The position numbers and the translations under genes were made by a program. The notes beneath the pieces were generated by a model. It saw nothing but the letters and a program-made list of their open reading frames with translations. It was not told the origin of the DNA and ran no database searches. From Methylohalomonas lacus (GTDB lineage: Bacteria > Pseudomonadota > Gammaproteobacteria > Methylohalomonadales > Methylohalomonadaceae), in the NCBI RefSeq assembly GCF_024808875.1, contig NZ_JANUCT010000004.1:124001-188000 (forward strand): a stretch of 64,000 bases of DNA, given 5' to 3'. Position 1 is the stretch's first letter. The number at the start of each line of letters is the position of its first letter. Below, piece after piece: positions 1 through 64,000 of this stretch.

Positions 1-1303
1 TGATGTTGCTGAAGGAATCGCCGACGCGGTAACCAACCTGGGTCAGTTCCGGACTGATACCGACCTGCATGAACATCGGCACGAAAATCGGCGCGAAAAA
101 CGCATACTTCGCCGATGCTGAACCGATCAGAAGATTGGCCATGCCGACCAGCAGGATAAAGCTCATCATCAGCGTCGGTGTCGGTATCGCCAGTTGCGCC
201 AGCAGGGCACCGCCGCTGACCGCGAGCATTTCGCCGAGGCCGGAATAGCGGAAACTCTCGACGAACTGGGCGGCAAAGAAAGCCAGCACGATATACGAGC
301 CGAGGCCGGCGATGGTCTTGTACAGCATGCCGGCGAGATCGTGGTCCGAGCGAATGCTGCGGCTGCTGATACCGTAGACCAGCCCGGGTATGAAAAAACA
401 CAGGAACAGCAGTGGTACCGTGGCCTCTACCCAGCGGGCAAAGTTGTCGCCCTGACCATGCAAAGGCGCCCCCGGCACGACAATGGCCGTCACGATCAGG
501 GCCAGCGTGATCAGCAAGGCGGCACCGGCATGCCACAGGCTGCGATTTGGGCCCTGGCTGTGTGTGACTTCATCGGTAGTTGTCACGACATCATCAGCGG
601 GCCGGTAAGCAACACGTACCAGGCGCGGTTCGACGTACCAGGCGGTGACCGCCCAGCCGATCAGGGTGAGCAACAATGTCGATGCGATCATAAACCACCA
701 GTTGGCGGTTACCGCCACCTGGTATTCCGGCGCGATCAGACTGGCACCGCTTTGCGTGAAACCCGCCAGCAACGGATCCAGGGCCGTGATGAACAGGTTA
801 GCGCTGAAACCCGCCGAGACGCCGGCAAAGACGGCGGCGATACCGGCCAGTGGCGGCCGGCCGGCGGCCAGGTAAAGCGCCGCGGCGATCGGCGGCAGCA
901 CGACATAACCGGCGTCCATGGCCATCGATGACTGGATGCCGAGAAACACCATGACCGGCGTCAGTAACTGCGCCGGTGTCAGCTGCGCCAGGCGCCGAAA
1001 CAGCGCCGGCAACAGGCCGCTGTGCTCGGCCAGACCGATACCGAGCATGCCGACCAGCACGATGCCGAGCGGCGGAAAATTGATGAAATTGTCGACCAGG
1101 TTGGACAGCAACCACCATAGACCATCGCTGCCCAGCAGGTTGTTGGCCGTCAGCGTGCGATCGCCGGCCGGTGTCGGCAACGACCATTCGCCCCAGGCGG
1201 CCAGCGCCGAGGCGAACATGACTACAAGGGTGCCGATGAAAAACAGCGTTGCCGGCTGTGGCAGGCGGTTGCCCAAGCGTTCGATGCGGTCGAGAAAGGT
1301 CAT
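1..1303 (-). CDS. AbgT-family transporter (3' end off the window)
   Basis: Multi-pass inner-membrane transporter of the AbgT (p-aminobenzoyl-glutamate/MtrF) type. Members import aminobenzoyl-glutamate or export antimetabolites. I read it by hand from the ATG at 1303 through the left edge: it begins MTFLDRIERLGNRLPQPATL, followed by alternating hydrophobic segments. The stretches NLLGSDGLWWLLSNLVDNF and FLGIQSSMAMDAGYVVLPP are typical of the family's conserved helices. About 434 codons are present and the C-terminus is missing, so the substrate cannot be judged. It is separated by about 100 bases from the phosphoesterase gene on the same strand. Confidence 0.85.
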   Translation of the reverse strand, partial: MTFLDRIERLGNRLPQPATLFFIGTLVVMFASALAAWGEWSLPTPAGDRTLTANNLLGSDGLWWLLSNLVDNFINFPPLGIVLVGMLGIGLAEHSGLLPALFRRLAQLTPAQLLTPVMVFLGIQSSMAMDAGYVVLPPIAAALYLAAGRPPLAGIAAVFAGVSAGFSANLFITALDPLLAGFTQSGASLIAPEYQVAVTANWWFMIASTLLLTLIGWAVTAWYVEPRLVRVAYRPADDVVTTTDEVTHSQGPNRSLWHAGAALLITLALIVTAIVVPGAPLHGQGDNFARWVEATVPLLFLCFFIPGLVYGISSRSIRSDHDLAGMLYKTIAGLGSYIVLAFFAAQFVESFRYSGLGEMLAVSGGALLAQLAIPTPTLMMSFILLVGMANLLIGSASAKYAFFAPIFVPMFMQVGISPELTQVGYRVGDSFSNI

Positions 1304-1409
1304 CGTCGTGTATATCAAAGTATCCGCTAATGCATTCGGACTTTTTGTTAAGGGCTCACCGAGCTATTAACATAACGCTTGCATTTGCATCTGCGTTCAG
1401 TCGCGGTCT

Positions 1410-2147
1410 CTATATTTCAATAATCCTGTACGGATCATAGCCCTCGATTTCCTGATGTCCGTGATAGCCGCGTGGATTGGCTACCACGCGGGTGCCGCCG
1501 CTACGGTAATCGGATACGGTGTGAATGTGGCCATGGATCCAGAGATCGATCGCGTATTTTTTCAGCAGTTCTTCATACTGGTTGCAATAGGCAAAGCGCC
1601 GCAGGTCAGTGCTGTTTTCCTGATCGCGATACCAGCTTTTCAACGTTGGCGCATGATGCGTAACCACCACGGTCTTGCCCTTGTGCGCGGTGGCCAGTTC
1701 ATTCTCCAGCCATTCCAGGCTTTCCCGATGCAATTCCAGCAGGATGTCCGCAGTCAGCGGTGAGCCGTGATACTGGATGTAGTGGTAATCGTTCATGCTC
1801 TGTTCGGCTTCGCGCATGACGTTTTCATTGACGCCGGCATAGTCGGTCCAGAAAGTTGTCCCGAGAAAGCGAACGTCATCGAGATCGGCTCGCACATTTT
1901 CGAGGAACTCCACCTGCGCCGCCTGACTCGTGGTTTCGATTTGCTGACGCGTGTATTCGATGTCGCCGCTGTAGTATTCATGATTGCCGGCAACATAGAT
2001 GACCGGGCAGGGTGCTTTGGCCAGCCAGTTGACGCCTTCGGTTCCGACACCGATATCACCGGCGGCGACGACAATATCGGCGTCGGTCTCCGGAAATTCA
2101 CATTCACCGAACTCCAGATGAATGTCGGAGAAGTATTGAATACGCAT
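1410..2147 (-). CDS. Calcineurin-like metallophosphoesterase
   Basis: Predicted cytoplasmic metal-dependent phosphoesterase of about 245 residues. The calcineurin-fold metal ligands are visible in order: D-x-H near residue 8 (FSDIHLEF), GD at about 31, GNHEYY at about 55, paired histidines VVTHHAP near 165 and GHIH near 207. The substrate is unknown. I place the start at the ATG at 2147, which overlaps the stop of the upstream hydrolase (TGATG). A TTG one codon earlier is the alternative. The overlap suggests translational coupling with the hydrolase as a two-gene operon. Confidence 0.85.
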   Translation of the reverse strand: MRIQYFSDIHLEFGECEFPETDADIVVAAGDIGVGTEGVNWLAKAPCPVIYVAGNHEYYSGDIEYTRQQIETTSQAAQVEFLENVRADLDDVRFLGTTFWTDYAGVNENVMREAEQSMNDYHYIQYHGSPLTADILLELHRESLEWLENELATAHKGKTVVVTHHAPTLKSWYRDQENSTDLRRFAYCNQYEELLKKYAIDLWIHGHIHTVSDYRSGGTRVVANPRGYHGHQEIEGYDPYRIIEI

Positions 2148-2983
2148 CAATCCAGCACCTGCTGGCTAAATTTATTCAGAATATTCCTGTAACTATCACC
2201 ACTGTCGAGGAATCCCTGGTCATGCTTGCCGCTGATGGTTTTCAGTTCGCGTGACCCGGAAGCGGCCTCGAACAGCTTCTCGGCATGGCTGTAGGGAATG
2301 ATTTCATCATCCGGACTGTGAATAAGCAAAAGCGGCGAACGAATCGCGGTCACGTTTTCGCGCACCGGGTACTCGTTTCTGAGCAGCAGTCCCACCGGTA
2401 CATAGGGGTAGATGCTTTGTGCCAGTGATTGCATGGAAACAAAGGTTGACTCAAGGATGACACCGGCCGGTTCAACCCGGGCTGCCAGCCAGGCCGCGAC
2501 CGCACCCCCCAGTGACCGGCCGTAGATGATGATCTCGTCTGGCTTGATGTCGCGCTCCAGCGTCAGGTGGTTCCAGGCGGCTTCGGCATCAGCGTAGGTA
2601 CCCCGTTCACTGGGCTGGCCGCTGCTGTTGCCGTAGCCGCGGTAATCAATAATCAGGGTGGACAGGCCCAGATGATTCAGCATTTCCAGCATGACCAGGC
2701 GATGCGAAATATTGCCGGCGTTGCCATGCAGGTAGAGCACGGTGCCGCGCGAGTTGTGTGCCGGGATAAACCAGCCGTGCAGAACGACCTCATCACTGAT
2801 GCGCAGTTCGACCGTCTCGTAATCGATCCCGATCGACTCCGGCGTGGCCGCGAGCATACTTGTCGGCTGAAAGATCAGGCGTTCCTGGAACAGATACAGG
2901 ATCAGGCAGAAACCAAGCCAGGTCAGGGCGAGGATAACGCACAGTGAGACAAGGGCGTGTTTTACTCGAGACAACAGGGGCAT
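2147..2983 (-). CDS. Membrane-anchored alpha/beta hydrolase (BEM46-like)
   Basis: Serine hydrolase of 278 residues with an N-terminal signal anchor (about residues 10-32, LVSLCVILALTWLGFCLILY) and an alpha/beta hydrolase domain. The oxyanion motif LHGNAGN, the nucleophile elbow GRSLGG, the acid in SPDDEIIP and a C-terminal histidine (GKHDQG) form a complete triad set. This arrangement is typical of the BEM46/ABHD13-like family, whose natural substrates are mostly unknown. It is probably co-transcribed with the downstream phosphoesterase through the 1-base stop/start overlap. The domain assignment is secure; the physiological role is not. Confidence 0.87.
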   Translation of the reverse strand: MPLLSRVKHALVSLCVILALTWLGFCLILYLFQERLIFQPTSMLAATPESIGIDYETVELRISDEVVLHGWFIPAHNSRGTVLYLHGNAGNISHRLVMLEMLNHLGLSTLIIDYRGYGNSSGQPSERGTYADAEAAWNHLTLERDIKPDEIIIYGRSLGGAVAAWLAARVEPAGVILESTFVSMQSLAQSIYPYVPVGLLLRNEYPVRENVTAIRSPLLLIHSPDDEIIPYSHAEKLFEAASGSRELKTISGKHDQGFLDSGDSYRNILNKFSQQVLD

Positions 2984-3003
2984 GAGTGGATTTGGCGTAG
3001 CCG

Positions 3004-4026
3004 TCAGTCGATTTGCAGAACGAGTTTGCCGGTGGTCGAACCGGACTCGATGAGCTCGTGCGCCCGCGCTGCCCTATGCAGCGGCAGGATCTCACTGACA
3101 TGAATCTGCAGCTCACCCTGGTCGATCAATGTCGCGCACTCCTGCAGGATCTGTGCCTGGTGCTTTTCCGCTTCAACCAGGCCGAACAGCATTGGTGTCA
3201 GCATGACCTCGAGGCTGGTGCGCTGGTTGCGCTGCCGCGCCACGCGCCAGTCGGTGTCGGCCGCCGGCAGCAGCAGCGATACCACGTCGCCGTAGAACCG
3301 GACGGCCGGGAACGTTTGCTCCAGCAGCTTGCCGCCGATGTTGTCCATGCCGACATCGACGCCCTGGCCGCCGGTCCAGTCCATGATCGCGGCGGTGACG
3401 TCGCTATCACGGTAGCGGATCGCCCGTTCGGCGCCGAGCTTTTCCACCAGTGCCGCTTTATCCGCCGTGCTGACGGTGGTTGCCACGCGTGCGCCGATGG
3501 TGCGGGCCAGCTGAATGGCAACATGGCCGACACCGCCGGCGCCGGCCTGCACGAGCACGGTCTGGCCGGCCTGCAGCCGGGCGCGATCGAACAGCGCTTC
3601 CCAGGCGGTGATGGCGACCAGCGGCACGGCAGCGGCCTGGACGAAATCCAGCGATGCCGGCTTGTGCGCCAGGACGTGCTCCGCCACCACGGTGTAACCG
3701 GCGTAGTTGCCGGCGCGCGTGCCGATGCCGCCATAGCAGAAGTAGACTTCATCACCGACGGCAAAGCGCGTCACTGCATCGCCGACGGCATCGACAATGC
3801 CGGCGCCGTCACAGCCGAGAATGGCCGGCAGGCTGTCCGGCAGGAACGTGCCGTTGCGCCGCACCTTGGTGTCGATCGGATTGACGCCGGCCGCCTTGAG
3901 CCGCACACGCACGTCGTTCGGGCCGTTCAGCGTCGGTTGCGGCAAGTCGCGCGCCTCGAGCCTGTCCGGGTCACCGGCGGCGGTCATGACCACGGCCGGC
4001 ATGGTCTGTAACGGGGTGGATGTCAT
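3004..4026 (-). CDS. Zinc-independent quinone oxidoreductase (MDR family)
   Basis: NADPH-dependent medium-chain dehydrogenase/reductase of about 340 residues, closest in style to QOR/zeta-crystallin enzymes. The N-terminal GroES-like domain contains GCDGAGIVDAVGDAV, and the Rossmann fold has the nucleotide motif QAGAGGVGHVAIQLA. The zinc-binding cysteines of true alcohol dehydrogenases are absent. I favour the ATG at 4026 (MTSTPLQTMPAVVMTAAG), with an AGGA upstream. An ATG at 4053 would add nine residues and lacks a ribosome site. Such enzymes reduce quinones or enones. The neighbouring hydrolase gives no clear pathway link. Confidence 0.85.
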   Translation of the reverse strand: MTSTPLQTMPAVVMTAAGDPDRLEARDLPQPTLNGPNDVRVRLKAAGVNPIDTKVRRNGTFLPDSLPAILGCDGAGIVDAVGDAVTRFAVGDEVYFCYGGIGTRAGNYAGYTVVAEHVLAHKPASLDFVQAAAVPLVAITAWEALFDRARLQAGQTVLVQAGAGGVGHVAIQLARTIGARVATTVSTADKAALVEKLGAERAIRYRDSDVTAAIMDWTGGQGVDVGMDNIGGKLLEQTFPAVRFYGDVVSLLLPAADTDWRVARQRNQRTSLEVMLTPMLFGLVEAEKHQAQILQECATLIDQGELQIHVSEILPLHRAARAHELIESGSTTGKLVLQID

Positions 4027-4279
4027 TGAGCAGGCGTCCTGGCTGTCATTCATTTTTATGTGGGGCTGCGCTGGCTTTCACTGTTACGGATCACTGGCAG
4101 ACCGTACAATCCAGGCGCATTGCAGACGGTTAAATGTACCGAGCGTAGCCGGATACATATCGGTAAAATACCGCCTTCATGCCCGTGGCGTGTCTGGCTA
4201 CAGCCTGTATACTAACCGGATAACAGTTTATAAACATAGTACTACATCGTTTTTGTCGAATTCGTCTTAATAAACGACA

Positions 4280-6625
4280 TTGCCGGACTTCAATATCGTG
4301 GCACAGGCCAAACGCAAGCAGAAAAATACCAGCAGCCAGCCCGCGCGGCCGGCGGCCAACAGCCGCCTGATTCGCATTCTACGTGAAGTCGCCCTGATCG
4401 CACTGGCCGCGGTGTCGCTGTTCCTGTTTATTGCGCTGTTCAGCTTTGACCCGGCCGATCCGGGCTGGTCCCACGCCGCCGAGTATGACGGCATTCGCAA
4501 CAATACCGGCCTGATCGGTGCCTGGATTGCCGATATTCTCCTGTATATCTGCGGCTATGTCGGTTACCTGTTCCCGTTCGCGCTGGCATTCAGCGGCTGG
4601 CAGTTGTACCGCACCGTGCGCCGCGGTGCCTGGCCGGAGCCATTGAGCTTTTCCCTCGGCATGGCGGGTTTCGTGCTCGCATTGATGGGTGCCTGCGGTC
4701 TGGCGGAAAACCATTTCGTAGTCAGCAACGCCATTCCGGCCGAGACCGCCGGCGCCGGTGGCATTCTCGGCGATGCCGTCGGCGGCAGTCTGCTGGGGCT
4801 GATCGGCTCGACCGGCAGCGCGCTGATGCTGCTGGCCATGTTCCTCACCGGCATCACCCTGTACAGCGGGCTGTCCTGGTTCCGGCTCATGGACCAGATC
4901 GGCCGCTACACCCTGCGGTTTGTCGAATGGCTGCAGTACAAGCGTGATGAGTACCGGGATCGTCGCGAGGGCGCCCGCGCGCGCCAGGAACGCGAGAATG
5001 TTGCCCGCGAGATCAAGCAGAAAACCGAGAAACGCGAGCCGCCGCGCATCGAGCCGGTGATATCCAATGTGCCGACCAGCACCCGCGGCGAAAAGGAGAA
5101 GCAGGAATTCCTGTTCGAACCGCCGCCGGAGACGACGCTGCCGCCGCTGAACCTGCTGGATCCGCCGCAGCCGCCGAAGGGACAGTATTCGAATGAAGCG
5201 CTGGAGGCGATGTCGCGCCAGGTCGAGATCAAACTGCGCGATTTCGGCATCGAGGTCGAGGTCGTCGCCGTACATCCGGGACCGGTGATCACGCGCTTCG
5301 AGTTGCAGCCGGCGCCGGGCGTGAAGGGCAGCCAGGTCATCAATCTGTCGAAGGACATCGCCCGCTCGCTGTCGGTGGTCAGCGTCCGCGTTGTCGACGT
5401 GATTCCCGGCAAATCGGTCATCGGCCTGGAAATCCCGAATGAGAACCGTGAGTTGGTCTCGCTGAGCGCGATCCTTAACAGCAAGGAATACGACAACGTC
5501 CAGTCGCCGCTGGCGTTGGCGCTGGGCAAGGACATCAGCGGCCAGCCGATCGTGACCGAACTGAACAAGATGCCGCACCTGCTGGTTGCCGGCACGACCG
5601 GATCCGGCAAGTCGGTGGCGATCAACGCCATGATCCTGAGCATCCTCTACAAGGCGGTGCCCAAGGATGTGCGCCTGATCATGATCGACCCGAAGATGCT
5701 GGAATTGTCCGTCTACGAAGGCATTCCGCACCTGCTGGCACCGGTGGTGACCGACATGAAGGAGGCCGCCAACGCGCTGCGCTGGTGTGTCGCCGAGATG
5801 GAGAAGCGCTACAAGCTCATGGCGCATCTGGGCGTACGCAACATCAGCGGCTACAACCGCAAGATCAAGGAAGCCCGCGACCGGGGCGAGCCGATACGTG
5901 ACCCGTTCTATCAGCCGATCGGCGAGGAAGATGAAGCACCGGAGCTCGAAGAGCTGCCATTCATCGTCGTGCTGGTCGATGAGCTGGCCGACATGATGAT
6001 GACGGTCGGCAAGAAGGTCGAGGAACTGATCGCTCGCTTGGCGCAGAAGGCCCGCGCTTCCGGCATCCACCTGATTCTGGCCACACAGCGGCCGTCGGTG
6101 GACGTCATCACCGGCCTTATCAAGGCGAACATCCCGTGCCGTATCGGCTTCCAGGTGTCGTCGAAGGTCGACTCGCGTACGATCCTCGACCAGATGGGTG
6201 CGGAAACTTTGCTTGGCCATGGCGACATGCTGTTTATGCAGACCGGCACGCCGGTACCGACCCGCGTGCACGGCGCGTTTGTCGCCGATCACGAAGTCCA
6301 CAAGGTGGTCGAGAACCTGCGCAAGCGCGGCGAGCCGGAATACCGCGAAGACGTGCTGCGCGGGCCCGAGGAGGGCGGCGCCGAGGCGGTCAGCGGTATC
6401 GAAACCGGTGGCGACGGCGGCGAACAGGATCCGCTCTACGACGAGGCGGTACGCATCGTCACGGAATCGCGCCGTGCATCGATCTCGTCAGTGCAGCGGC
6501 GCCTGCGCATCGGCTACAACCGCGCCGCACGCATCGTCGAGGACATGGAACGCGCCGGTGTGGTCAGTGCCCAGGAGACCAACGGCAACCGCGAAGTGCT
6601 GGCGCCCAAACCGCCGGAGAACTGA
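4280..6625 (+). CDS. ftsK: DNA translocase FtsK
   Basis: Septal DNA pump that segregates chromosome ends and activates XerCD recombination at dif. It is 781 residues, shorter than the E. coli protein because the linker is short. Four N-terminal membrane segments (about residues 30-210) are followed by a proline- and charge-rich linker (about 225-300). The RecA-like motor has Walker A GTTGSGKS near residue 437 and Walker [14 protein letters not shown] near 562, and the C-terminal winged-helix gamma domain (about 715-775) reads the KOPS polarity signal. The start is TTG at 4280 or GTG at 4298; neither has a strong ribosome site. lolA, rarA and serS follow, as in many gammaproteobacteria. Confidence 0.96.
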
Positions 6626-6715
6626 GCAATCGTGGATATTCTGCGCACGCCGGAATCAAACCGGTCGCAAAGGGTCTTGATCAGTACCCGGAACGCTCAT
6701 CCAACGGAACACACA

Positions 6716-7363
6716 ATGCTCAAGATTTTATCAAGAAAAACTTACAACATACTGTTTATATTATTCTTATTTTGTCTTTTCCCCGTGGCCTCGGTAGCGT
6801 CTGGGGAAGACAAGCTGCGCAGCTTTCTGGAGGATCTGGACTCACTGACGGCCGACTTCGAACAGCAGCTGCGGGACGAGTCCGGTGACCTGCTGGAAAC
6901 CTCGCGCGGCAAACTGTACCTGCAGCGACCGGGCCGCTTTGACTGGCAATACAACGAACCCTACGCCCAGCGCATACTCACCGACGGCGACACGCTGTGG
7001 ATCTACGACGAGGATCTGGAACAGGTGACCATCCGCGACATGGAAGCCGGCATGCAGGCCACGCCCGCGGCGATCCTCGGCGGCTCTGCCGATATCGACG
7101 AGCTCTATGACATCGTCGACCTGGGCGAACTGGAAGGCTATGACTGGGTGCGGCTGGAATCGCGTGATGAAGACAGCCAGTACAGCGACGTGCGGCTGGG
7201 TTTTGATGGGCGGAAACTCGGCATGATGATCCTGTCCGACAACTTCGGCCAGACCACGCGCATCGACTTCAGCAATGTCGAGCTGAATCCTGGCCTGGAT
7301 ACCAGCCGTTTTGAATTCACCCCGCCCGATGGCGTCGACGTGATCGACGACCGCGCGCAGTGA
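6716..7363 (+). CDS. lolA: Outer-membrane lipoprotein carrier protein LolA
   Basis: Periplasmic chaperone that accepts lipoproteins from LolCDE and passes them to LolB. It is 215 residues including a Sec signal peptide (hydrophobic stretch [17 protein letters not shown] with cleavage expected after VAS). The mature part has the LolA pattern [25 protein letters not shown] and [18 protein letters not shown] chose the ATG at 6716 because it begins the signal peptide. The longer reading frame from GTG 6632 adds a hydrophilic N-terminus that does not fit an exported protein. It overlaps the start of rarA by four bases. Confidence 0.95.
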
Positions 7364-8691
7364 GCCCGGCCGCATCCGCACCAGTACCGGACGGCCATGA
7401 TTACCGGCCCCTGGCGGACCGGCTGCGGCCGCGCACGATCGCTGAATACATCGGCCAGGAACACATCCTCGGCCCGGACAAACCGTTAAGACAGGCCATC
7501 GAGGCCGGCCAGCTGCATTCGATGGTGTTCTGGGGGCCGCCCGGCACCGGCAAGACGACGCTGGCGCGACTGCTGGCGTCGGCCTGCGATGCGCAGTTTC
7601 TGTCGGTCTCCGCGGTGCTCGCAGGCGTCAAGGACATCCGCGCCGCCATCGACCAGGCGCGTGACTATCGCGAGGCCTACGGTAAGGACACCGTGCTGTT
7701 TGTCGACGAGGTGCATCGCTTCAACAAGTCACAACAGGACGCGTTCCTGCCATTCGTCGAAGATGGCACCGTCACCTTCGTCGGTGCGACCACCGAGAAC
7801 CCGTCGTTCGAACTCAACAACGCGCTGTTGTCGCGCGTGCGCGTCTACGTGCTGCGAGCGCTGACCGGCGAGGCCATCGAGCGCGTGCTGCAGGTGGCGC
7901 TGGAAGACAGCGAACGCGGTCTTGGCGGCCGCGGCCTGCAACTCGACGACGAGGCCCTGCAGCAGCTTGCCGCCGCCGCCGACGGTGACGCCCGCCGGGC
8001 ACTGAACCTGGTTGAGATCGCTGCTGATCTGGCCACTGACGGCCGCATCACGCCGGAATTGTTGCAGGAAGTTATGGCCGGCGGCAGCCTGCGCCGCTTC
8101 GACAAGGGCGGCGAGGCGTTCTACGATCAGATATCAGCATTGCACAAGGCGGTACGCGGTTCGTCGCCGGACGCCGCGTTGTACTGGTTCTGCCGCATGA
8201 TCGACGGCGGCTGCGATCCGCTGTACGTCGCCAGGCGGGTAGTGCGCATGGCCACCGAGGATATCGGCAACGCCGATCCGCGTGCCATGCAGATCGCGCT
8301 CAGCGCCTGGGACACCCAGGAACGCCTGGGTTCGCCAGAAGGCGAGCTGGCGCTGGGTCAGGCGATCGTCTACCTGGCCTGCGCCGCCAAGAGCAATGCC
8401 GCCTACGTCGCCTACAAGACGGCGATGAAGGACGCGCAGAACAACGGCTCGCTGGAGGTGCCGCTGCATCTGCGCAACGCGCCCACCAAGCTGATGAAGG
8501 ATCTCGACTACAGCAAGAACTACCGCTACGCCCACGATGAGCCGGAAGGCTACGCTGCTGGCGAGAATTACTTTCCCGATGAGCTCAAGGGGCGCAGCTA
8601 TTACAAGCCGGTCGAACGCGGCCTCGAGATCAAGATCGCCGAAAAGCTGAGACACCTGCGCGAGCTGGACGCCAAGGCCAAAAAACGCTGA
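7360..8691 (+). CDS. rarA: Replication-associated recombination protein A (RarA/MgsA)
   Basis: AAA+ ATPase of the clamp-loader family (443 residues) that acts at stalled forks and single-strand gaps. Walker [10 protein letters not shown] lies near residue 60, and the Walker B-type segment [14 protein letters not shown] near 115 is diagnostic of the RarA/WRNIP1 group. Sensor and tetramerisation regions ([19 protein letters not shown]) follow. The GTG start at 7360 shares bases with the lolA stop (GTGA), so translation is probably coupled. Length and position between lolA and serS match the usual gammaproteobacterial arrangement. Confidence 0.95.
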
Positions 8692-8736
8692 CGGTCGGTT
8701 ACAATGGGCCGAACTTTGGCTCACGGGGATCTCGTC

Positions 8737-9117
8737 ATGACAACCATTCTGGCCGTGGCCGGCGGTGGCGCCGCTGGTTCGTTGCTGCGTTTCTGGTGCT
8801 CGAACGGCGTCTACGCACTGCTGGGCAAGGGCTTTCCCTACGGCACGCTGTCGGTCAACGTCATCGGTTCGTTCCTGATGGGCTTTTTGTTCATCCTCCT
8901 GAACGACAAACTGGATGCCGCGCCGGAGTGGAAGTCATTGCTGCTGGTCGGTCTGCTCGGTGCGTTTACCACTTTCTCGACGTTCTCGATGGACACGCTG
9001 ACCCTCATCGAGCAGGGCGCGCTGTTAAAAGCCGGCCTGAATATCCTGATCAGCGTCAGTGTCTGCATCATCGTCTGCTGGCTGGGCGTAGCGCTGGCCA
9101 GGCAACTCCCGCTCTGA
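8737..9117 (+). CDS. crcB: Fluoride ion channel FluC/CrcB
   Basis: Small four-helix membrane protein (126 residues) that forms dual-topology dimers and lets fluoride leave the cell. Conserved motifs visible are GGxxGSLLRFW near the N-terminus, YGTLSVNVIGSFLMGF with the key Asn, and the central GLLGAFTTFSTFSMDT containing the Thr-Phe-Ser-Thr-Phe-Ser box. I use the ATG at 8737, preceded by GGGGA at suitable spacing, rather than an ATG at 8704 that would add a hydrophilic tail. No fluoride riboswitch is evident upstream. It sits between rarA and serS. Confidence 0.93.
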   Translation: MTTILAVAGGGAAGSLLRFWCSNGVYALLGKGFPYGTLSVNVIGSFLMGFLFILLNDKLDAAPEWKSLLLVGLLGAFTTFSTFSMDTLTLIEQGALLKAGLNILISVSVCIIVCWLGVALARQLPL

Positions 9118-9150
9118 GCGATTTCAGGACAATAAAAATTTTCGATTTAA

Positions 9151-10431
<1,281 letters not shown>

Positions 10432-10489
10432 TGCGGCAGTTTCAGGAGCCTTAATGGGTCATGCCATCAATCCGCCAAGTGGTTTTTGA

Positions 10490-11800
10490 ATGACAACCGA
10501 CTTCCGGGCGCATGTCCCCAAAATACTGGATCTGCTGCTTGATGCCGTTTGTGTTGTGGATGTCGATGGTCATTTCATTTTCGTCAGTGCCGCTTGTGAA
10601 CGTATTTTCGGATATACGCCGGATGAGTTGATTGGCACTAACATGATTGATCTGGTCTACCCTGAAGACCGAGACCGCACTTTACATACAGCAGGCGAGA
10701 TCATGAAGGACAAGCCTGTTAGTCATTTTGAAAATCGTTATGTGCGTAAGGACGGTCGGGTAGTCCATGTCATGTGGTCGGCACGCTGGTCGGAGCCGGA
10801 TGGCATCAGACTGGCAGTGGCCCGGGATGTTACCGAGCTCCGGCGTGCCGAGCGCATGCAGAGTGCGTTGTACCAGATATCGGAAGCCGCGCATGCGACA
10901 ACCAGCCTGTACGATCTTTATCAGCATATTCACCGGATTATCGGCCGGCTCCTGCCGGCACGCAATTTTTCGGTAGCGCTATATGACGTTTCCACCGATC
11001 AACTATCCTTTCCCTATAGTGTTGATGAAAATCCACATATATCTGAAGCCGATTCATTCGATAGTCACAATTTCATTACCGGAATAATTCAATCAGGGCA
11101 GGCGCATTTGACAACGTCGGAGATATCACTAAACGCTGTCAATGAATCGCTGGACTGGTTAGGCGTGCCACTGATGTCTGCAGATATTGGCGTCATGGGT
11201 GCCCTGATCGTCAGGAGCTATGCCAGTGATATGCGTTACACCAATGAGGACGTGGAACTGCTGCAGTTCGTATCAACGCAGATTGCGAGCGCGATAGAGC
11301 GCAAACAGGCAGAGGCACAGCTGCAACACATGGCGCGTCACGATGCGCTAACCGATTTGCCCAACCGCACGCTTTTTTTCGACCGTCTGGACATGGCGCT
11401 CAAACGGGCCCGGCGGGACCGGGAACAGCTGGCGGTACTTTATCTGGATCTGAATGATTTCAAGACGGTCAATGACACACTGGGACACGAAGCGGGAGAC
11501 ATGCTGCTGTGTCAGGTGGCGCATAGATTGTTGCAGTGTGTACGGGAGTCGGACACGGTCGGCCGCCTGGGTGGCGATGAATTCACGATTTTGTTAACGA
11601 ATATCAAGGGACAGGGCGATGTTGAAACAGTCCTTGAAAAGATTCATGCCACGTTATCCGCTCTGTATTCGATCAAGGATAATTCCGTGTCGCTCTCTGC
11701 CAGTATCGGCTCGGCGATCTATCCGGAGCAAGGGGCTACCAGGGAACAATTGGTACAATATGCCGATATGGCCATGTATGCATACAAACGGACAGAATAG
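10490..11800 (+). CDS. PAS-GAF-GGDEF diguanylate cyclase
   Basis: Soluble sensor enzyme (436 residues) predicted to make cyclic di-GMP. An N-terminal PAS domain (about residues 8-115, LDAVCVVDVDGHFIFVSAAC) is followed by a GAF domain (about 130-270) and a GGDEF domain (about 285-436). The active-site signature RLGGDEFTILL is intact. An I-site-type RxxD is not obvious at the usual place upstream (VRESDTVGR contains R-E-S-D, which would fit). No EAL domain is present. The gene ends just ahead of a bidirectional terminator shared with pntB. Confidence 0.92.
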   Translation: MTTDFRAHVPKILDLLLDAVCVVDVDGHFIFVSAACERIFGYTPDELIGTNMIDLVYPEDRDRTLHTAGEIMKDKPVSHFENRYVRKDGRVVHVMWSARWSEPDGIRLAVARDVTELRRAERMQSALYQISEAAHATTSLYDLYQHIHRIIGRLLPARNFSVALYDVSTDQLSFPYSVDENPHISEADSFDSHNFITGIIQSGQAHLTTSEISLNAVNESLDWLGVPLMSADIGVMGALIVRSYASDMRYTNEDVELLQFVSTQIASAIERKQAEAQLQHMARHDALTDLPNRTLFFDRLDMALKRARRDREQLAVLYLDLNDFKTVNDTLGHEAGDMLLCQVAHRLLQCVRESDTVGRLGGDEFTILLTNIKGQGDVETVLEKIHATLSALYSIKDNSVSLSASIGSAIYPEQGATREQLVQYADMAMYAYKRTE

Positions 11801-11816
11801 GAATAGACGGTCCTGT

Positions 11817-11848
11817 AAAAAAATGCCCCTCGATTGAGGGGCATTTTT
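11817..11848. terminator. Bidirectional intrinsic terminator
   Basis: An 11-bp stem (AAATGCCCCTC / GAGGGGCATTT, loop GATT) has an A tract on the left and a T tract on the right. It can therefore stop transcription of the diguanylate cyclase gene (plus strand) and of pntB (minus strand), which converge here. Confidence 0.9.
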
Positions 11849-11872
11849 CGTTTCAACAGTCAGCAAGTATAT

Positions 11873-13276
11873 TTAGATCGACAAGGCCTTGAAGACAGCC
11901 TCCATGCTTTCCTTGGCATCACCGAACAGCATGCGCGTGTTGTCCTTCAGGAACAGCGGGTTATCGACGCCGGCATAGCCGGTTGCCATGCTGCGCTTGA
12001 GCACGATCGTGGTCTTGCTCTTCCAGACCTCGAGCACCGGCATGCCGGCGATCGGGCTGGTCGGGTCCTCGGCTGCTGACGGGTTGACGATGTCATTGGC
12101 ACCGATGACGATGCTGACGTCGACGTCCGGGAAGTCCTCATTGACCTCGTCCATCTCGTAGACGATGTCATAGGGGACATGCGCCTCGGCCAACAGCACG
12201 TTCATGTGCCCCGGCATACGCCCGGCGACCGGGTGAATGGCAAAGCGGACGTTGACGTTCTTGTCACGCAGGTAGCGGGTAAGCTCGTTCACGGTGTGCT
12301 GGGCCTGGGCCACGGCCATGCCATAGCCGGGTACGATCATCACCTCGTTGGCATCGGACAGCAGAGCGGCGACTTCGTCAGCCTCGATCGGATTGACTTC
12401 ACCGGCTTCATCGCCGGCTGCAGCTGCACTGCTGCTACCACCGCCGCCGAAGCCACCGGCAATCACGGCCAGGAATTTGCGGTTCATCGCCCGGCACATG
12501 ATATAACTGAGGATGGCACCGCTGGAGCCGACCAGCGCACCGACCACGATCAGCAGATCATTGGACAGCATAAAACCGGTCGCCGCCGCAGCCCAGCCGG
12601 AGTAGCTGTTCAGCATCGACACCACGACCGGCATGTCGGCACCGCCGATGGCCATGACCATATGCACGCCGAAAGCCAGTGCGATCAGCGTCATGAGGAT
12701 CAATGGTATTAATGCCCCCATGGTGCTGTCGGCATTGAGGAACACGCTGCCGAGCCAGATAGTGACGATGAGTCCGGCCAGGTTGAGCAGGTGACGCAAC
12801 GGCAATATCAGCGGTTTGCTGCCGATGCGCGCTGACAGTTTGCCGAAGGCAATCACCGAGCCGGTAAACGTGATCGCACCGATGAAGATGCCGACGTAGA
12901 TCTCGACTGAGTGGATGGTCTTCTCGACACCGGTGTAGTAACCGCTGTCACCGAAGAAGCTGACGTAGCCGACCAGCACGGCGGCCAGACCGACCAGGCT
13001 GTGCAGAATGGCGACCAGCTCCGGCATTTGTGTCATCTGTACCTTGGCGGCAAGCCGCAGGCCGATGGCGCCGCCGACGATCATGGCGATGGCCAGCGCC
13101 CAATAGCTAGTGACCTGGGCACTGAATACCGTCGCCAGCACGGCGATGGCCATGCCGATCATGCCGTAAAGCACGCCGCGACGCGCCGTTTCCTGATGGC
13201 TCAAGCCACCCAGGGCGAGAATGAACAGAATGGTTGCGCCGATGTAAGCCGCAGTCACTAATCCCTGATTCAACAT
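11873..13276 (-). CDS. pntB: NAD(P) transhydrogenase subunit beta
   Basis: Integral membrane subunit (467 residues) of the proton-translocating transhydrogenase that transfers hydride between NADH and NADP+. The N-terminal two thirds consist of about nine membrane helices. The C-terminal dIII domain binds NADP(H), with motifs [30 protein letters not shown] and [13 protein letters not shown]. An AGGAGG precedes the ATG at 13276. It lies 12 bases downstream of pntA and is clearly in the same operon. The two subunits together supply NADPH at the expense of the proton gradient. Confidence 0.97.
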
Positions 13277-13288
13277 GATGCGGCCTCC

Positions 13289-14845
13289 TTATTTGCGGAA
13301 CATGTTCAACATGCGCCGGGTCACGGCAAAGCCGCCGGCGATGTTGATGCTGGTGATGAAAATCGCGAACGTCGCCAGTCCCGCGAGCAGGATGTTCGAC
13401 GACGACACCTGCAGCAGGGCACCAATAATGATGATGCTGCTGATCGCGTTGGTCACGCTCATCAAGGGCGTATGCAGCGAGGGCGTGACGTTCCAGATCA
13501 CCATGTAACCGACAAAGCAGGCCAGCACGAACACGGTGAAGTGCGCCATGAAGGACTCCGGCGCGACCGAACCGACACCGAACAGCGCCAGGCCGCCGAC
13601 AATCAGCGCCACCACCGGCTGCAGTGCTTGAGATATCAGTGGTTGCTTCGGTTTTGGCGGCTCGGCCGGTTGCGCTTTCTCCGCCCTGGGTGTTGCCGAT
13701 ATCTTCGGTGCCGGCGGCGGCCAGGTGATCTCGCCGTCCTTGATAACCGTCGTGCCGCGGATGACCTCGTCATCCATGTCGACGTTGATGACACCGTCCT
13801 TGTCCGGCGTCAGGTCGGTCAGCAGGTGCCGCAGATTGGTGGCATACAGCTGACTCGCCTGGGTGGCCAGCCGGCTCGGCAGGTCGGTATAACCGATGAT
13901 GGTCACGCCGTGGCGGACGACCACTTCGCCGGGTTCGGTCAGCTCACAGTTGCCGCCCTGTTCGGCGGCCAGGTCGACGATGACGCTGCCGTTGCGCATC
14001 GACTTCACCATGGCCTCGGTGATCAGCTTCGGCGCCGGTTTACCCGGGATCAGGGCGGTGGTGACGATGATGTCGACTTCCTCGGCCTGCTGCTGAAAGA
14101 TTGCCATTTCCTTGCGGATGAACTCGTCGCTCATTTCCTTGGCGTAACCACCGCTGCCGCCGCCGTCCTCGTCCATTTCCACCTCGAGGAATTCGGCGTC
14201 CATGCTCTGCACCTGCTCGCGCACTTCCGGACGCGTGTCAAAAGCCCGGACGATCGCGCCCATGCCCTTGGCCGTACCGATGGCGGCGAGGCCGGCGACA
14301 CCGGCGCCGATGACCAGTACCCGGGCGGGCGGCACCTTGCCGGCGGCCGTGATCTGGCCGGTGAAGAAACGGCCGAAGTGCTCGGCCGCCTCGATGATGG
14401 CCCGGTAACCACCGATGTTCGCCATTGAACTCAAGGCGTCGAGTTTCTGGGCGCGGGAAATGCGCGGCACGCTGTCCATGGCCAGCACCGTGACCTTGCG
14501 CTCGGAGAGTTTCTGCATCAGATCCTGGTTCTGGGCCGGCCAGATGAAACTGATCAGTGTCTTGCCGGCTTCCAGCAGTTCCGATTCGTCCACGCCCAGC
14601 TGCGGATGCTGCTCGGGGGGCCGGACCTTCATGACGATATCGGCGTCACGCCAGAGCTGGCGTGTGTCCTCGACGACCTCGACATCCGCCGCGCGGTAGT
14701 CGTCGTCGTTGAAGCTGGCGGCAGCACCGGCACCACTTTCCAGCGCCAGTGTAAAGCCGAGTTTTTGTAATTGTTTCGCGGACTCCGGCGTCAGGGCGAC
14801 GCGTTTTTCACCCGCATGAACCTCCTTTGGCACAACAATCTTCAT
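13289..14845 (-). CDS. pntA: NAD(P) transhydrogenase subunit alpha
   Basis: Peripheral plus membrane subunit (518 residues) containing the NAD(H)-binding domain dI and, after a proline-rich linker near residues 370-400, three or four membrane helices. This is the undivided E. coli-type alpha subunit rather than the split alpha1/alpha2 form. The dI Rossmann motif [20 protein letters not shown] and the mobile-loop region are visible. The ATG at 14845 is preferred because GGGAG precedes it by seven bases; a TTG two codons upstream is less likely. First gene of the pntAB operon. Confidence 0.97.
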
Positions 14846-15009
14846 CGCCAAACTCCCTTGGTTGTCGGATTCAGTACAGATTTCGGGTCAAACTCGACCC
14901 GCAAAAGACGCTATTGATGCTAGCACGCGCTCAAATTCGCGCCATAGATAATGTCGGCCTAAGATATAACGAAAATATTGCTGTGCACAAATCCGCGTCG
15001 GAAAAAAAC

Positions 15010-15032
15010 AAACCCCGGCATGGCCGGGGTTT
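15010..15032 (-). terminator. Intrinsic terminator of the Bax-inhibitor-1 gene
   Basis: A perfect 10-bp stem (AAACCCCGGC / GCCGGGGTTT) with a 3-base loop. On the minus strand it is followed by a T-rich run (the complement of the A run at 15002-15008). It lies about 50 bases beyond the stop of the gene at 15082 and ahead of the pntA promoter region. Confidence 0.85.
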
Positions 15033-15081
15033 GGGGGTCTTCATGGACCCGGTTGAACAACCGGGCTATAACCGCCGCTGA

Positions 15082-15753
15082 TCAGCGCTCACCGGCGAAA
15101 GCGGCCAGCAGATGCAAGAGGCTGAGGAACAGGTTGTAGATGGACACATACAACGTCACCGTGGCCATGATGTAGTTGGTCTCACCGCCATGGATGATGT
15201 TGCTGGTTTCGTACAGGATCAGCCCGGACATCAGCAGCACGAACATGGCGGAAACGGCCAGCGACAGACCTGGAAGGCTGAAGACGGCCGCACCGATGCC
15301 GGCCAGGAAGGCCACCAGGATGCCGACCATCAGGAAACCGCCCATGAAGCTGAAGTCCTTCTTGGTGGTTATCGCATAGGCGGACAGGCCGACAAATATC
15401 GCACCGGTACCGCCGAGTGCCATCATGACCAGCTGGGCCCCGTTACTGAAGGCGCTCAGATAAGTGCTAAGGATCGGACCCAGCGTGATGCCCATGAACC
15501 CGGTCAGGGCAAAAATGGAGGCCAGTCCCCAGATACTGTTGCGCAGATAGTTGGTGAGGAACAGCAGGCCGAAGTAGCCGACCAGCGTGATCAAAAGACC
15601 GGGGTGGGGCAGATTCATCGCCATCGACACGCCCGCCATCGCGGCGCTGAACAGCAGTGTCAGCGACAGCAGCATATATGTGTTGCGAATCAGCTTGTTT
15701 GTCGCCAGTACGGATTCTGAACGACCGGCAACGGCGTAATTGGACTGACTCAT
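15082..15753 (-). CDS. Bax inhibitor-1/YccA family membrane protein
   Basis: Seven-helix inner-membrane protein of about 223 residues in the BI-1/TMBIM family. The bacterial relative YccA modulates the FtsH protease, and others are pH-sensitive calcium leak channels. After a hydrophilic N-terminus (about 30 residues), seven hydrophobic segments are spaced evenly. The family motif region is present (LSAYAITTKKDFSFMGGFL and the late segment LILYETSNIIHGG with its acidic residue). The ATG at 15753 has GGAGG at good distance; an ATG two codons upstream sits too close to it. Confidence 0.9.
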   Translation of the reverse strand: MSQSNYAVAGRSESVLATNKLIRNTYMLLSLTLLFSAAMAGVSMAMNLPHPGLLITLVGYFGLLFLTNYLRNSIWGLASIFALTGFMGITLGPILSTYLSAFSNGAQLVMMALGGTGAIFVGLSAYAITTKKDFSFMGGFLMVGILVAFLAGIGAAVFSLPGLSLAVSAMFVLLMSGLILYETSNIIHGGETNYIMATVTLYVSIYNLFLSLLHLLAAFAGER

Positions 15754-15906
15754 GGACATCTACCTCCGGATAAAATGGTAATTGGGTCTAATTCTAGAGA
15801 TATGACCGGCAGATGCAAGCAGAGTTCTTGCCCGGCGAGCCTGAAAAGCATAATTATTTCAAAAACATGTCGGCCCTGATGGTGACACCGTCAGCTGCAC
15901 CACGGC

Positions 15907-15930
15907 GCCTGGCGGGCATGCCCGCCAGGC
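15907..15930. repeat. Perfect 24-bp palindrome
   Basis: A fully symmetrical 12+12 bp sequence (left arm GCCTGGCGGGCA) followed by TTTGCT on the plus strand. It lies in the 297-base gap between the Bax-inhibitor-1 gene and tRNA-Ser, where I see no gene. It could form a terminator-like hairpin, but no plus-strand gene lies upstream to terminate. Confidence 0.7.
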
Positions 15931-16050
15931 TTTGCTGAACGGCCCTGATCGGTTATTCTGCCCGCGCTTTTGTAGCGCCTTGAAGGGCCGCGGTCAAATA
16001 GGCAGGGGTATGACGCGTCAGCGTCATTGGTCCGGAAAAAGCAGTTGTTA

Positions 16051-16140
16051 GGAGAGGTGGCAGAGCGGTTGATTGCACCGGTCTTGAAAACCGGCAGGGG
16101 CGCAAGCTCCTCGAGGGTTCGAATCCCTCCCTCTCCGCCA
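16051..16140 (+). tRNA. tRNA-Ser (anticodon TGA)
   Basis: A 90-nt class II tRNA with acceptor arms GGAGAGG / CCTCTCC, anticodon loop CTTGAAA (anticodon TGA, reading UCA), a long variable arm (GGGGCGCAAGCTCC) and T-loop GGTTCGAATCC. The 3' CCA is encoded at 16138-16140. The usual false minus-strand reading frames (EREGFEPSR, GRDSNPR) cross it and were discarded. Confidence 0.97.
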
Positions 16141-16174
16141 AATAATAAAAACCCCCTTGCGGGGGGGTATTATT
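16141..16174 (+). terminator. Terminator after tRNA-Ser
   Basis: Immediately after the tRNA CCA, AATAATAAAAACCCCC pairs with GGGGGGGTATTATT around a TTGC loop, giving a strong hairpin ending in a T-rich arm. It should end the tRNA-Ser transcript. Confidence 0.75.
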
Positions 16175-16186
16175 TGCTGAATGTGA

Positions 16187-16220
16187 ATTCGAACCCTCGA
16201 ATCAACAATCCGGGTTCGAC
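16187..16220. repeat. tRNA-like scraps: inverted T-arm copy beside tRNA-Ser
   Basis: ATTCGAACCCTCGA at 16187-16200 is an exact reverse complement of part of the tRNA-Ser T-arm (16112-16125). It is followed at 16210-16220 by CCGGGTTCGAC, which resembles a T-loop in direct orientation. The 126 bases up to 16327 hold no gene. They may be remnants of tRNA copies or of an old integration at this tRNA. Confidence 0.45.
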
Positions 16221-16327
16221 AGCCGCGGCAGCGGCGGCGGCTCGTAGGGCGAGGCGCGCAGCGCCGAGTCATCCCTCCCTCGTATTATTAAGAGTTCGCA
16301 TCCCGTCCGGGGCGCGATGCAGAGCGA

Positions 16328-16606
16328 TTAGCCTTCCGACCTCGGCGCTGTCACATGGATCACCTGGTCATGCTCGAAGTAGACGGTGAAGTCCTCGTAT
16401 AACCAGCGCGTGATCGGCGGTTCACCCACTGCCGGAGTGGTTTGCGCCGGCTCACCGAAGCGGCTTTTCACGCTCTCCATGCTCATGCCACGACTGGGAC
16501 AGTCGCCAGTACAAGCCTGAATGTCGCTGAGTGATGGCTGTTCCAGGGTGTCGGCCATAACCTGCAGGCCCGGCAGAAAAAACAGCACTAGAATGATCGC
16601 TCTCAT
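16328..16606 (-). CDS. Small exported BamE-like protein
   Basis: Predicted exported protein of 92 residues. From the ATG at 16606 (GGAAG nine bases upstream) it has a short signal peptide (AIILVLFFLPGLQVMA). The mature domain contains a Cys pair (ACTGDC) and the segment SMESVKSRFGEP...PPITRWLYEDFTVYFEHDQVIHV. That pattern of a 'V-xx-FG-P' turn followed by a tryptophan-tyrosine strand and 'VYF-x-DxVIH' resembles the BamE/SmpA fold. The function is unknown. An ATG at 16639 or 16696 would give a longer but less signal-peptide-like start. Confidence 0.7.
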   Translation of the reverse strand: MRAIILVLFFLPGLQVMADTLEQPSLSDIQACTGDCPSRGMSMESVKSRFGEPAQTTPAVGEPPITRWLYEDFTVYFEHDQVIHVTAPRSEG

Positions 16607-16696
16607 GACGCAAAGCTTCCGGTAAGGTATGAACCTCATTCTAGCATTATCAGCCTGCCACTGGCCGCCGGTCGCAGGCTTTGCGGAGCCGTTCAC

Positions 16697-16719
16697 AAAA
16701 AGACCGCCCGCAGGCGGCC
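16697..16719 (-). terminator. Terminator of the Sel1-repeat gene
   Basis: On the minus strand a GGCCGCC-TGCG-GGCGGTC hairpin is followed by TTTTT. It lies 33 bases beyond the stop codon of the Sel1-repeat gene at 16752. Confidence 0.85.
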
Positions 16720-16751
16720 TTCAATAGTATAATGCCCGCAAGTGCGAGGCT

Positions 16752-17348
16752 TTAAGAAGTCAACTTTTCCAGCAGTTCCTTGTAAAGGTTTTTAGCCTCA
16801 TCCTTTTCATTATGGGACATCTTCCTTTCAATGAACTCCAGTTTGCCTTCGGAGACATAACCGCCGGCCTCCTTGGCAACCAGGTACCAGGCCTGCGCCA
16901 GGGGTAGATTGGTCTCAACATCGTTGTCTTCGTCCGCATAAATAGCGGCGGCCTTGCTCATGGCAGGCACATGCTTTTGGTGGGCGGCACGTTCATACCA
17001 TTTGACCGCTGCTTCTGCATCGCCATCGGTGCTCATGATTAATTCCGCAAGCTGGTACTGGGCAATGGCCAGATCCTCTTCAGCTGCGGCTGTGAACAAC
17101 TCGCGCGCCCGCTCGACATCCTTTTCGACACCGTTTCCCTTCCAGTACCAGTAAGCCAGCTTGTTATGCGCCTCAAGATGACCGGCATCGACGGCCTCCT
17201 TCAGTGCTGCCACGGCTTTATCGGTCTCGTTGCTGCGGTCGTATTCACGCGCTTTTTCGAAAGCCTCTTCGCCCTTGTCAGCCAGCGCCAGCGACGGCAG
17301 CGCAATGCAGAGAACCAGCAGGTAAAACAGGAGCTTGATTTTTGGCAT
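16752..17348 (-). CDS. Exported Sel1-repeat (TPR-like) protein
   Basis: Periplasmic repeat protein of about 198 residues. A clear signal peptide (PKIKLLFYLLVLCIALPSLALA) follows the ATG at 17348, which I choose over an upstream frame start at 17423. The mature part contains four to five Sel1-like repeats, for example EAHNKLAYWYWKGNGVEKD and IAQYQLAELIMSTDGDAE. These form helical pairs for protein-protein contacts. The role is unknown; Sel1 proteins often sit in envelope stress or signalling complexes. It has its own downstream terminator. Confidence 0.85.
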   Translation of the reverse strand: MPKIKLLFYLLVLCIALPSLALADKGEEAFEKAREYDRSNETDKAVAALKEAVDAGHLEAHNKLAYWYWKGNGVEKDVERARELFTAAAEEDLAIAQYQLAELIMSTDGDAEAAVKWYERAAHQKHVPAMSKAAAIYADEDNDVETNLPLAQAWYLVAKEAGGYVSEGKLEFIERKMSHNEKDEAKNLYKELLEKLTS

Positions 17349-17423
17349 GATAATATCCTGAAAGTTGAATGTTGGTCCCTGTGACAAATTTTCACTTCCT
17401 GGGTTGCAGTTTCCATGTGCCAA

Positions 17424-17456
17424 AATAAAACCGCCGGCACGGGGCCGGCGGTTTTA
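17424..17456 (-). terminator. Terminator of the small acidic exported gene
   Basis: AAAACCGCCGGC and GCCGGCGGTTTT form a 12-bp stem around ACGG, giving a T-tailed hairpin on the minus strand just beyond the gene that ends at 17484. Confidence 0.85.
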
Positions 17457-17483
17457 ATAGAGGAGGAGGAGAGGGTCTGGCTT

Positions 17484-17705
17484 TTACCAGCCGCTGTCAC
17501 CCTCCGAATCCTCTTCATCCCAGCCGTCATCACCGCCGCCGGAATCACCACCGGCATGCGGAGTCTGGTAGCTGTCGCCAGAAGAGCTGTCTTCACCGCT
17601 CTTGTCGTCCCAGCCGTCGTCACCGGCCATGGCGGCACCGCCAAAGGTCAGACCGAGGATCGTCAGCAGAGTGGCAAAGAGATTCTTGAAATTCAGATTA
17701 CGCAT
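17484..17705 (-). CDS. Small acidic exported protein, low complexity
   Basis: A 73-residue predicted exported protein. An excellent AGGAGG precedes the ATG. A signal peptide (NLFATLLTILGLTFGGAAMAG) is followed by about 45 residues made almost entirely of Asp, Gly, Ser and Glu, with three GW-D/GW motifs (DDGWDDKSG, DDGWDEEDS, SGW). I do not recognise a family. The Asp-rich composition suggests cation (perhaps calcium) binding or a disordered periplasmic tail. It has its own terminator and resembles, in style only, the gene at 17951. Confidence 0.7.
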   Translation of the reverse strand: MRNLNFKNLFATLLTILGLTFGGAAMAGDDGWDDKSGEDSSSGDSYQTPHAGGDSGGGDDGWDEEDSEGDSGW

Positions 17706-17950
17706 CGTAGTTACCTCCTAAAAGCGTTTTATTGCAGAGACGTTCAAGCCTGAATCAGGCAACGCCTGTTTTATTGCTGCAATTTTAATTATTCAAAAAC
17801 GATGCCAACTCCGGATTTCAAAATTAATATATTTTTTATCAATAACTTATAAAGACAAAGGGCGGGGCAGCCGGGATTGTACGTATGTGTCTTTCAGGCA
17901 CATGTATCCCGTTTGACGGCCTGACTGACATACTCTGACTCACTGGCGCC

Positions 17951-18253
17951 TTAACGTTCGTCCGATTCGACGTCGTCGTCTTCCCATTCCGACTCGTAGG
18001 TCTCTGTTCCGGTCGAAGGCCGGTCGTAGCCGTCATCCGGATAATCGGAGTAGCCACCCGAACCGTAATAACCGCCGCTATCGGAGCCATAGGAATCCGC
18101 ATTGTCGAGCGATTCGAATTCAGGCTGTTCATCCGACCAGGCATCCTGCATCGACTTCTCGTCGATCTGGACGTCCTGGGCCGGCAGGCCGTTACTGATG
18201 AGGAGCAAGCCGCCGGCGACGGTGAGGCAAGACAGGGTCGATGGTGCTTTCAT
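17951..18253 (-). CDS. Acidic Gly/Tyr-rich exported protein
   Basis: A predicted exported protein of 100 residues. It has a signal peptide (STLSCLTVAGGLLLISNGLPAQ), then a short helical segment (VQIDEKSMQDAWSDEQPEFE), then a low-complexity tail rich in Gly, Tyr, Asp and Ser (YGSDSGGYYGSGGYSDYP). I know no family for it. A second small acidic exported gene sits 245 bases downstream on the same strand, suggesting a local cluster of envelope peptides. The 245-base gap is AT-rich and otherwise empty. Confidence 0.6.
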   Translation of the reverse strand: MKAPSTLSCLTVAGGLLLISNGLPAQDVQIDEKSMQDAWSDEQPEFESLDNADSYGSDSGGYYGSGGYSDYPDDGYDRPSTGTETYESEWEDDDVESDER

Positions 18254-18383
18254 GGGCTATCTGAACATTGATTTAAAGACTGTATAGAACAGCAACAGAT
18301 TTACAGGTTCCTAGTCAAGAGCCAGGGCCGCCGGCTGGCAGGCCCCTGCCTTTAACCACGACCGATCGGATACAATTTGCAGC

Positions 18384-19031
18384 ATGTCGAATACACACAC
18401 CAGCAGTTTTGACGCCAGCTGTCGCCGCTGCCCGCGCCTGAGCCGGTTTTTACAGGACGTGCGCAAGCAGCACCCGGACTATCACGCCGCCCCGGTGCCG
18501 CCATTCGGCGCGGCGCGGCCGCGGCTGTTGATCGTCGGGCTGGCGCCGGGCATGCACGGGGCCAATGCGACCGGCCGGCCATTCACGGGCGATTATGCCG
18601 GTATCCTGCTGTATGAATCATTATACAAGCTTGGTCTGAGCAACCGGCCGGAATCCGTCAGCGCCGACGACGGTCTGAAACTGAAAGGCTGCCGCATCAC
18701 CAACGCGGTCAAGTGTTTGCCGCCGGGCAACAAGCCGACCGGTGACGAGATCAACTGCTGTAATGGCTTTCTGGCGAACGAACTGGCGGGATTACCGAAA
18801 CGTACTGTCATTCTGGCACTCGGGCTGGTCGCGCATAACGCCGTTCTAAAGGCGCAGGGCGAACGCCAGTCAGCCTACAAATTTGCCCACGGCGCCAGCC
18901 ACACAATGAGTGACGGCCGCCAACTGGTCGATTCGTATCACTGCAGCCGTTACAACACCCAGACACGGCGCCTGACCGAAAAGATGTTTCTCGATGTCCT
19001 CAGACAGGCACACGCTCTGAGCCAGCAGTAA
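18384..19031 (+). CDS. Uracil-DNA glycosylase, family 5 (UDGb)
   Basis: Base-excision repair enzyme of 215 residues removing uracil (and in family 5 also hypoxanthine or other deaminated bases) from DNA. The diagnostic motif A GLAPGMHGANATGRPFTGD lies near residue 51. It lacks the polar catalytic residue of family 1 and matches the UDGb form. The C-terminal motif near residue 190 is SYHCSRYNTQTRRL, where family members usually have a HPSxxN-like run. An N-terminal CRRCPRL and later cysteines could coordinate an iron-sulphur cluster. The TAA overlaps the uvrC ATG by one base, coupling two DNA repair genes. Confidence 0.88.
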   Translation: MSNTHTSSFDASCRRCPRLSRFLQDVRKQHPDYHAAPVPPFGAARPRLLIVGLAPGMHGANATGRPFTGDYAGILLYESLYKLGLSNRPESVSADDGLKLKGCRITNAVKCLPPGNKPTGDEINCCNGFLANELAGLPKRTVILALGLVAHNAVLKAQGERQSAYKFAHGASHTMSDGRQLVDSYHCSRYNTQTRRLTEKMFLDVLRQAHALSQQ

Positions 19032-20878
19032 TGAGCACGACCGGCAACGACAAAACCTTCGACCACGCGAGCAAAGTGCGCGACATGACCTCGCGCTCCG
19101 GTGTCTATCGCATGCTCGATGCCGACGGCACGGTGCTGTACGTCGGCAAGGCGAAGAACCTGAAAAAGCGCGTTGCCAGCTATTTCACCAGCAAGGCGGA
19201 CGAAAGCCCGCGCATACGCAGCATGGTGCGCCAGATCCATGACATCGAGGTCACGATCACGCGCAACGAGGCGGAAGCACTGGTGCTGGAAAACAACCTC
19301 ATCAAGGAACTGCGGCCGCGCTACAACGTCCTGTTCCGCGATGACAAGAGCTATCCGTATATTCAGCTGAGCGAGCATGAGTATCCGCGCCTGAGTCTGT
19401 ACCGCGGCTCACGCAAACAGAAAGGTCGCTACTTCGGTCCGTACCCGAGTGTCGGCGCAGTGCGCCGGACGTTGAACCTCATGCAGAAACTCTTTCAGAT
19501 CCGCCAGTGCAGCGACAGCTTCTTCAGCAACCGCTCGCGGCCCTGCCTGCAGTACCAGATCAAGCGCTGTACCGCGCCCTGCGTCGGCTATATCAGTGCG
19601 GAAGACTACGCCCGCGATGTCAAACACGCGGTCATGTTCCTCGAGGGGCGCAACGAGGAAGTCATCGAGGCGCTGCGCCAGCCGATGCAGGAAGCCTCGG
19701 ACCGGCTCGATTTCGAGCGTGCGGCACAGTACCGCGATCAGATACAGAACCTGCGCCAGGTACAGGAAGAGCATCACCGCAGCGATCCGGATGCGGACCT
19801 CGACGTGATCGCCTGTGCCCAGCGCGAGGGGCTGACCTGCGTACAGGTGTTTTTCGTACGCAACGGCACGAATATCGGCCATCGCTCGTATTTTCCCCAG
19901 CATGCCCGCGATGCCAGCGTTGACGATGTACTGGCGGCGTTCATACAGCAGTATTACCTGGCCAGCGACGTCGAGAAGGCGATTCCCGCCACGTTCCTGA
20001 CCAGCGACGCGCCCGCCGACGAGGCCGTCCTCGAACAGGTGCTCGGCGAGCGCGCCGGGCGCAAGGTGCAGATCGTCACCCGGCCACGGGGCGAGCGCGC
20101 CCGCTGGCTGGAAATGGCCCAGGAAAACGCCGGCCTGGCATTGGCGCAGCAAACGGCCAAAGACCAGAACCTGCAGCGCCGGCTCGAGGATCTGCAAAAG
20201 GCGCTGGAACTGCCGGAGCCGCCGGAGCGCATGGAGTGCTTCGACATCAGTCATACCCAGGGCGAGGCGACCGTGGCCTCGTGCGTGGTTTTCGGGCCGC
20301 AAGGTCCGATCAAGAGCGATTACCGGCGTTTCAACATCAAGGACATCACCCCGGGCGACGACTACGCCGCCATGGCCCAGGCCATCCAGCGCCGTTATAC
20401 CCGGGTCAAGAAAGAGGAGGGCCGGTTACCGGACGTGCTGCTGATAGACGGCGGCAAGGGCCAGGTGCAACAGGCACTGAATGTGCTGGAAGAACTGCAG
20501 GTGCCCGGCATGTACGTGCTCGGCGTGGCCAAGGGACCGGGCCGCCGGCCGGGGCTGGAAACGCTGATCCTGGAGGACGGCCAGGCCAGCAAGCACCTGT
20601 CGCCGGACTCGCCGGCGCTACACCTGATCCAGCATATCCGCGACGAGGCGCACCGTTTTGCCATCAGCGGCCACCGCGCGGCGCGCGGCAAGGCGCGTAC
20701 GGTGTCGCAGCTCGAGCAGATCGAGGGGGTCGGCTCCCGCCGCCGCCAGGAGCTGATCCGTTACTTCGGTGGCCTGCAGGGGGTTGCCCGCGCCGGCGTG
20801 GAGGAACTGGCAAAAGTACCGGGCATTAACAAGAACCTGGCGCGGCGCATCTATGACTCGCTGCATGGCAGCGCCTAG
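19031..20878 (+). CDS. uvrC: Excinuclease ABC subunit C
   Basis: Nucleotide-excision repair nuclease (615 residues) that makes both incisions around a UvrB-marked lesion. An N-terminal GIY-YIG domain (SGVYRMLDADGTVLYVGKAK) cuts 3'. A cysteine-containing region and the UVR domain (about 200-240, DRLDFERAAQYRDQI) bind UvrB. The RNase H-like domain (ECFDISHTQGEATVASCVVF) cuts 5', and tandem helix-hairpin-helix motifs close the protein. Length and motifs are complete. It is followed by pgsA as in E. coli. Confidence 0.97.
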   Translation: MSTTGNDKTFDHASKVRDMTSRSGVYRMLDADGTVLYVGKAKNLKKRVASYFTSKADESPRIRSMVRQIHDIEVTITRNEAEALVLENNLIKELRPRYNVLFRDDKSYPYIQLSEHEYPRLSLYRGSRKQKGRYFGPYPSVGAVRRTLNLMQKLFQIRQCSDSFFSNRSRPCLQYQIKRCTAPCVGYISAEDYARDVKHAVMFLEGRNEEVIEALRQPMQEASDRLDFERAAQYRDQIQNLRQVQEEHHRSDPDADLDVIACAQREGLTCVQVFFVRNGTNIGHRSYFPQHARDASVDDVLAAFIQQYYLASDVEKAIPATFLTSDAPADEAVLEQVLGERAGRKVQIVTRPRGERARWLEMAQENAGLALAQQTAKDQNLQRRLEDLQKALELPEPPERMECFDISHTQGEATVASCVVFGPQGPIKSDYRRFNIKDITPGDDYAAMAQAIQRRYTRVKKEEGRLPDVLLIDGGKGQVQQALNVLEELQVPGMYVLGVAKGPGRRPGLETLILEDGQASKHLSPDSPALHLIQHIRDEAHRFAISGHRAARGKARTVSQLEQIEGVGSRRRQELIRYFGGLQGVARAGVEELAKVPGINKNLARRIYDSLHGSA

Positions 20879-20989
20879 CGCGCGTCTCGTGCGGACAGCC
20901 AATCTGGTAGGCTGTCAGACTCAGTCAAACCGACAATCAAGGGACGGCGGGTATCCGGTTCGACACGGCTGCCCGCGGCCATAACGACA

Positions 20990-21556
20990 ATGAATACGAT
21001 GAATATACCGAACACGCTGACCTTCCTGCGGATTGCCCTGATCCCGGTGTTCGTACTCGTCTTCTACGCACCGATTCCGTACCAGTATCCCATCGCCAGC
21101 GTGATTTTTATCATCGCGGCGCTGACCGACCTGCTGGACGGCTACCTGGCACGCCGTCTGGACCAGGTCTCGCCGCTGGGCGCCTTTCTCGATCCGGTCG
21201 CCGACAAGCTCATGGTCGCGGTGGTGCTGATCCTGCTCGTGCAGCGTGATCCGTCCGCCTGGATCGCGCTGCCGGCGGCGATTATTGTCGGTCGCGAGAT
21301 CACCATCTCGGCGCTGCGCGAGTGGATGGCCGAACTCGGCGCCCGCAGCAAGGTGGCCGTGTCCGTTTTCGGCAAATTCAAGACCAGCGCACAGATGGTG
21401 GCGCTGGCGCTGCTGGTCTACCAGGTGCCGGCCTACGGCCTGCCGGTGTATGAAATCGGCGTGATACTGCTGTATATTGCCGCCATCCTGACGCTGGTTT
21501 CGATGTGCCAGTACCTCGCCTCAGCGTGGCCGAAGCTGATGGAAAAGTCCCGATAA
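20990..21556 (+). CDS. pgsA: CDP-diacylglycerol-glycerol-3-phosphate 3-phosphatidyltransferase
   Basis: Inner-membrane enzyme (188 residues) making phosphatidylglycerol phosphate, the first step to phosphatidylglycerol and cardiolipin. The CDP-alcohol phosphotransferase motif D-G-x2-A-R-x8-G-x3-D-x3-D is complete in LDGYLARRLDQVSPLGAFLD followed by PVADK. About five membrane helices flank it. The start is ATG 20990 or 20999; the latter gives the more usual MNIPNTLTFLRI. Its place between uvrC and the tRNA-Gly/Cys/Leu cluster copies the E. coli order. Confidence 0.96.
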   Translation: MNTMNIPNTLTFLRIALIPVFVLVFYAPIPYQYPIASVIFIIAALTDLLDGYLARRLDQVSPLGAFLDPVADKLMVAVVLILLVQRDPSAWIALPAAIIVGREITISALREWMAELGARSKVAVSVFGKFKTSAQMVALALLVYQVPAYGLPVYEIGVILLYIAAILTLVSMCQYLASAWPKLMEKSR

Positions 21557-21584
21557 TTCGGCGGCTTATTTGCGTGACTGGTTG

Positions 21585-21612
21585 TTGACAGACGAGCCGC
21601 TATCGCTACAAT
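21585..21612 (+). promoter_or_regulatory. Sigma-70 promoter of the tRNA-Gly/Cys/Leu operon
   Basis: TTGACA at 21585-21590 and TACAAT at 21607-21612 are separated by 16 bases. A start site near 21619 would lie just ahead of tRNA-Gly at 21626. Confidence 0.75.
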
Positions 21613-21625
21613 ATCGGCTCTCTAC

Positions 21626-21701
21626 GCGGGAATAGCTCAGCTGGTAGAGCACAACCTTGCCAAGGTTGGGGTCGCGAGTTCGAATCTCGTTTCCCGCTCC
21701 A
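21626..21701 (+). tRNA. glyW: tRNA-Gly (anticodon GCC)
   Basis: A 76-nt cloverleaf with acceptor GCGGGAA / TTCCCGC, anticodon loop TTGCCAA, T-loop GTTCGAATC and encoded CCA. It corresponds by position to E. coli glyW. Confidence 0.97.
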
Positions 21702-21778
21702 ATTTCGATTGACGTGAAACCCCGGCTCACCGGGGTTTTCGTTTTTATAGGCAGTGCAGTTACAATCCCCCTCCTGAT

Positions 21779-21852
21779 GGCTGGGTGGCAGAGTGGTTAT
21801 GCAGCGGACTGCAAATCCGTGTACGCCGGTTCGATTCCGACCCCAGCCTCCA
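21779..21852 (+). tRNA. cysT: tRNA-Cys (anticodon GCA)
   Basis: A 74-nt tRNA with acceptor GGCTGGG / CCCAGCC, anticodon loop CTGCAAA (GCA), T-loop GTTCGATTC and encoded CCA. It is the positional equivalent of E. coli cysT. Confidence 0.97.
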
Positions 21853-21892
21853 TTTTACTGAAGTTTATCTGTATAGTTACGTTGCCTGATAT

Positions 21893-22337
21893 GCCCGGGT
21901 GGCGAAATTGGTAGACGCAAGGGACTTAAATTAATTTGAGCACCCGTGAGGGAAACCCGCGGTGTGAATGGAGCCAAATTCGGGGAAGTCTCAGCTTCTG
22001 TTCTATACGAGATTTTGTACAGGATGGTGATAATCCCGAGCTAAGCCCCGTCTTCTGTTGTATCCATTATTGTCGATCACCGATCGAAGCTTGATTTATA
22101 CCGATGCAGAAGACTGAGATGAATATTTAGGATCCACTGAATAAGTGCTTTCCTAAACAGATTCAGGGGAAAGTGTAGAGACTTGACGGTTCCTGCCTAC
22201 TTTCCAATGCATGATTGGAACAGGGTAAAGAGAAAGTCCAGACTACAAATGCCTGCACGGCAGCAGTGAAAACTGTAGTAGTAAGAAAATCCCTCGGAGG
22301 CGACTCCGTGCCGGTTCGAGTCCGGCCCCGGGCACCA
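21893..22337 (+). tRNA. leuZ: tRNA-Leu (anticodon TAA) split by a group I intron
   Basis: The exons at 21893-21927 and 22286-22337 join to an 87-nt class II tRNA. The acceptor arms are GCCCGGG / CCCGGGC and the anticodon loop is CTTAAAA (anticodon TAA). The variable arm is CGGAGGCGACTCCG, the T-loop is GTTCGAGTC, and CCA is encoded. The insertion lies between U34 and A35 of the anticodon. The 3' exon doubles as the attachment site of the downstream integrative element. It is the positional equivalent of E. coli leuZ, which has no intron. Confidence 0.93.
21928..22285 (+). ncRNA. Group I self-splicing intron in tRNA-Leu(UAA)
   Basis: A 358-nt intron. P1 forms between CUUAAA (21925-21930) and UUUGAG (21935-21940) and places the conserved U.G wobble at the 5' splice site (U21927, G21938). 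The intron ends with the expected terminal G at 22285. Core elements match the known tRNA-Leu introns: AATCCCGAGCTAAG (Q-like, 22032-22045), AGAGACTTGACGG (R, 22177-22189) and AAGAGAAAGTCC (S, 22228-22239), the last two forming P7. No homing endonuclease frame lies inside. The elements fit subgroup IC3, the type found in the cyanobacterial tRNA-Leu(UAA) gene. Confidence 0.93.
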
Positions 22338-22340
22338 GTT
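22324..22340 (+). other. attL of the integrative element
   Basis: GGCCCCGGGCACCAGTT covers the 3' end of tRNA-Leu and recurs at 38042-38057 with one G missing. Together they delimit a 15.7-kb element. Confidence 0.85.
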
Positions 22341-22442
22341 AAGTATACAGAAAAATCCGCATAGGTCCACGAAACCCGCGCCACACAGGCATTTCAGGCC
22401 GCCTCTTTGTTCTCTTGAGTTCGCAATAATTCGCTTGCAACC

Positions 22443-22510
22443 GGGGTACATTGGGGGTACATTTGGGGGCATATCCTGAGAATTGGGGGTATAAATGCCC
22501 TGGGGGTACA
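22443..22510 (+). repeat. Left-end TTGGGGGTA repeats (likely integrase arm sites)
   Basis: Five close copies of (T)TGGGGGTAC/T lie at 22443, 22451, 22463, 22483 and 22500, between attL and the integrase start. Two more copies lie near attR at 37958 and 37970. This arrangement is what arm-type binding sites of a tyrosine integrase look like. Confidence 0.65.
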
Positions 22511-22514
22511 AATC

Positions 22515-23729
22515 GTGGCCGGTAAACTGACCGACAAGGCTGTTCGCGGAGCCGGTCCACTCGACAGTTCCTATAAGCTGAGTGACGGCGGCGGGTTGTA
22601 CCTGCTCGTTCATGCCAATGGATCAAAGTATTGGCGACTGAAGTATCGCTTCCACGGTAAAGAAAAGACCCTTGCCCTGGGGGTCTATCCTGATGTCAGT
22701 CTCGCCACTGCCCGAGAGGGCCGTGAGGAAGCCAAGAAACTGCTCAAGAATGGGCAGGATCCCAGCCAGCTCAAAAAGCAAGCCCGGCGCACTCAGCACG
22801 AGAATAGCAAGAATACACTGGAGGCGGTCGCTCGCCAGTGGCTTGATGTCCAGAGGGGCCAGTGGACAGAGGGGCATTTGGAGCGCGTCCGCGAATCCCT
22901 CGAGAAAGATATATTCCCGGATCTCGGGGAACGCCCCCTGACCGATATCACCCCGCCGGAATTGTTGATGGCGCTTCGCAAGATTGAAAAGCGGGGTGCC
23001 CTGGAAACCGCCCAGCGGGTCATGCAGCGTACCAGCGCGATCTTCCGTTATGGCATTGCCAGCGGCCTGTGCACTCAGAATCCCGCCTCAGAATTACGCG
23101 GCACCATAAAAACCAAGAAAGCTACCAACATGCCGGCGATGAGTGCCGCCGATCTTCCTGATTTTCTACGCAAGCTAGATGCCTACGAAGGCCGGCCGGA
23201 AACCAAATACGGTCTACAGTTGATCGTGCTTACGTTTGTCCGACCTGGTGAATTGCGCGCTGCCGAGTGGTCTGAATTTAATTTGAAAGATGCAGAATGG
23301 CGCATCCCGGCTGAACGCACAAAAATGAAAACCGAACATATCGTGCCATTGTCTGTTCAAGCCATGGAAGTGATTGAAGCCATGGAGCCGCTAACCGGTC
23401 GCAAGCGTTTTGTCTTCCCGAATCAATCCCGGCCGAAGTTGCCAATGTCAGAGAACACCCTGACTTATGCCTTATACAGAATGGGGTATCACTCGCGTGC
23501 AACGGCTCACGGTTTTCGTGCGACAGCTTCCACGATACTGAACGAACAAGGCTGGCCGCCCGACGTGATAGAACGCCAGTTGGCTCATGCTGAAAGGAAC
23601 AAAGTACGAGCTGCGTACAACAGAGCGCAGTATCTGGCGGAGCGCAGAAAGATGATGCAGGCATGGGCAGATTATTTGGATGCAATAAAGCAGGGCGCCG
23701 AGATAGTACCCATTAGTGCAGGCAAATAA
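22515..23729 (+). CDS. int: P4-type tyrosine integrase
   Basis: Site-specific recombinase (404 residues) that would insert and excise the element at tRNA-Leu. The N-terminal arm-binding domain (LSDGGGLYLLVHANGSKYW, about residues 20-100) and a SAM-like core-binding domain (about 105-200) precede the catalytic domain. The catalytic set is complete: Arg in FVRPGELR (about 242), His-x-x-Arg in HGFR (about 332), His in LAHAE and the nucleophile Tyr in AAYNR. The start is GTG at 22515. It points away from the tRNA, the standard layout for elements of this class. Confidence 0.95.
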   Translation: MAGKLTDKAVRGAGPLDSSYKLSDGGGLYLLVHANGSKYWRLKYRFHGKEKTLALGVYPDVSLATAREGREEAKKLLKNGQDPSQLKKQARRTQHENSKNTLEAVARQWLDVQRGQWTEGHLERVRESLEKDIFPDLGERPLTDITPPELLMALRKIEKRGALETAQRVMQRTSAIFRYGIASGLCTQNPASELRGTIKTKKATNMPAMSAADLPDFLRKLDAYEGRPETKYGLQLIVLTFVRPGELRAAEWSEFNLKDAEWRIPAERTKMKTEHIVPLSVQAMEVIEAMEPLTGRKRFVFPNQSRPKLPMSENTLTYALYRMGYHSRATAHGFRATASTILNEQGWPPDVIERQLAHAERNKVRAAYNRAQYLAERRKMMQAWADYLDAIKQGAEIVPISAGK

Positions 23730-23813
23730 TATTTGCTTGCAGTGAAAACTATTGAGGGCATTTTGATTAGCGGATAGCTTGTTTGCACGTTAACAAGACA
23801 ACAGGTGCAAACA

Positions 23814-24014
23814 ATGACTAACCGACTTATCAGGATGCCAGAGGTGTGCGAAAAAATTGGCATGGGGCGGACCGCTGTTTATGACCTTATGGAGCACAAA
23901 GGATTTCCGAGGCCAGTGCGACTGTCGTCACGGTATGTCGCCTGGTCTGAAGCGGAGGTTGATGAGTGGATCAACCAGCGCTTGGCGGAGCGCGACGATA
24001 CGATTAACGCCTAA
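23814..24014 (+). CDS. AlpA-family transcriptional regulator / excisionase
   Basis: A 66-residue MerR-like winged-helix protein. NRLIRMPEVCEKIGMGRTAV, a Y-x-L-M step and FPRPVRLSSRYVAWSEAEVD are the AlpA signature. In P4-like and related islands AlpA homologues activate integrase or act as excisionase. The ATG at 23814 with AGGTG upstream is preferred over a GTG three codons earlier. It lies 85 bases after the integrase. Its stop abuts a palindrome (24015-24034) that in turn contains the ribosome site of the next gene. Confidence 0.92.
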   Translation: MTNRLIRMPEVCEKIGMGRTAVYDLMEHKGFPRPVRLSSRYVAWSEAEVDEWINQRLAERDDTINA

Positions 24015-24017
24015 TCC

Positions 24018-24031
24018 GTTTCCGGGGAAAC
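24018..24031. promoter_or_regulatory. Island palindrome, copy 1
   Basis: GTTTCCGGGGAAAC, extended here to 9-bp arms (24015-24034, TCC...GGA). Its GGGG doubles as the ribosome site of the ATPase gene starting at 24036, so occupation of the site or a hairpin could switch that gene. Confidence 0.7.
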
Positions 24032-24035
24032 GGAT

Positions 24036-25628
24036 ATGCCAAAAAAAGTCAGGGGGCTGCGTGGGGAGCAGTATGAACAAGCCAAGCATGAAGCGCTGCG
24101 CGGCGAGGCCATCCAGATTGGATCGGATGTGGCCAGAATGATGGACCAGGTGCTCGAATGCCTCGAGGCAAGCCCTGCAGCGAACGTGTACCAGGCCAAC
24201 GGCCAGTTGGTCAGGATCGCCGAACAGCGAGAGCTGCGCCGGCAGTCCGCTGCAATAAAACGTCAGCAGATCACCAAGGTTGTGTCGCCGCATTCGCGGG
24301 ATTCATTGCCAGAGGCATTGGCGCGCGCCGGCGTCCATTTTGAAAAATGGAACGCGAAAGAGAAAGAATACAAACCCACAATGCCACCGCGTGAGCTGAT
24401 CTCTGCATTGCTGGCGGCGCAGAGTTACCCGAAGGTGCCGCCGCTGCAAGGCATCGTGGGTGCGCCCGTGATGCGCTCGGATGGCTCGATATTTGCAACA
24501 CCAGGCTATGATCCCAACACGGCTTTATATTTTTTCGATGATGACGAGATCGCTTGGGAGTTACCAAACAAACCTGAGCTTGTTGATGCCAGGGCGGCAG
24601 TCTGGCGCATCATTGACATATTCGAGACCCTGCCATTCTCGACCGATGGTGACCGATCGGTATTCCTAGCTGCCTTAATGACGCCGTTCATCCGGCACCT
24701 GGTTGTCTCCGCGCCGCTGTTTGCCGTGAGTGCTTCGACCAGCGGGACCGGTAAGTCAATGATCTGCGATATCCCGTCACTCATTTTCACTGGTCAGCGT
24801 GCAGCCATGATGCCACCACCGGCGACGCATGAAGAAGCGGATAAGTTACTGTTTTCCGCTTTGCTGGCCAAGGATTCGATTGTAGTACTGGATAACGTGG
24901 ATCATCCGCTCGAGTCCAATTCGCTGTGTACATATCTGACCTCTGGATCGCTCAAGCAACGTGTGCTGGGTAGTAACACCGAGGTCCATGCCAAGGCCGA
25001 TCTCATTATGTTTGCCAACGGAAACAACTTGGCTCTGGTCGGAGACCTAAATAATAGGGCGCTATCTTGCGAGCTGAGTGTCGATACCGAGCGACCGGAG
25101 ATGCGGTCATTCGATTTTGATCTCAGAGAGCGCGTACTCAATAACCGTGCGAACCTGGTGCGGGACATTCTGACCATATACAAGGCCTGGCATTTGAGCG
25201 GCTGCCCGACACCTAACGGCCTATCTGTGTTCGGACGCTTCGAACACTGGTCTCGGCTTGTACGTGAGCCGCTGGGCTGGGTGGGCTTGAATGATCCATT
25301 GGAGACGCGCACCCGCCTCATGATAGGTGACCCTGAGACAGAGAAGCTCGAGGCAATGTTAACCAGCTGGCACAACGTGTATGGCAGCGAGCGGATCAGT
25401 GTTGCTCAAATCCTGCGTGAGTTAGACACGGATATGGTGTCGCCCGAGATGCAGAACCTGGGAGATGCACTGCAGGACATAGCCGGGGATAAGGTCGGTC
25501 TCAATCGTCACCGGCTCGGAAAGTTCCTGGCGCGCAATCAGGGCCGTATTATCAATGGGTACAGAATCTTAAAGAAAGGTGTTTCAGGAAAAGTTTCACA
25601 GTGGTCAGTAGAGCTACAGGGGGTTTAG
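24036..25628 (+). CDS. P4-like replicative ATPase/helicase
   Basis: A 530-residue protein with a central P-loop ATPase. Walker A is ASTSGTGKSM near residue 240 and Walker B is SIVVLDNVDH near 285, followed by a sensor Asn (LIMFANGNN). The order and spacing resemble the helicase part of island and satellite replication proteins. No clear primase (TOPRIM or PriCT) motif is seen in the N-terminal 200 residues, so it may be helicase-only. The C-terminal ~90 residues (TSWHNVYGSERISVAQILREL) look like a DNA-binding winged helix. An origin-like inverted repeat follows immediately. Confidence 0.8.
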   Translation: MPKKVRGLRGEQYEQAKHEALRGEAIQIGSDVARMMDQVLECLEASPAANVYQANGQLVRIAEQRELRRQSAAIKRQQITKVVSPHSRDSLPEALARAGVHFEKWNAKEKEYKPTMPPRELISALLAAQSYPKVPPLQGIVGAPVMRSDGSIFATPGYDPNTALYFFDDDEIAWELPNKPELVDARAAVWRIIDIFETLPFSTDGDRSVFLAALMTPFIRHLVVSAPLFAVSASTSGTGKSMICDIPSLIFTGQRAAMMPPPATHEEADKLLFSALLAKDSIVVLDNVDHPLESNSLCTYLTSGSLKQRVLGSNTEVHAKADLIMFANGNNLALVGDLNNRALSCELSVDTERPEMRSFDFDLRERVLNNRANLVRDILTIYKAWHLSGCPTPNGLSVFGRFEHWSRLVREPLGWVGLNDPLETRTRLMIGDPETEKLEAMLTSWHNVYGSERISVAQILRELDTDMVSPEMQNLGDALQDIAGDKVGLNRHRLGKFLARNQGRIINGYRILKKGVSGKVSQWSVELQGV

Positions 25629-25730
25629 GGGGTTTTATGTATTTATTTCCTTCTACGCATGGAAAATGTCAGGATAAAGACATTTTATATATATAGAGGG
25701 AAATTGACCCCTGAAACCCCCTAAACCCCC
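25619..25730. other. Candidate replication origin: G-rich inverted repeat around an AT-rich core
   Basis: A 17-base arm at 25619-25635 (GGGGGTTTAGGGGGTTT) is repeated exactly inverted at 25714-25730. The 78 bases between contain an AT-rich run (CATTTTATATATATAG). The C-rich strand reads as tandem AAACCCCC units. It directly follows the replicative ATPase gene, where origins of P4-like elements often lie. The role is inferred. Confidence 0.5.
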
Positions 25731-25757
25731 AAACCAACCTGGGTAAGGAGAAGTGCA

Positions 25758-26009
25758 ATGCACAATGACAACGATGAGTTTGAATTCGGTAAAAAGCCTG
25801 GTGATTTAATCATCGATTCAGGTAGCCCATATTTTACGCTCGAGCACGCAGCCAACATGATGCGACTCTTGGCTGCAGTAGAACCGGAACATATCAGCGA
25901 TGGTAGGGCAGCAACGGCCTATAGCATGTTAGCTAATCACTGTGCCAAGGCTGTTGAATACGCGCACCATCAATTCAGGGAACAGGAGCGTAAGCCGGAG
26001 GCCGCCTAG
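25758..26009 (+). CDS. Small hypothetical island protein
   Basis: An 83-residue acidic protein with good coding character and an AAGGAG before the ATG. The segment FTLEHAANMMRLLAAVEPEHISDGRAATAYSMLANHCAKAVEYAHHQFRE looks entirely helical. There are no membrane segments and no family I can name; small helical proteins like it are common beside island replication genes. Copy 2 of the island palindrome and an otherwise empty 255-base gap follow. Confidence 0.65.
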   Translation: MHNDNDEFEFGKKPGDLIIDSGSPYFTLEHAANMMRLLAAVEPEHISDGRAATAYSMLANHCAKAVEYAHHQFREQERKPEAA

Positions 26010-26123
26010 CTAGCGGGTCCTTCTGGTCCTGCGCGCGCTGCGGTAATCGCGACCGCGGCATGTGTGTAGTCGGCGGGTACCGGGCATGGTGATCGCATGA
26101 ATAGTGGTGAGATCAGTGATCGC

Positions 26124-26137
26124 GTTTCCGGGGAAAC
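26124..26137. promoter_or_regulatory. Island palindrome, copy 2
   Basis: GTTTCCGGGGAAAC in the gap between the small protein gene and the HEPN-like gene, about 137 bases ahead of the latter. Confidence 0.65.
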
Positions 26138-26144
26138 GTAAAGG

Positions 26145-26255
26145 ATGCGGCCAGAAAAATGGGTCCATGCATACGTGATGCATAGCGGCGTTTGGAATTT
26201 GGCAGAAATGTACCGCCGGTGGACTCATCATTCGTTGCTGACACTAAACGCTTAA
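26145..26255 (+). CDS. Possible 36-aa peptide
   Basis: A short frame (begins MRPEKWVHAYVMHSGVWNLA) fills most of the gap before the HEPN-like gene and ends 18 bases ahead of it. It is basic and aromatic. The ribosome site is poor and I know no relative, so it may be chance. Confidence 0.2.
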   Translation: MRPEKWVHAYVMHSGVWNLAEMYRRWTHHSLLTLNA

Positions 26256-26273
26256 GCCACCAAGGTGGTTTCC

Positions 26274-27065
26274 ATGGAAAAATCTAAACCGAACCCGAAT
26301 GACGCCTTTTATAAAAAGGCTGAACAGGCTTTTCGTAGCCTTTTTGATACAGCTTGCACAAAACACGAACTGCACTTCGCTATGGCGCTTATGCCGGAAA
26401 TGCGTGGTATGCAGGACGCCGGTTGGAATACGGCAGCTGAAACCCAGCATGCATTCGATGAGTATCTGGAATTTCTAAGCACACTCGAAGATGGAAGGAT
26501 GAAGTGTCGTATCGCTTTAAGTTTCTATAGCCATATCTCTGAAGCGAGCGGCTTTTATGAAGTACCAAAAAATATGCTGCGAATAGCAGGTGGTCAAAGC
26601 CATGTATTGTGGCCATTTATGGAGCTTGTCCAATCGCATAAACAAACGGGCGCTCAGATTGCGCCAAACGCAAATAAAGTTCTGAAGGATCTCGCCGGAC
26701 ATGCTAAAGAGTTAGGTCTAAACGATCTCGCAGAAATATTTAGAGATGCCTTTGATCCAGATGTGCGGAATGCTTATGTTCATGCCGACTATGTCGTATG
26801 GAATGATGGGCTACGCCTTCCCAAGCGAAATGGTGGGTATGCCAGGAAGATCCCATGGGATGAGTTCACTATTATCTTCGATCGAGGCGTCAATTTTTTT
26901 CACATATTGCGCGAGATAATTAGTGAATATATTCGATCTTATGACCCACCGAAAACAATCAGAGCACGGCTACAACAAGAGCCGGAAGCAGACTGGACAA
27001 TATACTATGATGCTAACTCCGGTGGTTTTGGAGTTACAAGTGGAAAGTATCCTAAGGATACCTGA
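26274..27065 (+). CDS. HEPN-like accessory protein
   Basis: A 263-residue protein, AT-richer than its neighbours. Near residue 164 the sequence RNAYVHADYV contains R-x4-H, the ribonuclease signature of HEPN domains, in a helical context with preceding acidic residues (EIFRDAFDPDV). Such proteins are often RNases in toxin-antitoxin or abortive-infection systems. No nucleotidyltransferase partner gene is next door. The ATG at 26274 with AGGTGG five bases upstream is preferred to GTG 26265. The fold assignment rests on one motif and is tentative. Confidence 0.5.
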   Translation: MEKSKPNPNDAFYKKAEQAFRSLFDTACTKHELHFAMALMPEMRGMQDAGWNTAAETQHAFDEYLEFLSTLEDGRMKCRIALSFYSHISEASGFYEVPKNMLRIAGGQSHVLWPFMELVQSHKQTGAQIAPNANKVLKDLAGHAKELGLNDLAEIFRDAFDPDVRNAYVHADYVVWNDGLRLPKRNGGYARKIPWDEFTIIFDRGVNFFHILREIISEYIRSYDPPKTIRARLQQEPEADWTIYYDANSGGFGVTSGKYPKDT

Positions 27066-27191
27066 CAAGCGATTAGAGATGGACGCGGAAAGTTGCGCGA
27101 CGTTCAAATCTATCGTTCCTTGTAGAACTCTTTGGTGATAAGAGACATGCAATTTGTTATTAATCTTAATATTCACATGGAGGCCAATTAA

Positions 27192-27821
27192 ATGCACAAA
27201 AACAATGTCTCTCGCAGCCCGAAACCACGCAACAATTCATTAACGCCGATTGATAGCACTGATGCGCGACAGGTAGAAATAATTAAGGACGGTCACGAAG
27301 AGGCGCTTAGAAGGGAAGAACTATGGCGCAATAAAGGACTGACCATGCTTGCATCTGGTGACCCAGATGAACGATGGTTAGGAACCATGATGATAGGCCT
27401 CATTGATGATCATGTGGTCAATTACCGTTTTGGAAAAGATGGCAAGCGAACAGGAAAAAAGAGTAGCGATTTTGAACGGCTAATGTTCAAGTACATTTAT
27501 CGATATCTCCCCGGACCTGGAGAGCACAGATTTACACTTAGGTATGCTAAGTCAGGCAGAAAGCAGGAAGAAAAAATAAGGGACTGCTATTTGAAATTGT
27601 TTTCCTATGGCTATTCAGAAAATGATATAGAGTTGATCATGCACTACATCAATGATGGCTACATTGATAAATTTTCTGATTTTGTAAATAAAGACTCTAG
27701 GTTGGTGGATATGTGTGATGAACTTTTTGAAATGGCCGAGACGAACGATAATCAATCACCCAAAAAAGCCCGTTCTATCAAGAAAAGGAAGGAACGGCTG
27801 ATCGAAGAAGGCTTGTTATAA
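27192..27821 (+). CDS. Hypothetical AT-rich island protein
   Basis: A 209-residue basic, soluble protein with a strong GGAGG eight bases before the ATG. It has a disordered N-terminus (about 45 residues), then helical segments (GDPDERWLGTMMIGLIDDHV and DFERLMFKYIYRYLPGPGEH), and a lysine-rich tail (KKARSIKKRKERLIEEG). The tail suggests nucleic-acid contact. I recognise no family. With the HEPN-like gene before it, it forms a markedly AT-rich accessory patch, typical of cargo. Confidence 0.6.
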   Translation: MHKNNVSRSPKPRNNSLTPIDSTDARQVEIIKDGHEEALRREELWRNKGLTMLASGDPDERWLGTMMIGLIDDHVVNYRFGKDGKRTGKKSSDFERLMFKYIYRYLPGPGEHRFTLRYAKSGRKQEEKIRDCYLKLFSYGYSENDIELIMHYINDGYIDKFSDFVNKDSRLVDMCDELFEMAETNDNQSPKKARSIKKRKERLIEEGLL

Positions 27822-27855
27822 TACTGAGTCCGTCGGTTTAATCAGGGGGATTTAA

Positions 27856-28437
27856 ATGCCGCGGCTGACACGGATTCACCAGATCGCGATAGCGGCGACA
27901 CTGCTCTACCTTTGCCTGTACGGCTTTGTATTTTATGACGCCAGCCCCCAGACCGTGGCCGATCGCGTGGCGCTATTCACCGGTTTTTTTACACCGCTGG
28001 CATTAATCTGGGTTGTTGCTGGTTTCTACCAGCAGCGCGAGGCAATCCGCGATACTAGGCGAGCACTGGAACTGTCCGAACGCGCTGAACGGGCTAGGCT
28101 GCGATCCGTACAACCTGTAATCGAAATGATAAAACCACCCGGTAGATATACCGATCACAAACTAGAGCTGAGAAACCACGGCGTGCCGGCAACACAGGTG
28201 GAAATCACTTGTTCGGAAACCGAGCAAATTCACAAGAAGGAATTATTTGGCTATCTTGAGCTCTGGGCCATCCCATGGCCTGACCTGTTCCCCGGCCATG
28301 AGGGCCCGCTGGTATTCCGCATCACCTATTTTGATGCGACCCACGCCCTGCAAACACAGGAATATGTCTACGAAAACGAGCAGTTCACCCGTCGCGGCTC
28401 GCTGCCACTCGACCCGCCCGATAAAGACAATCACTGA
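27856..28437 (+). CDS. Two-helix membrane protein with cytoplasmic domain
   Basis: A 193-residue protein with two N-terminal membrane helices (about 9-28 and 38-58), a short coiled coil (QQREAIRDTRRALELSERAERARL, about 60-85) and a beta-rich C-terminal domain. The layout resembles many uncharacterised island proteins with a hairpin anchor and coiled coil. GGGGG precedes the ATG. GC content returns to the island average here, unlike the two preceding genes. No function can be assigned. Confidence 0.65.
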   Translation: MPRLTRIHQIAIAATLLYLCLYGFVFYDASPQTVADRVALFTGFFTPLALIWVVAGFYQQREAIRDTRRALELSERAERARLRSVQPVIEMIKPPGRYTDHKLELRNHGVPATQVEITCSETEQIHKKELFGYLELWAIPWPDLFPGHEGPLVFRITYFDATHALQTQEYVYENEQFTRRGSLPLDPPDKDNH

Positions 28438-28588
28438 AATGACAGCGTGAGCTCCGAGGTCTGCTGAAGGTGACATTTATCGTTACGACCCTGCAGGCAT
28501 AAGCAGGCCAACGCCATTTCCTCGTACTAGCCGTGCGCAGCTACAGTATCTCAGGGCGCTGTCACCCAAACCCCAACCATAATGCTTT

Positions 28589-28615
28589 ATGCAAGGTAAT
28601 AATATTATCTTGCAT
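28589..28615. promoter_or_regulatory. 27-bp near-perfect palindrome (candidate operator)
   Basis: Two 13-base arms (ATGCAAGGTAATA and its complement with one mismatch) flank a single A. It lies in the 341-base gap ahead of the capsid module and has the size of a repressor or activator operator. A small TCCGCC-ATAA-GGCGGA hairpin follows at 28634-28649. Confidence 0.6.
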
Positions 28616-28683
28616 CTGTTGTTCTTTTCTTAATCCGCCATAAGGCGGAATATAGTAACCGTATCAGTAGTCATGAAATATTT

Positions 28684-28740
28684 GTGCTGCCCCGGAGGTT
28701 TAATACTTTATCCACGCTGGAGTTTCTCCGGGGTCAGCAC
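28684..28740 (+). promoter_or_regulatory. Long hairpin ahead of the head protease gene
   Basis: GTGCTGCCCCGGAG at 28684-28697 pairs with CTCCGGGG-T-CAGCAC at 28726-28740 (14 bp, one bulge) around a 28-base loop, followed by ATTTTT. It could be an attenuator or terminator controlling entry into the structural genes. Confidence 0.6.
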
Positions 28741-28778
28741 ATTTTTAAAAATTGGATATACTGGGAACAAACAGATTT

Positions 28779-29834
28779 ATGGAGTTTTCGGGCAATCAAC
28801 GCATATTAGCTTCGCTCACCAGTGAGCCCTGGCTGATACAGCGCAACTATCTCGACACGATAGTCAGCATCGCCCAGCGCCTGAACGACGTTCCGGAGTC
28901 TTTGCTGTCGCAGCTCAAGGAAAAGCAGCAGGCAAACGAAGCGGTGTTGAGCCGCATCGGCCGACCGCTGGTAGGCACTCACCGTGTCATTCTGCGTGAC
29001 AACGCCGCGATTGTACCGGTGCGTGGTCCCATATTCCGCTACGCCAATCTGTTTACTGAGATCAGTGGCGCCACGTCGATACAGGTACTGGCTACGGATC
29101 TGCAGCAAGCCATCGAATCCCCCAGCGTTACACGCATCATCCTGGATATCGACTCGCCGGGCGGCCAGGTGACCGGCACCAGTGAATTTGCCGAACAGGT
29201 TCGCAACTCCGGAAAACCCATTGATGCCTATGTCAGCGGTACCGGTGCCTCTGCGGCTTACTGGATTGCCTCGGCAGCCGATCGCGTCATTGCGCGTGAT
29301 ACAGCCATTCTGGGGTCGATCGGTGTGGTCTCCCGTGTATTTCGTGATGAGGACAACGGCTCGATTAAGTTCATCTCCAGTCAGTCGCCCAGGAAACACG
29401 CCGATCCCGCGTCGGACTCTGGCCGCGACAGCTACCAAGCGATGGTCGACAGTCTCGCGCAGGTTTTCATCCAGACTGTCGCGACCTATCGCGGCGTGGA
29501 TACCGAAACCGTTCTGGCCCGTTACGGGCAGGGTGCTTTACTTGTAGGGCAGCAAGCGGTCAATGCCGGTATGGCTGATGCACTCGGGTCGCTTGAATCC
29601 TTGGTTGCCGGCATCAGCAGCAAAAGTTCGAATTACAGGAAAGTGTCACAAGCCAGGATGATAGATAGTGCGCAGCAGGCCGATGCCAATGATGAAGTGG
29701 ACAAACTGAATGACTGGCGATGGCTGGCAGCCGAGTGCAAACGTGAGGTTAAACAGGCTAAAGAGCGCGGCTATCCTCTGAGTTATGCTGCAGCAGCTGA
29801 CCGTGTAGTCAAATCGTTATCAAGCAAGGATTGA
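28779..29834 (+). CDS. S49-family phage head maturation protease
   Basis: SppA/S49-type serine protease of about 351 residues, the kind that cleaves scaffold and capsid during head assembly. The ClpP-like core shows RIILDIDSPGGQVTG (oxyanion region) and the nucleophile in GTGASAAYWIASAADRV, followed by AILGSIGVVS. The C-terminal ~60 residues are charged and helical and could act as an internal scaffold. The ATG at 28779 is chosen; a TTG at 28752 is also open. It is followed 18 bases later by the capsid gene, the usual protease-capsid order. Confidence 0.88.
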   Translation: MEFSGNQRILASLTSEPWLIQRNYLDTIVSIAQRLNDVPESLLSQLKEKQQANEAVLSRIGRPLVGTHRVILRDNAAIVPVRGPIFRYANLFTEISGATSIQVLATDLQQAIESPSVTRIILDIDSPGGQVTGTSEFAEQVRNSGKPIDAYVSGTGASAAYWIASAADRVIARDTAILGSIGVVSRVFRDEDNGSIKFISSQSPRKHADPASDSGRDSYQAMVDSLAQVFIQTVATYRGVDTETVLARYGQGALLVGQQAVNAGMADALGSLESLVAGISSKSSNYRKVSQARMIDSAQQADANDEVDKLNDWRWLAAECKREVKQAKERGYPLSYAAAADRVVKSLSSKD

Positions 29835-29852
29835 CCTTTATCTGAAACAACA

Positions 29853-30788
29853 ATGCAGACAAGAGCGCCATTCATCATAAACCCGGTATACACGGCCATT
29901 GTGGTCGCTTACACCAATCAGCGTTATATCGCGGATCAGGTTCTGCCACGCGTCTATGTCGGCCGGCAGGATTTTGCCTATATCAAGATGAACCTGGAAC
30001 AGCATTTTACAATTCCAACCACTTTTGTAGGTCGACGTAGCCGTACGAATGAGATCAGTTTCTCTGCCGATGAGGAAGTTGAGTCCACTGAGGATTATGG
30101 TCTTGAGGACCCTGTGCCCAATCGCGATATTGATAACGCACCGAAAAATCACGATCCATTGGCGAATAGCAGTGAATCGCTCATTGATATCGTTATGCAA
30201 GATCGCGAACAGAGGGTCGCTAATCTAGTATTTGATGCCGATAGTTATTCTGCATCCAACAGGATGACATTATCAGGTTCAGATCAATGGCATGATCCGG
30301 CATCCAGACCGATTGACATTATCATGGACGCGATGGACAGCATGATCATGCGACCCAATGTGCTGGTGCTGGGGCGCAAGTCATTCAGCGCTCTCATCCG
30401 GAATCCGCAGATCGTCAAGGCTTATCACGGCAATACGGGTGACACAGGTATCGCAACACGTGATTTTATAACCGAACTGTTTGAGCTGGATGAAGTGGTT
30501 GTTGGCGAGGCCAGGACCAATATCGCCAAAAAGGGACAGCCGGTGACCCTGGCGCGTCTCTGGGGGAACCATGCCAGCTTAACAGTAAGAGACAGACTGA
30601 TCAGCTCACCACGAGATGGTCGCATTACTTTTGGTTTTACCGCCCAATTTGGCGAGCGTCTTGCAGGAGAACAGGAGGATCCCGATATAGGCCTGATGGG
30701 CGGGATCCGTCTGCGTGTTGGTGAAAGCCTCAAGGAGCTTATCACAGCCAAGGATCTTGGCTATTTCATCCAAAATGCGGCGGCCTAG
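29853..30788 (+). CDS. Phage major capsid protein
   Basis: A 311-residue protein that I recognise as a siphophage-type major capsid protein. Characteristic stretches are AYTNQRYIADQVLPRVYV, STEDYGLEDPVPNRDIDNAP, the paired DREQRVANLVFD and LFELDEVVVGEA, and the C-terminal KELITAKDLGYFI. The protein would form the icosahedral shell. No N-terminal scaffold-like delta domain is apparent, consistent with the scaffold being supplied by the protease gene or elsewhere. The gene is intact. No portal or terminase accompanies it. Confidence 0.85.
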   Translation: MQTRAPFIINPVYTAIVVAYTNQRYIADQVLPRVYVGRQDFAYIKMNLEQHFTIPTTFVGRRSRTNEISFSADEEVESTEDYGLEDPVPNRDIDNAPKNHDPLANSSESLIDIVMQDREQRVANLVFDADSYSASNRMTLSGSDQWHDPASRPIDIIMDAMDSMIMRPNVLVLGRKSFSALIRNPQIVKAYHGNTGDTGIATRDFITELFELDEVVVGEARTNIAKKGQPVTLARLWGNHASLTVRDRLISSPRDGRITFGFTAQFGERLAGEQEDPDIGLMGGIRLRVGESLKELITAKDLGYFIQNAAA

Positions 30789-30822
30789 TACACGTAGTTC
30801 ATTTTGAAACGAGGACACGATC

Positions 30823-31170
30823 ATGGGCATTACATCTAACGGCAATCAAACTGACACTATCAAGCTCAGCAATGAAGAGCTGGATGCGCGGGCTGAAGAA
30901 TATAGAAAATCCCAAGACGAACAAGGATTTTTTGTAACATTCCATGAAGCCCGAGCAATTGTTATACGCGAGCATGCTAATTCGCTGCGCTCGCAGTCAG
31001 CAGCAGACTATAAAACCGAAAGGCGCAAGATTCACGCTGATGCACGCCAGCAGGCAAAAGCTATTTACCAACAGGCGCTTGAGTACAAAGGGCAGCAGGC
31101 CAACCTGGGCATCAATATCAGCATGGTCGATGCGGTTAATCACGTTCGCAAACAAATCGATCAGGATTGA
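30823..31170 (+). CDS. Small helical protein of the structural module
   Basis: A 115-residue, highly charged, almost wholly helical protein (EELDARAEEYRKSQDEQ; AADYKTERRKIHADARQQAK) with GAGG before the ATG. It sits directly after the capsid gene, where phages usually carry head decoration or connector genes, but I cannot match it to one. A scaffold or tail-assembly role is possible. A 285-base gap with two island palindromes follows. Confidence 0.65.
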   Translation: MGITSNGNQTDTIKLSNEELDARAEEYRKSQDEQGFFVTFHEARAIVIREHANSLRSQSAADYKTERRKIHADARQQAKAIYQQALEYKGQQANLGINISMVDAVNHVRKQIDQD

Positions 31171-31311
31171 GAGTGTGACCTGTCGGCTGAAACAGACCAG
31201 ATTGATAGACAGGAATGAAATCACTGTGCCAGTTAGGCAAAACATGAATTCCACCGCTCTTTCCCCGTTCAGGCACGCGAGACTGCAAGTAGTCACGGGT
31301 AGTTATCGCAC

Positions 31312-31325
31312 GTTTCCCCGGAAAC
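31312..31325. promoter_or_regulatory. Island palindrome, copy 3
   Basis: GTTTCCCCGGAAAC, the same 14-mer as the other copies but in inverse orientation. It lies in the 285-base gap between the small helical gene and the tape measure gene, where I see no gene. Confidence 0.65.
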
Positions 31326-31349
31326 GCTTCCGCCCTACCATTTTTCAAC

Positions 31350-31419
31350 CCCGCCGATTCAATGAAATGCGCCGTGAGAGCAATCTGCGAGTGAGGGCCG
31401 GGCGCGATGAATCGGCGGG
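31350..31419. repeat. 12-bp inverted repeat between palindrome copies 3 and 4
   Basis: CCCGCCGATTCA at 31350-31361 is repeated inverted at 31408-31419 with 46 bases between. The arms could form a stem in the leader of the tape measure gene. Confidence 0.55.
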
Positions 31420-31424
31420 TTTCC

Positions 31425-31438
31425 GTTTCCCCGGAAAC
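31425..31438. promoter_or_regulatory. Island palindrome, copy 4
   Basis: GTTTCCCCGGAAAC, extended to CC...GG flanks, 17 bases ahead of the tape measure start codon. Confidence 0.7.
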
Positions 31439-31455
31439 GGCTATAGGGGGCCAGA

Positions 31456-34437
31456 ATGACCACGACCGTCATCGAAACCGCGATACGAGCGGATACCCAG
31501 CAGGCACGGCGCGAGACGCGGGCCTTCACGCGCCAGTTCCAGTCCGACTTCCAGCGCATGGCTGGCACCGCGCAGACCAGCGGCCAGCAGATCCAACAGG
31601 CCGCGCAGCGGCTTGGCCTTCGTTCCTACCGTGAAATCAACCAGGAAATCCGCCGGCTGCAGAACAGCTATCGCATTGCGGCCAATTCGAGCCAGCTGTC
31701 AGCGCGACAGCAGGTCATCGCCCAGCAGCGGCTGCGTGACGGTGTCCGTCAGCTGCGCCGCGAGCAATCCGGCTACAACCAGATTATCTCGGATGCCCGT
31801 AGTGGGCTGTTGGGCCTGGCTGCGGTTACTGCCGGCGTGGGCTTCGCACTCAGCCGCGCCGGCCGGCGGGCGTTGGAATTCAGCCAGGGCATGGCCGAGG
31901 TATCGACCCTGCTGCCACAGGCGGGAAACAATCTCAGAGAGCTGCGCCGGGGCGTGCGCGAGGTGAGCGTAGCGCTCGGCCAGGATGCCGTCCAATCGAC
32001 CCAGGCGCTTTACAATATCATCTCGTCAGGCGTGCCAGAGGGCAACGCCATCGAGGTGCTCGAGCAATCCGCACGTGCTGCTGTGGCCGGCGTGACGGAT
32101 ACGAATACAGCCGCACGTGCCGGCCTGGCGGTACTGAATGCTTACGGCCGTGAGGTTGGCGACCTCGAGAGTATCTATGACGTTCTGTTCAGTACTGTTA
32201 AACAGGGTGTCACCACGCTGCCGGAGCTGGCGCAGAATCTCGGCCAGGTGCTGCCCATTGCCAGTGCCGCAGAGGTGCCGATAGAAGAATTAACGGCGGC
32301 AATTGCCGAGCTGACCAAGGCCGGCGTGAACACACCCCAGGCGACCACAGCACTGCGCGGGGCCATAACGGCCCTGCAGACGCCGACGGACAGCGCTGCC
32401 AAGGCCATGCGCGAGCTCGGCATCGAGTTTGATGGTCTGTTCGGCACACTGGACCAGATCGCCAATCTTGACCTTACCGCCCAACAGATCCGCGAGATTG
32501 TGCCTGAAACCGAGGCCCGCACGGCCGTGTTGGCATTGACGGACAACCTGGACGGGCTTAGGACCTCCCTAGAGGCGATGTTTGATGCGGCCGGCGCCAC
32601 ACAGAATGCCTATGGTCGCATCGAAGACACGCCGCAGCAGCGCATGGCCCGCTTCAAATCGACTGTAGACGATCTGCAGACCTCGTTAGGCGCACTGGCC
32701 GTCGATGGGGCGCTGCCTGTTGCTGAGGCCTTTGCAGACGTTCTGGAAGCTGTAGAGAATCTAAACCCGTCCATGCAGACCCTGCTGGGCGTTCTCGGTA
32801 CCGCTGCAGCCGGCAAGCTGCTGTGGGTCGCTGGCCTGAGCAGCTTGACCCGGGCTGCATATACGGCCGCAGCAGGCGTGAACTTCCTCAGTCTCGCGAT
32901 CAAGGGCGTCCCGCTTTTACTGCTGGGCTCATTGGCTGTAGAGGTCGGCACGAAAATAATGAATCACCGGCGCGAGGTGCAAAAGCTCGCCGATGAATAT
33001 GAGCGCTTCAAGGAACAGGCGCAGCAGAACATTGACGATCTCGAGCAATACAAGGATGTGCAGATTTTGACCGAGACCCAGCTGCAAAGCCTGACTGATG
33101 CCGAGCGACGTGAATATGCCGAGCGGCTGCGCAATTCAGAGCGCTACTGGAAGCAGCAGCGTGAACTGACTTCACGTGAGGCGGAACGAGCCTCACGGAC
33201 AAGGCTTGACCCTGTCCTGGGTCGCGAAATCATTGATAGAAACGAAGATCCAGATACGTTCGATCCGATCATGGGCCGATCTATCGAGCCACGCGAAGTG
33301 TGGTCTCCAGGTGACGAGGAACTCGAGGCAGCCCGGCAGGCGCGCGTCAGGGACAAGGCCTTGCGAGAGCTTGACGCCCAGCTGAAACAGCGTGAGGCGC
33401 TCCAGGAAGAGCACGCCGACAAGGTGCGACGCATCAAGGCCGATGAGAATAATGCGATTCGTCGCTCCCTGGCCGAACAGGTCAGTCTTTACAAAGACGC
33501 CCAGAAAGAACTACAGCGCGTAGTCGATGAAAGAGAGGCTATTGAGCAGGAATTCAGGGAGCTCACTGAACGTATCCGCAGTGGCGGCGACCAGGGCGCA
33601 GATACGCTCGATTTTATTGATATTGCTAGCATTCAAAATCAGGCTCAGCAGGCGCTGAATGCCGGCGAATTCGAGCGCTCCATACAACTTGCGCGCCGCG
33701 CCGGCGAGGGCCTCGAGGCCCTACAGCAGGCGGGTGATAGTAACAGGCTGGCGCTCTCCGGCGTGGCCGAGGCGATCAGGCGTATCGCAAACGATGCCGC
33801 GGCCGCCCGTGAGGAAGCGCAACAGGCGGAAGTCGACCAGATACAAACCACCATCAATGAACTGGTCGAGCGTTTCAAGGCACTTCAAACCATTGAAATT
33901 GGCTTTGACGAGGACAATGCCAGGCAGCGGGCGGATAACATCCTCAAGGCCATTCAGGAACAGCTGAACCAGTCGCCAGTGCAGATCCCGGTAGAGATCA
34001 CGTCTCCCGATGCGCCGAAGCTGAGTGTCGCTGATGAGCTGCTACGCCGGGTCGAGGGCCGCGCCGGCGGCGGCATGCTCAAGGGCCCGGGCACCGATAC
34101 GAGCGACAGTTTACTGATTGCCGCCAGCAACAATGAATACGTTTTGCGGGCTGCAGCCGTAAAGCGTTTAATGAGCCAGTACGGCCGCGGATTTCTGGAT
34201 CAGCTGAACGCCACTGGTCGCATTCCTGGCTTTGCCTCCGGTGGACTGATCAGCCAGATAGACATACCGAGCCTGTCGCACGAAGCGATGTCCGCCGCCG
34301 GTGGCAGTAACGAAACACCAATCAATCTATATTGGCCAGATGGCAGAAGCACGCAGGTCAAGGCAGACAAAAACGCCGCCCGTGAAATTCGGGAAGTCTT
34401 TGGCAAGGCCGCCCTGCAGGCCGGAAAGGGGAATTAA
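31456..34437 (+). CDS. Phage tail tape measure protein
   Basis: A 993-residue protein with the tape-measure core: MAEVSTLLPQAGNNLRELRR, SSGVPEGNAIEVLEQSARAA, KAGVNTPQATTALRGAITAL and GIEFDGLFGTLDQIANL. Hydrophobic segments lie near residues 118-136 and 440-490. A long coiled-coil-rich middle (about 500-800) and a C-terminal KGPGTDTSDSLLIAASNNEY motif complete it. In phages it sets tail length, about 0.15 nm per residue, which here would suggest roughly 150 nm. GGGGG precedes the ATG. No tail tube, assembly chaperone or tip genes flank it. Confidence 0.93.
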   Translation: MTTTVIETAIRADTQQARRETRAFTRQFQSDFQRMAGTAQTSGQQIQQAAQRLGLRSYREINQEIRRLQNSYRIAANSSQLSARQQVIAQQRLRDGVRQLRREQSGYNQIISDARSGLLGLAAVTAGVGFALSRAGRRALEFSQGMAEVSTLLPQAGNNLRELRRGVREVSVALGQDAVQSTQALYNIISSGVPEGNAIEVLEQSARAAVAGVTDTNTAARAGLAVLNAYGREVGDLESIYDVLFSTVKQGVTTLPELAQNLGQVLPIASAAEVPIEELTAAIAELTKAGVNTPQATTALRGAITALQTPTDSAAKAMRELGIEFDGLFGTLDQIANLDLTAQQIREIVPETEARTAVLALTDNLDGLRTSLEAMFDAAGATQNAYGRIEDTPQQRMARFKSTVDDLQTSLGALAVDGALPVAEAFADVLEAVENLNPSMQTLLGVLGTAAAGKLLWVAGLSSLTRAAYTAAAGVNFLSLAIKGVPLLLLGSLAVEVGTKIMNHRREVQKLADEYERFKEQAQQNIDDLEQYKDVQILTETQLQSLTDAERREYAERLRNSERYWKQQRELTSREAERASRTRLDPVLGREIIDRNEDPDTFDPIMGRSIEPREVWSPGDEELEAARQARVRDKALRELDAQLKQREALQEEHADKVRRIKADENNAIRRSLAEQVSLYKDAQKELQRVVDEREAIEQEFRELTERIRSGGDQGADTLDFIDIASIQNQAQQALNAGEFERSIQLARRAGEGLEALQQAGDSNRLALSGVAEAIRRIANDAAAAREEAQQAEVDQIQTTINELVERFKALQTIEIGFDEDNARQRADNILKAIQEQLNQSPVQIPVEITSPDAPKLSVADELLRRVEGRAGGGMLKGPGTDTSDSLLIAASNNEYVLRAAAVKRLMSQYGRGFLDQLNATGRIPGFASGGLISQIDIPSLSHEAMSAAGGSNETPINLYWPDGRSTQVKADKNAAREIREVFGKAALQAGKGN

Positions 34438-34438
34438 T

Positions 34439-34849
34439 ATGGGAAAATATGATCATCTGAGCTTGGACGAGCTCATTAAGAAGGCAAGAGCAGTAATACC
34501 CATTAACCATGTGGAGCGGTTAATTAAACTGAGCCAAGAGCGACGTGTTAATTTTATAGAAAAGCAGGGTCTGCAATGCGCTGCTTGCCAACAAGAAAAA
34601 GAGCCTGACGGGCTCGTTTATTTCTTTTTTGATATCAGTGATCAAATTAATCAGGATGCCAACCGGCAGTATCCGATTGGTTTCAAGAGTCCGCCGAAAG
34701 GATGGCACTTCACTTTTTGGGTGTGCGAGAAATGCCGGGTCCAGCATGTCCGCAATCCATTTGAAGTAAGGCTCGCGTGCATGGACTTTTATTGCTTAAA
34801 ACTTACGGGAAGAGGGATTTTTGACAGCGACAACCAAGTTATGATGTAA
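34439..34849 (+). CDS. Zinc-ribbon-like hypothetical protein
   Basis: A 136-residue protein starting two bases after the tape measure stop (AGGGGA upstream). Two Cys-x2-Cys pairs, CAAC near residue 42 and CEKC near 101, are spaced like a split zinc ribbon. The remainder is mixed helix and strand with aromatic residues (GWHFTFWVCEKCRV). Tight spacing implies co-expression with the tape measure gene. I know no phage family that fits, and its role in tail assembly or regulation is open. Confidence 0.65.
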   Translation: MGKYDHLSLDELIKKARAVIPINHVERLIKLSQERRVNFIEKQGLQCAACQQEKEPDGLVYFFFDISDQINQDANRQYPIGFKSPPKGWHFTFWVCEKCRVQHVRNPFEVRLACMDFYCLKLTGRGIFDSDNQVMM

Positions 34850-34897
34850 GAAGCCATAGGCAGTGTCCGAAATATAAACCACCATATGGAGTGAGCT

Positions 34898-35086
34898 ATG
34901 AGTAAAACAGAACAATGCCTGATGAAGCTAAGGCATAACGGCAAAGTGTACAACATCGGTGATCCGGCACCGTCTGCATCCAATGCAGATCTGGAAGCCT
35001 GGCGCGCCGCTGGCGTGATTGGTCATGCAGCTGACAAGCCCAAGGCGGGGCAGGCGTCTGATTCCGCTGAGGATGACAGCAATTAG
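34898..35086 (+). CDS. Small phage protein (DUF7210-like)
   Basis: A 62-residue protein with GGAG before the ATG. The N-terminal half (CLMKLRHNGKVYNIGDPAP) and WRAAGVI resemble small proteins found in phage structural modules with the pattern 'L-x-HxGKxYxxGD...L-xxxGVI'. The C-terminus is an acidic, disordered tail. It probably belongs to the tape measure transcript. A 221-base gap with no gene follows; it contains a small GTCAC/GTGAC hairpin at 35273-35289. Confidence 0.6.
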   Translation: MSKTEQCLMKLRHNGKVYNIGDPAPSASNADLEAWRAAGVIGHAADKPKAGQASDSAEDDSN

Positions 35087-35307
35087 CTATTCAGAGCTCT
35101 CATCATCGGATGGCTGAGTTAATGCGCTCCTAGCATCGTCGGGAACCTCTTCTAGCACTGATTCGTTTTTCTCAGATGATGATCATTTCGCGTAACTGGC
35201 GCACAGTGATCGTTACAATAACGAAGAAGTCGAACTGCAGCGTTTGCCTGTAGATCTAGGTGTTTAATGCATGTCACGTTTTATGTGACGGCCTGGTTAT
35301 ATAGCCG

Positions 35308-36720
35308 CTACTTCAGAAAGTCCTCCAAACGCGGCGGCGGATCCTCGGTGTTTGTAATTAAGGTCTGCGACCACAGGATAGAGGTTTCATAGAAGCTCCG
35401 GCAGACTTTCTCGCCTCCCTGATCGAACCAATGGGTTGCTTCGGGAAGAAGTTCAAATGATACAGGGTAGCGAGCAAAGGGATTATGGAAAACCTCTAGC
35501 TCGGCTGACCAAGGTTCGTAGCGTTGCGGCCAAAGCTCCCGATATTCTTCGCTTGTTATGTCTAGGCAGAAGGGAGCCCCTCTCAGGGCGCCCGGCGTCC
35601 GGTCGAAAAAATTGCCCATCCGTGTATAACGAAGACCCTTAGGGGCTCCTTGTCCGGACACTGCTACTCTATTGAGTTTTCCAATGGAACAGGCATTCGT
35701 GAAAATTACAGCAGATAATTCGGCCTGGCGCCCATCAGTAAACAAGCCGGCCGGAAATGATGAGTCACCGATCAATTGTGCTGCGGCTATCCTTTCAACT
35801 TGATTGCGCCCATTAATTTCTACCTCCCGCCAGCCCTCTCCATAGAGGTAGCCGATCAAGGCCTCACGGCTCCACAACATCGATGCCGGTGCTTGGAAAT
35901 CTGCGATCGCGATCATGAATGGATGGCCCGTTACATGCGGAAGCTGCTCATAGTGCCGGCCGAGCTTATTTCCGAGAGTCTTTGCAAAACGCTCTGCGGC
36001 CGACCCGAAAAAGATTTCCTCTCGATCAGCCGGTGCAGCGCTACGAGGTGTATTGACATGATTGTAAGCTACTGGCGGATTGGCCGTTACGGCCTCTACC
36101 CAGGCGACCCCTCCAAGCCTGTTTTCAATACGGAAGTCTGGAGACTCATGGGGTTGCGTTACACGTAACCCTTGCTCCCGAAACGCCGCCAACAACTGCG
36201 CTTCCCACAGCCGCGTATGAAAATTATTTGTCTGGCAATCACTGGCCCAGTTCTGATCGGGCTTAGGGAGCGCGAGATAGAGTTGGTTAAGTGTCCACGC
36301 TGCTGGGTGATGCGACAAAGATGTGAGCGTCGCAAACACCTCGCTGGGTTGCCTCCCCTGCAGATCGTAAAGTGCCGCCCGCTGGGTGACACCAGGAGGC
36401 ACAGATTCGGGTTGTTCCCCTTCCTTTAAAAGTGGCTGCAATAGCGAGAGGGCCTCTTCTCGTGCGACAAAATCATTGCGCTCAGCAATTACCGTCCAAA
36501 CGTGATCCGTGCGCCGTCTTATAACAATCAATCCAAATGATCGATCGTTTATATTCTGGGTTAGGATCCCGCACGAAAGCCCATCAAAGCTTTGCCAGGC
36601 GCCGACAGGTGGTTGCTCTCCAAAACTGTGACCTCTCGGCAACGACAATGCGTAGATATCGAATTCCCATTGCGACAGCGGCTTCATATCGTCAACTATT
36701 GTTGGGTCAGTCCCTGTCAT
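35308..36720 (-). CDS. Cargo protein with PD-(D/E)xK nuclease-like core
   Basis: A 470-residue protein on the strand opposite to the structural genes, a placement typical of satellite or prophage cargo. The middle shows a pattern like the PD-(D/E)xK fold: Glu173 in RLWEAQLLAAF, then SPDF (Asp195) and VAWVEAVTA (Glu209). The usual Lys two residues after the Glu is Val, so the active site is altered or the assignment is wrong. Flanking domains are unrecognised. The ATG at 36720 or 36687 could start it; neither has a good ribosome site. A defence role is possible but inferred. Confidence 0.55.
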   Translation of the reverse strand: MTGTDPTIVDDMKPLSQWEFDIYALSLPRGHSFGEQPPVGAWQSFDGLSCGILTQNINDRSFGLIVIRRRTDHVWTVIAERNDFVAREEALSLLQPLLKEGEQPESVPPGVTQRAALYDLQGRQPSEVFATLTSLSHHPAAWTLNQLYLALPKPDQNWASDCQTNNFHTRLWEAQLLAAFREQGLRVTQPHESPDFRIENRLGGVAWVEAVTANPPVAYNHVNTPRSAAPADREEIFFGSAAERFAKTLGNKLGRHYEQLPHVTGHPFMIAIADFQAPASMLWSREALIGYLYGEGWREVEINGRNQVERIAAAQLIGDSSFPAGLFTDGRQAELSAVIFTNACSIGKLNRVAVSGQGAPKGLRYTRMGNFFDRTPGALRGAPFCLDITSEEYRELWPQRYEPWSAELEVFHNPFARYPVSFELLPEATHWFDQGGEKVCRSFYETSILWSQTLITNTEDPPPRLEDFLK

Positions 36721-37017
36721 TGGGCGCGTGTGACTCCTTATTGTCGATCATCGCAAGAATCAACTGCGCTGCCCTCTGGTAGGTCCGTAATTGGATTGAT
36801 ACCTGAGTAATACAGAATGCCCATGGCGCGGATGTAAGTCTAATAGCCGTGCTGCGGTGCAAGATATTATACTGAGATTTACAGGACTTAATGGCATATG
36901 CACTTTACGCCGAAAGAACCCGTATCCGAATCAGTCGGTTATGCCGTGGCCCTGTCATCGTGTAAAGTTGCTGGCCCGCAATTCAGGCGGTGTGGCAAGC
37001 TGGCATTGAGAGTGGAT

Positions 37018-37031
37018 GTTTCCGGGGAAAC
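37018..37031. promoter_or_regulatory. Island palindrome, copy 5
   Basis: GTTTCCGGGGAAAC, 24 bases ahead of the small membrane protein gene at 37056. It lies in the 335-base gap between that gene and the divergent nuclease-like gene, which otherwise appears non-coding and should hold both promoters. Confidence 0.65.
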
Positions 37032-37055
37032 GCCCAGAGAAGGGGAGAGCCAGCA

Positions 37056-37313
37056 ATGGCAGCCGATCAACAGTCGCTATTTTTAATCATCTTCGCCATT
37101 AACCTAGTGGTCGCCGTGTTCGTATTGATGGCACTGTATGCCGCCCAGAAATGGGCGCATCAGACGTACAGGCAGGTCAAACGGATAGCAGATGCCCTGG
37201 AGCCTGAGCTGAGGGAGGCGCGCAACCTGCGCAATGCCAGCCAGCCGGCATCAGCCAAGCGCCACAGTTCGCAGAATATCCGTGATGCCTATATCAACGA
37301 CAGCACGGATTGA
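37056..37313 (+). CDS. Small single-span membrane protein
   Basis: An 85-residue protein with one N-terminal membrane helix (LFLIIFAINLVVAVFVLMALY) and a basic helical cytoplasmic tail ending in polar residues. GGGGAG lies nine bases upstream of the ATG at 37056, so I prefer it to an upstream start in the same frame. The shape would suit a lysis-accessory or holin-like protein, but no endolysin gene is present and the class is too generic to call. Confidence 0.6.
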   Translation: MAADQQSLFLIIFAINLVVAVFVLMALYAAQKWAHQTYRQVKRIADALEPELREARNLRNASQPASAKRHSSQNIRDAYINDSTD

Positions 37314-37326
37314 CCGTTGTGAAGCC

Positions 37327-37701
37327 TTAGCGCTTGCTGCGTAAACCCGGATAGATATAAGCGTAGGCTCGCTCCAGCCGCTTCTTGAATGTTTCCGGTG
37401 TGCACTGGCATTCCTTCGCCTTCTTTTGCCGGCCGCCCTGGTTCAAGTATTCGGCCAGTACCACTGCCCTGAGCACCTGGGGCAGATTCAGCACGCAGCG
37501 CTCGGTGTGCATCGCCTGCTCATCGCTGTTGTATATGGGCGGGGTTGAGCCCGGATCAGTGCCGCGACGATGATTGCTGATCCAGTTCACGCGTCGATTC
37601 CAGCCCAGACCATTGACCTCGAGCCGGGCCGACCACTCCGCCCAGGCCTCGAGGCAGCGCTGCGCATAAGCCCGCTGGCTTTCTGTAAGCTCAGATGACA
37701 T
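37327..37701 (-). CDS. Phage antiterminator-Q/sigma-like regulator
   Basis: A 124-residue protein. The order of a Trp-rich N-terminal half (LEAWAEWSARLEVNGLGWNR), a 'CVLNLPQVLRAVVLAEYL' helix and a terminal helix-turn-helix (KAKECQCTPETFKKRLERAYAY) resembles phage antiterminator-Q or sigma-region-4-like proteins controlling late genes. It overlaps the preceding small HTH gene by 11 bases, so the two are one transcript. Located at the right end, it could control the structural module, a role that is inferred. Confidence 0.6.
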   Translation of the reverse strand: MSSELTESQRAYAQRCLEAWAEWSARLEVNGLGWNRRVNWISNHRRGTDPGSTPPIYNSDEQAMHTERCVLNLPQVLRAVVLAEYLNQGGRQKKAKECQCTPETFKKRLERAYAYIYPGLRSKR

Positions 37702-37894
37702 AAATTCGGCATCTGTAGTTACAGATGCTTATGATAGTCGATCTGGAAGAATCAAATTTCTTGGCGATGGTGCCATAGCCGAGGCCATGGTTCTCATGCA
37801 GCTCGCGAATCAGCCGCACATCATTGTCGCTGAGCTTCGCCTTGGGGTGAGATTCGCCGGCGCGGTGGCCTGAGGGAGCGATGGTAAGGCGCAT
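37691..37894 (-). CDS. Small helix-turn-helix protein
   Basis: A 67-residue protein. After a basic start, HPKAKLSDNDVRLIRELHENHGLGYGTIAKKFDSSRSTIISI contains a resolvase-type helix-turn-helix (YGTIAKKFDSSRSTI). I quote it here in parts: the recognition helix is SSRSTIISI. Proteins like this occur in phages as regulators or as the DNA-binding arm of HNH nucleases; no nuclease domain is present. It is the first gene of a minus-strand pair reading away from attR. Confidence 0.6.
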   Translation of the reverse strand: MRLTIAPSGHRAGESHPKAKLSDNDVRLIRELHENHGLGYGTIAKKFDSSRSTIISICNYRCRIYVI

Positions 37895-37957
37895 GGCGGT
37901 AGAGCCTCCGAAACGTTACGATAATCCCTGCACACCCGATTTTTAGGGCCTCGTGCC

Positions 37958-37980
37958 TTGGGGGTACAATTGGGGGTATA
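37958..37980 (+). repeat. Right-end TTGGGGGTA repeats
   Basis: TTGGGGGTACA at 37958-37968 and TTGGGGGTATA at 37970-37980 repeat, in the same orientation, the set found inside the left end of the element. They lie about 60 bases inside attR. Confidence 0.65.
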
Positions 37981-38041
37981 TACCAATGCTTTATTTTCGA
38001 AATGCCCGTTATACAGGCCTCTCAGGGCGAAATATTAGAGA

Positions 38042-38057
38042 GGCCCCGGCACCAGTT
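38042..38057 (+). other. attR of the integrative element
   Basis: GGCCCCGGCACCAGTT repeats the tRNA-Leu 3' end present at 22324-22340, lacking one G of the GGG run. The flanking sequence differs on both sides, which fixes the right border of the element. Confidence 0.82.
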
Positions 38058-38120
38058 CTGAATCCGTGACTCTAACCATTGCGTAACCCGGTTACAGTCG
38101 CAGCCAAGAGAGGATCCATC

Positions 38121-38582
38121 ATGAAACATGGCCTCATCATATTCTGCTTCATCGTCACGATGCCGCTGTTGCTTGCCGCCTGCGCAGCGGCCGACAAGCA
38201 TTTCTGGGAACTGCCCGATGAAAACCTGTCTTACATTGCTCTGATCAGGACCGCTCCGAGGTCCGGCACTGTCGTCGTTTACAATCCGAAACTATGCCAG
38301 GCGGTCGGCGAGGCCTGCGGCTTTTTCCGCAGCCATGCGTTTGCCCACTTAATGCTGAATCATCAGATACTGTCGCCGGCATCGTATACACAGTCGCACG
38401 AAGACGCGGCCGACTGTTACGCGGCCCGTAACGCGCCTGTCGCCGAGGTCAGGGCGGCTGTCGACTTCCTCGCCGATGAAGACCGTGAGCCGCAGGTACG
38501 ACTGACCGGTGATCCGGCCGAGCGTGCAAAGAATATTCGCACCTGTGCCGAGGCAGCTGACAACTGGGAAACCGGCAGGTAG
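38121..38582 (+). CDS. Lipoprotein with a degenerate zincin-like motif
   Basis: A 153-residue predicted lipoprotein. The ATG at 38121 (GAGGA upstream) opens a signal peptide ending in the lipobox LLAAC. The mature protein contains RSHAFAHLMLNHQ followed 17 residues later by HEDAADCYAA. That is the layout of M48-like metalloproteases (HExxH ... E-x-x-A-D-x-Y-A), but the catalytic Glu of HExxH is Ala here. It is probably an inactive relative that still could bind a metal. First host gene after the element. Confidence 0.65.
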   Translation: MKHGLIIFCFIVTMPLLLAACAAADKHFWELPDENLSYIALIRTAPRSGTVVVYNPKLCQAVGEACGFFRSHAFAHLMLNHQILSPASYTQSHEDAADCYAARNAPVAEVRAAVDFLADEDREPQVRLTGDPAERAKNIRTCAEAADNWETGR

Positions 38583-38621
38583 TCTGGCCGAATTTCCGCC
38601 AACCGGACGATATCTTAATAC

Positions 38622-39002
38622 ATGATTACCGGAATTTACGCCGCCTTGCTCGGCCTGCTGTTTGTCATTCTCAGCATACGCACCATCAAGTCACGGCGGC
38701 GCAACAACATTGCCCTGGGCTACGGCGACGCCCCCGACCTGGTGCGCGCCGCCCGGGTACACGCCAATTTCGCCGAGTACGTGCCGCTGGCCCTGCTGCT
38801 GCTGTACTTTCTCGAACTCAGTCCGGCTCCGGGCGGGCTGATGCACGGTCTGGGGATCGTTCTTCTGGCCAGCCGCATCGTGCATGCCTACGGTGTGAGT
38901 CAGATTGACGAGGATATCCGTTTCCGCGTCGCCGGCATGTCCGGCACATTTGCAGTCATTGTAGTTGCCAGCCTCGGCATACTCGTCTACCGGCTGATCT
39001 GA
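38622..39002 (+). CDS. MAPEG-family membrane protein
   Basis: Four-helix membrane protein of 126 residues in the MAPEG family (glutathione-linked, YecN-like). The pattern R-xx-N-xx-E is visible in RAARVHANFAEYVPLALLLL, and the fold continues with SRIVHAYGVSQ and RVAGMSGTFAVIVVASLG. The glutathione-binding residues seem retained, but bacterial members mostly lack assigned substrates. Its end overlaps the end of the convergent GGDEF gene by 16 bases, so no terminator fits between them. Confidence 0.88.
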   Translation: MITGIYAALLGLLFVILSIRTIKSRRRNNIALGYGDAPDLVRAARVHANFAEYVPLALLLLYFLELSPAPGGLMHGLGIVLLASRIVHAYGVSQIDEDIRFRVAGMSGTFAVIVVASLGILVYRLI

Positions 39003-40240
39003 TTGCGGCCTTTTTCCTTGGCCCGGTAGAGGGCCTTGTCGGCGGCTTCCATGACGTCCCGGGGCGTAGTCCATTTCTGGTTTCTTTCCGCGACACCGAT
39101 ACTGATGGTCACGCTGACTCTTTTGGTCGGCGGGTTGCGGCCGCGTTGACGCCGCCCCTTTTCCGCCTTGCGCGGGCGTTCCCGGCGACGCAGCACCAGT
39201 GTGTAATTTTCGATGTTTTCGCGCACTTTGGATAAGTGCGGGATGCATTGCTTGATGTTCCGACGCGGAAAGATGATCGTGAATTCCTCGCCCCCATAGC
39301 GATATGCGGTGCCACCACCGGTTACCGCACCCAGATGGCTGGCAACCATTTTCAGTACCTGGTCACCCACCTCGTGACCATGCGTGTCATTGAATTTCTT
39401 GAAGTGATCGACGTCGAGCATGGCGATGGCGTATTCATTGCCGAGTGTATTCAGCTTGTGCTGCATCGCACGTCGTGCCGGCAGACCGGTCAGCTCATCG
39501 CGAAACGCCATGCGGTAGGAATCCTGAAGCAGGCCGAAGGTCAGGATCACCAGCGCCGCGCTCATGTAAAAACTGTCCCAGTAGGGCAGGTCCGGGCGGA
39601 AGGCAGCGAACACGACGGCAAGAAATGCGGCCAGGAAAGCGGCGTGCGTGGCACCGGGCTGCAACAGGTTGCGAACGATCAGGATCACCAGTGCCGGGAG
39701 CAGTAACAGCAGAATGACCTGCGGAATATACAGGCGCTCGAGCCAGACAATATCGACCAATTGAAGCTCGAGCACGGCCGCCAGCAGACTGGAATCCAAT
39801 GCGACCAGTCCGGCAATGACAGCGACCTGGAGCGCGATAAAGCCCAACCGCGTCAGACCGAATTTCGACAGCATGCCGCGCTCGCGGACGAAAGCGAACA
39901 GGGTCAGGTTCAGGCACAGGGCGAGCTGAGCTAGGCTGAATAGCAATACCCCGCGATTGTCGGATACCGCCTCGGCCAATGACATGCCCCAGTAAGCCAG
40001 GCCTGCGGCCAGTGCCACGACCAGCGTGCGACCGCGATGAAAACCGAAGGCAAGCAGCACACAGATGCCGCTGAGCAGAAGGGGCAGGTTATCAACGAAC
40101 AGCTGCAGGCCGGCGGGTATGCGCGCGACATGATTCACCAGCCAGGCCGGCAGCGCCAGCAGCAGTGCATAGGGCAAGGCAGCCGCCAGCTGGCCGGGTA
40201 GTGCTCTGAGCAACTGAATGATTGCCGTATCCCCCTCCAA
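38987..40240 (-). CDS. Membrane-bound GGDEF diguanylate cyclase
   Basis: A protein of about 417 residues. The N-terminal half has roughly six to eight membrane helices (to about residue 215) with no known sensor name, and the C-terminal half is a GGDEF domain. The signature RYGGEEFTIIF near residue 313 is the active GGEEF form. A basic insert RRERPRKAEKGRRQRGRNPP sits late in the domain and is unusual. The start is uncertain: the TTG at 40240 itself lies in a GGAGGGGG ribosome-like run, so initiation a few codons downstream is possible. Confidence 0.85.
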   Translation of the reverse strand: MEGDTAIIQLLRALPGQLAAALPYALLLALPAWLVNHVARIPAGLQLFVDNLPLLLSGICVLLAFGFHRGRTLVVALAAGLAYWGMSLAEAVSDNRGVLLFSLAQLALCLNLTLFAFVRERGMLSKFGLTRLGFIALQVAVIAGLVALDSSLLAAVLELQLVDIVWLERLYIPQVILLLLLPALVILIVRNLLQPGATHAAFLAAFLAVVFAAFRPDLPYWDSFYMSAALVILTFGLLQDSYRMAFRDELTGLPARRAMQHKLNTLGNEYAIAMLDVDHFKKFNDTHGHEVGDQVLKMVASHLGAVTGGGTAYRYGGEEFTIIFPRRNIKQCIPHLSKVRENIENYTLVLRRRERPRKAEKGRRQRGRNPPTKRVSVTISIGVAERNQKWTTPRDVMEAADKALYRAKEKGRNQISR

Positions 40241-40426
40241 GTAATGGCCGCGATTATAGATGACTTGTACTTTAACGGCCGCTTCCAGCGTATTGATTTG
40301 TGACCGGTTTTACCAGAATTAAATGGGTGTGAGACGAACCCGGTATAGCTTGTTGCGGCGCAGCACTCTGTTATGATGCACGATAGTCATTGTCCTATAT
40401 CGCCACGAGCAAAAAGGAGTTCAAGC

Positions 40427-43102
40427 TTGAGCGTACTGAATCTGGACCATCTGCTGAAACCGCGATCGGTGGCTTTGATAGGCGCCTCGGATAAACCGGA
40501 ATCGCTCGGTAGCCTGGTGCTGAAGAATCTCCTGGACGGCGGTTTTGCGGGCCCGGTCTGGCCGGTTAACCCGAAATACGAACAGGTGCTTGGGCAATCA
40601 TGCTACGCCGACGTCGAGGCGCTACCGGAAACGCCGGACCTGGCGGTCATCGCAACGCCGGCGAAAACGGTGCCCGGCATTATTGCGCAGCTGGGTGCGC
40701 GCGGCTGTCGTGCCGCCGTCGTGCTCAGCGCCGGTTTCCGCGAGGAGGCCAATGGCCAGACACTTGAGCAGGACATGCTCGATGCCGCCCGCAAGCACGG
40801 CCTGCGCATTCTCGGTCCCAACTGCGTCGGTCTGCTGTTGCCGAACTTGGGGCTTAACGCGAGTTTCGCCCACACCAACTCGCTGCCGGGCAAGCTGGCA
40901 CTGATATCCCAGTCGGGCGCGCTGTGCACGACCATACTCGACTGGGCCAAGTCACGCGGCATCGGCTTTTCGCATTTCATCTCCCTGGGCAACAGCGCTG
41001 ATGTCGACTTCGGCGATCTGCTCGATTACCTCGGCAACGATCGCAGCACCAGCGGCATACTGCTTTATATCGAATCGATCAAGGAAGCGCGCAAGTTCCT
41101 GTCCGCTGCACGGGCCACGGCGCGTAACAAGCCGGTCATCGTCATCAAGTCGGGTCGGGTGAAGGAGGGTGCCGACGCGGCGACCTCGCATACCGGCGCG
41201 CTGGCCGGCAGCGATGATGTCTTCGATACGGCAATTCGCCGTGCCGGCATGCTGCGCGTGTATTCCATCGAGGATCTGTTCAGCGCGGTGGAGACGCTGG
41301 CGCGGGCACGCAAGGTGCACGGCAATCGCCTGGCGATCCTGACCAACGGCGGTGGTCCGGGTGTACTGGCAACGGATGCCCTGATCAGTGGCGGCGGGCA
41401 CCTGGCCCAACTGAGTGAAAAAACCATCGCTGAACTCAACGCAACGCTGCCGGCAACCTGGTCGCATGGCAATCCAGTGGACATCATTGGCGACGGCGGC
41501 GCCGAACGTTATGTCAATGCCCTGAATATACTGTTGAAGGATGACAGCTACGACGCCGTACTGGTCATGCTGGTGCCGGTTGCAGTGATCGACAACGCTG
41601 CGGTGGCGCGTGCCATTACCGAGGCCATCGGCAACACCGATAAACCGGTATTCACCTGCTGGATGGGAGCGGCTGCCGTAGCCGAGGCACGCCAGCATTT
41701 CGAGACGGCGGGTGTGCCGAGTTACGAAACACCAGATGCGGCCATCCATGCGTTCCTGCAGATGGTCGACTATGCCAGCAACCAGCAGGCATTGATGCAG
41801 ACACCGAAGTCGTTACCGGAGACATTCAATCCCGACCGCCAGGCGGTAGAGCAAATCCTCGACCAGGTCATGGCCGATGGCCGCGAATTGCTGACCGAAC
41901 CCGAGGCCAAGTCCGTATTGAAGGCGTACGGCATCCCGGTCATCGACACGCGCGTCGCTGCCGACGCCGACGAGGCGGTGCGCATTGCCGACGAAATCGG
42001 CTACCCGGTGGCACTGAAGATCCTGTCGCCGGACATCACGCACAAGTCCGATGTTGGCGGCGTGTTGTTGAATATCGAGTCCGGCCATCTGCTGCGTTAT
42101 GCCGCCGAGGGCATGCGCAGCCGCCTACAACGACTGCAGCCCGACGCCCGATTGCAGGGTTTCACCGTCCAGAGCATGGCCGATCGTCCCGGCGCGCACG
42201 AACTGATCGTCGGCGCCACTACCGACAACATCTTTGGCCCGGTACTGCTGTTCGGCAAGGGCGGCACCGCGGTGGAAGTCGTCGACGACAAGGCCGTGGC
42301 GTTGCCGCCGCTGAACATGATGCTGGCGGACGAGCTTATGGCACGCACGAACATCTATCGCGAACTGCAGGGCTATCGGAACACGCCGGCAGCCGATCTG
42401 GACGCCATCCGCCTGACCCTGCTGAAAGTCTCGCAGATCATTATCGATCACCCGGCCGTGCAGGAACTGGATATCAACCCGCTGTTTGCCGACAGTCAGG
42501 GTGTGCTCGGCCTCGATGCGCGTATTCGCGTCAAGGCCGGTGGTGACAAGGGGAGTGAACGGCTGGCCATTCGCCCGTATCCGCAGGAGCTGGAAGAGCC
42601 GGTTAAACTCAAGGACGGTCGGCGATTGCTGTTAAGGCCGATACGGCCGGAGGATGAAGCGGCGCACCGCGAGCTGTTCGAGCATCTCTCGCCCGAGGAT
42701 CGCTACTTCCGTTTCTTCCGCGCTATGGGAAACATCGAACACGATCAACTGGCGCGTTTCACCCAGATCGACTATGACCGGGAGATGGCATTTATTGCCA
42801 GCGAAGAGGGTAGCAACGGCGAGACACACAGCCATGGCGTCGTGCGTACGGTGACGGATGCCGATAATCAGACTGCCGAGTTCGCCATTGTCGTCGCCAG
42901 CGATCTGCAGAAGCAGGGACTCGGCTACCGCTTGCTTGAGAAGATGATCCGTTATTGCCGCGAACGCGGTACACGCTACATGGTCGGCCAGACGCTGGCC
43001 GATAATTCCAGAATGTGCCGGCTGGCTGAAACATTCGGGTTTGAAATGAAGTACAATAATGACGGAACCTTTGATTTACGGTTGACGCTTCAAGATAGCT
43101 AA
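40427..43102 (+). CDS. Acyl-CoA synthetase (ADP-forming type)/GNAT protein acetyltransferase
   Basis: An 891-residue protein of the Pat/AcuA-linked class. A CoA-binding Rossmann domain (PRSVALIGASDKPESLGSLV), succinyl-CoA ligase-like domains (AVVLSAGFREE, LGPNCVGLL, LISQSGALC) and an ATP-grasp (about 470-690) are followed by a C-terminal GNAT domain (EFAIVVASDLQKQGLGYRLL). In enterics such proteins (Pat/Pka) acetylate lysines of acetyl-CoA synthetase and others. I set the start at TTG 40427, since AAGGAG lies seven bases before it and it gives the family N-terminus; ATG 40373 is open but lacks a site. Confidence 0.9.
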   Translation: MSVLNLDHLLKPRSVALIGASDKPESLGSLVLKNLLDGGFAGPVWPVNPKYEQVLGQSCYADVEALPETPDLAVIATPAKTVPGIIAQLGARGCRAAVVLSAGFREEANGQTLEQDMLDAARKHGLRILGPNCVGLLLPNLGLNASFAHTNSLPGKLALISQSGALCTTILDWAKSRGIGFSHFISLGNSADVDFGDLLDYLGNDRSTSGILLYIESIKEARKFLSAARATARNKPVIVIKSGRVKEGADAATSHTGALAGSDDVFDTAIRRAGMLRVYSIEDLFSAVETLARARKVHGNRLAILTNGGGPGVLATDALISGGGHLAQLSEKTIAELNATLPATWSHGNPVDIIGDGGAERYVNALNILLKDDSYDAVLVMLVPVAVIDNAAVARAITEAIGNTDKPVFTCWMGAAAVAEARQHFETAGVPSYETPDAAIHAFLQMVDYASNQQALMQTPKSLPETFNPDRQAVEQILDQVMADGRELLTEPEAKSVLKAYGIPVIDTRVAADADEAVRIADEIGYPVALKILSPDITHKSDVGGVLLNIESGHLLRYAAEGMRSRLQRLQPDARLQGFTVQSMADRPGAHELIVGATTDNIFGPVLLFGKGGTAVEVVDDKAVALPPLNMMLADELMARTNIYRELQGYRNTPAADLDAIRLTLLKVSQIIIDHPAVQELDINPLFADSQGVLGLDARIRVKAGGDKGSERLAIRPYPQELEEPVKLKDGRRLLLRPIRPEDEAAHRELFEHLSPEDRYFRFFRAMGNIEHDQLARFTQIDYDREMAFIASEEGSNGETHSHGVVRTVTDADNQTAEFAIVVASDLQKQGLGYRLLEKMIRYCRERGTRYMVGQTLADNSRMCRLAETFGFEMKYNNDGTFDLRLTLQDS

Positions 43103-43833
43103 CATTGTTCACTGCAGAGAGCATGCAGATGGGTTGGGTCAAGTATCCTAAGCGTATGATGATGGCTTTCAATCAGTCCCTCTCTTTGCATACGACTGAA
43201 CAGGCGACTGACTGTTTCAATGGTCAAACCCAGATAGCTGCCGATTTCAGCGCGTGACATGGATAATTTGAACTCATTGGCTGAATAGCCGAGTTGCTTG
43301 TAGCGACAGGAAAGGCTGTTCAAAAATATGGCCAGTCGCTGTTCTGCAGTTTTACTCTTCAGCAGTAACAGAGATTCGTTTTCTTTACTGATCTCCTGGC
43401 TCATCAGGCAATGGAACCGTTCATCGAGTCTCTCTGTCCGGCTACAAACCCACTTCAGCTCTTCATAGTTAAGCTCGCAGATGGTTGTCGTTTCTAGGGT
43501 TGCTGCTGAATACTGATGCCTGCCTTTGGCTATGCCATCAAAACCTAGCATTTCTCCCGGAAGGTAAAAACCAAGAATTTTCTGCTGTCCGTCTGAGCAC
43601 TCGTAGTACTGTTTGACCATGCCTGAACGAATAGCATAAATCGCCCGAAAAGGACTATTGCTTTTAAAGATTATACCGCCGCGCTGGATAGGACTTGAAA
43701 CTAGCGCAATGTCCGCGAGCTCAAGCAATTCACCGCATGGCAGGCTGCGCGGCAAACACAGTTCGGGCAAATGACATTGTGTGCATGAAGCTCTTGCGAC
43801 CGGAGAATCGCTGGCCATCCGCTGGTAACTCAT
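43099..43833 (-). CDS. fnr: FNR/ANR-type oxygen-sensing regulator
   Basis: Crp/FNR family activator of 244 residues. The four iron-sulphur cysteines lie at 17, 20, 26 and 119, exactly the spacing of E. coli FNR (20, 23, 29, 122), so a [4Fe-4S] oxygen sensor is expected. The recognition helix ETVSRLF contains the E-xx-SR that reads TTGAT half-sites. A perfect site of that kind lies nearby at 44970. It converges with the acyl-CoA synthetase gene, overlapping it by four bases. Confidence 0.94.
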   Translation of the reverse strand: MSYQRMASDSPVARASCTQCHLPELCLPRSLPCGELLELADIALVSSPIQRGGIIFKSNSPFRAIYAIRSGMVKQYYECSDGQQKILGFYLPGEMLGFDGIAKGRHQYSAATLETTTICELNYEELKWVCSRTERLDERFHCLMSQEISKENESLLLLKSKTAEQRLAIFLNSLSCRYKQLGYSANEFKLSMSRAEIGSYLGLTIETVSRLFSRMQREGLIESHHHTLRILDPTHLHALCSEQC

Positions 43834-44079
43834 TTTCGTTCCTAAAGGACTCCACCAGGGAAGTGTTTCAAGACCTAGCCAAATAGACCATGCTTTAAAG
43901 TATCATATGCACAACACAGGAAGAATAGATTTTATTTCTAATGAAATCAAATAGATGAACAAAACTGTTTCATGAATGAAACAACTTTGTCATTAGCTGG
44001 ATAGGATAAAGACTCGAACAGGGTCGGCCGACGTCTCCGAGGAAGCGCCGGCCTAGGCATGTGAAATGACTGTTGCAAT

Positions 44080-44484
44080 TCAGATCTTGTCGATCGTTAT
44101 TTTCAATAGTCCATTGCTGTGACAGGCCTTGATGTATGCGGCATTAGCGTCGTGGGGCAGCAATATTCCGAGACTCATGTTGCTGCACCAGCGAAACCAG
44201 CCTGCTGAGTTCGTGTTCCGGTTTTTTCTGCACTTGATTTGCAATAGCTGATTATTAACTGTGACCTCCAGGTCACTCAAAATGCAATTATTAACATAAA
44301 TATAAACGATATATTCCTGGTCTGCATCATAGAGAACCATCGGCGTCATGAGAAAACTGTTATATTCAGTGAGTTCTTCTTTCACCACCACTTCTTCATC
44401 CAGATGCTGTATTCTTATATTGGTAGGCAGTGTGTGGTGAACGCTGATTTCCTCACCGGTAAAAGCTGTCGTCATCTGTACCAT
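44080..44484 (-). CDS. Hsp20/alpha-crystallin-like small heat-shock protein
   Basis: A protein of about 134 residues with an alpha-crystallin-like arrangement. A beta-rich domain (YIVYIYVNNCILSDLEVTV, NNQLLQIKCRK) ends in ANAAYIKACHSNGLLKITIDKI, the usual terminal 'A-x-Y-x-NGLL-x-I-x-I-K' strand. The family match is weaker than for IbpA. The ATG at 44484 has AAGGA seven bases upstream; an ATG at 44493 is also open. It directly follows the phasin-like gene and should share its FNR-controlled promoter. Confidence 0.65.
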   Translation of the reverse strand: MVQMTTAFTGEEISVHHTLPTNIRIQHLDEEVVVKEELTEYNSFLMTPMVLYDADQEYIVYIYVNNCILSDLEVTVNNQLLQIKCRKNRNTNSAGWFRWCSNMSLGILLPHDANAAYIKACHSNGLLKITIDKI

Positions 44485-44495
44485 TGTCAGCATCC

Positions 44496-44885
44496 TTAAT
44501 TCGAACGTTTTGCCAATGATTTCGTTTCCACCTTGTCTTTTGCCGGCAGAAAATCATTGATATGCCACAGGGAAAACATCATCTCCTGGGTTTTGGCCGA
44601 AGCATCCATGAGTTTTCGGGAGCTATCAATAAAGCGTTTCATATACTCTTCAGCCAGGTCGGACTCTCCGTTGATGAAGTCCTCCGGTGATTTTGCATCC
44701 ATCAGCCGATGCCGTTGATCGTTGCTGCAATCCAGGCATGTGTGCATGAAGTCAATCTGTGCATCCATGAATATTTTTAGTGCGTTGGTACTGAATTTCC
44801 GGTAATCGTCCAGCATCTGATCCAGTCCGTTGTTTGAATTGGAAAGATTCCTGCTATCAGGTGTTTTCTCGGTCTCTGTAGTCAT
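44496..44885 (-). CDS. Phasin-like protein
   Basis: A 129-residue helical amphipathic protein resembling phasins, which coat polyhydroxyalkanoate granules. The core is DQMLDDYRKFSTNALKIFMD, then QRHRLMDAKSPEDFINGESD, then EYMKRFIDSSRKLMDASAKT. 'K-S-P-x-D-F' followed by an amphipathic helix is the phasin pattern. The ATG at 44885 has GGAGA upstream; an earlier in-frame start would add a hydrophobic, unrelated tail. A class II FNR promoter lies 60-100 bases upstream. No PHA synthase gene is in this window. Confidence 0.72.
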   Translation of the reverse strand: MTTETEKTPDSRNLSNSNNGLDQMLDDYRKFSTNALKIFMDAQIDFMHTCLDCSNDQRHRLMDAKSPEDFINGESDLAEEYMKRFIDSSRKLMDASAKTQEMMFSLWHINDFLPAKDKVETKSLAKRSN

Positions 44886-44941
44886 GTTCTTTCTCCGGGG
44901 GTATATGTTTTGGAATTTCCCTCCCTTGCCCTTGCTATCGA

Positions 44942-44983
44942 AGAATAGGAGATCAGCAACCATAAAACATTGATCCGGATCAA
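44942..44983 (-). promoter_or_regulatory. FNR-activated class II promoter
   Basis: TTGATCCGGATCAA at 44970-44983 is a perfect FNR box (TTGAT-N4-ATCAA). Reading leftwards on the minus strand, TATTCT at 44947-44942 fits a -10 element. A start near 44935 would put the box centre at -41.5, the classic activating position, about 50 bases ahead of the phasin start codon. Confidence 0.8.
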
Positions 44984-45228
44984 TAGAATGGCCTATGCGT
45001 CTTTCCTGTCCCCCTATACTTGATAGGGCAGGGCAGCGTGGGCAAGGGGGGGGCGGAGCCGTGGCCTGCGGTAGCGCTTATTAATCACGCTCTCGCCTAT
45101 ATTGATTTCCTGTATGGTTCTTGTCGCCTCGAGTCAAAAAAGCGCATTCTCGGAACTATCGCAGAATTAAACACAACGAATACGAGAGAGCGTATTAAAA
45201 GAATCCTCAATACCGATGGTGCTTTACT

Positions 45229-45807
45229 GTGAAACTCAATAACTAGGATGCGCTGCTGATCGTCGACGTGAAGAACGACTTTCTGCCCGGCGGCAGTCTC
45301 GCCGTTATCGACGGCGATGCTGTTGTCCCGCTACTTAATGGGGACATCCGCCTGTTCACGGCGCGTCAACTGCCGATTTATGCCACCCGTGACTGGCATC
45401 CGCAAAAGCACTGTTCGTTCGTGGAACAGGGCGGTCCGTGGCCACCGCACTGCATCGCCGACAGTGCCGGGGCGGCATTCAGCGCCGACCTGCAACTGCC
45501 CGCGAAGACACGGATCATATCCAAGGCGACCCGTGAGGATCGCGATGCCAACTCGGGCTTCGCGGGCGCGGACCTGGCCGAGCAGTGCCGGCTGATCGGC
45601 GTGACGCGGCTGTTCATCGGCGGTCTGGCGACCGACTATTGCGTGCTGAATACGGTGTGCGATGCGCTGGATGAAGGTTTTGAAGTATGTCTGCTCGACG
45701 ACGCCATCCGCGCCGTCAACGTCAATCCCGGTGACGGCGAACGGGCGATCGCGACAATGCACGAACGTGGCGCCCGGCCCGTGACCCTGGACCAGATTAC
45801 GCGCTGA
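45229..45807 (+). pseudogene. pncA: Nicotinamidase (isochorismatase family), 5' end disrupted
   Basis: The frame matches nicotinamidase, which converts nicotinamide to nicotinate for NAD salvage. The catalytic Lys (RIISKATRE) and Cys (GLATDYCVLNTVCDA) and metal ligands (DWHPQKHCSF) are intact. The conserved start LLIVDVKNDFLPGG is encoded at 45253-45294, but an in-frame TAG at 45244 separates it from the only upstream start (GTG 45229). The first standard start after that, GTG 45268, would lose the catalytic Asp at 45265. It is a pseudogene, or is started at CTG 45253/45256, which an AGGA precedes. It converges on the nicotinate phosphoribosyltransferase gene. Confidence 0.75.
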
Positions 45808-45816
45808 AATGCCGGC

Positions 45817-47184
45817 TCAGTCAGCCTCGCGATCAACGCTTTCGGCCAGTGCCCGCAACTCTTCGCTGATGCGGACTTCGTAGCCGGACGCATCGGTATC
45901 CGCCTGCAGGTGGCGCAGCGAAGCCGGTAGCCGCGCCAGGCCGTCGCCTACCCGTTGTTGAATCGCTTCTGTGGTTTCGCTGTCATGCAGGCGCTGTCCC
46001 TGTCGCATGACCGGCTGCAGCAGCGCCTTTCCCGCCTGTGACTCGCTCTCCAGCGCCAGAACGTCATCGTCGAACAATCCCGAGTCAGTCAGATTGCGGT
46101 AAACCTGCTTGCGGCCCGGCCAGGTTGCCTTGCCGGTGGAACGCTTGCGGCAGGGCCGGCCGGCGTATTCCTGTAGTTTATAGGCGCAGTCCAGGTAGGG
46201 GTGGTCGGCCGAGCAATCCAGCTGCGTGCCGACACCGTAACCGTCGATGGGTGCGCCGGCGGCAACATAACCGGCGATTTCGTGTTCATCGAGACCGCCG
46301 CTGACGAGCACCCGAATGGCCTGACAGCCGCCGGCATCGAGTTTCGCCCGCACCTGCCTCGACAGGTTGTCGAGGTCGCCGCTGTCGATGCGCACCGCGC
46401 GTATGGCGATACCTTCCTGCTGCAGCTCGTGCGCCAGCCGAACCACCTTGTCGGTTGCCGCCAGCGTGTCGTAGGTGTCGATCAGCAGCACTGCGTTGTC
46501 GGGATGAACACGGGCGAAGTGCGCGAAGGCGGCATATTCATCGCCCCAGGCCTGGATATAGGAGTGTGCCATGGTGCCGTACAGTGCGGCGTCGAAAGCG
46601 GCCCCGGCCGCCACCGTTGCCGTGCCGTCGAAGCCACCGATAACCGCCGCACGCGCCGCCAGCAGGCCGGCATCGGGGGTGTGGGCACGGCGCAGGCCGA
46701 AATCCACCAGTAGTCCGTCCGGCGCCGCCAACCGGAAACGCGCGGCCTTGCTCGCGATCAGGGTCTGGAAGTGCAGCAGGTTGATCGCGATGGGTTCGAT
46801 CAGCTGCGCCTCGGGTAGTGGCGCCGTCACCCGCAGTATCGGCTCGTTGGCAAAGAACACACTGCCTTCCGGCATCGCCGCCACGTCGCCGCTGAAACGC
46901 CAGTCCGCCAGGCGCTCGAGACACGCATCACTGAACCGGCCGCTGTCGCGCAGCCACTGCAGCTCGGTCTCCGTAAACTGCAGTTCCTGCAGATAGGCGA
47001 GCAGCTGTTCGAGACCGGCGGCCAGCAGGAAGCGTCGTCCCGCTGGCAGCTTGCGAACAAAGAACTCGAACACCGCGGTCTCTTCCATACCGCTGCTGTA
47101 GTAAGCCTGCAGCATGGTCAATTGATACAGATCCGTGAGTAACGGATTTACCTGTTCAAGACCGGCGGCTCGGTGTTCTTTCAT
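45817..47184 (-). CDS. pncB: Nicotinate phosphoribosyltransferase
   Basis: NAD-salvage enzyme of 455 residues joining nicotinate to PRPP. Family stretches are NPLLTDLYQLTMLQAYY near the N-terminus, FEFFVRKLPAGRRFLLAAGL, GLRRAHTPDAGLLAARAA (active-site His region) and RIDSGDLDNLSRQVR. This is the long NAPRTase form. I prefer the ATG at 47184 with GGAG upstream to GTG 47208. It acts on the product of the adjacent, convergent nicotinamidase. The 340 bases upstream to 47524 are strongly AT-rich around 47375-47460 and contain no gene that I can see. Confidence 0.93.
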   Translation of the reverse strand: MKEHRAAGLEQVNPLLTDLYQLTMLQAYYSSGMEETAVFEFFVRKLPAGRRFLLAAGLEQLLAYLQELQFTETELQWLRDSGRFSDACLERLADWRFSGDVAAMPEGSVFFANEPILRVTAPLPEAQLIEPIAINLLHFQTLIASKAARFRLAAPDGLLVDFGLRRAHTPDAGLLAARAAVIGGFDGTATVAAGAAFDAALYGTMAHSYIQAWGDEYAAFAHFARVHPDNAVLLIDTYDTLAATDKVVRLAHELQQEGIAIRAVRIDSGDLDNLSRQVRAKLDAGGCQAIRVLVSGGLDEHEIAGYVAAGAPIDGYGVGTQLDCSADHPYLDCAYKLQEYAGRPCRKRSTGKATWPGRKQVYRNLTDSGLFDDDVLALESESQAGKALLQPVMRQGQRLHDSETTEAIQQRVGDGLARLPASLRHLQADTDASGYEVRISEELRALAESVDREAD

Positions 47185-47524
47185 GGATGGCTCCAGCGTT
47201 GCCTGCACCGCGATACCGTCGACTGACGCCAGGGCAGGGGAGATTGCATGATAAATCCTATCTATCGGTGCGTTTTCAGGCCCAAAGAATACTTTGTTAT
47301 ATGAAGCAGTAATCGTTCAACTACATAGAGCCCTTCGCACCCAGTCATCCAGGCAACACACGATTGTATGGTAAATTGGTTGCGAGAAATAATACAATAA
47401 AAACAATAAGATTTAATTAAAAGTTATAAAATTACTTAATGTATTATCTCAACACTATAGGGGTTAACAACTGACTAAGAACAAAACAAAAACGCCCTTG
47501 GGGTACGGTCATGGCCGCGCCTCT

Positions 47525-47860
47525 CTAGTTCAGGAGCTCATCGATCTTCGCGGCGAGGATGAAGTCGTTCTCGTGCAGGCCATGGATCTTCCGGGTCTGG
47601 GTTTCGATGCGACAGAAGCCCCAGCCAAAGGTGATGACGGGATGGTGACCCTGCTCTTCAGCCAGTTCGCCCACTTGGCCGGCAAATGTCATTGCCTGGC
47701 GAAAGTTGTCGAAACGGAATTCACGGCTCAGCAAAGTGGCGTCATCGTTCAGCTGCCACTCAGGCACCTCGGCCAGCAGTTTGCCGGCTTCATCGGTATC
47801 GAGACTGGGTACGCCGCCGCGACAGGCGGAGCAGGTTTTTTCGCTGAGTGCGGTACTCAT
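47525..47860 (-). CDS. phhB: Pterin-4a-carbinolamine dehydratase
   Basis: A 111-residue enzyme recycling the pterin cofactor of aromatic amino-acid hydroxylases. The signature residues appear in EFRFDNFRQAMTFAGQVGEL, followed by the catalytic EEQGHHPVITFGWG and IHGLHENDFILAAKID. GGAG lies before the ATG. No phenylalanine hydroxylase gene is present here. Stand-alone copies of this small gene are common in gammaproteobacteria. It is followed on the same strand by no other gene for 340 bases. Confidence 0.93.
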   Translation of the reverse strand: MSTALSEKTCSACRGGVPSLDTDEAGKLLAEVPEWQLNDDATLLSREFRFDNFRQAMTFAGQVGELAEEQGHHPVITFGWGFCRIETQTRKIHGLHENDFILAAKIDELLN

Positions 47861-47929
47861 GGCTTGGGCTCCGTCGTTATGGGTTTGCAGGGATTCGGAC
47901 GCCGGCCAGGCGCTCCCGTTCCACGCCGG

Positions 47930-49933
47930 TCACTCGCCAAACAGATCCCGAAACAGGCCCTTGACCGTATCCCCGGCCTTGTCCAGCGTACCGCGCCCGC
48001 CGTCTGACTGTGCGCTTGCCGATGCCTGGCTCAGCGCGACACCACAGGGATCGTCGCTGGAGAAGATACGGCTGAACAGTCCCTGGGCCAGCAGTGACAG
48101 CCCGCCGGTGGCGAATGCCGCGCCGACCGTGCCGGCGGTTCCGAGGACGCCACTGACATCGGTGACCGGTCGTGGCGCCATGAGGGTACCGCCGATCATC
48201 ACGAAATCGCTGAACTGCGCCATATTCACGCCGACGCCTTCGCGGGCCTTCGGTCTGGCGCGGATTTCGATCGCCTCGCTGCCGAGATCGATCAGGCCGC
48301 TGCCCAGCACATTGGCCCGGGCGGTCTGCAGGGCAATGCCGTTATCAGCTGTCGCAATGCCGTCCACGATTACAAAGTTCAGTACCCCGCAGACCAGTTC
48401 CGAATCCCTGTCAGCCTCGGTCTGCGGGTTCAGCATCTGGAACGCCGAAAAGAGCAGATCGGCGCCGGCTAGGTTGGCGAAATTGTTCAGCAACTGGCCA
48501 CGGCCCATGTTCACCACTAGCCCGCCGTTCCAGCTGGCCGCTAGGGCCGCAACGCTGTTGCCGTGGCCGCGGCCGTTAAAATCGATATCGGTTCGGCCGT
48601 CGCGGATCAGTGACTTTTCCTGCAAGGCCGGCAGCTGTTCCGGCAACAGCTGGCGAATGCGCAGGTCTACCTGTAGATGCGGCGTGGCACGGCTGCCATC
48701 CAGCATAAGGCTGCCAGAAAACTTGCCGGCAGCCAGCTGACCGGCCGGTGTCAGGGTAAGCCGACCATCCTGCAGCACCGCCTTGAGACTCGCGTCGCGC
48801 ATGTTCACATTACGCGAGCGCAAGGCATCCACGTTCAACAGGATGTCGGCATCGAGGGCGCGCAGCACGGTCAGGTCGAATGTTTCGCGCGAAAACAGCC
48901 GCTCCGCCTGTTCAGGCTGGGGCTGCAGCGGCACCAAGTCCAGCAGTTCCGCATGTAGCACTGCCTTGAGATGGCGGCGCTGTTTGCTAACGCGCCACGA
49001 CGCCTCGCCGGTCAGGTGTGAATCGGCCAGCCGGGCGGCAAAATCCTCGATATGCAGTTCATTTGCGGCGCCGCGAATGGCGGCACTGAGTTCAAAGGGT
49101 CCGACGGCCGGCCAGTCGAGGCCGGCGATGCTGTTGAAGTCGGCCAGCGAGGCCGCCGACAGGTGCAGGTCTGCATCGATGCCCGCCAGTCTGTCCGGCT
49201 GCGCGATTTCACCCGTGAGTTCGCCGCTGGCCGCCCCAACCTGAATATTGAGTGCCAGCGGGTAGGGGCCGTCGGCGGTGAGCAATCGAGCCAGTGAACC
49301 CACCGTGCCGTGCAGCTGGATAGGCATGTCGCCATGACTGGCCTCCAGCTCGATGGCCAGCCGTGACGGCTGGTTGGCCGCGCGTACGTCGAGCAACTCG
49401 ATGTTGAACGCCAGGGGCGGCGATTCCGGTGCACCGTGATAGCTGATCCGGGCCTGTTCAATGACCAGTTCATCAATATTCAGCGCCGGCGAGGCGCGCT
49501 TATCTGCCGGCGCCTTCGCGGTTTCCGCCGCCTGTTGCGGCAACTGCCAGTTGCCGACACCGTCGGCGCTGATTTCCAGGTTGACCACGGGCTGGTGCAG
49601 CAAAATGCGCCGTATCGACAGATCGCCAGTCAGCAGAGGGAGCAGGGCAATGCGAGTCTCGATTCGGCGCGCGGCCAGCATCACAGGCTGCTGCGCCCAG
49701 TCCGGGTTACCCAGCGACACGTCCTCCAGCACCAGAGTCGGGAACAGCGAGGCCGCTACCCGTATGTCGCCTTGTACCGAAAAATCACGGCCGGTGTGGG
49801 TCTCGACCAGCGCGACAAGTTCCTGCCTGTAGTCCTCGGGGTCCAGCGTCAGCGCCAGAAACAGGCTTGCCAGAAGCCCGGCACACGGGAACAAAACCAG
49901 CAAAAAAAGGGAAATTTTCAGTAATTTATTCAT
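47930..49933 (-). CDS. AsmA-family protein
   Basis: Large envelope protein (667 residues) with one N-terminal membrane anchor (LLKISLFLLVLFPCAGLLAS) and a periplasmic beta-rich repeat body. The N-terminal AsmA pattern (LDPEDYRQELVALVETHTGR and DFSVQGDIRVAASLFPTLVL) and the C-terminal AsmA domain (LLQDGRLTLTP ... GNSVAALAASWNGGLVVNMG) are both present. The family has a bridge-like lipid-transfer fold linked to outer-membrane homeostasis. The gene stands alone. Confidence 0.9.
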   Translation of the reverse strand: MNKLLKISLFLLVLFPCAGLLASLFLALTLDPEDYRQELVALVETHTGRDFSVQGDIRVAASLFPTLVLEDVSLGNPDWAQQPVMLAARRIETRIALLPLLTGDLSIRRILLHQPVVNLEISADGVGNWQLPQQAAETAKAPADKRASPALNIDELVIEQARISYHGAPESPPLAFNIELLDVRAANQPSRLAIELEASHGDMPIQLHGTVGSLARLLTADGPYPLALNIQVGAASGELTGEIAQPDRLAGIDADLHLSAASLADFNSIAGLDWPAVGPFELSAAIRGAANELHIEDFAARLADSHLTGEASWRVSKQRRHLKAVLHAELLDLVPLQPQPEQAERLFSRETFDLTVLRALDADILLNVDALRSRNVNMRDASLKAVLQDGRLTLTPAGQLAAGKFSGSLMLDGSRATPHLQVDLRIRQLLPEQLPALQEKSLIRDGRTDIDFNGRGHGNSVAALAASWNGGLVVNMGRGQLLNNFANLAGADLLFSAFQMLNPQTEADRDSELVCGVLNFVIVDGIATADNGIALQTARANVLGSGLIDLGSEAIEIRARPKAREGVGVNMAQFSDFVMIGGTLMAPRPVTDVSGVLGTAGTVGAAFATGGLSLLAQGLFSRIFSSDDPCGVALSQASASAQSDGGRGTLDKAGDTVKGLFRDLFGE

Positions 49934-50245
49934 TACCTTACGCCTGAACCGGCGGCATGCACCCGGGTCAGAAATTATGTTAATATGGGACCTTATGCGT
50001 TAGAGATCCCGTAGCGATCAAGCAGCGCATATCCAACGTAACTGTTGCTGATGTCAAAAGAATGCCACATGGCTCAGCGGTTTGTCCGCGCAGGCGTCAA
50101 TCATCAGCACCATACAAATTATGTGTAACGCCGAGACTTAAATAGTTCTGCAGATTACCATCCTGTAAGGAGCGGTGAGCTACAAACTTGAACAGTTCTC
50201 AAAAATCCCAGGCCTGACATACAGGGGCAGTTCGAATGACCGCCT

Positions 50246-50396
50246 GCCATTTTCCAAATGGCACCCCGTCGCCTGGAATATGCGTTTCCTTAATTTTTGC
50301 ATAGTGAGAATTCCATCAAATAGATGGGAAACTTCCTGGCACTTTGCCTTTCTTATAGGCATAGGCCATTGCGGGAGCTCGGAATACCGCAATGGC
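50246..50396 (+). promoter_or_regulatory. Two hairpins in the leader of the blue copper gene
   Basis: The 509-base gap ahead of the cupredoxin gene contains GCCATTT/AAATGGC (50246-50262) and GCCATTGCGG/CCGCAATGGC (50365-50396, 10 bp, 12-base loop). The second ends 46 bases before the ATG and may act in the mRNA leader. A 75-residue frame in the gap is not convincing. Confidence 0.45.
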
Positions 50397-50442
50397 TGGT
50401 AGTAACTAAATAAAACTTAAGTCCAAAACAGAGGTGTAGACA

Positions 50443-50856
50443 ATGTTACGTAATAAGCTTTATGCAGGTGTTCTGTCTCTGCTGATGCTCGGTGTGAGTG
50501 CTTCCGCGCTGGCCGAAGAGCATACTGTTAATGCCAAGGCGACCGCCTTCGACCCGGTGGCCCTGAAGATTGAGCCGGGCGACAAGGTTCGCTGGAGCAA
50601 CATGAGCGGCCATAATGTCAACTTTGAGGAAGGCAACATTCCGGAAGGCGCCGAAGCTTTCGCTTCCTCGCTGGGTGACAACGTGTCCAAGACCTTTGAT
50701 AAGGAAGGCGTGTATCTGTACAAGTGCGACCCGCACTTCGCCATGGGCATGGTCGGTGCGATCATCGTCGGTGAACCGAAGAACATGGACGCCGTCGAGA
50801 AAAATGCCAAGGGCATGTACAAGCGCGCCCTGATCAAGGCCAAGAAGGTCAAGTAA
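50443..50856 (+). CDS. Periplasmic blue copper protein (plastocyanin/pseudoazurin-like)
   Basis: Type I copper electron carrier of 137 residues. A signal peptide (YAGVLSLLMLGVSASALAEE) precedes a cupredoxin domain. The copper ligands are visible: His in SGHNVNFEE and the Cys-His-Met set in YKCDPHFAMGMVG. The C-terminal two helices after VGEP are typical of pseudoazurin and amicyanin-like forms. Such carriers feed nitrite reductases or oxidases; no partner gene is here. GAGGTG precedes the ATG, and a strong terminator follows. Confidence 0.92.
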   Translation: MLRNKLYAGVLSLLMLGVSASALAEEHTVNAKATAFDPVALKIEPGDKVRWSNMSGHNVNFEEGNIPEGAEAFASSLGDNVSKTFDKEGVYLYKCDPHFAMGMVGAIIVGEPKNMDAVEKNAKGMYKRALIKAKKVK

Positions 50857-50887
50857 ACATCAGTTAACGTTTCCCGTTAACGATGCA

Positions 50888-50915
50888 AAAGCCCGGCCTT
50901 GGTGCCGGGCTTTTT
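50888..50915 (+). terminator. Terminator of the blue copper gene
   Basis: AGCCCGGC-CTTGGT-GCCGGGCT followed by TTTTT, 30 bases beyond the stop codon. The next 466 bases to 51381 hold no gene I can support; two overlapping minus-strand frames at 50915-51225 could be a decayed remnant. Confidence 0.92.
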
Positions 50916-51381
50916 TATTTCAAACCAAGCAATGATACCCCCGCAGGCCGGCCGCGGGCGTTGCCTTCTGCGTCCACGAAACCGGACAGCACGACCCGCA
51001 TTGAACCGGCCGGGTGACCGTCGGTGAACGGTACAAAGAGGTTGTCGAAACCAGCTCGACAGTGACCACCTGAGAGTCGGAGATTGGGTCGTTCAGATTC
51101 TGCAGAAGGTCCACGACAGCGCGCGCGAGTATCGGCCGTATCGGTGTGGGTAAGTCGACGCTCGGCGCGCACTTCATGCAGTGGAGCGCCATGCAACCCC
51201 GTCTCCTCTGCAAGTGTTCAATCAAAACACTCGCAGGCCACGCACGATACCTGGGTCGCCCGCGCGATACGGGAGATTGGTGGAAAATCGCGGTCTAATC
51301 CACCTCTGTTGCCGTACCTCATTGGTCCATTGATTTCGAGCCTATAAGCAGTCACTCGGGTGTCCTGATTTTCCGGTTTCC

Positions 51382-54300
51382 CTATCGGTCGGCGCTGCCG
51401 TTTAGCTCATCGGAAAACACTGTAGCCAGCCCCCGCCCGCCATTCTTCGAGCGATACAAAGCGATGTCGGCCTGGCGTATCAGCATGTCGGCGGACAATG
51501 CCGAGTTTTCAACAATGCGAATACCGATGCTGCATCCCACATCAGTCACGACCCCATCCTTGAGCAAGATGGGTTGGCCGATCGAGGCGATAAGTTTATC
51601 GGCAACCATATGAACGTCCTCTGACCGACTCACGCCAGCCTGAATGACCGCAAACTCGTCGCCGCCAAGCCGGGCGACCGTATCGGTCTCGCGCAAAACC
51701 GCCTGAATCCGCGCGCCGGTCTGCCGTAGCACCTCGTCACCGGCTGAATGGCCGAGCGTGTCGTTGCACTTCTTGAACCTGTCCAGATCGAGCAAATGCA
51801 GTGCGAAAGGTGTGCCGTTGCGCTGCAGGGCCTTGCGCGCCGCGTCGAGACGTTCCGTAAAAAGTACGCGATTGGGAAGCCCGGTCAATAGATCGTGCAG
51901 CGCCTGGTAGGTGATCGCAGCCTGTTCCTCCCGTTCGGCAGTAACATCGACATTGCAGCCAACAATGCGCAGCGCTGTACCGTCTTGCGCACGCACGATT
52001 GACGCGCGCGTAAGCACCTCAACGCTATGCCCGTCCCGATGACGCATCCGGTACTCGAGCTCGATGTTGTGACGCTCTCCGGCAAGATGAGCATCCATAT
52101 CAGAAGACACGGCATCGCGCTGAGCCGTGTCGATCAAGCCCAGCCAGGTGTCACGAGAATTGCCGAGCTCATGATCGCCATAGCCCAGCATGCGTTTCCA
52201 CCCAGGCGAGAAAAATATCTCGCCCGAAACCAGATCCCAGTCGAATAACCCTTCGCTGGTGGCCCGCATGGCTAACCGGAACCGCTCTTCGGAAACCCTT
52301 AATGAAGTATTCGCCTGTTCTAGTTCGTACTTGGCCCGGCTCAGCTCCTGGGTACGTGCTTCAACCCGCTGCTCGAGCGTGGTCAGGAGCCGCGCTTTCT
52401 CGATGGCTACGATCGCTTGTGCCGCGAGGATTTCTATGACCTTGACGCTGTTGGGAGAGAAAACCCGCGGCATCTGTCGATTTTCCAGGTAGAGTAAGCC
52501 GCGTACCTCGTTACCGTGCAAGAGCGGCAGGCACAGTAGCGAAGGAACATCATGGGCCTCGAAGTACGGATCCTCCCAGACATCGTCGGAATCGGCCGAA
52601 TCGTCCAGCACCAGGCTCTGTTGTCGTCGCATGACCTGGGCGAACACGACCTGGGGCACGTTGGATGCTCCCAGCAACGCTGATTCCGTGGTTTGCGTGC
52701 CGGCTTCATCGAACTCCGCAGCCAGCACCCACTCGGAATCGTCTTTGAGCACCAGCAGCCCGCGCTCGGCACCGGCACTTTCGGCCAGAATCAGCATCAG
52801 CCTGCACTTGAGCGCGTCGACATCGGTTTCGCTGGCAATCGCCACTGAGGCACGCAGTGCCGACTGCACATCGAAATTCACCGCCGCGTCAGAAGAGTTG
52901 TTCGTCGGTTTCGTATCGCTCTCGGCGACCACCTGTAGTTCATGCGCATAGCGTTTGCTCAACTGGCGCACTTTTTCGTACGCCTGCCAACGGCCATACA
53001 GGACCATTGCCTCGCGAATCAGACCGGCCGCGAGAAGGGTGCTCCCCCGCTCCAGCATGTACTCAGCGTAAAGCTCAGTGGCCAGGGCCTGATCGTTCAA
53101 ATAGTATGTTTCGCGCGCGCCCTGAATCGATTGTTCATAAAAACGGGCAGCTCGATGCGGCGAGGAAGATCGGCGCAGACGCTCCGCCACGACGAGCTTG
53201 TATTTGTGCAGGAAGTTCATCGGCGCATGCCGAGCCCAAACATCGAGACGACGCTGGTTTCTCGCAACCTGGCGCAACAAACGGCGATTGTGGAGCGCGG
53301 CGCCGGACTCGAGGGCAGCCAACAGGCACAGTGAGTGGTAAAAATTGTGCTCGGCAATTTCCGCCATGCCCGACACGTAGTTGCTGTATTGGGCCGCCGC
53401 GTCGGCCGCCGCCAGCGCTTGTTCGTTGCGTCCCAGCAAATAGGCCAGCATGGTCTGCGTACAGTAGATATTGAAAACCAGAAAATTGCTGGATTGCGCG
53501 ATCAGGCGCGGAATCAGCGCGTCGGCGTCATACTCATCACCGGCCAGGGCCAGCGGATCCCTGGCCCGCCCGCTGAGATTGATCGCCAGCTGCCGCCAGA
53601 TATGCGCAAAGTCCAGGTGATAGCCCATCTTCAGGCGATCGATGATGCGAATATAGGCGTTTTGTTGCTCGAGGACCTCATCGAGCGGACAACCACAAAT
53701 CACCTGGTGTTTGCCATGCTGAATGGCGTTATAGCTGCCGTACTCGAAGTCACCATAATCAATGCCGCTTTGCAGGCCGCGCGGGAGTTCTTCGAGAGAC
53801 TTGCGCAAATGCTCCTTCCAGTGGCGCACGAACACGTCGAATAGATTGATGATCTTGGCCCGCAAGGGTTCTACGCCGTAGTGATCCAATAATTGGATCG
53901 ATAGACGGCCAAAGGCATAGCCCTTGTCTATGTCTTGATAGACACCGGCTAATAGAACGCCGTAGAAGCCGTAGGCGAAAGCTGCCAGCGGTGAACGACC
54001 CTGTGCCAAGGTCGTCTTGACCATCTGCAGCGTCAGCACCTCCCAAAGTTTGGGTCGCATGACATATGCTGCACCAGCGGCACTCACCATGACTCGAACC
54101 GCAGCCAGATGCTCGGGCTCGTGCATTTCGGCCATCTTGGCGAGTGTCGATATGCCTTGAGACGGCAACCGGATCTCCGCACGTAGCCGGGCGGCCTGTT
54201 CGACGAGTCCCGGTGCGTCGAGCGCGAAGCGGATATCCAGCAGCTCAAGCGCCTGGAGAGCCAGATCGATCGCTGCATTTTGGTCATTACGCGCGACTGC

Positions 54301-56757
54301 AAACTGGCATTCGAGTTCGAACAGTACGACACGATCCAGTCGGGTACGAGCGTGTGCCGCCGCCACCGCTATCATCTTCTCGACTCTATCGTGATTGGCG
54401 TTGTTGAATTCGCTCCGGAGAGCATCGAGGTAAAGGTCCCAGTGTTTTTCCGGGTCATCGCGCCAGGCATCTTCACCGGCAAGCGTCAGAGCCAGGCGAT
54501 AATAACGCAAGGCGACGTCATGTGCGCTGGCGGCCTGGGCTCGATGCGCGGCTTCCGCAGACAGGGCGGCGATTCGCTGTCGCTCAGCGGGCTCGTGCAA
54601 TGAGGCTTGGCCGCGCTCGAAGTGCGCAATGGTGTCGAATAGTTGCCGCCCCGATAACGATCCGTCGTGGGCGGCCACGAGCTGGCGGCCAATGCGCAAG
54701 TGCAGTGCGGCGCGGGCATCCGGAGCGATCAGATCGTAGGCCGCTTGTTGCACCCGGTCGTGCGCAAACTTCAGACTATACGCATCCCAGATCAACAAGC
54801 CTTCCTTCAGCGCCGGCTTCAAGGCCTTTTCGGCATCCTGGCCAGAGCAGTCCGCCACCGTAGTCAGCACAGCGGGTTCGAACCGAACACCGATGGAAGC
54901 GCCTAGTCGCAGCATTTCCTGAGTTCGTTCCGGCAGCTCACGCAATCGCTGCAGCAGCAGGTCGATTACATTATCGGCTGGTGGCATTGCATCGAGCTGT
55001 TCGGAATCCCACAACCAACGCAGCTTGGCTTCGTCGAAACGCAAAACGCGCAGGTCCGCCATCCGCTTGAGCAACTGGTGACTGAAAAAAGGGTTACCAC
55101 CCGTTTTGGCGTATACCGTGGCGGCCAACTCGTCGGCGGCCTCGCGAGCCATATTCAGATTGGTGGCGATCATCGCGCCAATGTCGGCAGCCGAGAGATT
55201 ACCCAGCGTCGTGATACGCAACACCTCTGGCGCTTCGTTACGCATCACCCTCAATACCTCTTGCAGCGGGTGCGCCGCATCGACCTCGTTATCCCGATAG
55301 GCGCCGACAACCAGCAGTTTTCGAGCCTCCTGGGACTGCGCAATCGCCTGCAGCAGGTCCAGTGAGGGGCGGTCCATCCACTGCAGGTCGTCGAGGAAAA
55401 TCACCAGCGGCGTCAATTCGGCTGACAGGCTGCCAAGAAAAGCAACAAATACATAGTCCAGACGGTTCTGGGCTTCACGGACCCCCAATTCGTTGACGAC
55501 AGGCTGGGAGCCGATCAGGTGCTCCAACGACGGCACGATAGCGGTTAGCAGGCCGCCGTTACTGCCGACCGCCGCCAGAACCTTCTCTGCGACCACATCA
55601 CGCTGAGCTTGCGGTCGCGCCAGAATTTGCGCAACGATGGAATCTAAAGCCCGGGCCCACGCCGAGTAGGGCTGCAGCCGCTGGTACTGATCACATTTAC
55701 CTTCGGCGTAAATTCCGCCCGCCGAAAGCGTTGGCTCTCGCAATTGGTGTACAAGACTCGTTTTGCCGATTCCTGAATAGCCGGCGATGATGTAGACCAT
55801 GCGCCCGCCTCCCCGAACCTGATTCAAAGCCTGCAAAAGCGCCATGCGCTCAGTATCACGTCCGTACAGCCCGGTACCCGGTTGGTAGCGATCGGGGATA
55901 TCGTGGCGACCCAGCTCAAAATGGTCTACCTGACCCGCACCCGCAAACTGCTCCTGCGCAAGACTCAGGTCAAATTCCAAACCTCGTGCACTCTGGTATC
56001 GTCGGTCCGGTGATTTATCCAGAAGCTTCAGGATCATCGCCGAAACGATGCTCGGGATGTCCGCCCGGCGTTGATGCGGAGGAATCGGAGCCTGCGTCAT
56101 GTGCTGGTGGGCTAGTTCCAGCGGATCGGTTGCGGTGAAGGGTGGCTCACCGAGCAGCGCTTCATACAGCGTGGCGCCCAGCGCGTATAAGTCGCTGCGC
56201 TCGTCCACCCCGACATTCATTCGCCCGGTCGTTTCAGGTGCCATATAGGGCAGCATAGCTCCCAGACGCTGCTGATCGATGGGCTTGGCACCAGCGTGAA
56301 TGAGGGGCACGGCCAGCTCGAAATCGACCAGCGCAACGCGCTCAGTCGAAGAATTCCACAACAAATTGCCAGGGTGCACATCCCGGTGCAACACACCCAG
56401 CGCATGTAGTTCCTTGAGCTGCTGGCTGGCCGCCCGCGCTATCTTGAGCCAGGTACCTAATTGCAAGGTCTCTGATGACCGCAACAAGTCGCGTAGGGCG
56501 ACCTCCCCCAAACCCGGTATGACTAGCAGCGGCAAGCCCATGTGGCGATCCACCTCGACTTCACCCTGGCCCAGGGCACGCCGGTATTTTGCTTCCTTGG
56601 CGTAATTCGCCGCCAGCTCGTCGCCACGCTGCCCCGGTTGCGGAACCTTGAGCACGACAGTCGCGTCGTTGTCGCGCCTGCGGGCCGCTACCACCAGCGT
56701 TCGGGCGCTGGCGTAGATTTGCGATATTACGTGATAGGTTTCGAAGCGCTGCTGCAT
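51382..56757 (-). CDS. Ser/Thr kinase-ATPase-GAF-PAS-GGDEF signalling protein
   Basis: A 1791-residue multidomain protein. A kinase-like domain (about 10-275) keeps VLKVPQPG (Lys), HRDVHPGN (catalytic loop) and APE, but has DFE instead of DFG. A STAND/predicted-ATPase module (about 290-790) has Walker A GYSGIGKT near 327 and IFLDDLQW. A long helical TPR-like region (about 790-1290) is followed by GAF (about 1330-1470), PAS (about 1490-1610) and GGDEF (RLGGDEFAVI near 1698). Kinase-ATPase-GAF proteins normally end in a histidine kinase; here the output is predicted cyclic di-GMP synthesis. It stands alone, with 423 apparently empty bases upstream. Confidence 0.9.
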   Translation of the reverse strand: MQQRFETYHVISQIYASARTLVVAARRRDNDATVVLKVPQPGQRGDELAANYAKEAKYRRALGQGEVEVDRHMGLPLLVIPGLGEVALRDLLRSSETLQLGTWLKIARAASQQLKELHALGVLHRDVHPGNLLWNSSTERVALVDFELAVPLIHAGAKPIDQQRLGAMLPYMAPETTGRMNVGVDERSDLYALGATLYEALLGEPPFTATDPLELAHQHMTQAPIPPHQRRADIPSIVSAMILKLLDKSPDRRYQSARGLEFDLSLAQEQFAGAGQVDHFELGRHDIPDRYQPGTGLYGRDTERMALLQALNQVRGGGRMVYIIAGYSGIGKTSLVHQLREPTLSAGGIYAEGKCDQYQRLQPYSAWARALDSIVAQILARPQAQRDVVAEKVLAAVGSNGGLLTAIVPSLEHLIGSQPVVNELGVREAQNRLDYVFVAFLGSLSAELTPLVIFLDDLQWMDRPSLDLLQAIAQSQEARKLLVVGAYRDNEVDAAHPLQEVLRVMRNEAPEVLRITTLGNLSAADIGAMIATNLNMAREAADELAATVYAKTGGNPFFSHQLLKRMADLRVLRFDEAKLRWLWDSEQLDAMPPADNVIDLLLQRLRELPERTQEMLRLGASIGVRFEPAVLTTVADCSGQDAEKALKPALKEGLLIWDAYSLKFAHDRVQQAAYDLIAPDARAALHLRIGRQLVAAHDGSLSGRQLFDTIAHFERGQASLHEPAERQRIAALSAEAAHRAQAASAHDVALRYYRLALTLAGEDAWRDDPEKHWDLYLDALRSEFNNANHDRVEKMIAVAAAHARTRLDRVVLFELECQFAVARNDQNAAIDLALQALELLDIRFALDAPGLVEQAARLRAEIRLPSQGISTLAKMAEMHEPEHLAAVRVMVSAAGAAYVMRPKLWEVLTLQMVKTTLAQGRSPLAAFAYGFYGVLLAGVYQDIDKGYAFGRLSIQLLDHYGVEPLRAKIINLFDVFVRHWKEHLRKSLEELPRGLQSGIDYGDFEYGSYNAIQHGKHQVICGCPLDEVLEQQNAYIRIIDRLKMGYHLDFAHIWRQLAINLSGRARDPLALAGDEYDADALIPRLIAQSSNFLVFNIYCTQTMLAYLLGRNEQALAAADAAAQYSNYVSGMAEIAEHNFYHSLCLLAALESGAALHNRRLLRQVARNQRRLDVWARHAPMNFLHKYKLVVAERLRRSSSPHRAARFYEQSIQGARETYYLNDQALATELYAEYMLERGSTLLAAGLIREAMVLYGRWQAYEKVRQLSKRYAHELQVVAESDTKPTNNSSDAAVNFDVQSALRASVAIASETDVDALKCRLMLILAESAGAERGLLVLKDDSEWVLAAEFDEAGTQTTESALLGASNVPQVVFAQVMRRQQSLVLDDSADSDDVWEDPYFEAHDVPSLLCLPLLHGNEVRGLLYLENRQMPRVFSPNSVKVIEILAAQAIVAIEKARLLTTLEQRVEARTQELSRAKYELEQANTSLRVSEERFRLAMRATSEGLFDWDLVSGEIFFSPGWKRMLGYGDHELGNSRDTWLGLIDTAQRDAVSSDMDAHLAGERHNIELEYRMRHRDGHSVEVLTRASIVRAQDGTALRIVGCNVDVTAEREEQAAITYQALHDLLTGLPNRVLFTERLDAARKALQRNGTPFALHLLDLDRFKKCNDTLGHSAGDEVLRQTGARIQAVLRETDTVARLGGDEFAVIQAGVSRSEDVHMVADKLIASIGQPILLKDGVVTDVGCSIGIRIVENSALSADMLIRQADIALYRSKNGGRGLATVFSDELNGSADR

Positions 56758-57180
56758 TAACGATTCCCGTGCAGAGTGAGGGCGCTGAGCTGAGATCCCT
56801 CGCCTATCCGCCTGATGGACATAAAGTGGCCAAAACGGCCAGTTTATGTTTCCACGACCAGAACATGGGTCTCAAACCGTAATATGTCCGCAGTTTCTAG
56901 CATAACTCGTCCGAATTCGACATCGCTTTCGCGATTGGAGTCTCCTGACTAAGTGTTGGAAAAATTTCCCAAGCTCCAGGTTCTACAGAATAATCAATAT
57001 GTTAGAGAGCGCTCGGTTGCGTCGGTAACGTAGAAAAGGCTCCTTGCATATTTGTAAGGGAACACCCTGGAACCACCGGTCAAAGAAAGCCAGAAGGCTT
57101 GATCAAAGCCGTGCAGCCATTCCCCGGCGCCGGCCATTCTATAGCACAATTCGGATCAGCTATTTAGAATAACAGCCAGC

Positions 57181-57594
57181 ATGGACCTAGCATTGGCACT
57201 GGTCGAGGAGGATGAAGACAAGGAACTGGCTATGAGCATCGCCCGCAAGCTGGTGCTTTTCTACAAGCGGCCGGGCGGGCAGAAACAATTCAGCGAATTC
57301 ATAGACTGTATCATGCAGAACCTGACTGCGGATCTGTCCATTGAAAAGCTTGCCGACAGGGTCAATATGAGCCCGCGCAACTTCACCCGGCTGTTCTAGA
57401 AAGAACTGGATGATACGCCGGGTAAATTCATTGAGAAACTGCGACTTCGGCATGCCCGCATACTGCTCGAAAACAAAACCGCGGACTTGAAGGAAACTGC
57501 CGGCCAGTGCGGATTCAGGAGTGAGGAGCAGATGCGCAGGACATTTCTGCGGGAGCTCTGTGTCACTCCCCAGGAATATCGTTCCCGGTTCTAA
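57181..57594 (+). pseudogene. Remnant of a GlxA/FtrA-type AraC regulator
   Basis: The frame encodes the end of the GATase-like domain (MDLALALVEEDEDKELAMSI; LVLFYKRPGGQKQFS) and the AraC DNA-binding domain (LSIEKLADRVNMSPRNFTRLF, then KELDDTPGKFIEKLRLRHAR). An in-frame TAG at 57397 splits the domain between the two helix-turn-helix units, where a Gln is usual (CAG to TAG is one change). The N-terminal two thirds of the gene are absent. It is a clear pseudogene. The following 478 bases hold no convincing gene. Confidence 0.85.
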
Positions 57595-58072
57595 GCGTAT
57601 GCCTCAGATCACAGCTTCGGGCAAGCGCTCCTGATTATTGCGGCAGTACTCGACAATACCGTTCGATTTCTATTGGCTAACCTTGGATTCAACGATCTGG
57701 ATTATATGCGCCGGGGTGGTTTCAGGCCGGCCGGCGGAGAAGGGCGGTTCCGGGCTGTACTGGAATATCAGTTGCAACGCTTGCGCAATGTGATTCATCT
57801 CTATTTACCAGTATGGTTGGATCACATCATGACAGCATCTCACGGAATGATCTGTTCGGTGGCGTATACGCCGTTGAAACTGCGCTTCCTCGGTCCATTG
57901 ACCACTTTACGCTGTGAGAGTGGATGAGCGCGTTGGTCAATTGCAGTGATGAATTTGCGCCTTCGTTCGTTGCCACGCAGACAGGTGTTGGCATTTGCGA
58001 GAGACTCCCCAGTACTTACCCGTGAATGCCGAACGGTGTCCGCCCATGTCCACTACAGCAATGGAGAATAAA

Positions 58073-58360
58073 ATGAGTAAACAAGCACGTGGCGACCATG
58101 CCACCACAGACCGTCTCTCTGAGCGCGCCCACGAGTCGGTGAACCAATTCGCCAAGACGGCGGGCAAGGCCGAGGAACGGATCCGCCATGACGCCATCGA
58201 TGCGGAGGCCCGTATCAGAGATGTCGGGCAAAAAGCCAGGAAACGCTCTGACGAAACCCTGCACTCCATTAGCGTTTTTGTGCAGGATAAGCCCTTGACC
58301 TCCCTGGGTCTTGCCTTTGCCGCAGGGACCTTGCTGTCTGCTTTAAGACGTCGGTCATAG
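58073..58360 (+). CDS. DUF883/ElaB-like protein
   Basis: A 95-residue protein with a long charged helix (TDRLSERAHESVNQFAKTAG; EERIRHDAIDAEARIRDVGQ) and a C-terminal hydrophobic segment (PLTSLGLAFAAGTLLSALRRRS). This is the ElaB/YqjD-like DUF883 plan of a membrane-tethered helix, associated in E. coli with stationary phase and ribosome binding. GGAGA lies six bases before the ATG at 58073. About 295 bases without a recognisable gene follow before the convergent permease. Confidence 0.85.
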   Translation: MSKQARGDHATTDRLSERAHESVNQFAKTAGKAEERIRHDAIDAEARIRDVGQKARKRSDETLHSISVFVQDKPLTSLGLAFAAGTLLSALRRRS

Positions 58361-58655
58361 TATCTCGTTGCGGCTCGCAGGCATCAGGTGTGCCAGAGCC
58401 ACCGTCAGCAGGGCGTCTATCATGCTGAAGGCTTGTAGGCTGGCAGCACCATCGCCAGCCGCCCCGATAAGTAGTCAGTTACCCAGCAGCAGCAGCGCAA
58501 CCATCAAGTTTGTTTCCATCACTAGCACCGTGTGCCCGAACAGCCGCGCCTCCACACCACACGGCGTACCATGTCAACGACAGGGTCTTCAGGATGCGCG
58601 TGATGTCCCGGATGCTGTCGTTCCCGTCGGCCGCGTCGGTAGTGGCTCGCTTGCT

Positions 58656-59834
58656 TTATGGCCTATCATCCTGGCTGCTCAGCGAGCGTTTCAGACTGGT
58701 CTTAATCTCGCTCCAGATGGCTACGAAGAACGCCGTCAGGGGAACCGCGAGCACCATGCCGATAATGCCGCCCAGGGCTGTGCCCCAGAAGAACAGTGAA
58801 ATAACTACAAGTGCGGGGTGCAGGCCCGAGCGGTTGGCCATTATTCTCGGTGTCAGTAACCAGCTTTCCAGCAGTTGCACCGCCGCGAATACCAGTCCGG
58901 TCAGGAGCAGTAACTCAATGCCGCCACCCGGTTGCAGATAGGCCATGGGCAGGACCACCAGCAGTCCGATCAGGGTGCCCAAAAAGGGGACGATATTCAG
59001 TAACCCTAGCACTAGGCCGACAAGCACGCCGAACTCCAAGCCGACAAGCGTAAAGCTCAGGGCATATAAGGTACCCATGCACACGGCGATGATCAGCTGG
59101 CCCTGAAAGAAGGCGGTAACGTATCCCACGAACACATCCATGAAATACAGCACTTTCTGCTGGGTGCGCTTCTGGAAAACGGATAACAGTTCGGTCGCCT
59201 GTCCCCGGAGTAAATCCCCGGAGAGCAGAGTGAAGAACAGGAACAGGGGCACGAAACTGATACCTGCCAACAGTCCCAGAGAGGACATGATGATCCTGCC
59301 TGTGCCTTCCAGGACTGGCCGGGACTCTTCCCCATCACTGCTTTCCATGCCAGTGGAGATCATGGAACTGAGTACCGGGAAGTGAATGGAGAAATAGGCC
59401 TGCCAGCTTGCCAGTATGTCGGGCAAAACAGTCATCAACTGGACGGTCTGACTGGCCAGGATAGGAACGAGCAAGAAGATCAGGCCGCAGATACCCACGA
59501 CGAAGACCACCAGCAGAAGAATGATGGCCAGCATGCGGGGTAGGCGAAGCCGGCTCTCGAGAAACTCCACCACCGGATATAGCACTAGCGCCAGTATACC
59601 GGCCAGGGACAGTGGCAAGAGCAAGTTGTAGAATACATTTAGTAACCAGCCGAATGCCCACACGATAATTCCGATCAGCGCGGTCATTGCTACCAGACAC
59701 AACAGAATCGCTGTGTAGCGAAACAGGCGTAACTCAACCGCGTTGAATAGTTGTTTATCCGGACGTAACGCGGCCGGGTTTTGACCGGTATCCTTCGCCC
59801 CGCCAAACAGGGATTCCTGCGTGTCGTGGGGCAT
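58656..59834 (-). CDS. AI-2E/PerM family transporter
   Basis: Integral membrane protein of 392 residues of the AI-2E (TqsA/PerM/YhhT) family. The plan is two N-terminal helix pairs, a soluble central region (SIHFPVLSSMISTGMESSDG), and the C-terminal set of helices with the family motifs FVGYVTAFFQGQLIIAVCMG and GLVLGLLNIVPFLGTLIGLL. Members export the AI-2 signal or exchange sodium for protons; this one cannot be assigned. Fifteen bases separate it from the upstream DUF3185 gene, implying an operon. Confidence 0.9.
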   Translation of the reverse strand: MPHDTQESLFGGAKDTGQNPAALRPDKQLFNAVELRLFRYTAILLCLVAMTALIGIIVWAFGWLLNVFYNLLLPLSLAGILALVLYPVVEFLESRLRLPRMLAIILLLVVFVVGICGLIFLLVPILASQTVQLMTVLPDILASWQAYFSIHFPVLSSMISTGMESSDGEESRPVLEGTGRIIMSSLGLLAGISFVPLFLFFTLLSGDLLRGQATELLSVFQKRTQQKVLYFMDVFVGYVTAFFQGQLIIAVCMGTLYALSFTLVGLEFGVLVGLVLGLLNIVPFLGTLIGLLVVLPMAYLQPGGGIELLLLTGLVFAAVQLLESWLLTPRIMANRSGLHPALVVISLFFWGTALGGIIGMVLAVPLTAFFVAIWSEIKTSLKRSLSSQDDRP

Positions 59835-59848
59835 TGGGAATCTCTGCG

Positions 59849-60064
59849 TTAGTTATTTACGGATTTACCGAACAGCAGCAGTCCAACACCGGCCGTCGTA
59901 GAAGCCGCGCCAAGGATCAGGTGCCAGGTGGTGGAGTCAGTGAAGCGGCCGGTAACGGCCTCGGACACTTGATCGCCCAGGCTTTGGGACGACTGGTACG
60001 CAAAGAAAAGTAGGATTAAACCCACAACTAGCAATACAAGAGCCAGAATTCTATTACTTGCCAT
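59849..60064 (-). CDS. DUF3185 small membrane protein
   Basis: A 71-residue protein with two membrane helices (ILALVLLVVGLILLFFAYQS and LILGAASTTAGVGLLLFGK) joined by SLGDQVSEAVTGRFTDSTTW, the DUF3185 pattern. GGGGA lies before the ATG. Its function is unknown; it is often found among osmotic and general stress genes. It is probably translated with the AI-2E-type permease downstream. The 469 bases upstream to 60533 contain no gene I can support. Confidence 0.85.
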   Translation of the reverse strand: MASNRILALVLLVVGLILLFFAYQSSQSLGDQVSEAVTGRFTDSTTWHLILGAASTTAGVGLLLFGKSVNN

Positions 60065-60533
60065 TTAAATCCCCTTCTGGTTGATGTGATGCGAGGCAAC
60101 AGTATTCTATTGTTAAAAGAATGGTGCCCTGACCGCCACTCTAATTCATCATGATATATGAACTCGTTGGCACAGTTGTTTCGGATAAGCGGTAATATTT
60201 GGCCATTTTTCCTTGTCAAATTCCGACGCGTTTTTCTAGCGCTAGACATCTACGTCGAGCATGAAACGCTTGTATTTAATATCTTGCTTCAAGGCCATTC
60301 ATGGAACAGCAAAAAGGCGTTCAATCATGTTCAGAAAACGTCGTATGCCAAGACTGCGTAACGTATCCTGCCCTCAGTCATGTCGAGTATGACGTCTTAA
60401 ATCTTGCCGAACCTCTCATCCTGAAAGTTACAGACCTCATAGCCGCTAATAGAGGTGGCAATCCGCAACGTAGATCCGGGCTGTATATCATCGACGGCAG
60501 CGTAACTACTCTTCTATTGTGTCGTTGAATAGT

Positions 60534-60713
60534 TCATTGCGTCGCTTTCTTGACATCGCTTTTTATATCTCCGTACTTGGCTTCAGCCTTGCCGCCATGC
60601 TTCTCGGCTTTACCCTTGTGTTCCATGCTTTCGTTACCGGTTACCTTGCCGGCAACCTCCTTAACCTTTCCCTTTGCTTCTTTCGCACGACCCTTGACCT
60701 GATTCTTGTTCAT
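60534..60713 (-). CDS. CsbD-family stress protein
   Basis: A 59-residue, lysine-rich protein starting MNKNQVKGRAKEAKGKVKEV and ending KSDVKKATQ, a textbook CsbD-like sequence. The family is induced by general stress and its biochemical role is unknown. GGAG lies eight bases before the ATG at 60713. It belongs to a cluster of small stress-type genes on this side of the window. Confidence 0.9.
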   Translation of the reverse strand: MNKNQVKGRAKEAKGKVKEVAGKVTGNESMEHKGKAEKHGGKAEAKYGDIKSDVKKATQ

Positions 60714-60829
60714 GAGCTGATCTCCAGATGTTTATTTCGTTTGGGTTCTGCCTCTTACCATGAACTCATGTAGATGCAGGGTTAGGTATCCTAATATAAC
60801 TGAAACTTGAGCTCTGGTCGGTGTGTTGT

Positions 60830-61675
60830 CTAACTTATGCTGATTCGGGTTGTCGAGCTGGAGCAGCTCTCATCGCTCTCGTCTGTGTGCACCTTGAAGG
60901 ATTTCAGTGTGTTAGGCCCGAACGCCGTGCTGATGGCTACATCAGCGGCATCACGGCCACGGGCGATAAGAATACGTCCGATACGCGGCATATTGTTACG
61001 CGGATCAAATATGTACCACTTGCCGTCGAGGTAGACTTCAAACCAAGCCGCAAAATCCATTTCTCCATAGGGTGGTGGAATGCCCATGTCGCCCAGATAA
61101 CCAGTGCAGTAACGGGCTGGAATATTCATGCAGCGGCAGAATGCGATGGCGAGATGCGCGAAGTCGCGGCATACGCCCTTTTTCTCCTGAAAGACTTCCC
61201 ACGCGGTTCTTGTGTTTCGTGCATCGTGGTAGCCGAAGGCAATATGATGGTGAACGTAATCGCATATTGCCTGGGCTCTTGACCAGCCTGTGACATTATT
61301 GCTAAACAATTGCCATGCCGTATCACCCAGTAGATCCGTTTCGCAGTATCTACTACCAAGCAGGAACTGCAATGTATCGTCTGGAAGTTGTTCAACCGGT
61401 GTCTGTCGCGCCTGCGGATTCACCGCATCGGGCAAGCCGCTGTCATTGATGACGGCATCCGTGGATAGACGCAGAATACCTTTGGGCGCGACGATACGTG
61501 CGCTTTGGTTCCCGTAGCTGTCGAAAAAGGTATCAACGGTCACTAGTGGATCTGCAACAATTGGGTCCGAAAAAATCAGATCCGTGACCCTAGTGGAGTG
61601 CACCTTCAGTGTGAGGATCATCGGAGTTGGTTTGGGGCAATCGAATACCAGTTCGTAGCCAATACGTATCTTCAT
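60830..61675 (-). CDS. Transglutaminase-like protein
   Basis: A 281-residue transglutaminase-fold protein. The nucleophile region KGVCRDFAHLAIAFCR has Cys169 and the C-terminal acid is in WYIFDPRNN (Asp225). The usual D-x-H-A-W His is Ala here (MDFAAWFEV), so the catalytic set is incomplete or rearranged; I have seen similar substitutions in this subfamily. An N-terminal beta-rich domain precedes it. Transglutaminase-like genes recur in Anbu proteasome clusters, and an Anbu gene is the first gene of this minus-strand run. Confidence 0.87.
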   Translation of the reverse strand: MKIRIGYELVFDCPKPTPMILTLKVHSTRVTDLIFSDPIVADPLVTVDTFFDSYGNQSARIVAPKGILRLSTDAVINDSGLPDAVNPQARQTPVEQLPDDTLQFLLGSRYCETDLLGDTAWQLFSNNVTGWSRAQAICDYVHHHIAFGYHDARNTRTAWEVFQEKKGVCRDFAHLAIAFCRCMNIPARYCTGYLGDMGIPPPYGEMDFAAWFEVYLDGKWYIFDPRNNMPRIGRILIARGRDAADVAISTAFGPNTLKSFKVHTDESDESCSSSTTRISIS

Positions 61676-61718
61676 AATTTGGGTCCTGAGCTGTAGTCAT
61701 GTTTTGCAGGTTGGGCTG

Positions 61719-62471
61719 TCATGAATGATAGCCCCTGAGTACTGTATCCAAAGAGGTGATGATCGAGTTCCTCAGGACAGTCCACTGCTTTGCAGGAAAC
61801 AGAAGATTTTTCTGGTTTAGTTCCAGCTCGATACCCAGATAGTTGTCGGACGGGAATTTCTTCCTCAACGTTGCAGTGAAACCATCGTTGCGGCCTTCAT
61901 AGGGGAAGTTGCGACGAACTTTAAGGTCAGGTGCAGACAAATTGAGTACAGACTTCCAGTTTGCGCATAGGGTGCTTTCTCCTTGCCGGGTCGGATCATA
62001 GAGCAGGCCGATATCTGCGTGGCGCACCATGCCATTGAAGTTGTTTGTGAAACTGTGGCAGGAGATGTGAATCACTCTGCCCCGCTGGGCAATCCCCTGT
62101 GCGACCTGGCGTTCGGCTTGCGTGCGATAGGGTTGATAATAGTGTTCTACTATCTCTTGCCGAATTGCGGTAGGTAGCGCGCGAATTGCATCCGAATGCA
62201 GGTTTCGATGTCCGATGGAACGATTCAGATCCACCACCAGACGGCTTACCGTGGAAGTCTGTAGTGGCGCGTCGAAATTTCTAGCCAGGGCAGTGGCCAT
62301 GACCAGTGCCCCCGGATCAAAACCGCGATGGCTTTCCAGTAATGTGCTGCAGCTACGAAATAGATGGCGATAGGGTGCCGGGACCCGATTGCCGCCATGC
62401 TCGCAGGTTATCATCAGAGAAGTCGCTGTTGACGTTGCTTTTTGTTCTTGAGTAGCGCATTCAGACTGCAT
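61719..62471 (-). CDS. N-formylglutamate amidohydrolase-like protein
   Basis: A 250-residue zinc hydrolase of the FGase family. The metal and active-site patterns are in MITCEHGGNRVP, RLVVDLNRS, VIHISCHSF and YLGIELELNQ. The FGase step belongs to histidine degradation, but no hut genes are present, and this smaller form in Anbu neighbourhoods probably acts on another N-acyl or amide bond. It starts 11 bases after the Anbu gene ends, a strong sign of a shared transcript. Confidence 0.85.
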   Translation of the reverse strand: MQSECATQEQKATSTATSLMITCEHGGNRVPAPYRHLFRSCSTLLESHRGFDPGALVMATALARNFDAPLQTSTVSRLVVDLNRSIGHRNLHSDAIRALPTAIRQEIVEHYYQPYRTQAERQVAQGIAQRGRVIHISCHSFTNNFNGMVRHADIGLLYDPTRQGESTLCANWKSVLNLSAPDLKVRRNFPYEGRNDGFTATLRKKFPSDNYLGIELELNQKNLLFPAKQWTVLRNSIITSLDTVLRGYHS

Positions 62472-62482
62472 GTTCGGTAGCT

Positions 62483-63208
62483 CTACCAGTCCAGGTCAGG
62501 CAACCGACCGAAGACTTCTCGGGTACCTGCACTCCACTCCTTGCCCAATGTCGTGAAATAGGCATCGTCCGGATCGAATCGTCGACGCATGGTGACTGCG
62601 AAACTGTCGAGCTTGTAACAGATCAGATCAATCGGCATGCCGACGGACAAATTGCTGCGCATGGTAGATTCGAAAGATACAAGGACACACTTCGTGGCGT
62701 CATTGAGTGTTGTAGAACGGGTTATTGCCCAGTCAATAATGGGCTTCCCGTATTTGGTTTCACCAGTCTGAAAATAGGGCGTTTGGTCTCCAGCCTCGAT
62801 AAAATTGCCTTCGGCATAGATACGAAAGAGACGCGGCGGCTCGCCCCTGATCTGACCGCCTAGTATGAACGAGGCGTGAAACCCATTATTATTTTTCTTC
62901 AAGTGTTGACCGTCGCGTCTGTCCACTAATCGCATGGCATCCGAGACCAGTAACGCAACGTCAAACATGGATTCGGCGTTCCATAGGCTAGGGCAGTCAG
63001 GTCGTTTCCCGTTTTGCCTGAGAATGCTGATGACCGCCTGGGTACCACCGAGGTTACCCGAACTTAGCAACACGATAACCCGGTCCCCAGCCCGCTCAAA
63101 GAGATTCAGTTTGCAAAAACTGGCAAAGTTATCGACGCCGGCATGGGTGCGGGAATCCGACGCGAATATCATGCCGCTCTCTAGCATTACACCGACACAG
63201 TAGGTCAT
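62483..63208 (-). CDS. Anbu (ancestral beta-subunit) proteasome-like peptidase
   Basis: A 241-residue Ntn-fold protein beginning MTYCVGVMLESGMIFASDSR. The penultimate Thr would be the catalytic nucleophile after Met removal, and SDSRTHAGVD and VLLSSGNLGGTQAV match the Anbu group of bacterial proteasome homologues. Anbu forms large open helical assemblies and usually sits with transglutaminase, alpha-E and ATP-grasp genes. Here it leads an operon with an FGase-like and a transglutaminase-like gene; the alpha-E and ATP-grasp partners are not in the window. Confidence 0.92.
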   Translation of the reverse strand: MTYCVGVMLESGMIFASDSRTHAGVDNFASFCKLNLFERAGDRVIVLLSSGNLGGTQAVISILRQNGKRPDCPSLWNAESMFDVALLVSDAMRLVDRRDGQHLKKNNNGFHASFILGGQIRGEPPRLFRIYAEGNFIEAGDQTPYFQTGETKYGKPIIDWAITRSTTLNDATKCVLVSFESTMRSNLSVGMPIDLICYKLDSFAVTMRRRFDPDDAYFTTLGKEWSAGTREVFGRLPDLDW

Positions 63209-63448
63209 TGCACCCGCCGGAAACGTGGATTAGTCAAAGGTGCGGTTACCTCATAAAGCTCACGGTAACCGATGGTAGGGCAAAGACATAGGCGCCCAGA
63301 AAAACAGGTCTGTTATAGAATTAAATGGTGAGCCGCTAAAATAACAAGGAATCGTTGTTCGTCCATTTGTAGAAGCACCTACTAAGGCGCTAGCTTTGCC
63401 ACAGTTTGCGGAACGGCGATGCCCGCGTCGGCACATTTTTCGCGTTAT

Positions 63449-63523
63449 TTAGCGCATGCCCAGGAAACCCAGTATAAACAACACTATGACAACTGCACCT
63501 ACAATCCAGATTATTTGGTTCAC
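63449..63523 (-). CDS. 24-aa single-helix membrane peptide
   Basis: GTG at 63523, preceded by AAGGA at eight to nine bases, opens a frame that reads MNQIIWIVGAVVIVLFILGF and then LGMR. It closely resembles the tiny conserved membrane peptides of other proteobacteria that have the form 'MNxIIxIVGxVVxVLxILxFxGLR'. The frame ends in an Arg that would anchor the cytoplasmic side. It is too short for usual gene calling, yet both the sequence and the ribosome site argue that it is real. Confidence 0.65.
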   Translation of the reverse strand: MNQIIWIVGAVVIVLFILGFLGMR

Positions 63524-63752
63524 GGTTCGTTTCCTTTTGTTGCTATGTATAATCCTTTTTACCATTGCAAGAATTCTGCTTCGGTGCGTTAGCGAACGCT
63601 TCTCCGATAATCCTGCGCCAGTTTCAGGGGGGAATCACGAGCACAATTGTTCGTCACCAGCACCTACTCCCGGCTACTTGATTAATTGACTTCTACCAGG
63701 ATTGCCGCTAGCGTTAGCCAGTTCGGCTTGAATACAGTTCGCTAGGACAAAG

Positions 63753-63777
63753 ATGCCCACTTTTAGTTTGGGCATAA
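63753..63777. repeat. Weak hairpin in the 360-base right-end gap
   Basis: ATGCCCA and TGGGCAT can pair around ACTTTTAGTT-type loop sequence, followed by AAAAA. The gap 63524-63883 shows no other structure or gene. Confidence 0.35.
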
Positions 63778-63883
63778 AAACACGCTTTGTCGGTGCGGTG
63801 GCGCACTTATTCGTTGTTCGTTATTAAGTGCTCTTGCAGAGTCGATTCCAAATGCTTCCAGGTATCCAGGCTAGGAGACTGCG

Positions 63884-64000
63884 GTGCGAATAGTCACGCG
63901 TGTACACCTTCCCAGGCTAGCGCTAATAATGGCCTGTTTTCTGTCATTGGCGTTCCCGCTGTCTGCCCATGCCGGCGAAGAAGGGTATCGGCTACTCGAG
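63884..64000 (+). CDS. Secreted protein, N-terminus only
   Basis: GTG at 63884, with AGGAG six bases upstream, starts a signal peptide (RLALIMACFLSLAFPLSAHA, cleavage expected after AHA). The first mature residues are GEEGYRLLE. Thirty-nine codons run to the window edge, so the family cannot be named. Confidence 0.7.
   Translation, partial: MRIVTRVHLPRLALIMACFLSLAFPLSAHAGEEGYRLLE

Follow-up and report, generated by a model that had tools for sequence, protein, structure and literature searches.

An element of 15.7 kb occupies positions 22,324-38,057 of the 64-kb stretch of DNA that we analysed (the window), inserted into the 3' end of a tRNA-Leu(UAA) gene that is split by an intron (Table 1). 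ARAGORN reports just a Gly and a Cys tRNA there because a group I intron interrupts the tRNA-Leu(UAA) gene; the Rfam Intron_gpI model (RF00028) matches positions 21918-22259 within it (E=3e-9; its 41.4 bits fall short of the gathering score, 50). At the right end a degenerate copy of the tRNA-Leu(UAA) 3' end (GGCCCCGG-CACCAGTT) terminates at 38,057, and the attL and attR cores differ by one base. Copies of the putative integrase arm site TGGGGGTAYA lie at 22452, 22484, 22501, 37959 and 37971, confined within the window to the two ends of the element (five observed, 0.09 expected). Every gene of the element is open and its coding fraction is 0.86, bearing out an earlier claim, made in a preliminary description of this DNA, that no gene is broken. 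The genes and coordinates given there also held, with family matches backing the integrase, AlpA, ATPase, protease, capsid and tape measure.

Table 1. Features of the element and its integration site, in window coordinates
Feature	Position	Strand	Evidence or comment
tRNA-Leu(UAA) gene split by group I intron, integration site	21893..22337	+	sequence
attL core GGCCCCGGGCACCAGTT, end of tRNA-Leu exon 2	22324..22340	+	pairs with right end, one-base gap
Left arm-type repeats TGGGGGTAYA, three copies, putative integrase arm sites	22446..22510	+	
Tyrosine integrase, P4/CP4-57 type	22515..23729	+	PF00589, PF13356, PF22022
25-bp palindrome TGCARGNNAATAATATTNNCTTGCA, copy 1	23717..23741	+	upstream of AlpA
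AlpA regulator	23805..24014	+	PF05930 3e-20
GTTTCCSSGGAAAC copy 1	24018..24031	+	4 bp upstream of ATPase start
P4-like replication ATPase	24036..25628	+	phrog_29234 3e-97, phrog_19930 3e-17
83-aa ORF	25758..26009	+	no family in Pfam/PHROGs
GTTTCCSSGGAAAC copy 2	26124..26137	+	upstream of 266-aa gene
266-aa cargo gene, earlier called HEPN-like	26265..27065	+	no family
209-aa ORF	27192..27821	+	no match in Pfam, PHROGs or phages
193-aa membrane protein, common to the L063 element	27856..28437	+	tblastn 34% over 47 aa, E=5e-5
25-bp palindrome, copy 2	28590..28614	+	upstream of protease-capsid genes
S49 prohead protease, TTG start, 360 aa	28752..29834	+	PF01343 4e-21, phrog_53 7e-71
Major capsid protein, B3/Mu-like	29853..30788	+	phrog_1005 9e-90; profile matches PDB 3bjq
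115-aa helical protein	30823..31170	+	49% over 35 aa to contig L188, E=9e-5, weak
GTTTCCSSGGAAAC copy 3	31312..31325	+	upstream of tape measure
GTTTCCSSGGAAAC copy 4	31425..31438	+	17 bp upstream of tape measure start
Tape measure protein, 993 aa	31456..34437	+	PF10145 4e-31, TIGR01760, phrog_991
136-aa protein with CxxC motifs	34439..34849	+	sequence; no family
62-aa ORF	34898..35086	+	DUF7210 match, non-significant
PD-T7-1-like anti-phage defence gene, cargo	35308..36720	-	PADLOC 8e-65
GTTTCCSSGGAAAC copy 5	37018..37031	+	upstream of small membrane protein
Small membrane protein	37059..37313	+	sequence; weak spanin-like match, 0.011
Sigma-70 region 4-like regulator (Q-like)	37327..37701	-	homologue in phage contig L184, 39%, 4e-8
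HTH regulator, paired with sigma-like gene	37691..37894	-	53% to L184, 2e-11; HTH_38
Right arm-type repeats TGGGGGTAYA, two copies, putative integrase arm sites	37953..37981	+	
attR core GGCCCCGGCACCAGTT	38042..38057	+	one base shorter than attL core

A partial virion gene set

Besides its own genes for integration and P4-like replication, the element carries a prohead protease, a capsid protein and a tape measure, together with a possible scaffold. We checked gene identities against Pfam, PHROGs and NCBIfam. The ATPase matches solely the helicase portion of primase-helicase families. The HEPN label first given to the 266-aa gene was not sustained, as no family in Pfam, PHROGs or PADLOC matches it. 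The gene with CxxC motifs begins 1 bp past the tape measure gene. Searches of a phage collection with the 209-aa, 115-aa and sigma-like proteins returned no matches. In phage contig L184, homologues of the HTH and sigma-like pair directly precede the late operon (terminase-portal-S49-capsid), and we infer that the pair reflects either a shared phage source or shared regulatory logic.

The capsid and tape measure descend from phages of the Mu/B3 type. The protease is 360 aa long against 456 aa in L184, with which it conserves S167 and K206, presumably the catalytic Ser-Lys dyad of S49 enzymes. The capsid protein is 55% identical over 99% to those of phages B3 and Ps60 (Beetrevirus), and its best identity among 155 loci from genomes and viral contigs is no higher than 58%, so it was not recently acquired from any phage compared. 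Only 18 bp separate the protease and capsid genes, whereas phages of this head type mostly place DUF2190 between them. The C-terminus of the 115-aa protein resembles a prohead protease or scaffold end (a weak match). The closest tape measures are those of L226, a siphophage contig with a B3-type head (37%, full length), and of a Mu-like element in genome G308 (36%). We considered the G308 element as a mere shortened L226-like phage and rejected this, since its transposition gene is missing from L226.

The remaining virion genes were not found. Profile (HMM) searches of the main element ORFs against Pfam and PHROGs gave no match to a terminase, portal, connector or tail tube at E<=0.1, in agreement with the previously reported absence of terminase, portal and tail tube. 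The same databases yielded no HNH endonuclease beyond a non-significant Endonuclease_7 match (E=0.097). No small terminase, packaging site, tail chaperone or baseplate hub was recognised in the element, and the 285-bp gap upstream of the tape measure contains no recognisable chaperone ORF. The P4 genes psu, sid and delta are absent from its Pfam and PHROG matches, which come from general rather than P4-dedicated profiles.

Two palindromes tie the structural genes to the replication genes. GTTTCC(SS)GGAAAC (GTTTCCSSGGAAAC) occurs five times in the 2.76-Mb genome, and all five copies lie inside the element; if sites were placed at random, the probability of this would be about 6e-12. The 25-bp palindrome has two genome sites at up to two mismatches, both again within the element. 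We read both palindromes as putative operators. Their presence at replication and structural genes alike indicates that the structural genes would belong to the element's own regulon, an arrangement for which a decayed prophage remnant would not account.

Relatives and the search for a helper

The exact gene set was found once. Among 155 B3-type capsid loci from two collections, no second locus carried it, and none had the element's integrase, AlpA or ATPase. Viral contigs searched with the single capsid and ATPase proteins gave no sibling element, and the set stands at n=1. The preliminary description had named, as evidence against its reading, terminase or portal genes in the element or related elements in which these genes are present and merely deleted here; we looked for both and neither turned up. 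The host genome contains no recognised helper prophage with a differing capsid or tape measure of the kind proposed earlier: neither a large terminase (phrog_2; GpA-type) nor another matching capsid or tape measure turned up in it.

Further tRNA-integrated elements with partial virion sets exist in other genomes. In genome G084, the 15.1-kb element L063 lies in tRNA-Pro with a perfect 46-bp att repeat. Its genes encode an integrase, AlpA and a DUF927 primase, a protein homologous to the 193-aa one (25% identity across the full length), a capsid-like protein and a tape measure of 841 aa; two further ORFs are chaperone-like (PF10109, weak; phrog_7608). L065 (genome G222) spans about 9 kb at tRNA-Ser with a 14-bp att repeat and encodes an integrase, a weak AlpA match and an AAA ATPase, with a tape measure as its only virion gene. 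L035 (genome G127), 9.7 kb long, sits in tRNA-Leu(CAA) with a perfect 58-bp repeat; it contains an integrase-sized gene, a related ATPase, a small terminase, a protease-capsid fusion and a neck protein (neck1). No large terminase or portal was found in the parts of these three elements examined, which covered some but not all of the small unannotated ORFs.

We call the L063 protein capsid-like from phages in which this protein is fused behind a Mu-I-type protease, not from its fold. Structure prediction of its relatives reached a pLDDT of 28, and a profile of this capsid type matched neither B3 capsids nor PDB sequences. Since the capsid and tape measure lineages of L063, L065, L035 and the element differ, the four represent a convergent trend and not one family. 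Five further loci (L060, L062, L066, L311 and L326) carry related tape measures or the L063-type capsid; we do not count them as satellites, their contexts looking like those of ordinary prophages.

A satellite reading and its rivals

From its gene content, the element is probably an integrated phage satellite that produces hybrid particles with a siphophage helper. It has capsid, protease and tape measure and lacks packaging motor, portal and tail tube, so it probably builds such particles jointly with a helper. The helper would be a phage with a long non-contractile tail, probably Mu/B3-like. Helper growth would lead to excision and replication of the element, and the HTH/sigma-like pair and palindromes would turn on its genes. 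Its capsid protein and protease would form its heads, its tape measure would go into tails, and the helper would provide portal, terminase, connectors, tail tube, chaperones, baseplate and lysis. The outcome would be a hybrid particle containing satellite DNA with the shell and tail length fixed by the satellite; we infer that the element sets both head size and tail length. At about 1.5 A per residue, the 993 residues of the tape measure would correspond, very roughly, to a tail of 150 nm. Protection of the host from competing phages would fall to the PD-T7-1-like gene.

Several lines of evidence support this satellite reading. The genes are intact, the ends are defined within a tRNA gene, all five GTTTCCSSGGAAAC copies lie in the element, and the second element-only palindrome precedes both AlpA and the protease. 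The HTH and sigma-like regulators shared with a B3-like phage and the independent partial-kit elements with att repeats add to it, as does, by analogy, the tape measure of the PLE satellites (PMC12987554). Counted against it are the single instance of the exact set, the lack of a helper found, the one-base att difference, the shortened protease, and the failure to recognise a small terminase, packaging site or chaperone.

The virion genes could instead be the remnant of a decayed B3-like prophage that has lost terminase, portal and tail genes and shares its locus with a P4-like integrative element. The Mu/B3-type descent of capsid and tape measure would fit, as would their order, which is that of such phages minus the connector/tube block; the att mismatch and short protease point the same way. 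We nevertheless consider decay improbable: 86% of the element is coding with no broken genes, its private palindromes at the tape measure and protease genes are common to the replication genes, and unrelated partial-kit elements have perfect att repeats. B3-like phages, moreover, move by transposition and are not known to have a tRNA integrase. The earlier interpretation is supported in part: its preference for a satellite over simple decay is backed by the palindromes upstream of replication and structural genes and by the independent partial-kit elements at tRNA genes. It is highly improbable that the element is a small phage that needs no helper, with a terminase and portal that have diverged beyond the reach of current profiles. 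Several genes (83, 266, 209, 193 and 136 aa) are unassigned and could in principle hide them, but none reaches the length of a typical large terminase (about 450 aa or more) or of a portal, profile searches were negative, and there is no tail tube, baseplate or lysis set.

An interference island is also unlikely. Here the satellite would travel in ordinary helper particles, and its capsid and tape measure would act as dominant-negative decoys, poisoning the assembly of helper heads and tails and forming part of a defence load with the PD-T7-1-like gene. In favour of this, the element has structural genes without the remaining virion genes; the defence gene sits within the same element, and tail assembly is a known defence target (PMC11364771; PMC12987554). 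A protease gene next to the capsid gene, however, would be superfluous for a decoy, and the full-length tape measures, with chaperone-like genes beside the one in L063, look made for assembly. The tape measure of PLEs, moreover, enters virions, and its deletion lowers transduction by 96-99.9% (PMC12987554).

Tentatively, and as something possible rather than probable, we suggest a separate, convergent class of satellites whose virion genes are limited to the parts conferring specificity, namely shell, shell protease and/or tail ruler. Such satellites would rely on a helper for portal, packaging motor and tail tube. L063 (capsid-chaperone-tape measure) and L065 (tape measure) may fit the same trend, as possibly may the Mu-like transposable element of G308. 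If such a class exists, satellite shells must be compatible with a portal, and satellite rulers with a tail tube, of foreign origin. An element with shell, protease and tape measure but no portal or motor would show tail length and head type to be parts worth owning for a parasite, and would make it testable how a capsid takes a portal from elsewhere. Annotation as a defective prophage may conceal functional satellites and calls for caution.

Comparison with described satellites and phages

The satellites known so far follow one of two routes: they remodel the capsids of their helpers, or they produce a full head-packaging set of their own and steal only tails. With its own shell, protease and tape measure but neither portal nor motor, an element would have the joint between satellite and helper parts within the capsid itself, where the portal vertex lies. 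Beetrevirus and other B3-like transposable siphophages share the capsid type, and an S49-type protease adjoins the capsid gene in the element, in L184 and in Vibrio phage VPHZ6. Unlike the element, these phages of about 38-40 kb have terminase, portal, DUF2190, connectors, tail tube and baseplate, and transpose. With P4-like satellites the element has in common an integrase, AlpA, a P4-type ATPase, a tRNA site and defence cargo; P4-like elements, however, are recognised through psu/sid and related genes (PMC8628076), in place of which the element encodes its own capsid and protease.

Capsid-forming PICIs (cf-PICIs) resemble the element in encoding their own capsid and head maturation protease (phrog_1005 and phrog_53 in the element), and some have putative tape measure genes (PMC12987554, Extended Data Fig. 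10). Their definition rests on a complete set of head and packaging genes (PMC10690885). Portal, connectors, both terminase subunits and HNH, all encoded by cf-PICIs, were not recognised in the element; judged by its genes, it falls outside this definition.

By their published description, the PLEs of Vibrio cholerae (PLE11, PLE1, PLE4) resemble the element in having their own tape measure. PLEs add a tail chaperone, and PLE11 also a baseplate hub, while taking the helper's capsid proteins; the element encodes its own capsid and protease, with neither chaperone nor hub recognised. PLE virions have chimeric tails with tube and baseplate parts of the helper (PMC12987554). A paper of March 2026 described tape measures encoded by satellites (PLEs and, putatively, some cf-PICIs) and, for PLEs, the resulting chimeric tails (PMC12987554), so that aspect is no longer new, and the statement that no described satellite has this combination no longer holds for the tape measure. 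For the exact set it stands in the literature searched, which left out subscription papers and preprints: capsid, protease and tape measure without terminase or portal appears undescribed. The satellite reading would extend the PLE tape measure discovery to elements without PLE ancestry.

Insertion site, inverted repeat and cargo

The satellite candidate inserts at the 3' end of the second exon of tRNA-Leu(UAA). In this gammaproteobacterial genome, the tRNA gene carries a group I intron, matched below the Rfam gathering score. Within the element, a long imperfect inverted repeat lies directly 3' of the P4-like ATPase gene and may serve as an origin or a terminator. The element's cargo includes a PD-T7-1-like defence gene.

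Features of the satellite candidate and loci in other genomes
Feature	Position	Strand	Details
tRNA-Leu(UAA) split by group I intron	21893-22337	+	Rfam 41 bits, E=3e-9, below gathering score
Inverted repeat, GGGGGTTTAGGGGG	25619-25730		52-nt arms, 77% complementary
PD-T7-1-like defence gene, satellite cargo	35308-36720	-	PADLOC 8e-65
Mu-like transposable element	L059 4670-18870, genome G308		14.2 kb
Tape-measure-like gene	L325 4711-6762, genome G197	-	683 aa
Element in tRNA-Leu(CAA)	L035 9334-19097, genome G127		9.7 kb; perfect 58-bp repeat
Element with capsid-like protein and tape measure in tRNA-Pro	L063 4267-19391, genome G084		perfect 46-bp repeat

Tape measures in other genomes

The Mu-like element encodes a repressor, transposase, MuB, GemA and Mor, with a 982-aa tape measure as its sole recognised structural gene. 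It is bounded by a target duplication, GTACTTTG, and flanked by host genes. Its MuB is missing from the phage contig that encodes a tape measure with 66% identity. The Mu-like element is either a transposable tape-measure satellite or a prophage with an internal deletion. Separately, the L325 gene has neighbours that are not obviously phage.

tRNA-integrated elements with partial virion gene sets

Besides a P4-like ATPase, the tRNA-Leu(CAA) element encodes a small terminase, a protease-capsid fusion and a neck protein; neither large terminase nor portal was seen in the parts examined. The tRNA-Pro element combines a capsid-like protein and tape measure with two tail-chaperone-like ORFs, and possibly a late activator, as suggested by a weak match to phrog_836.
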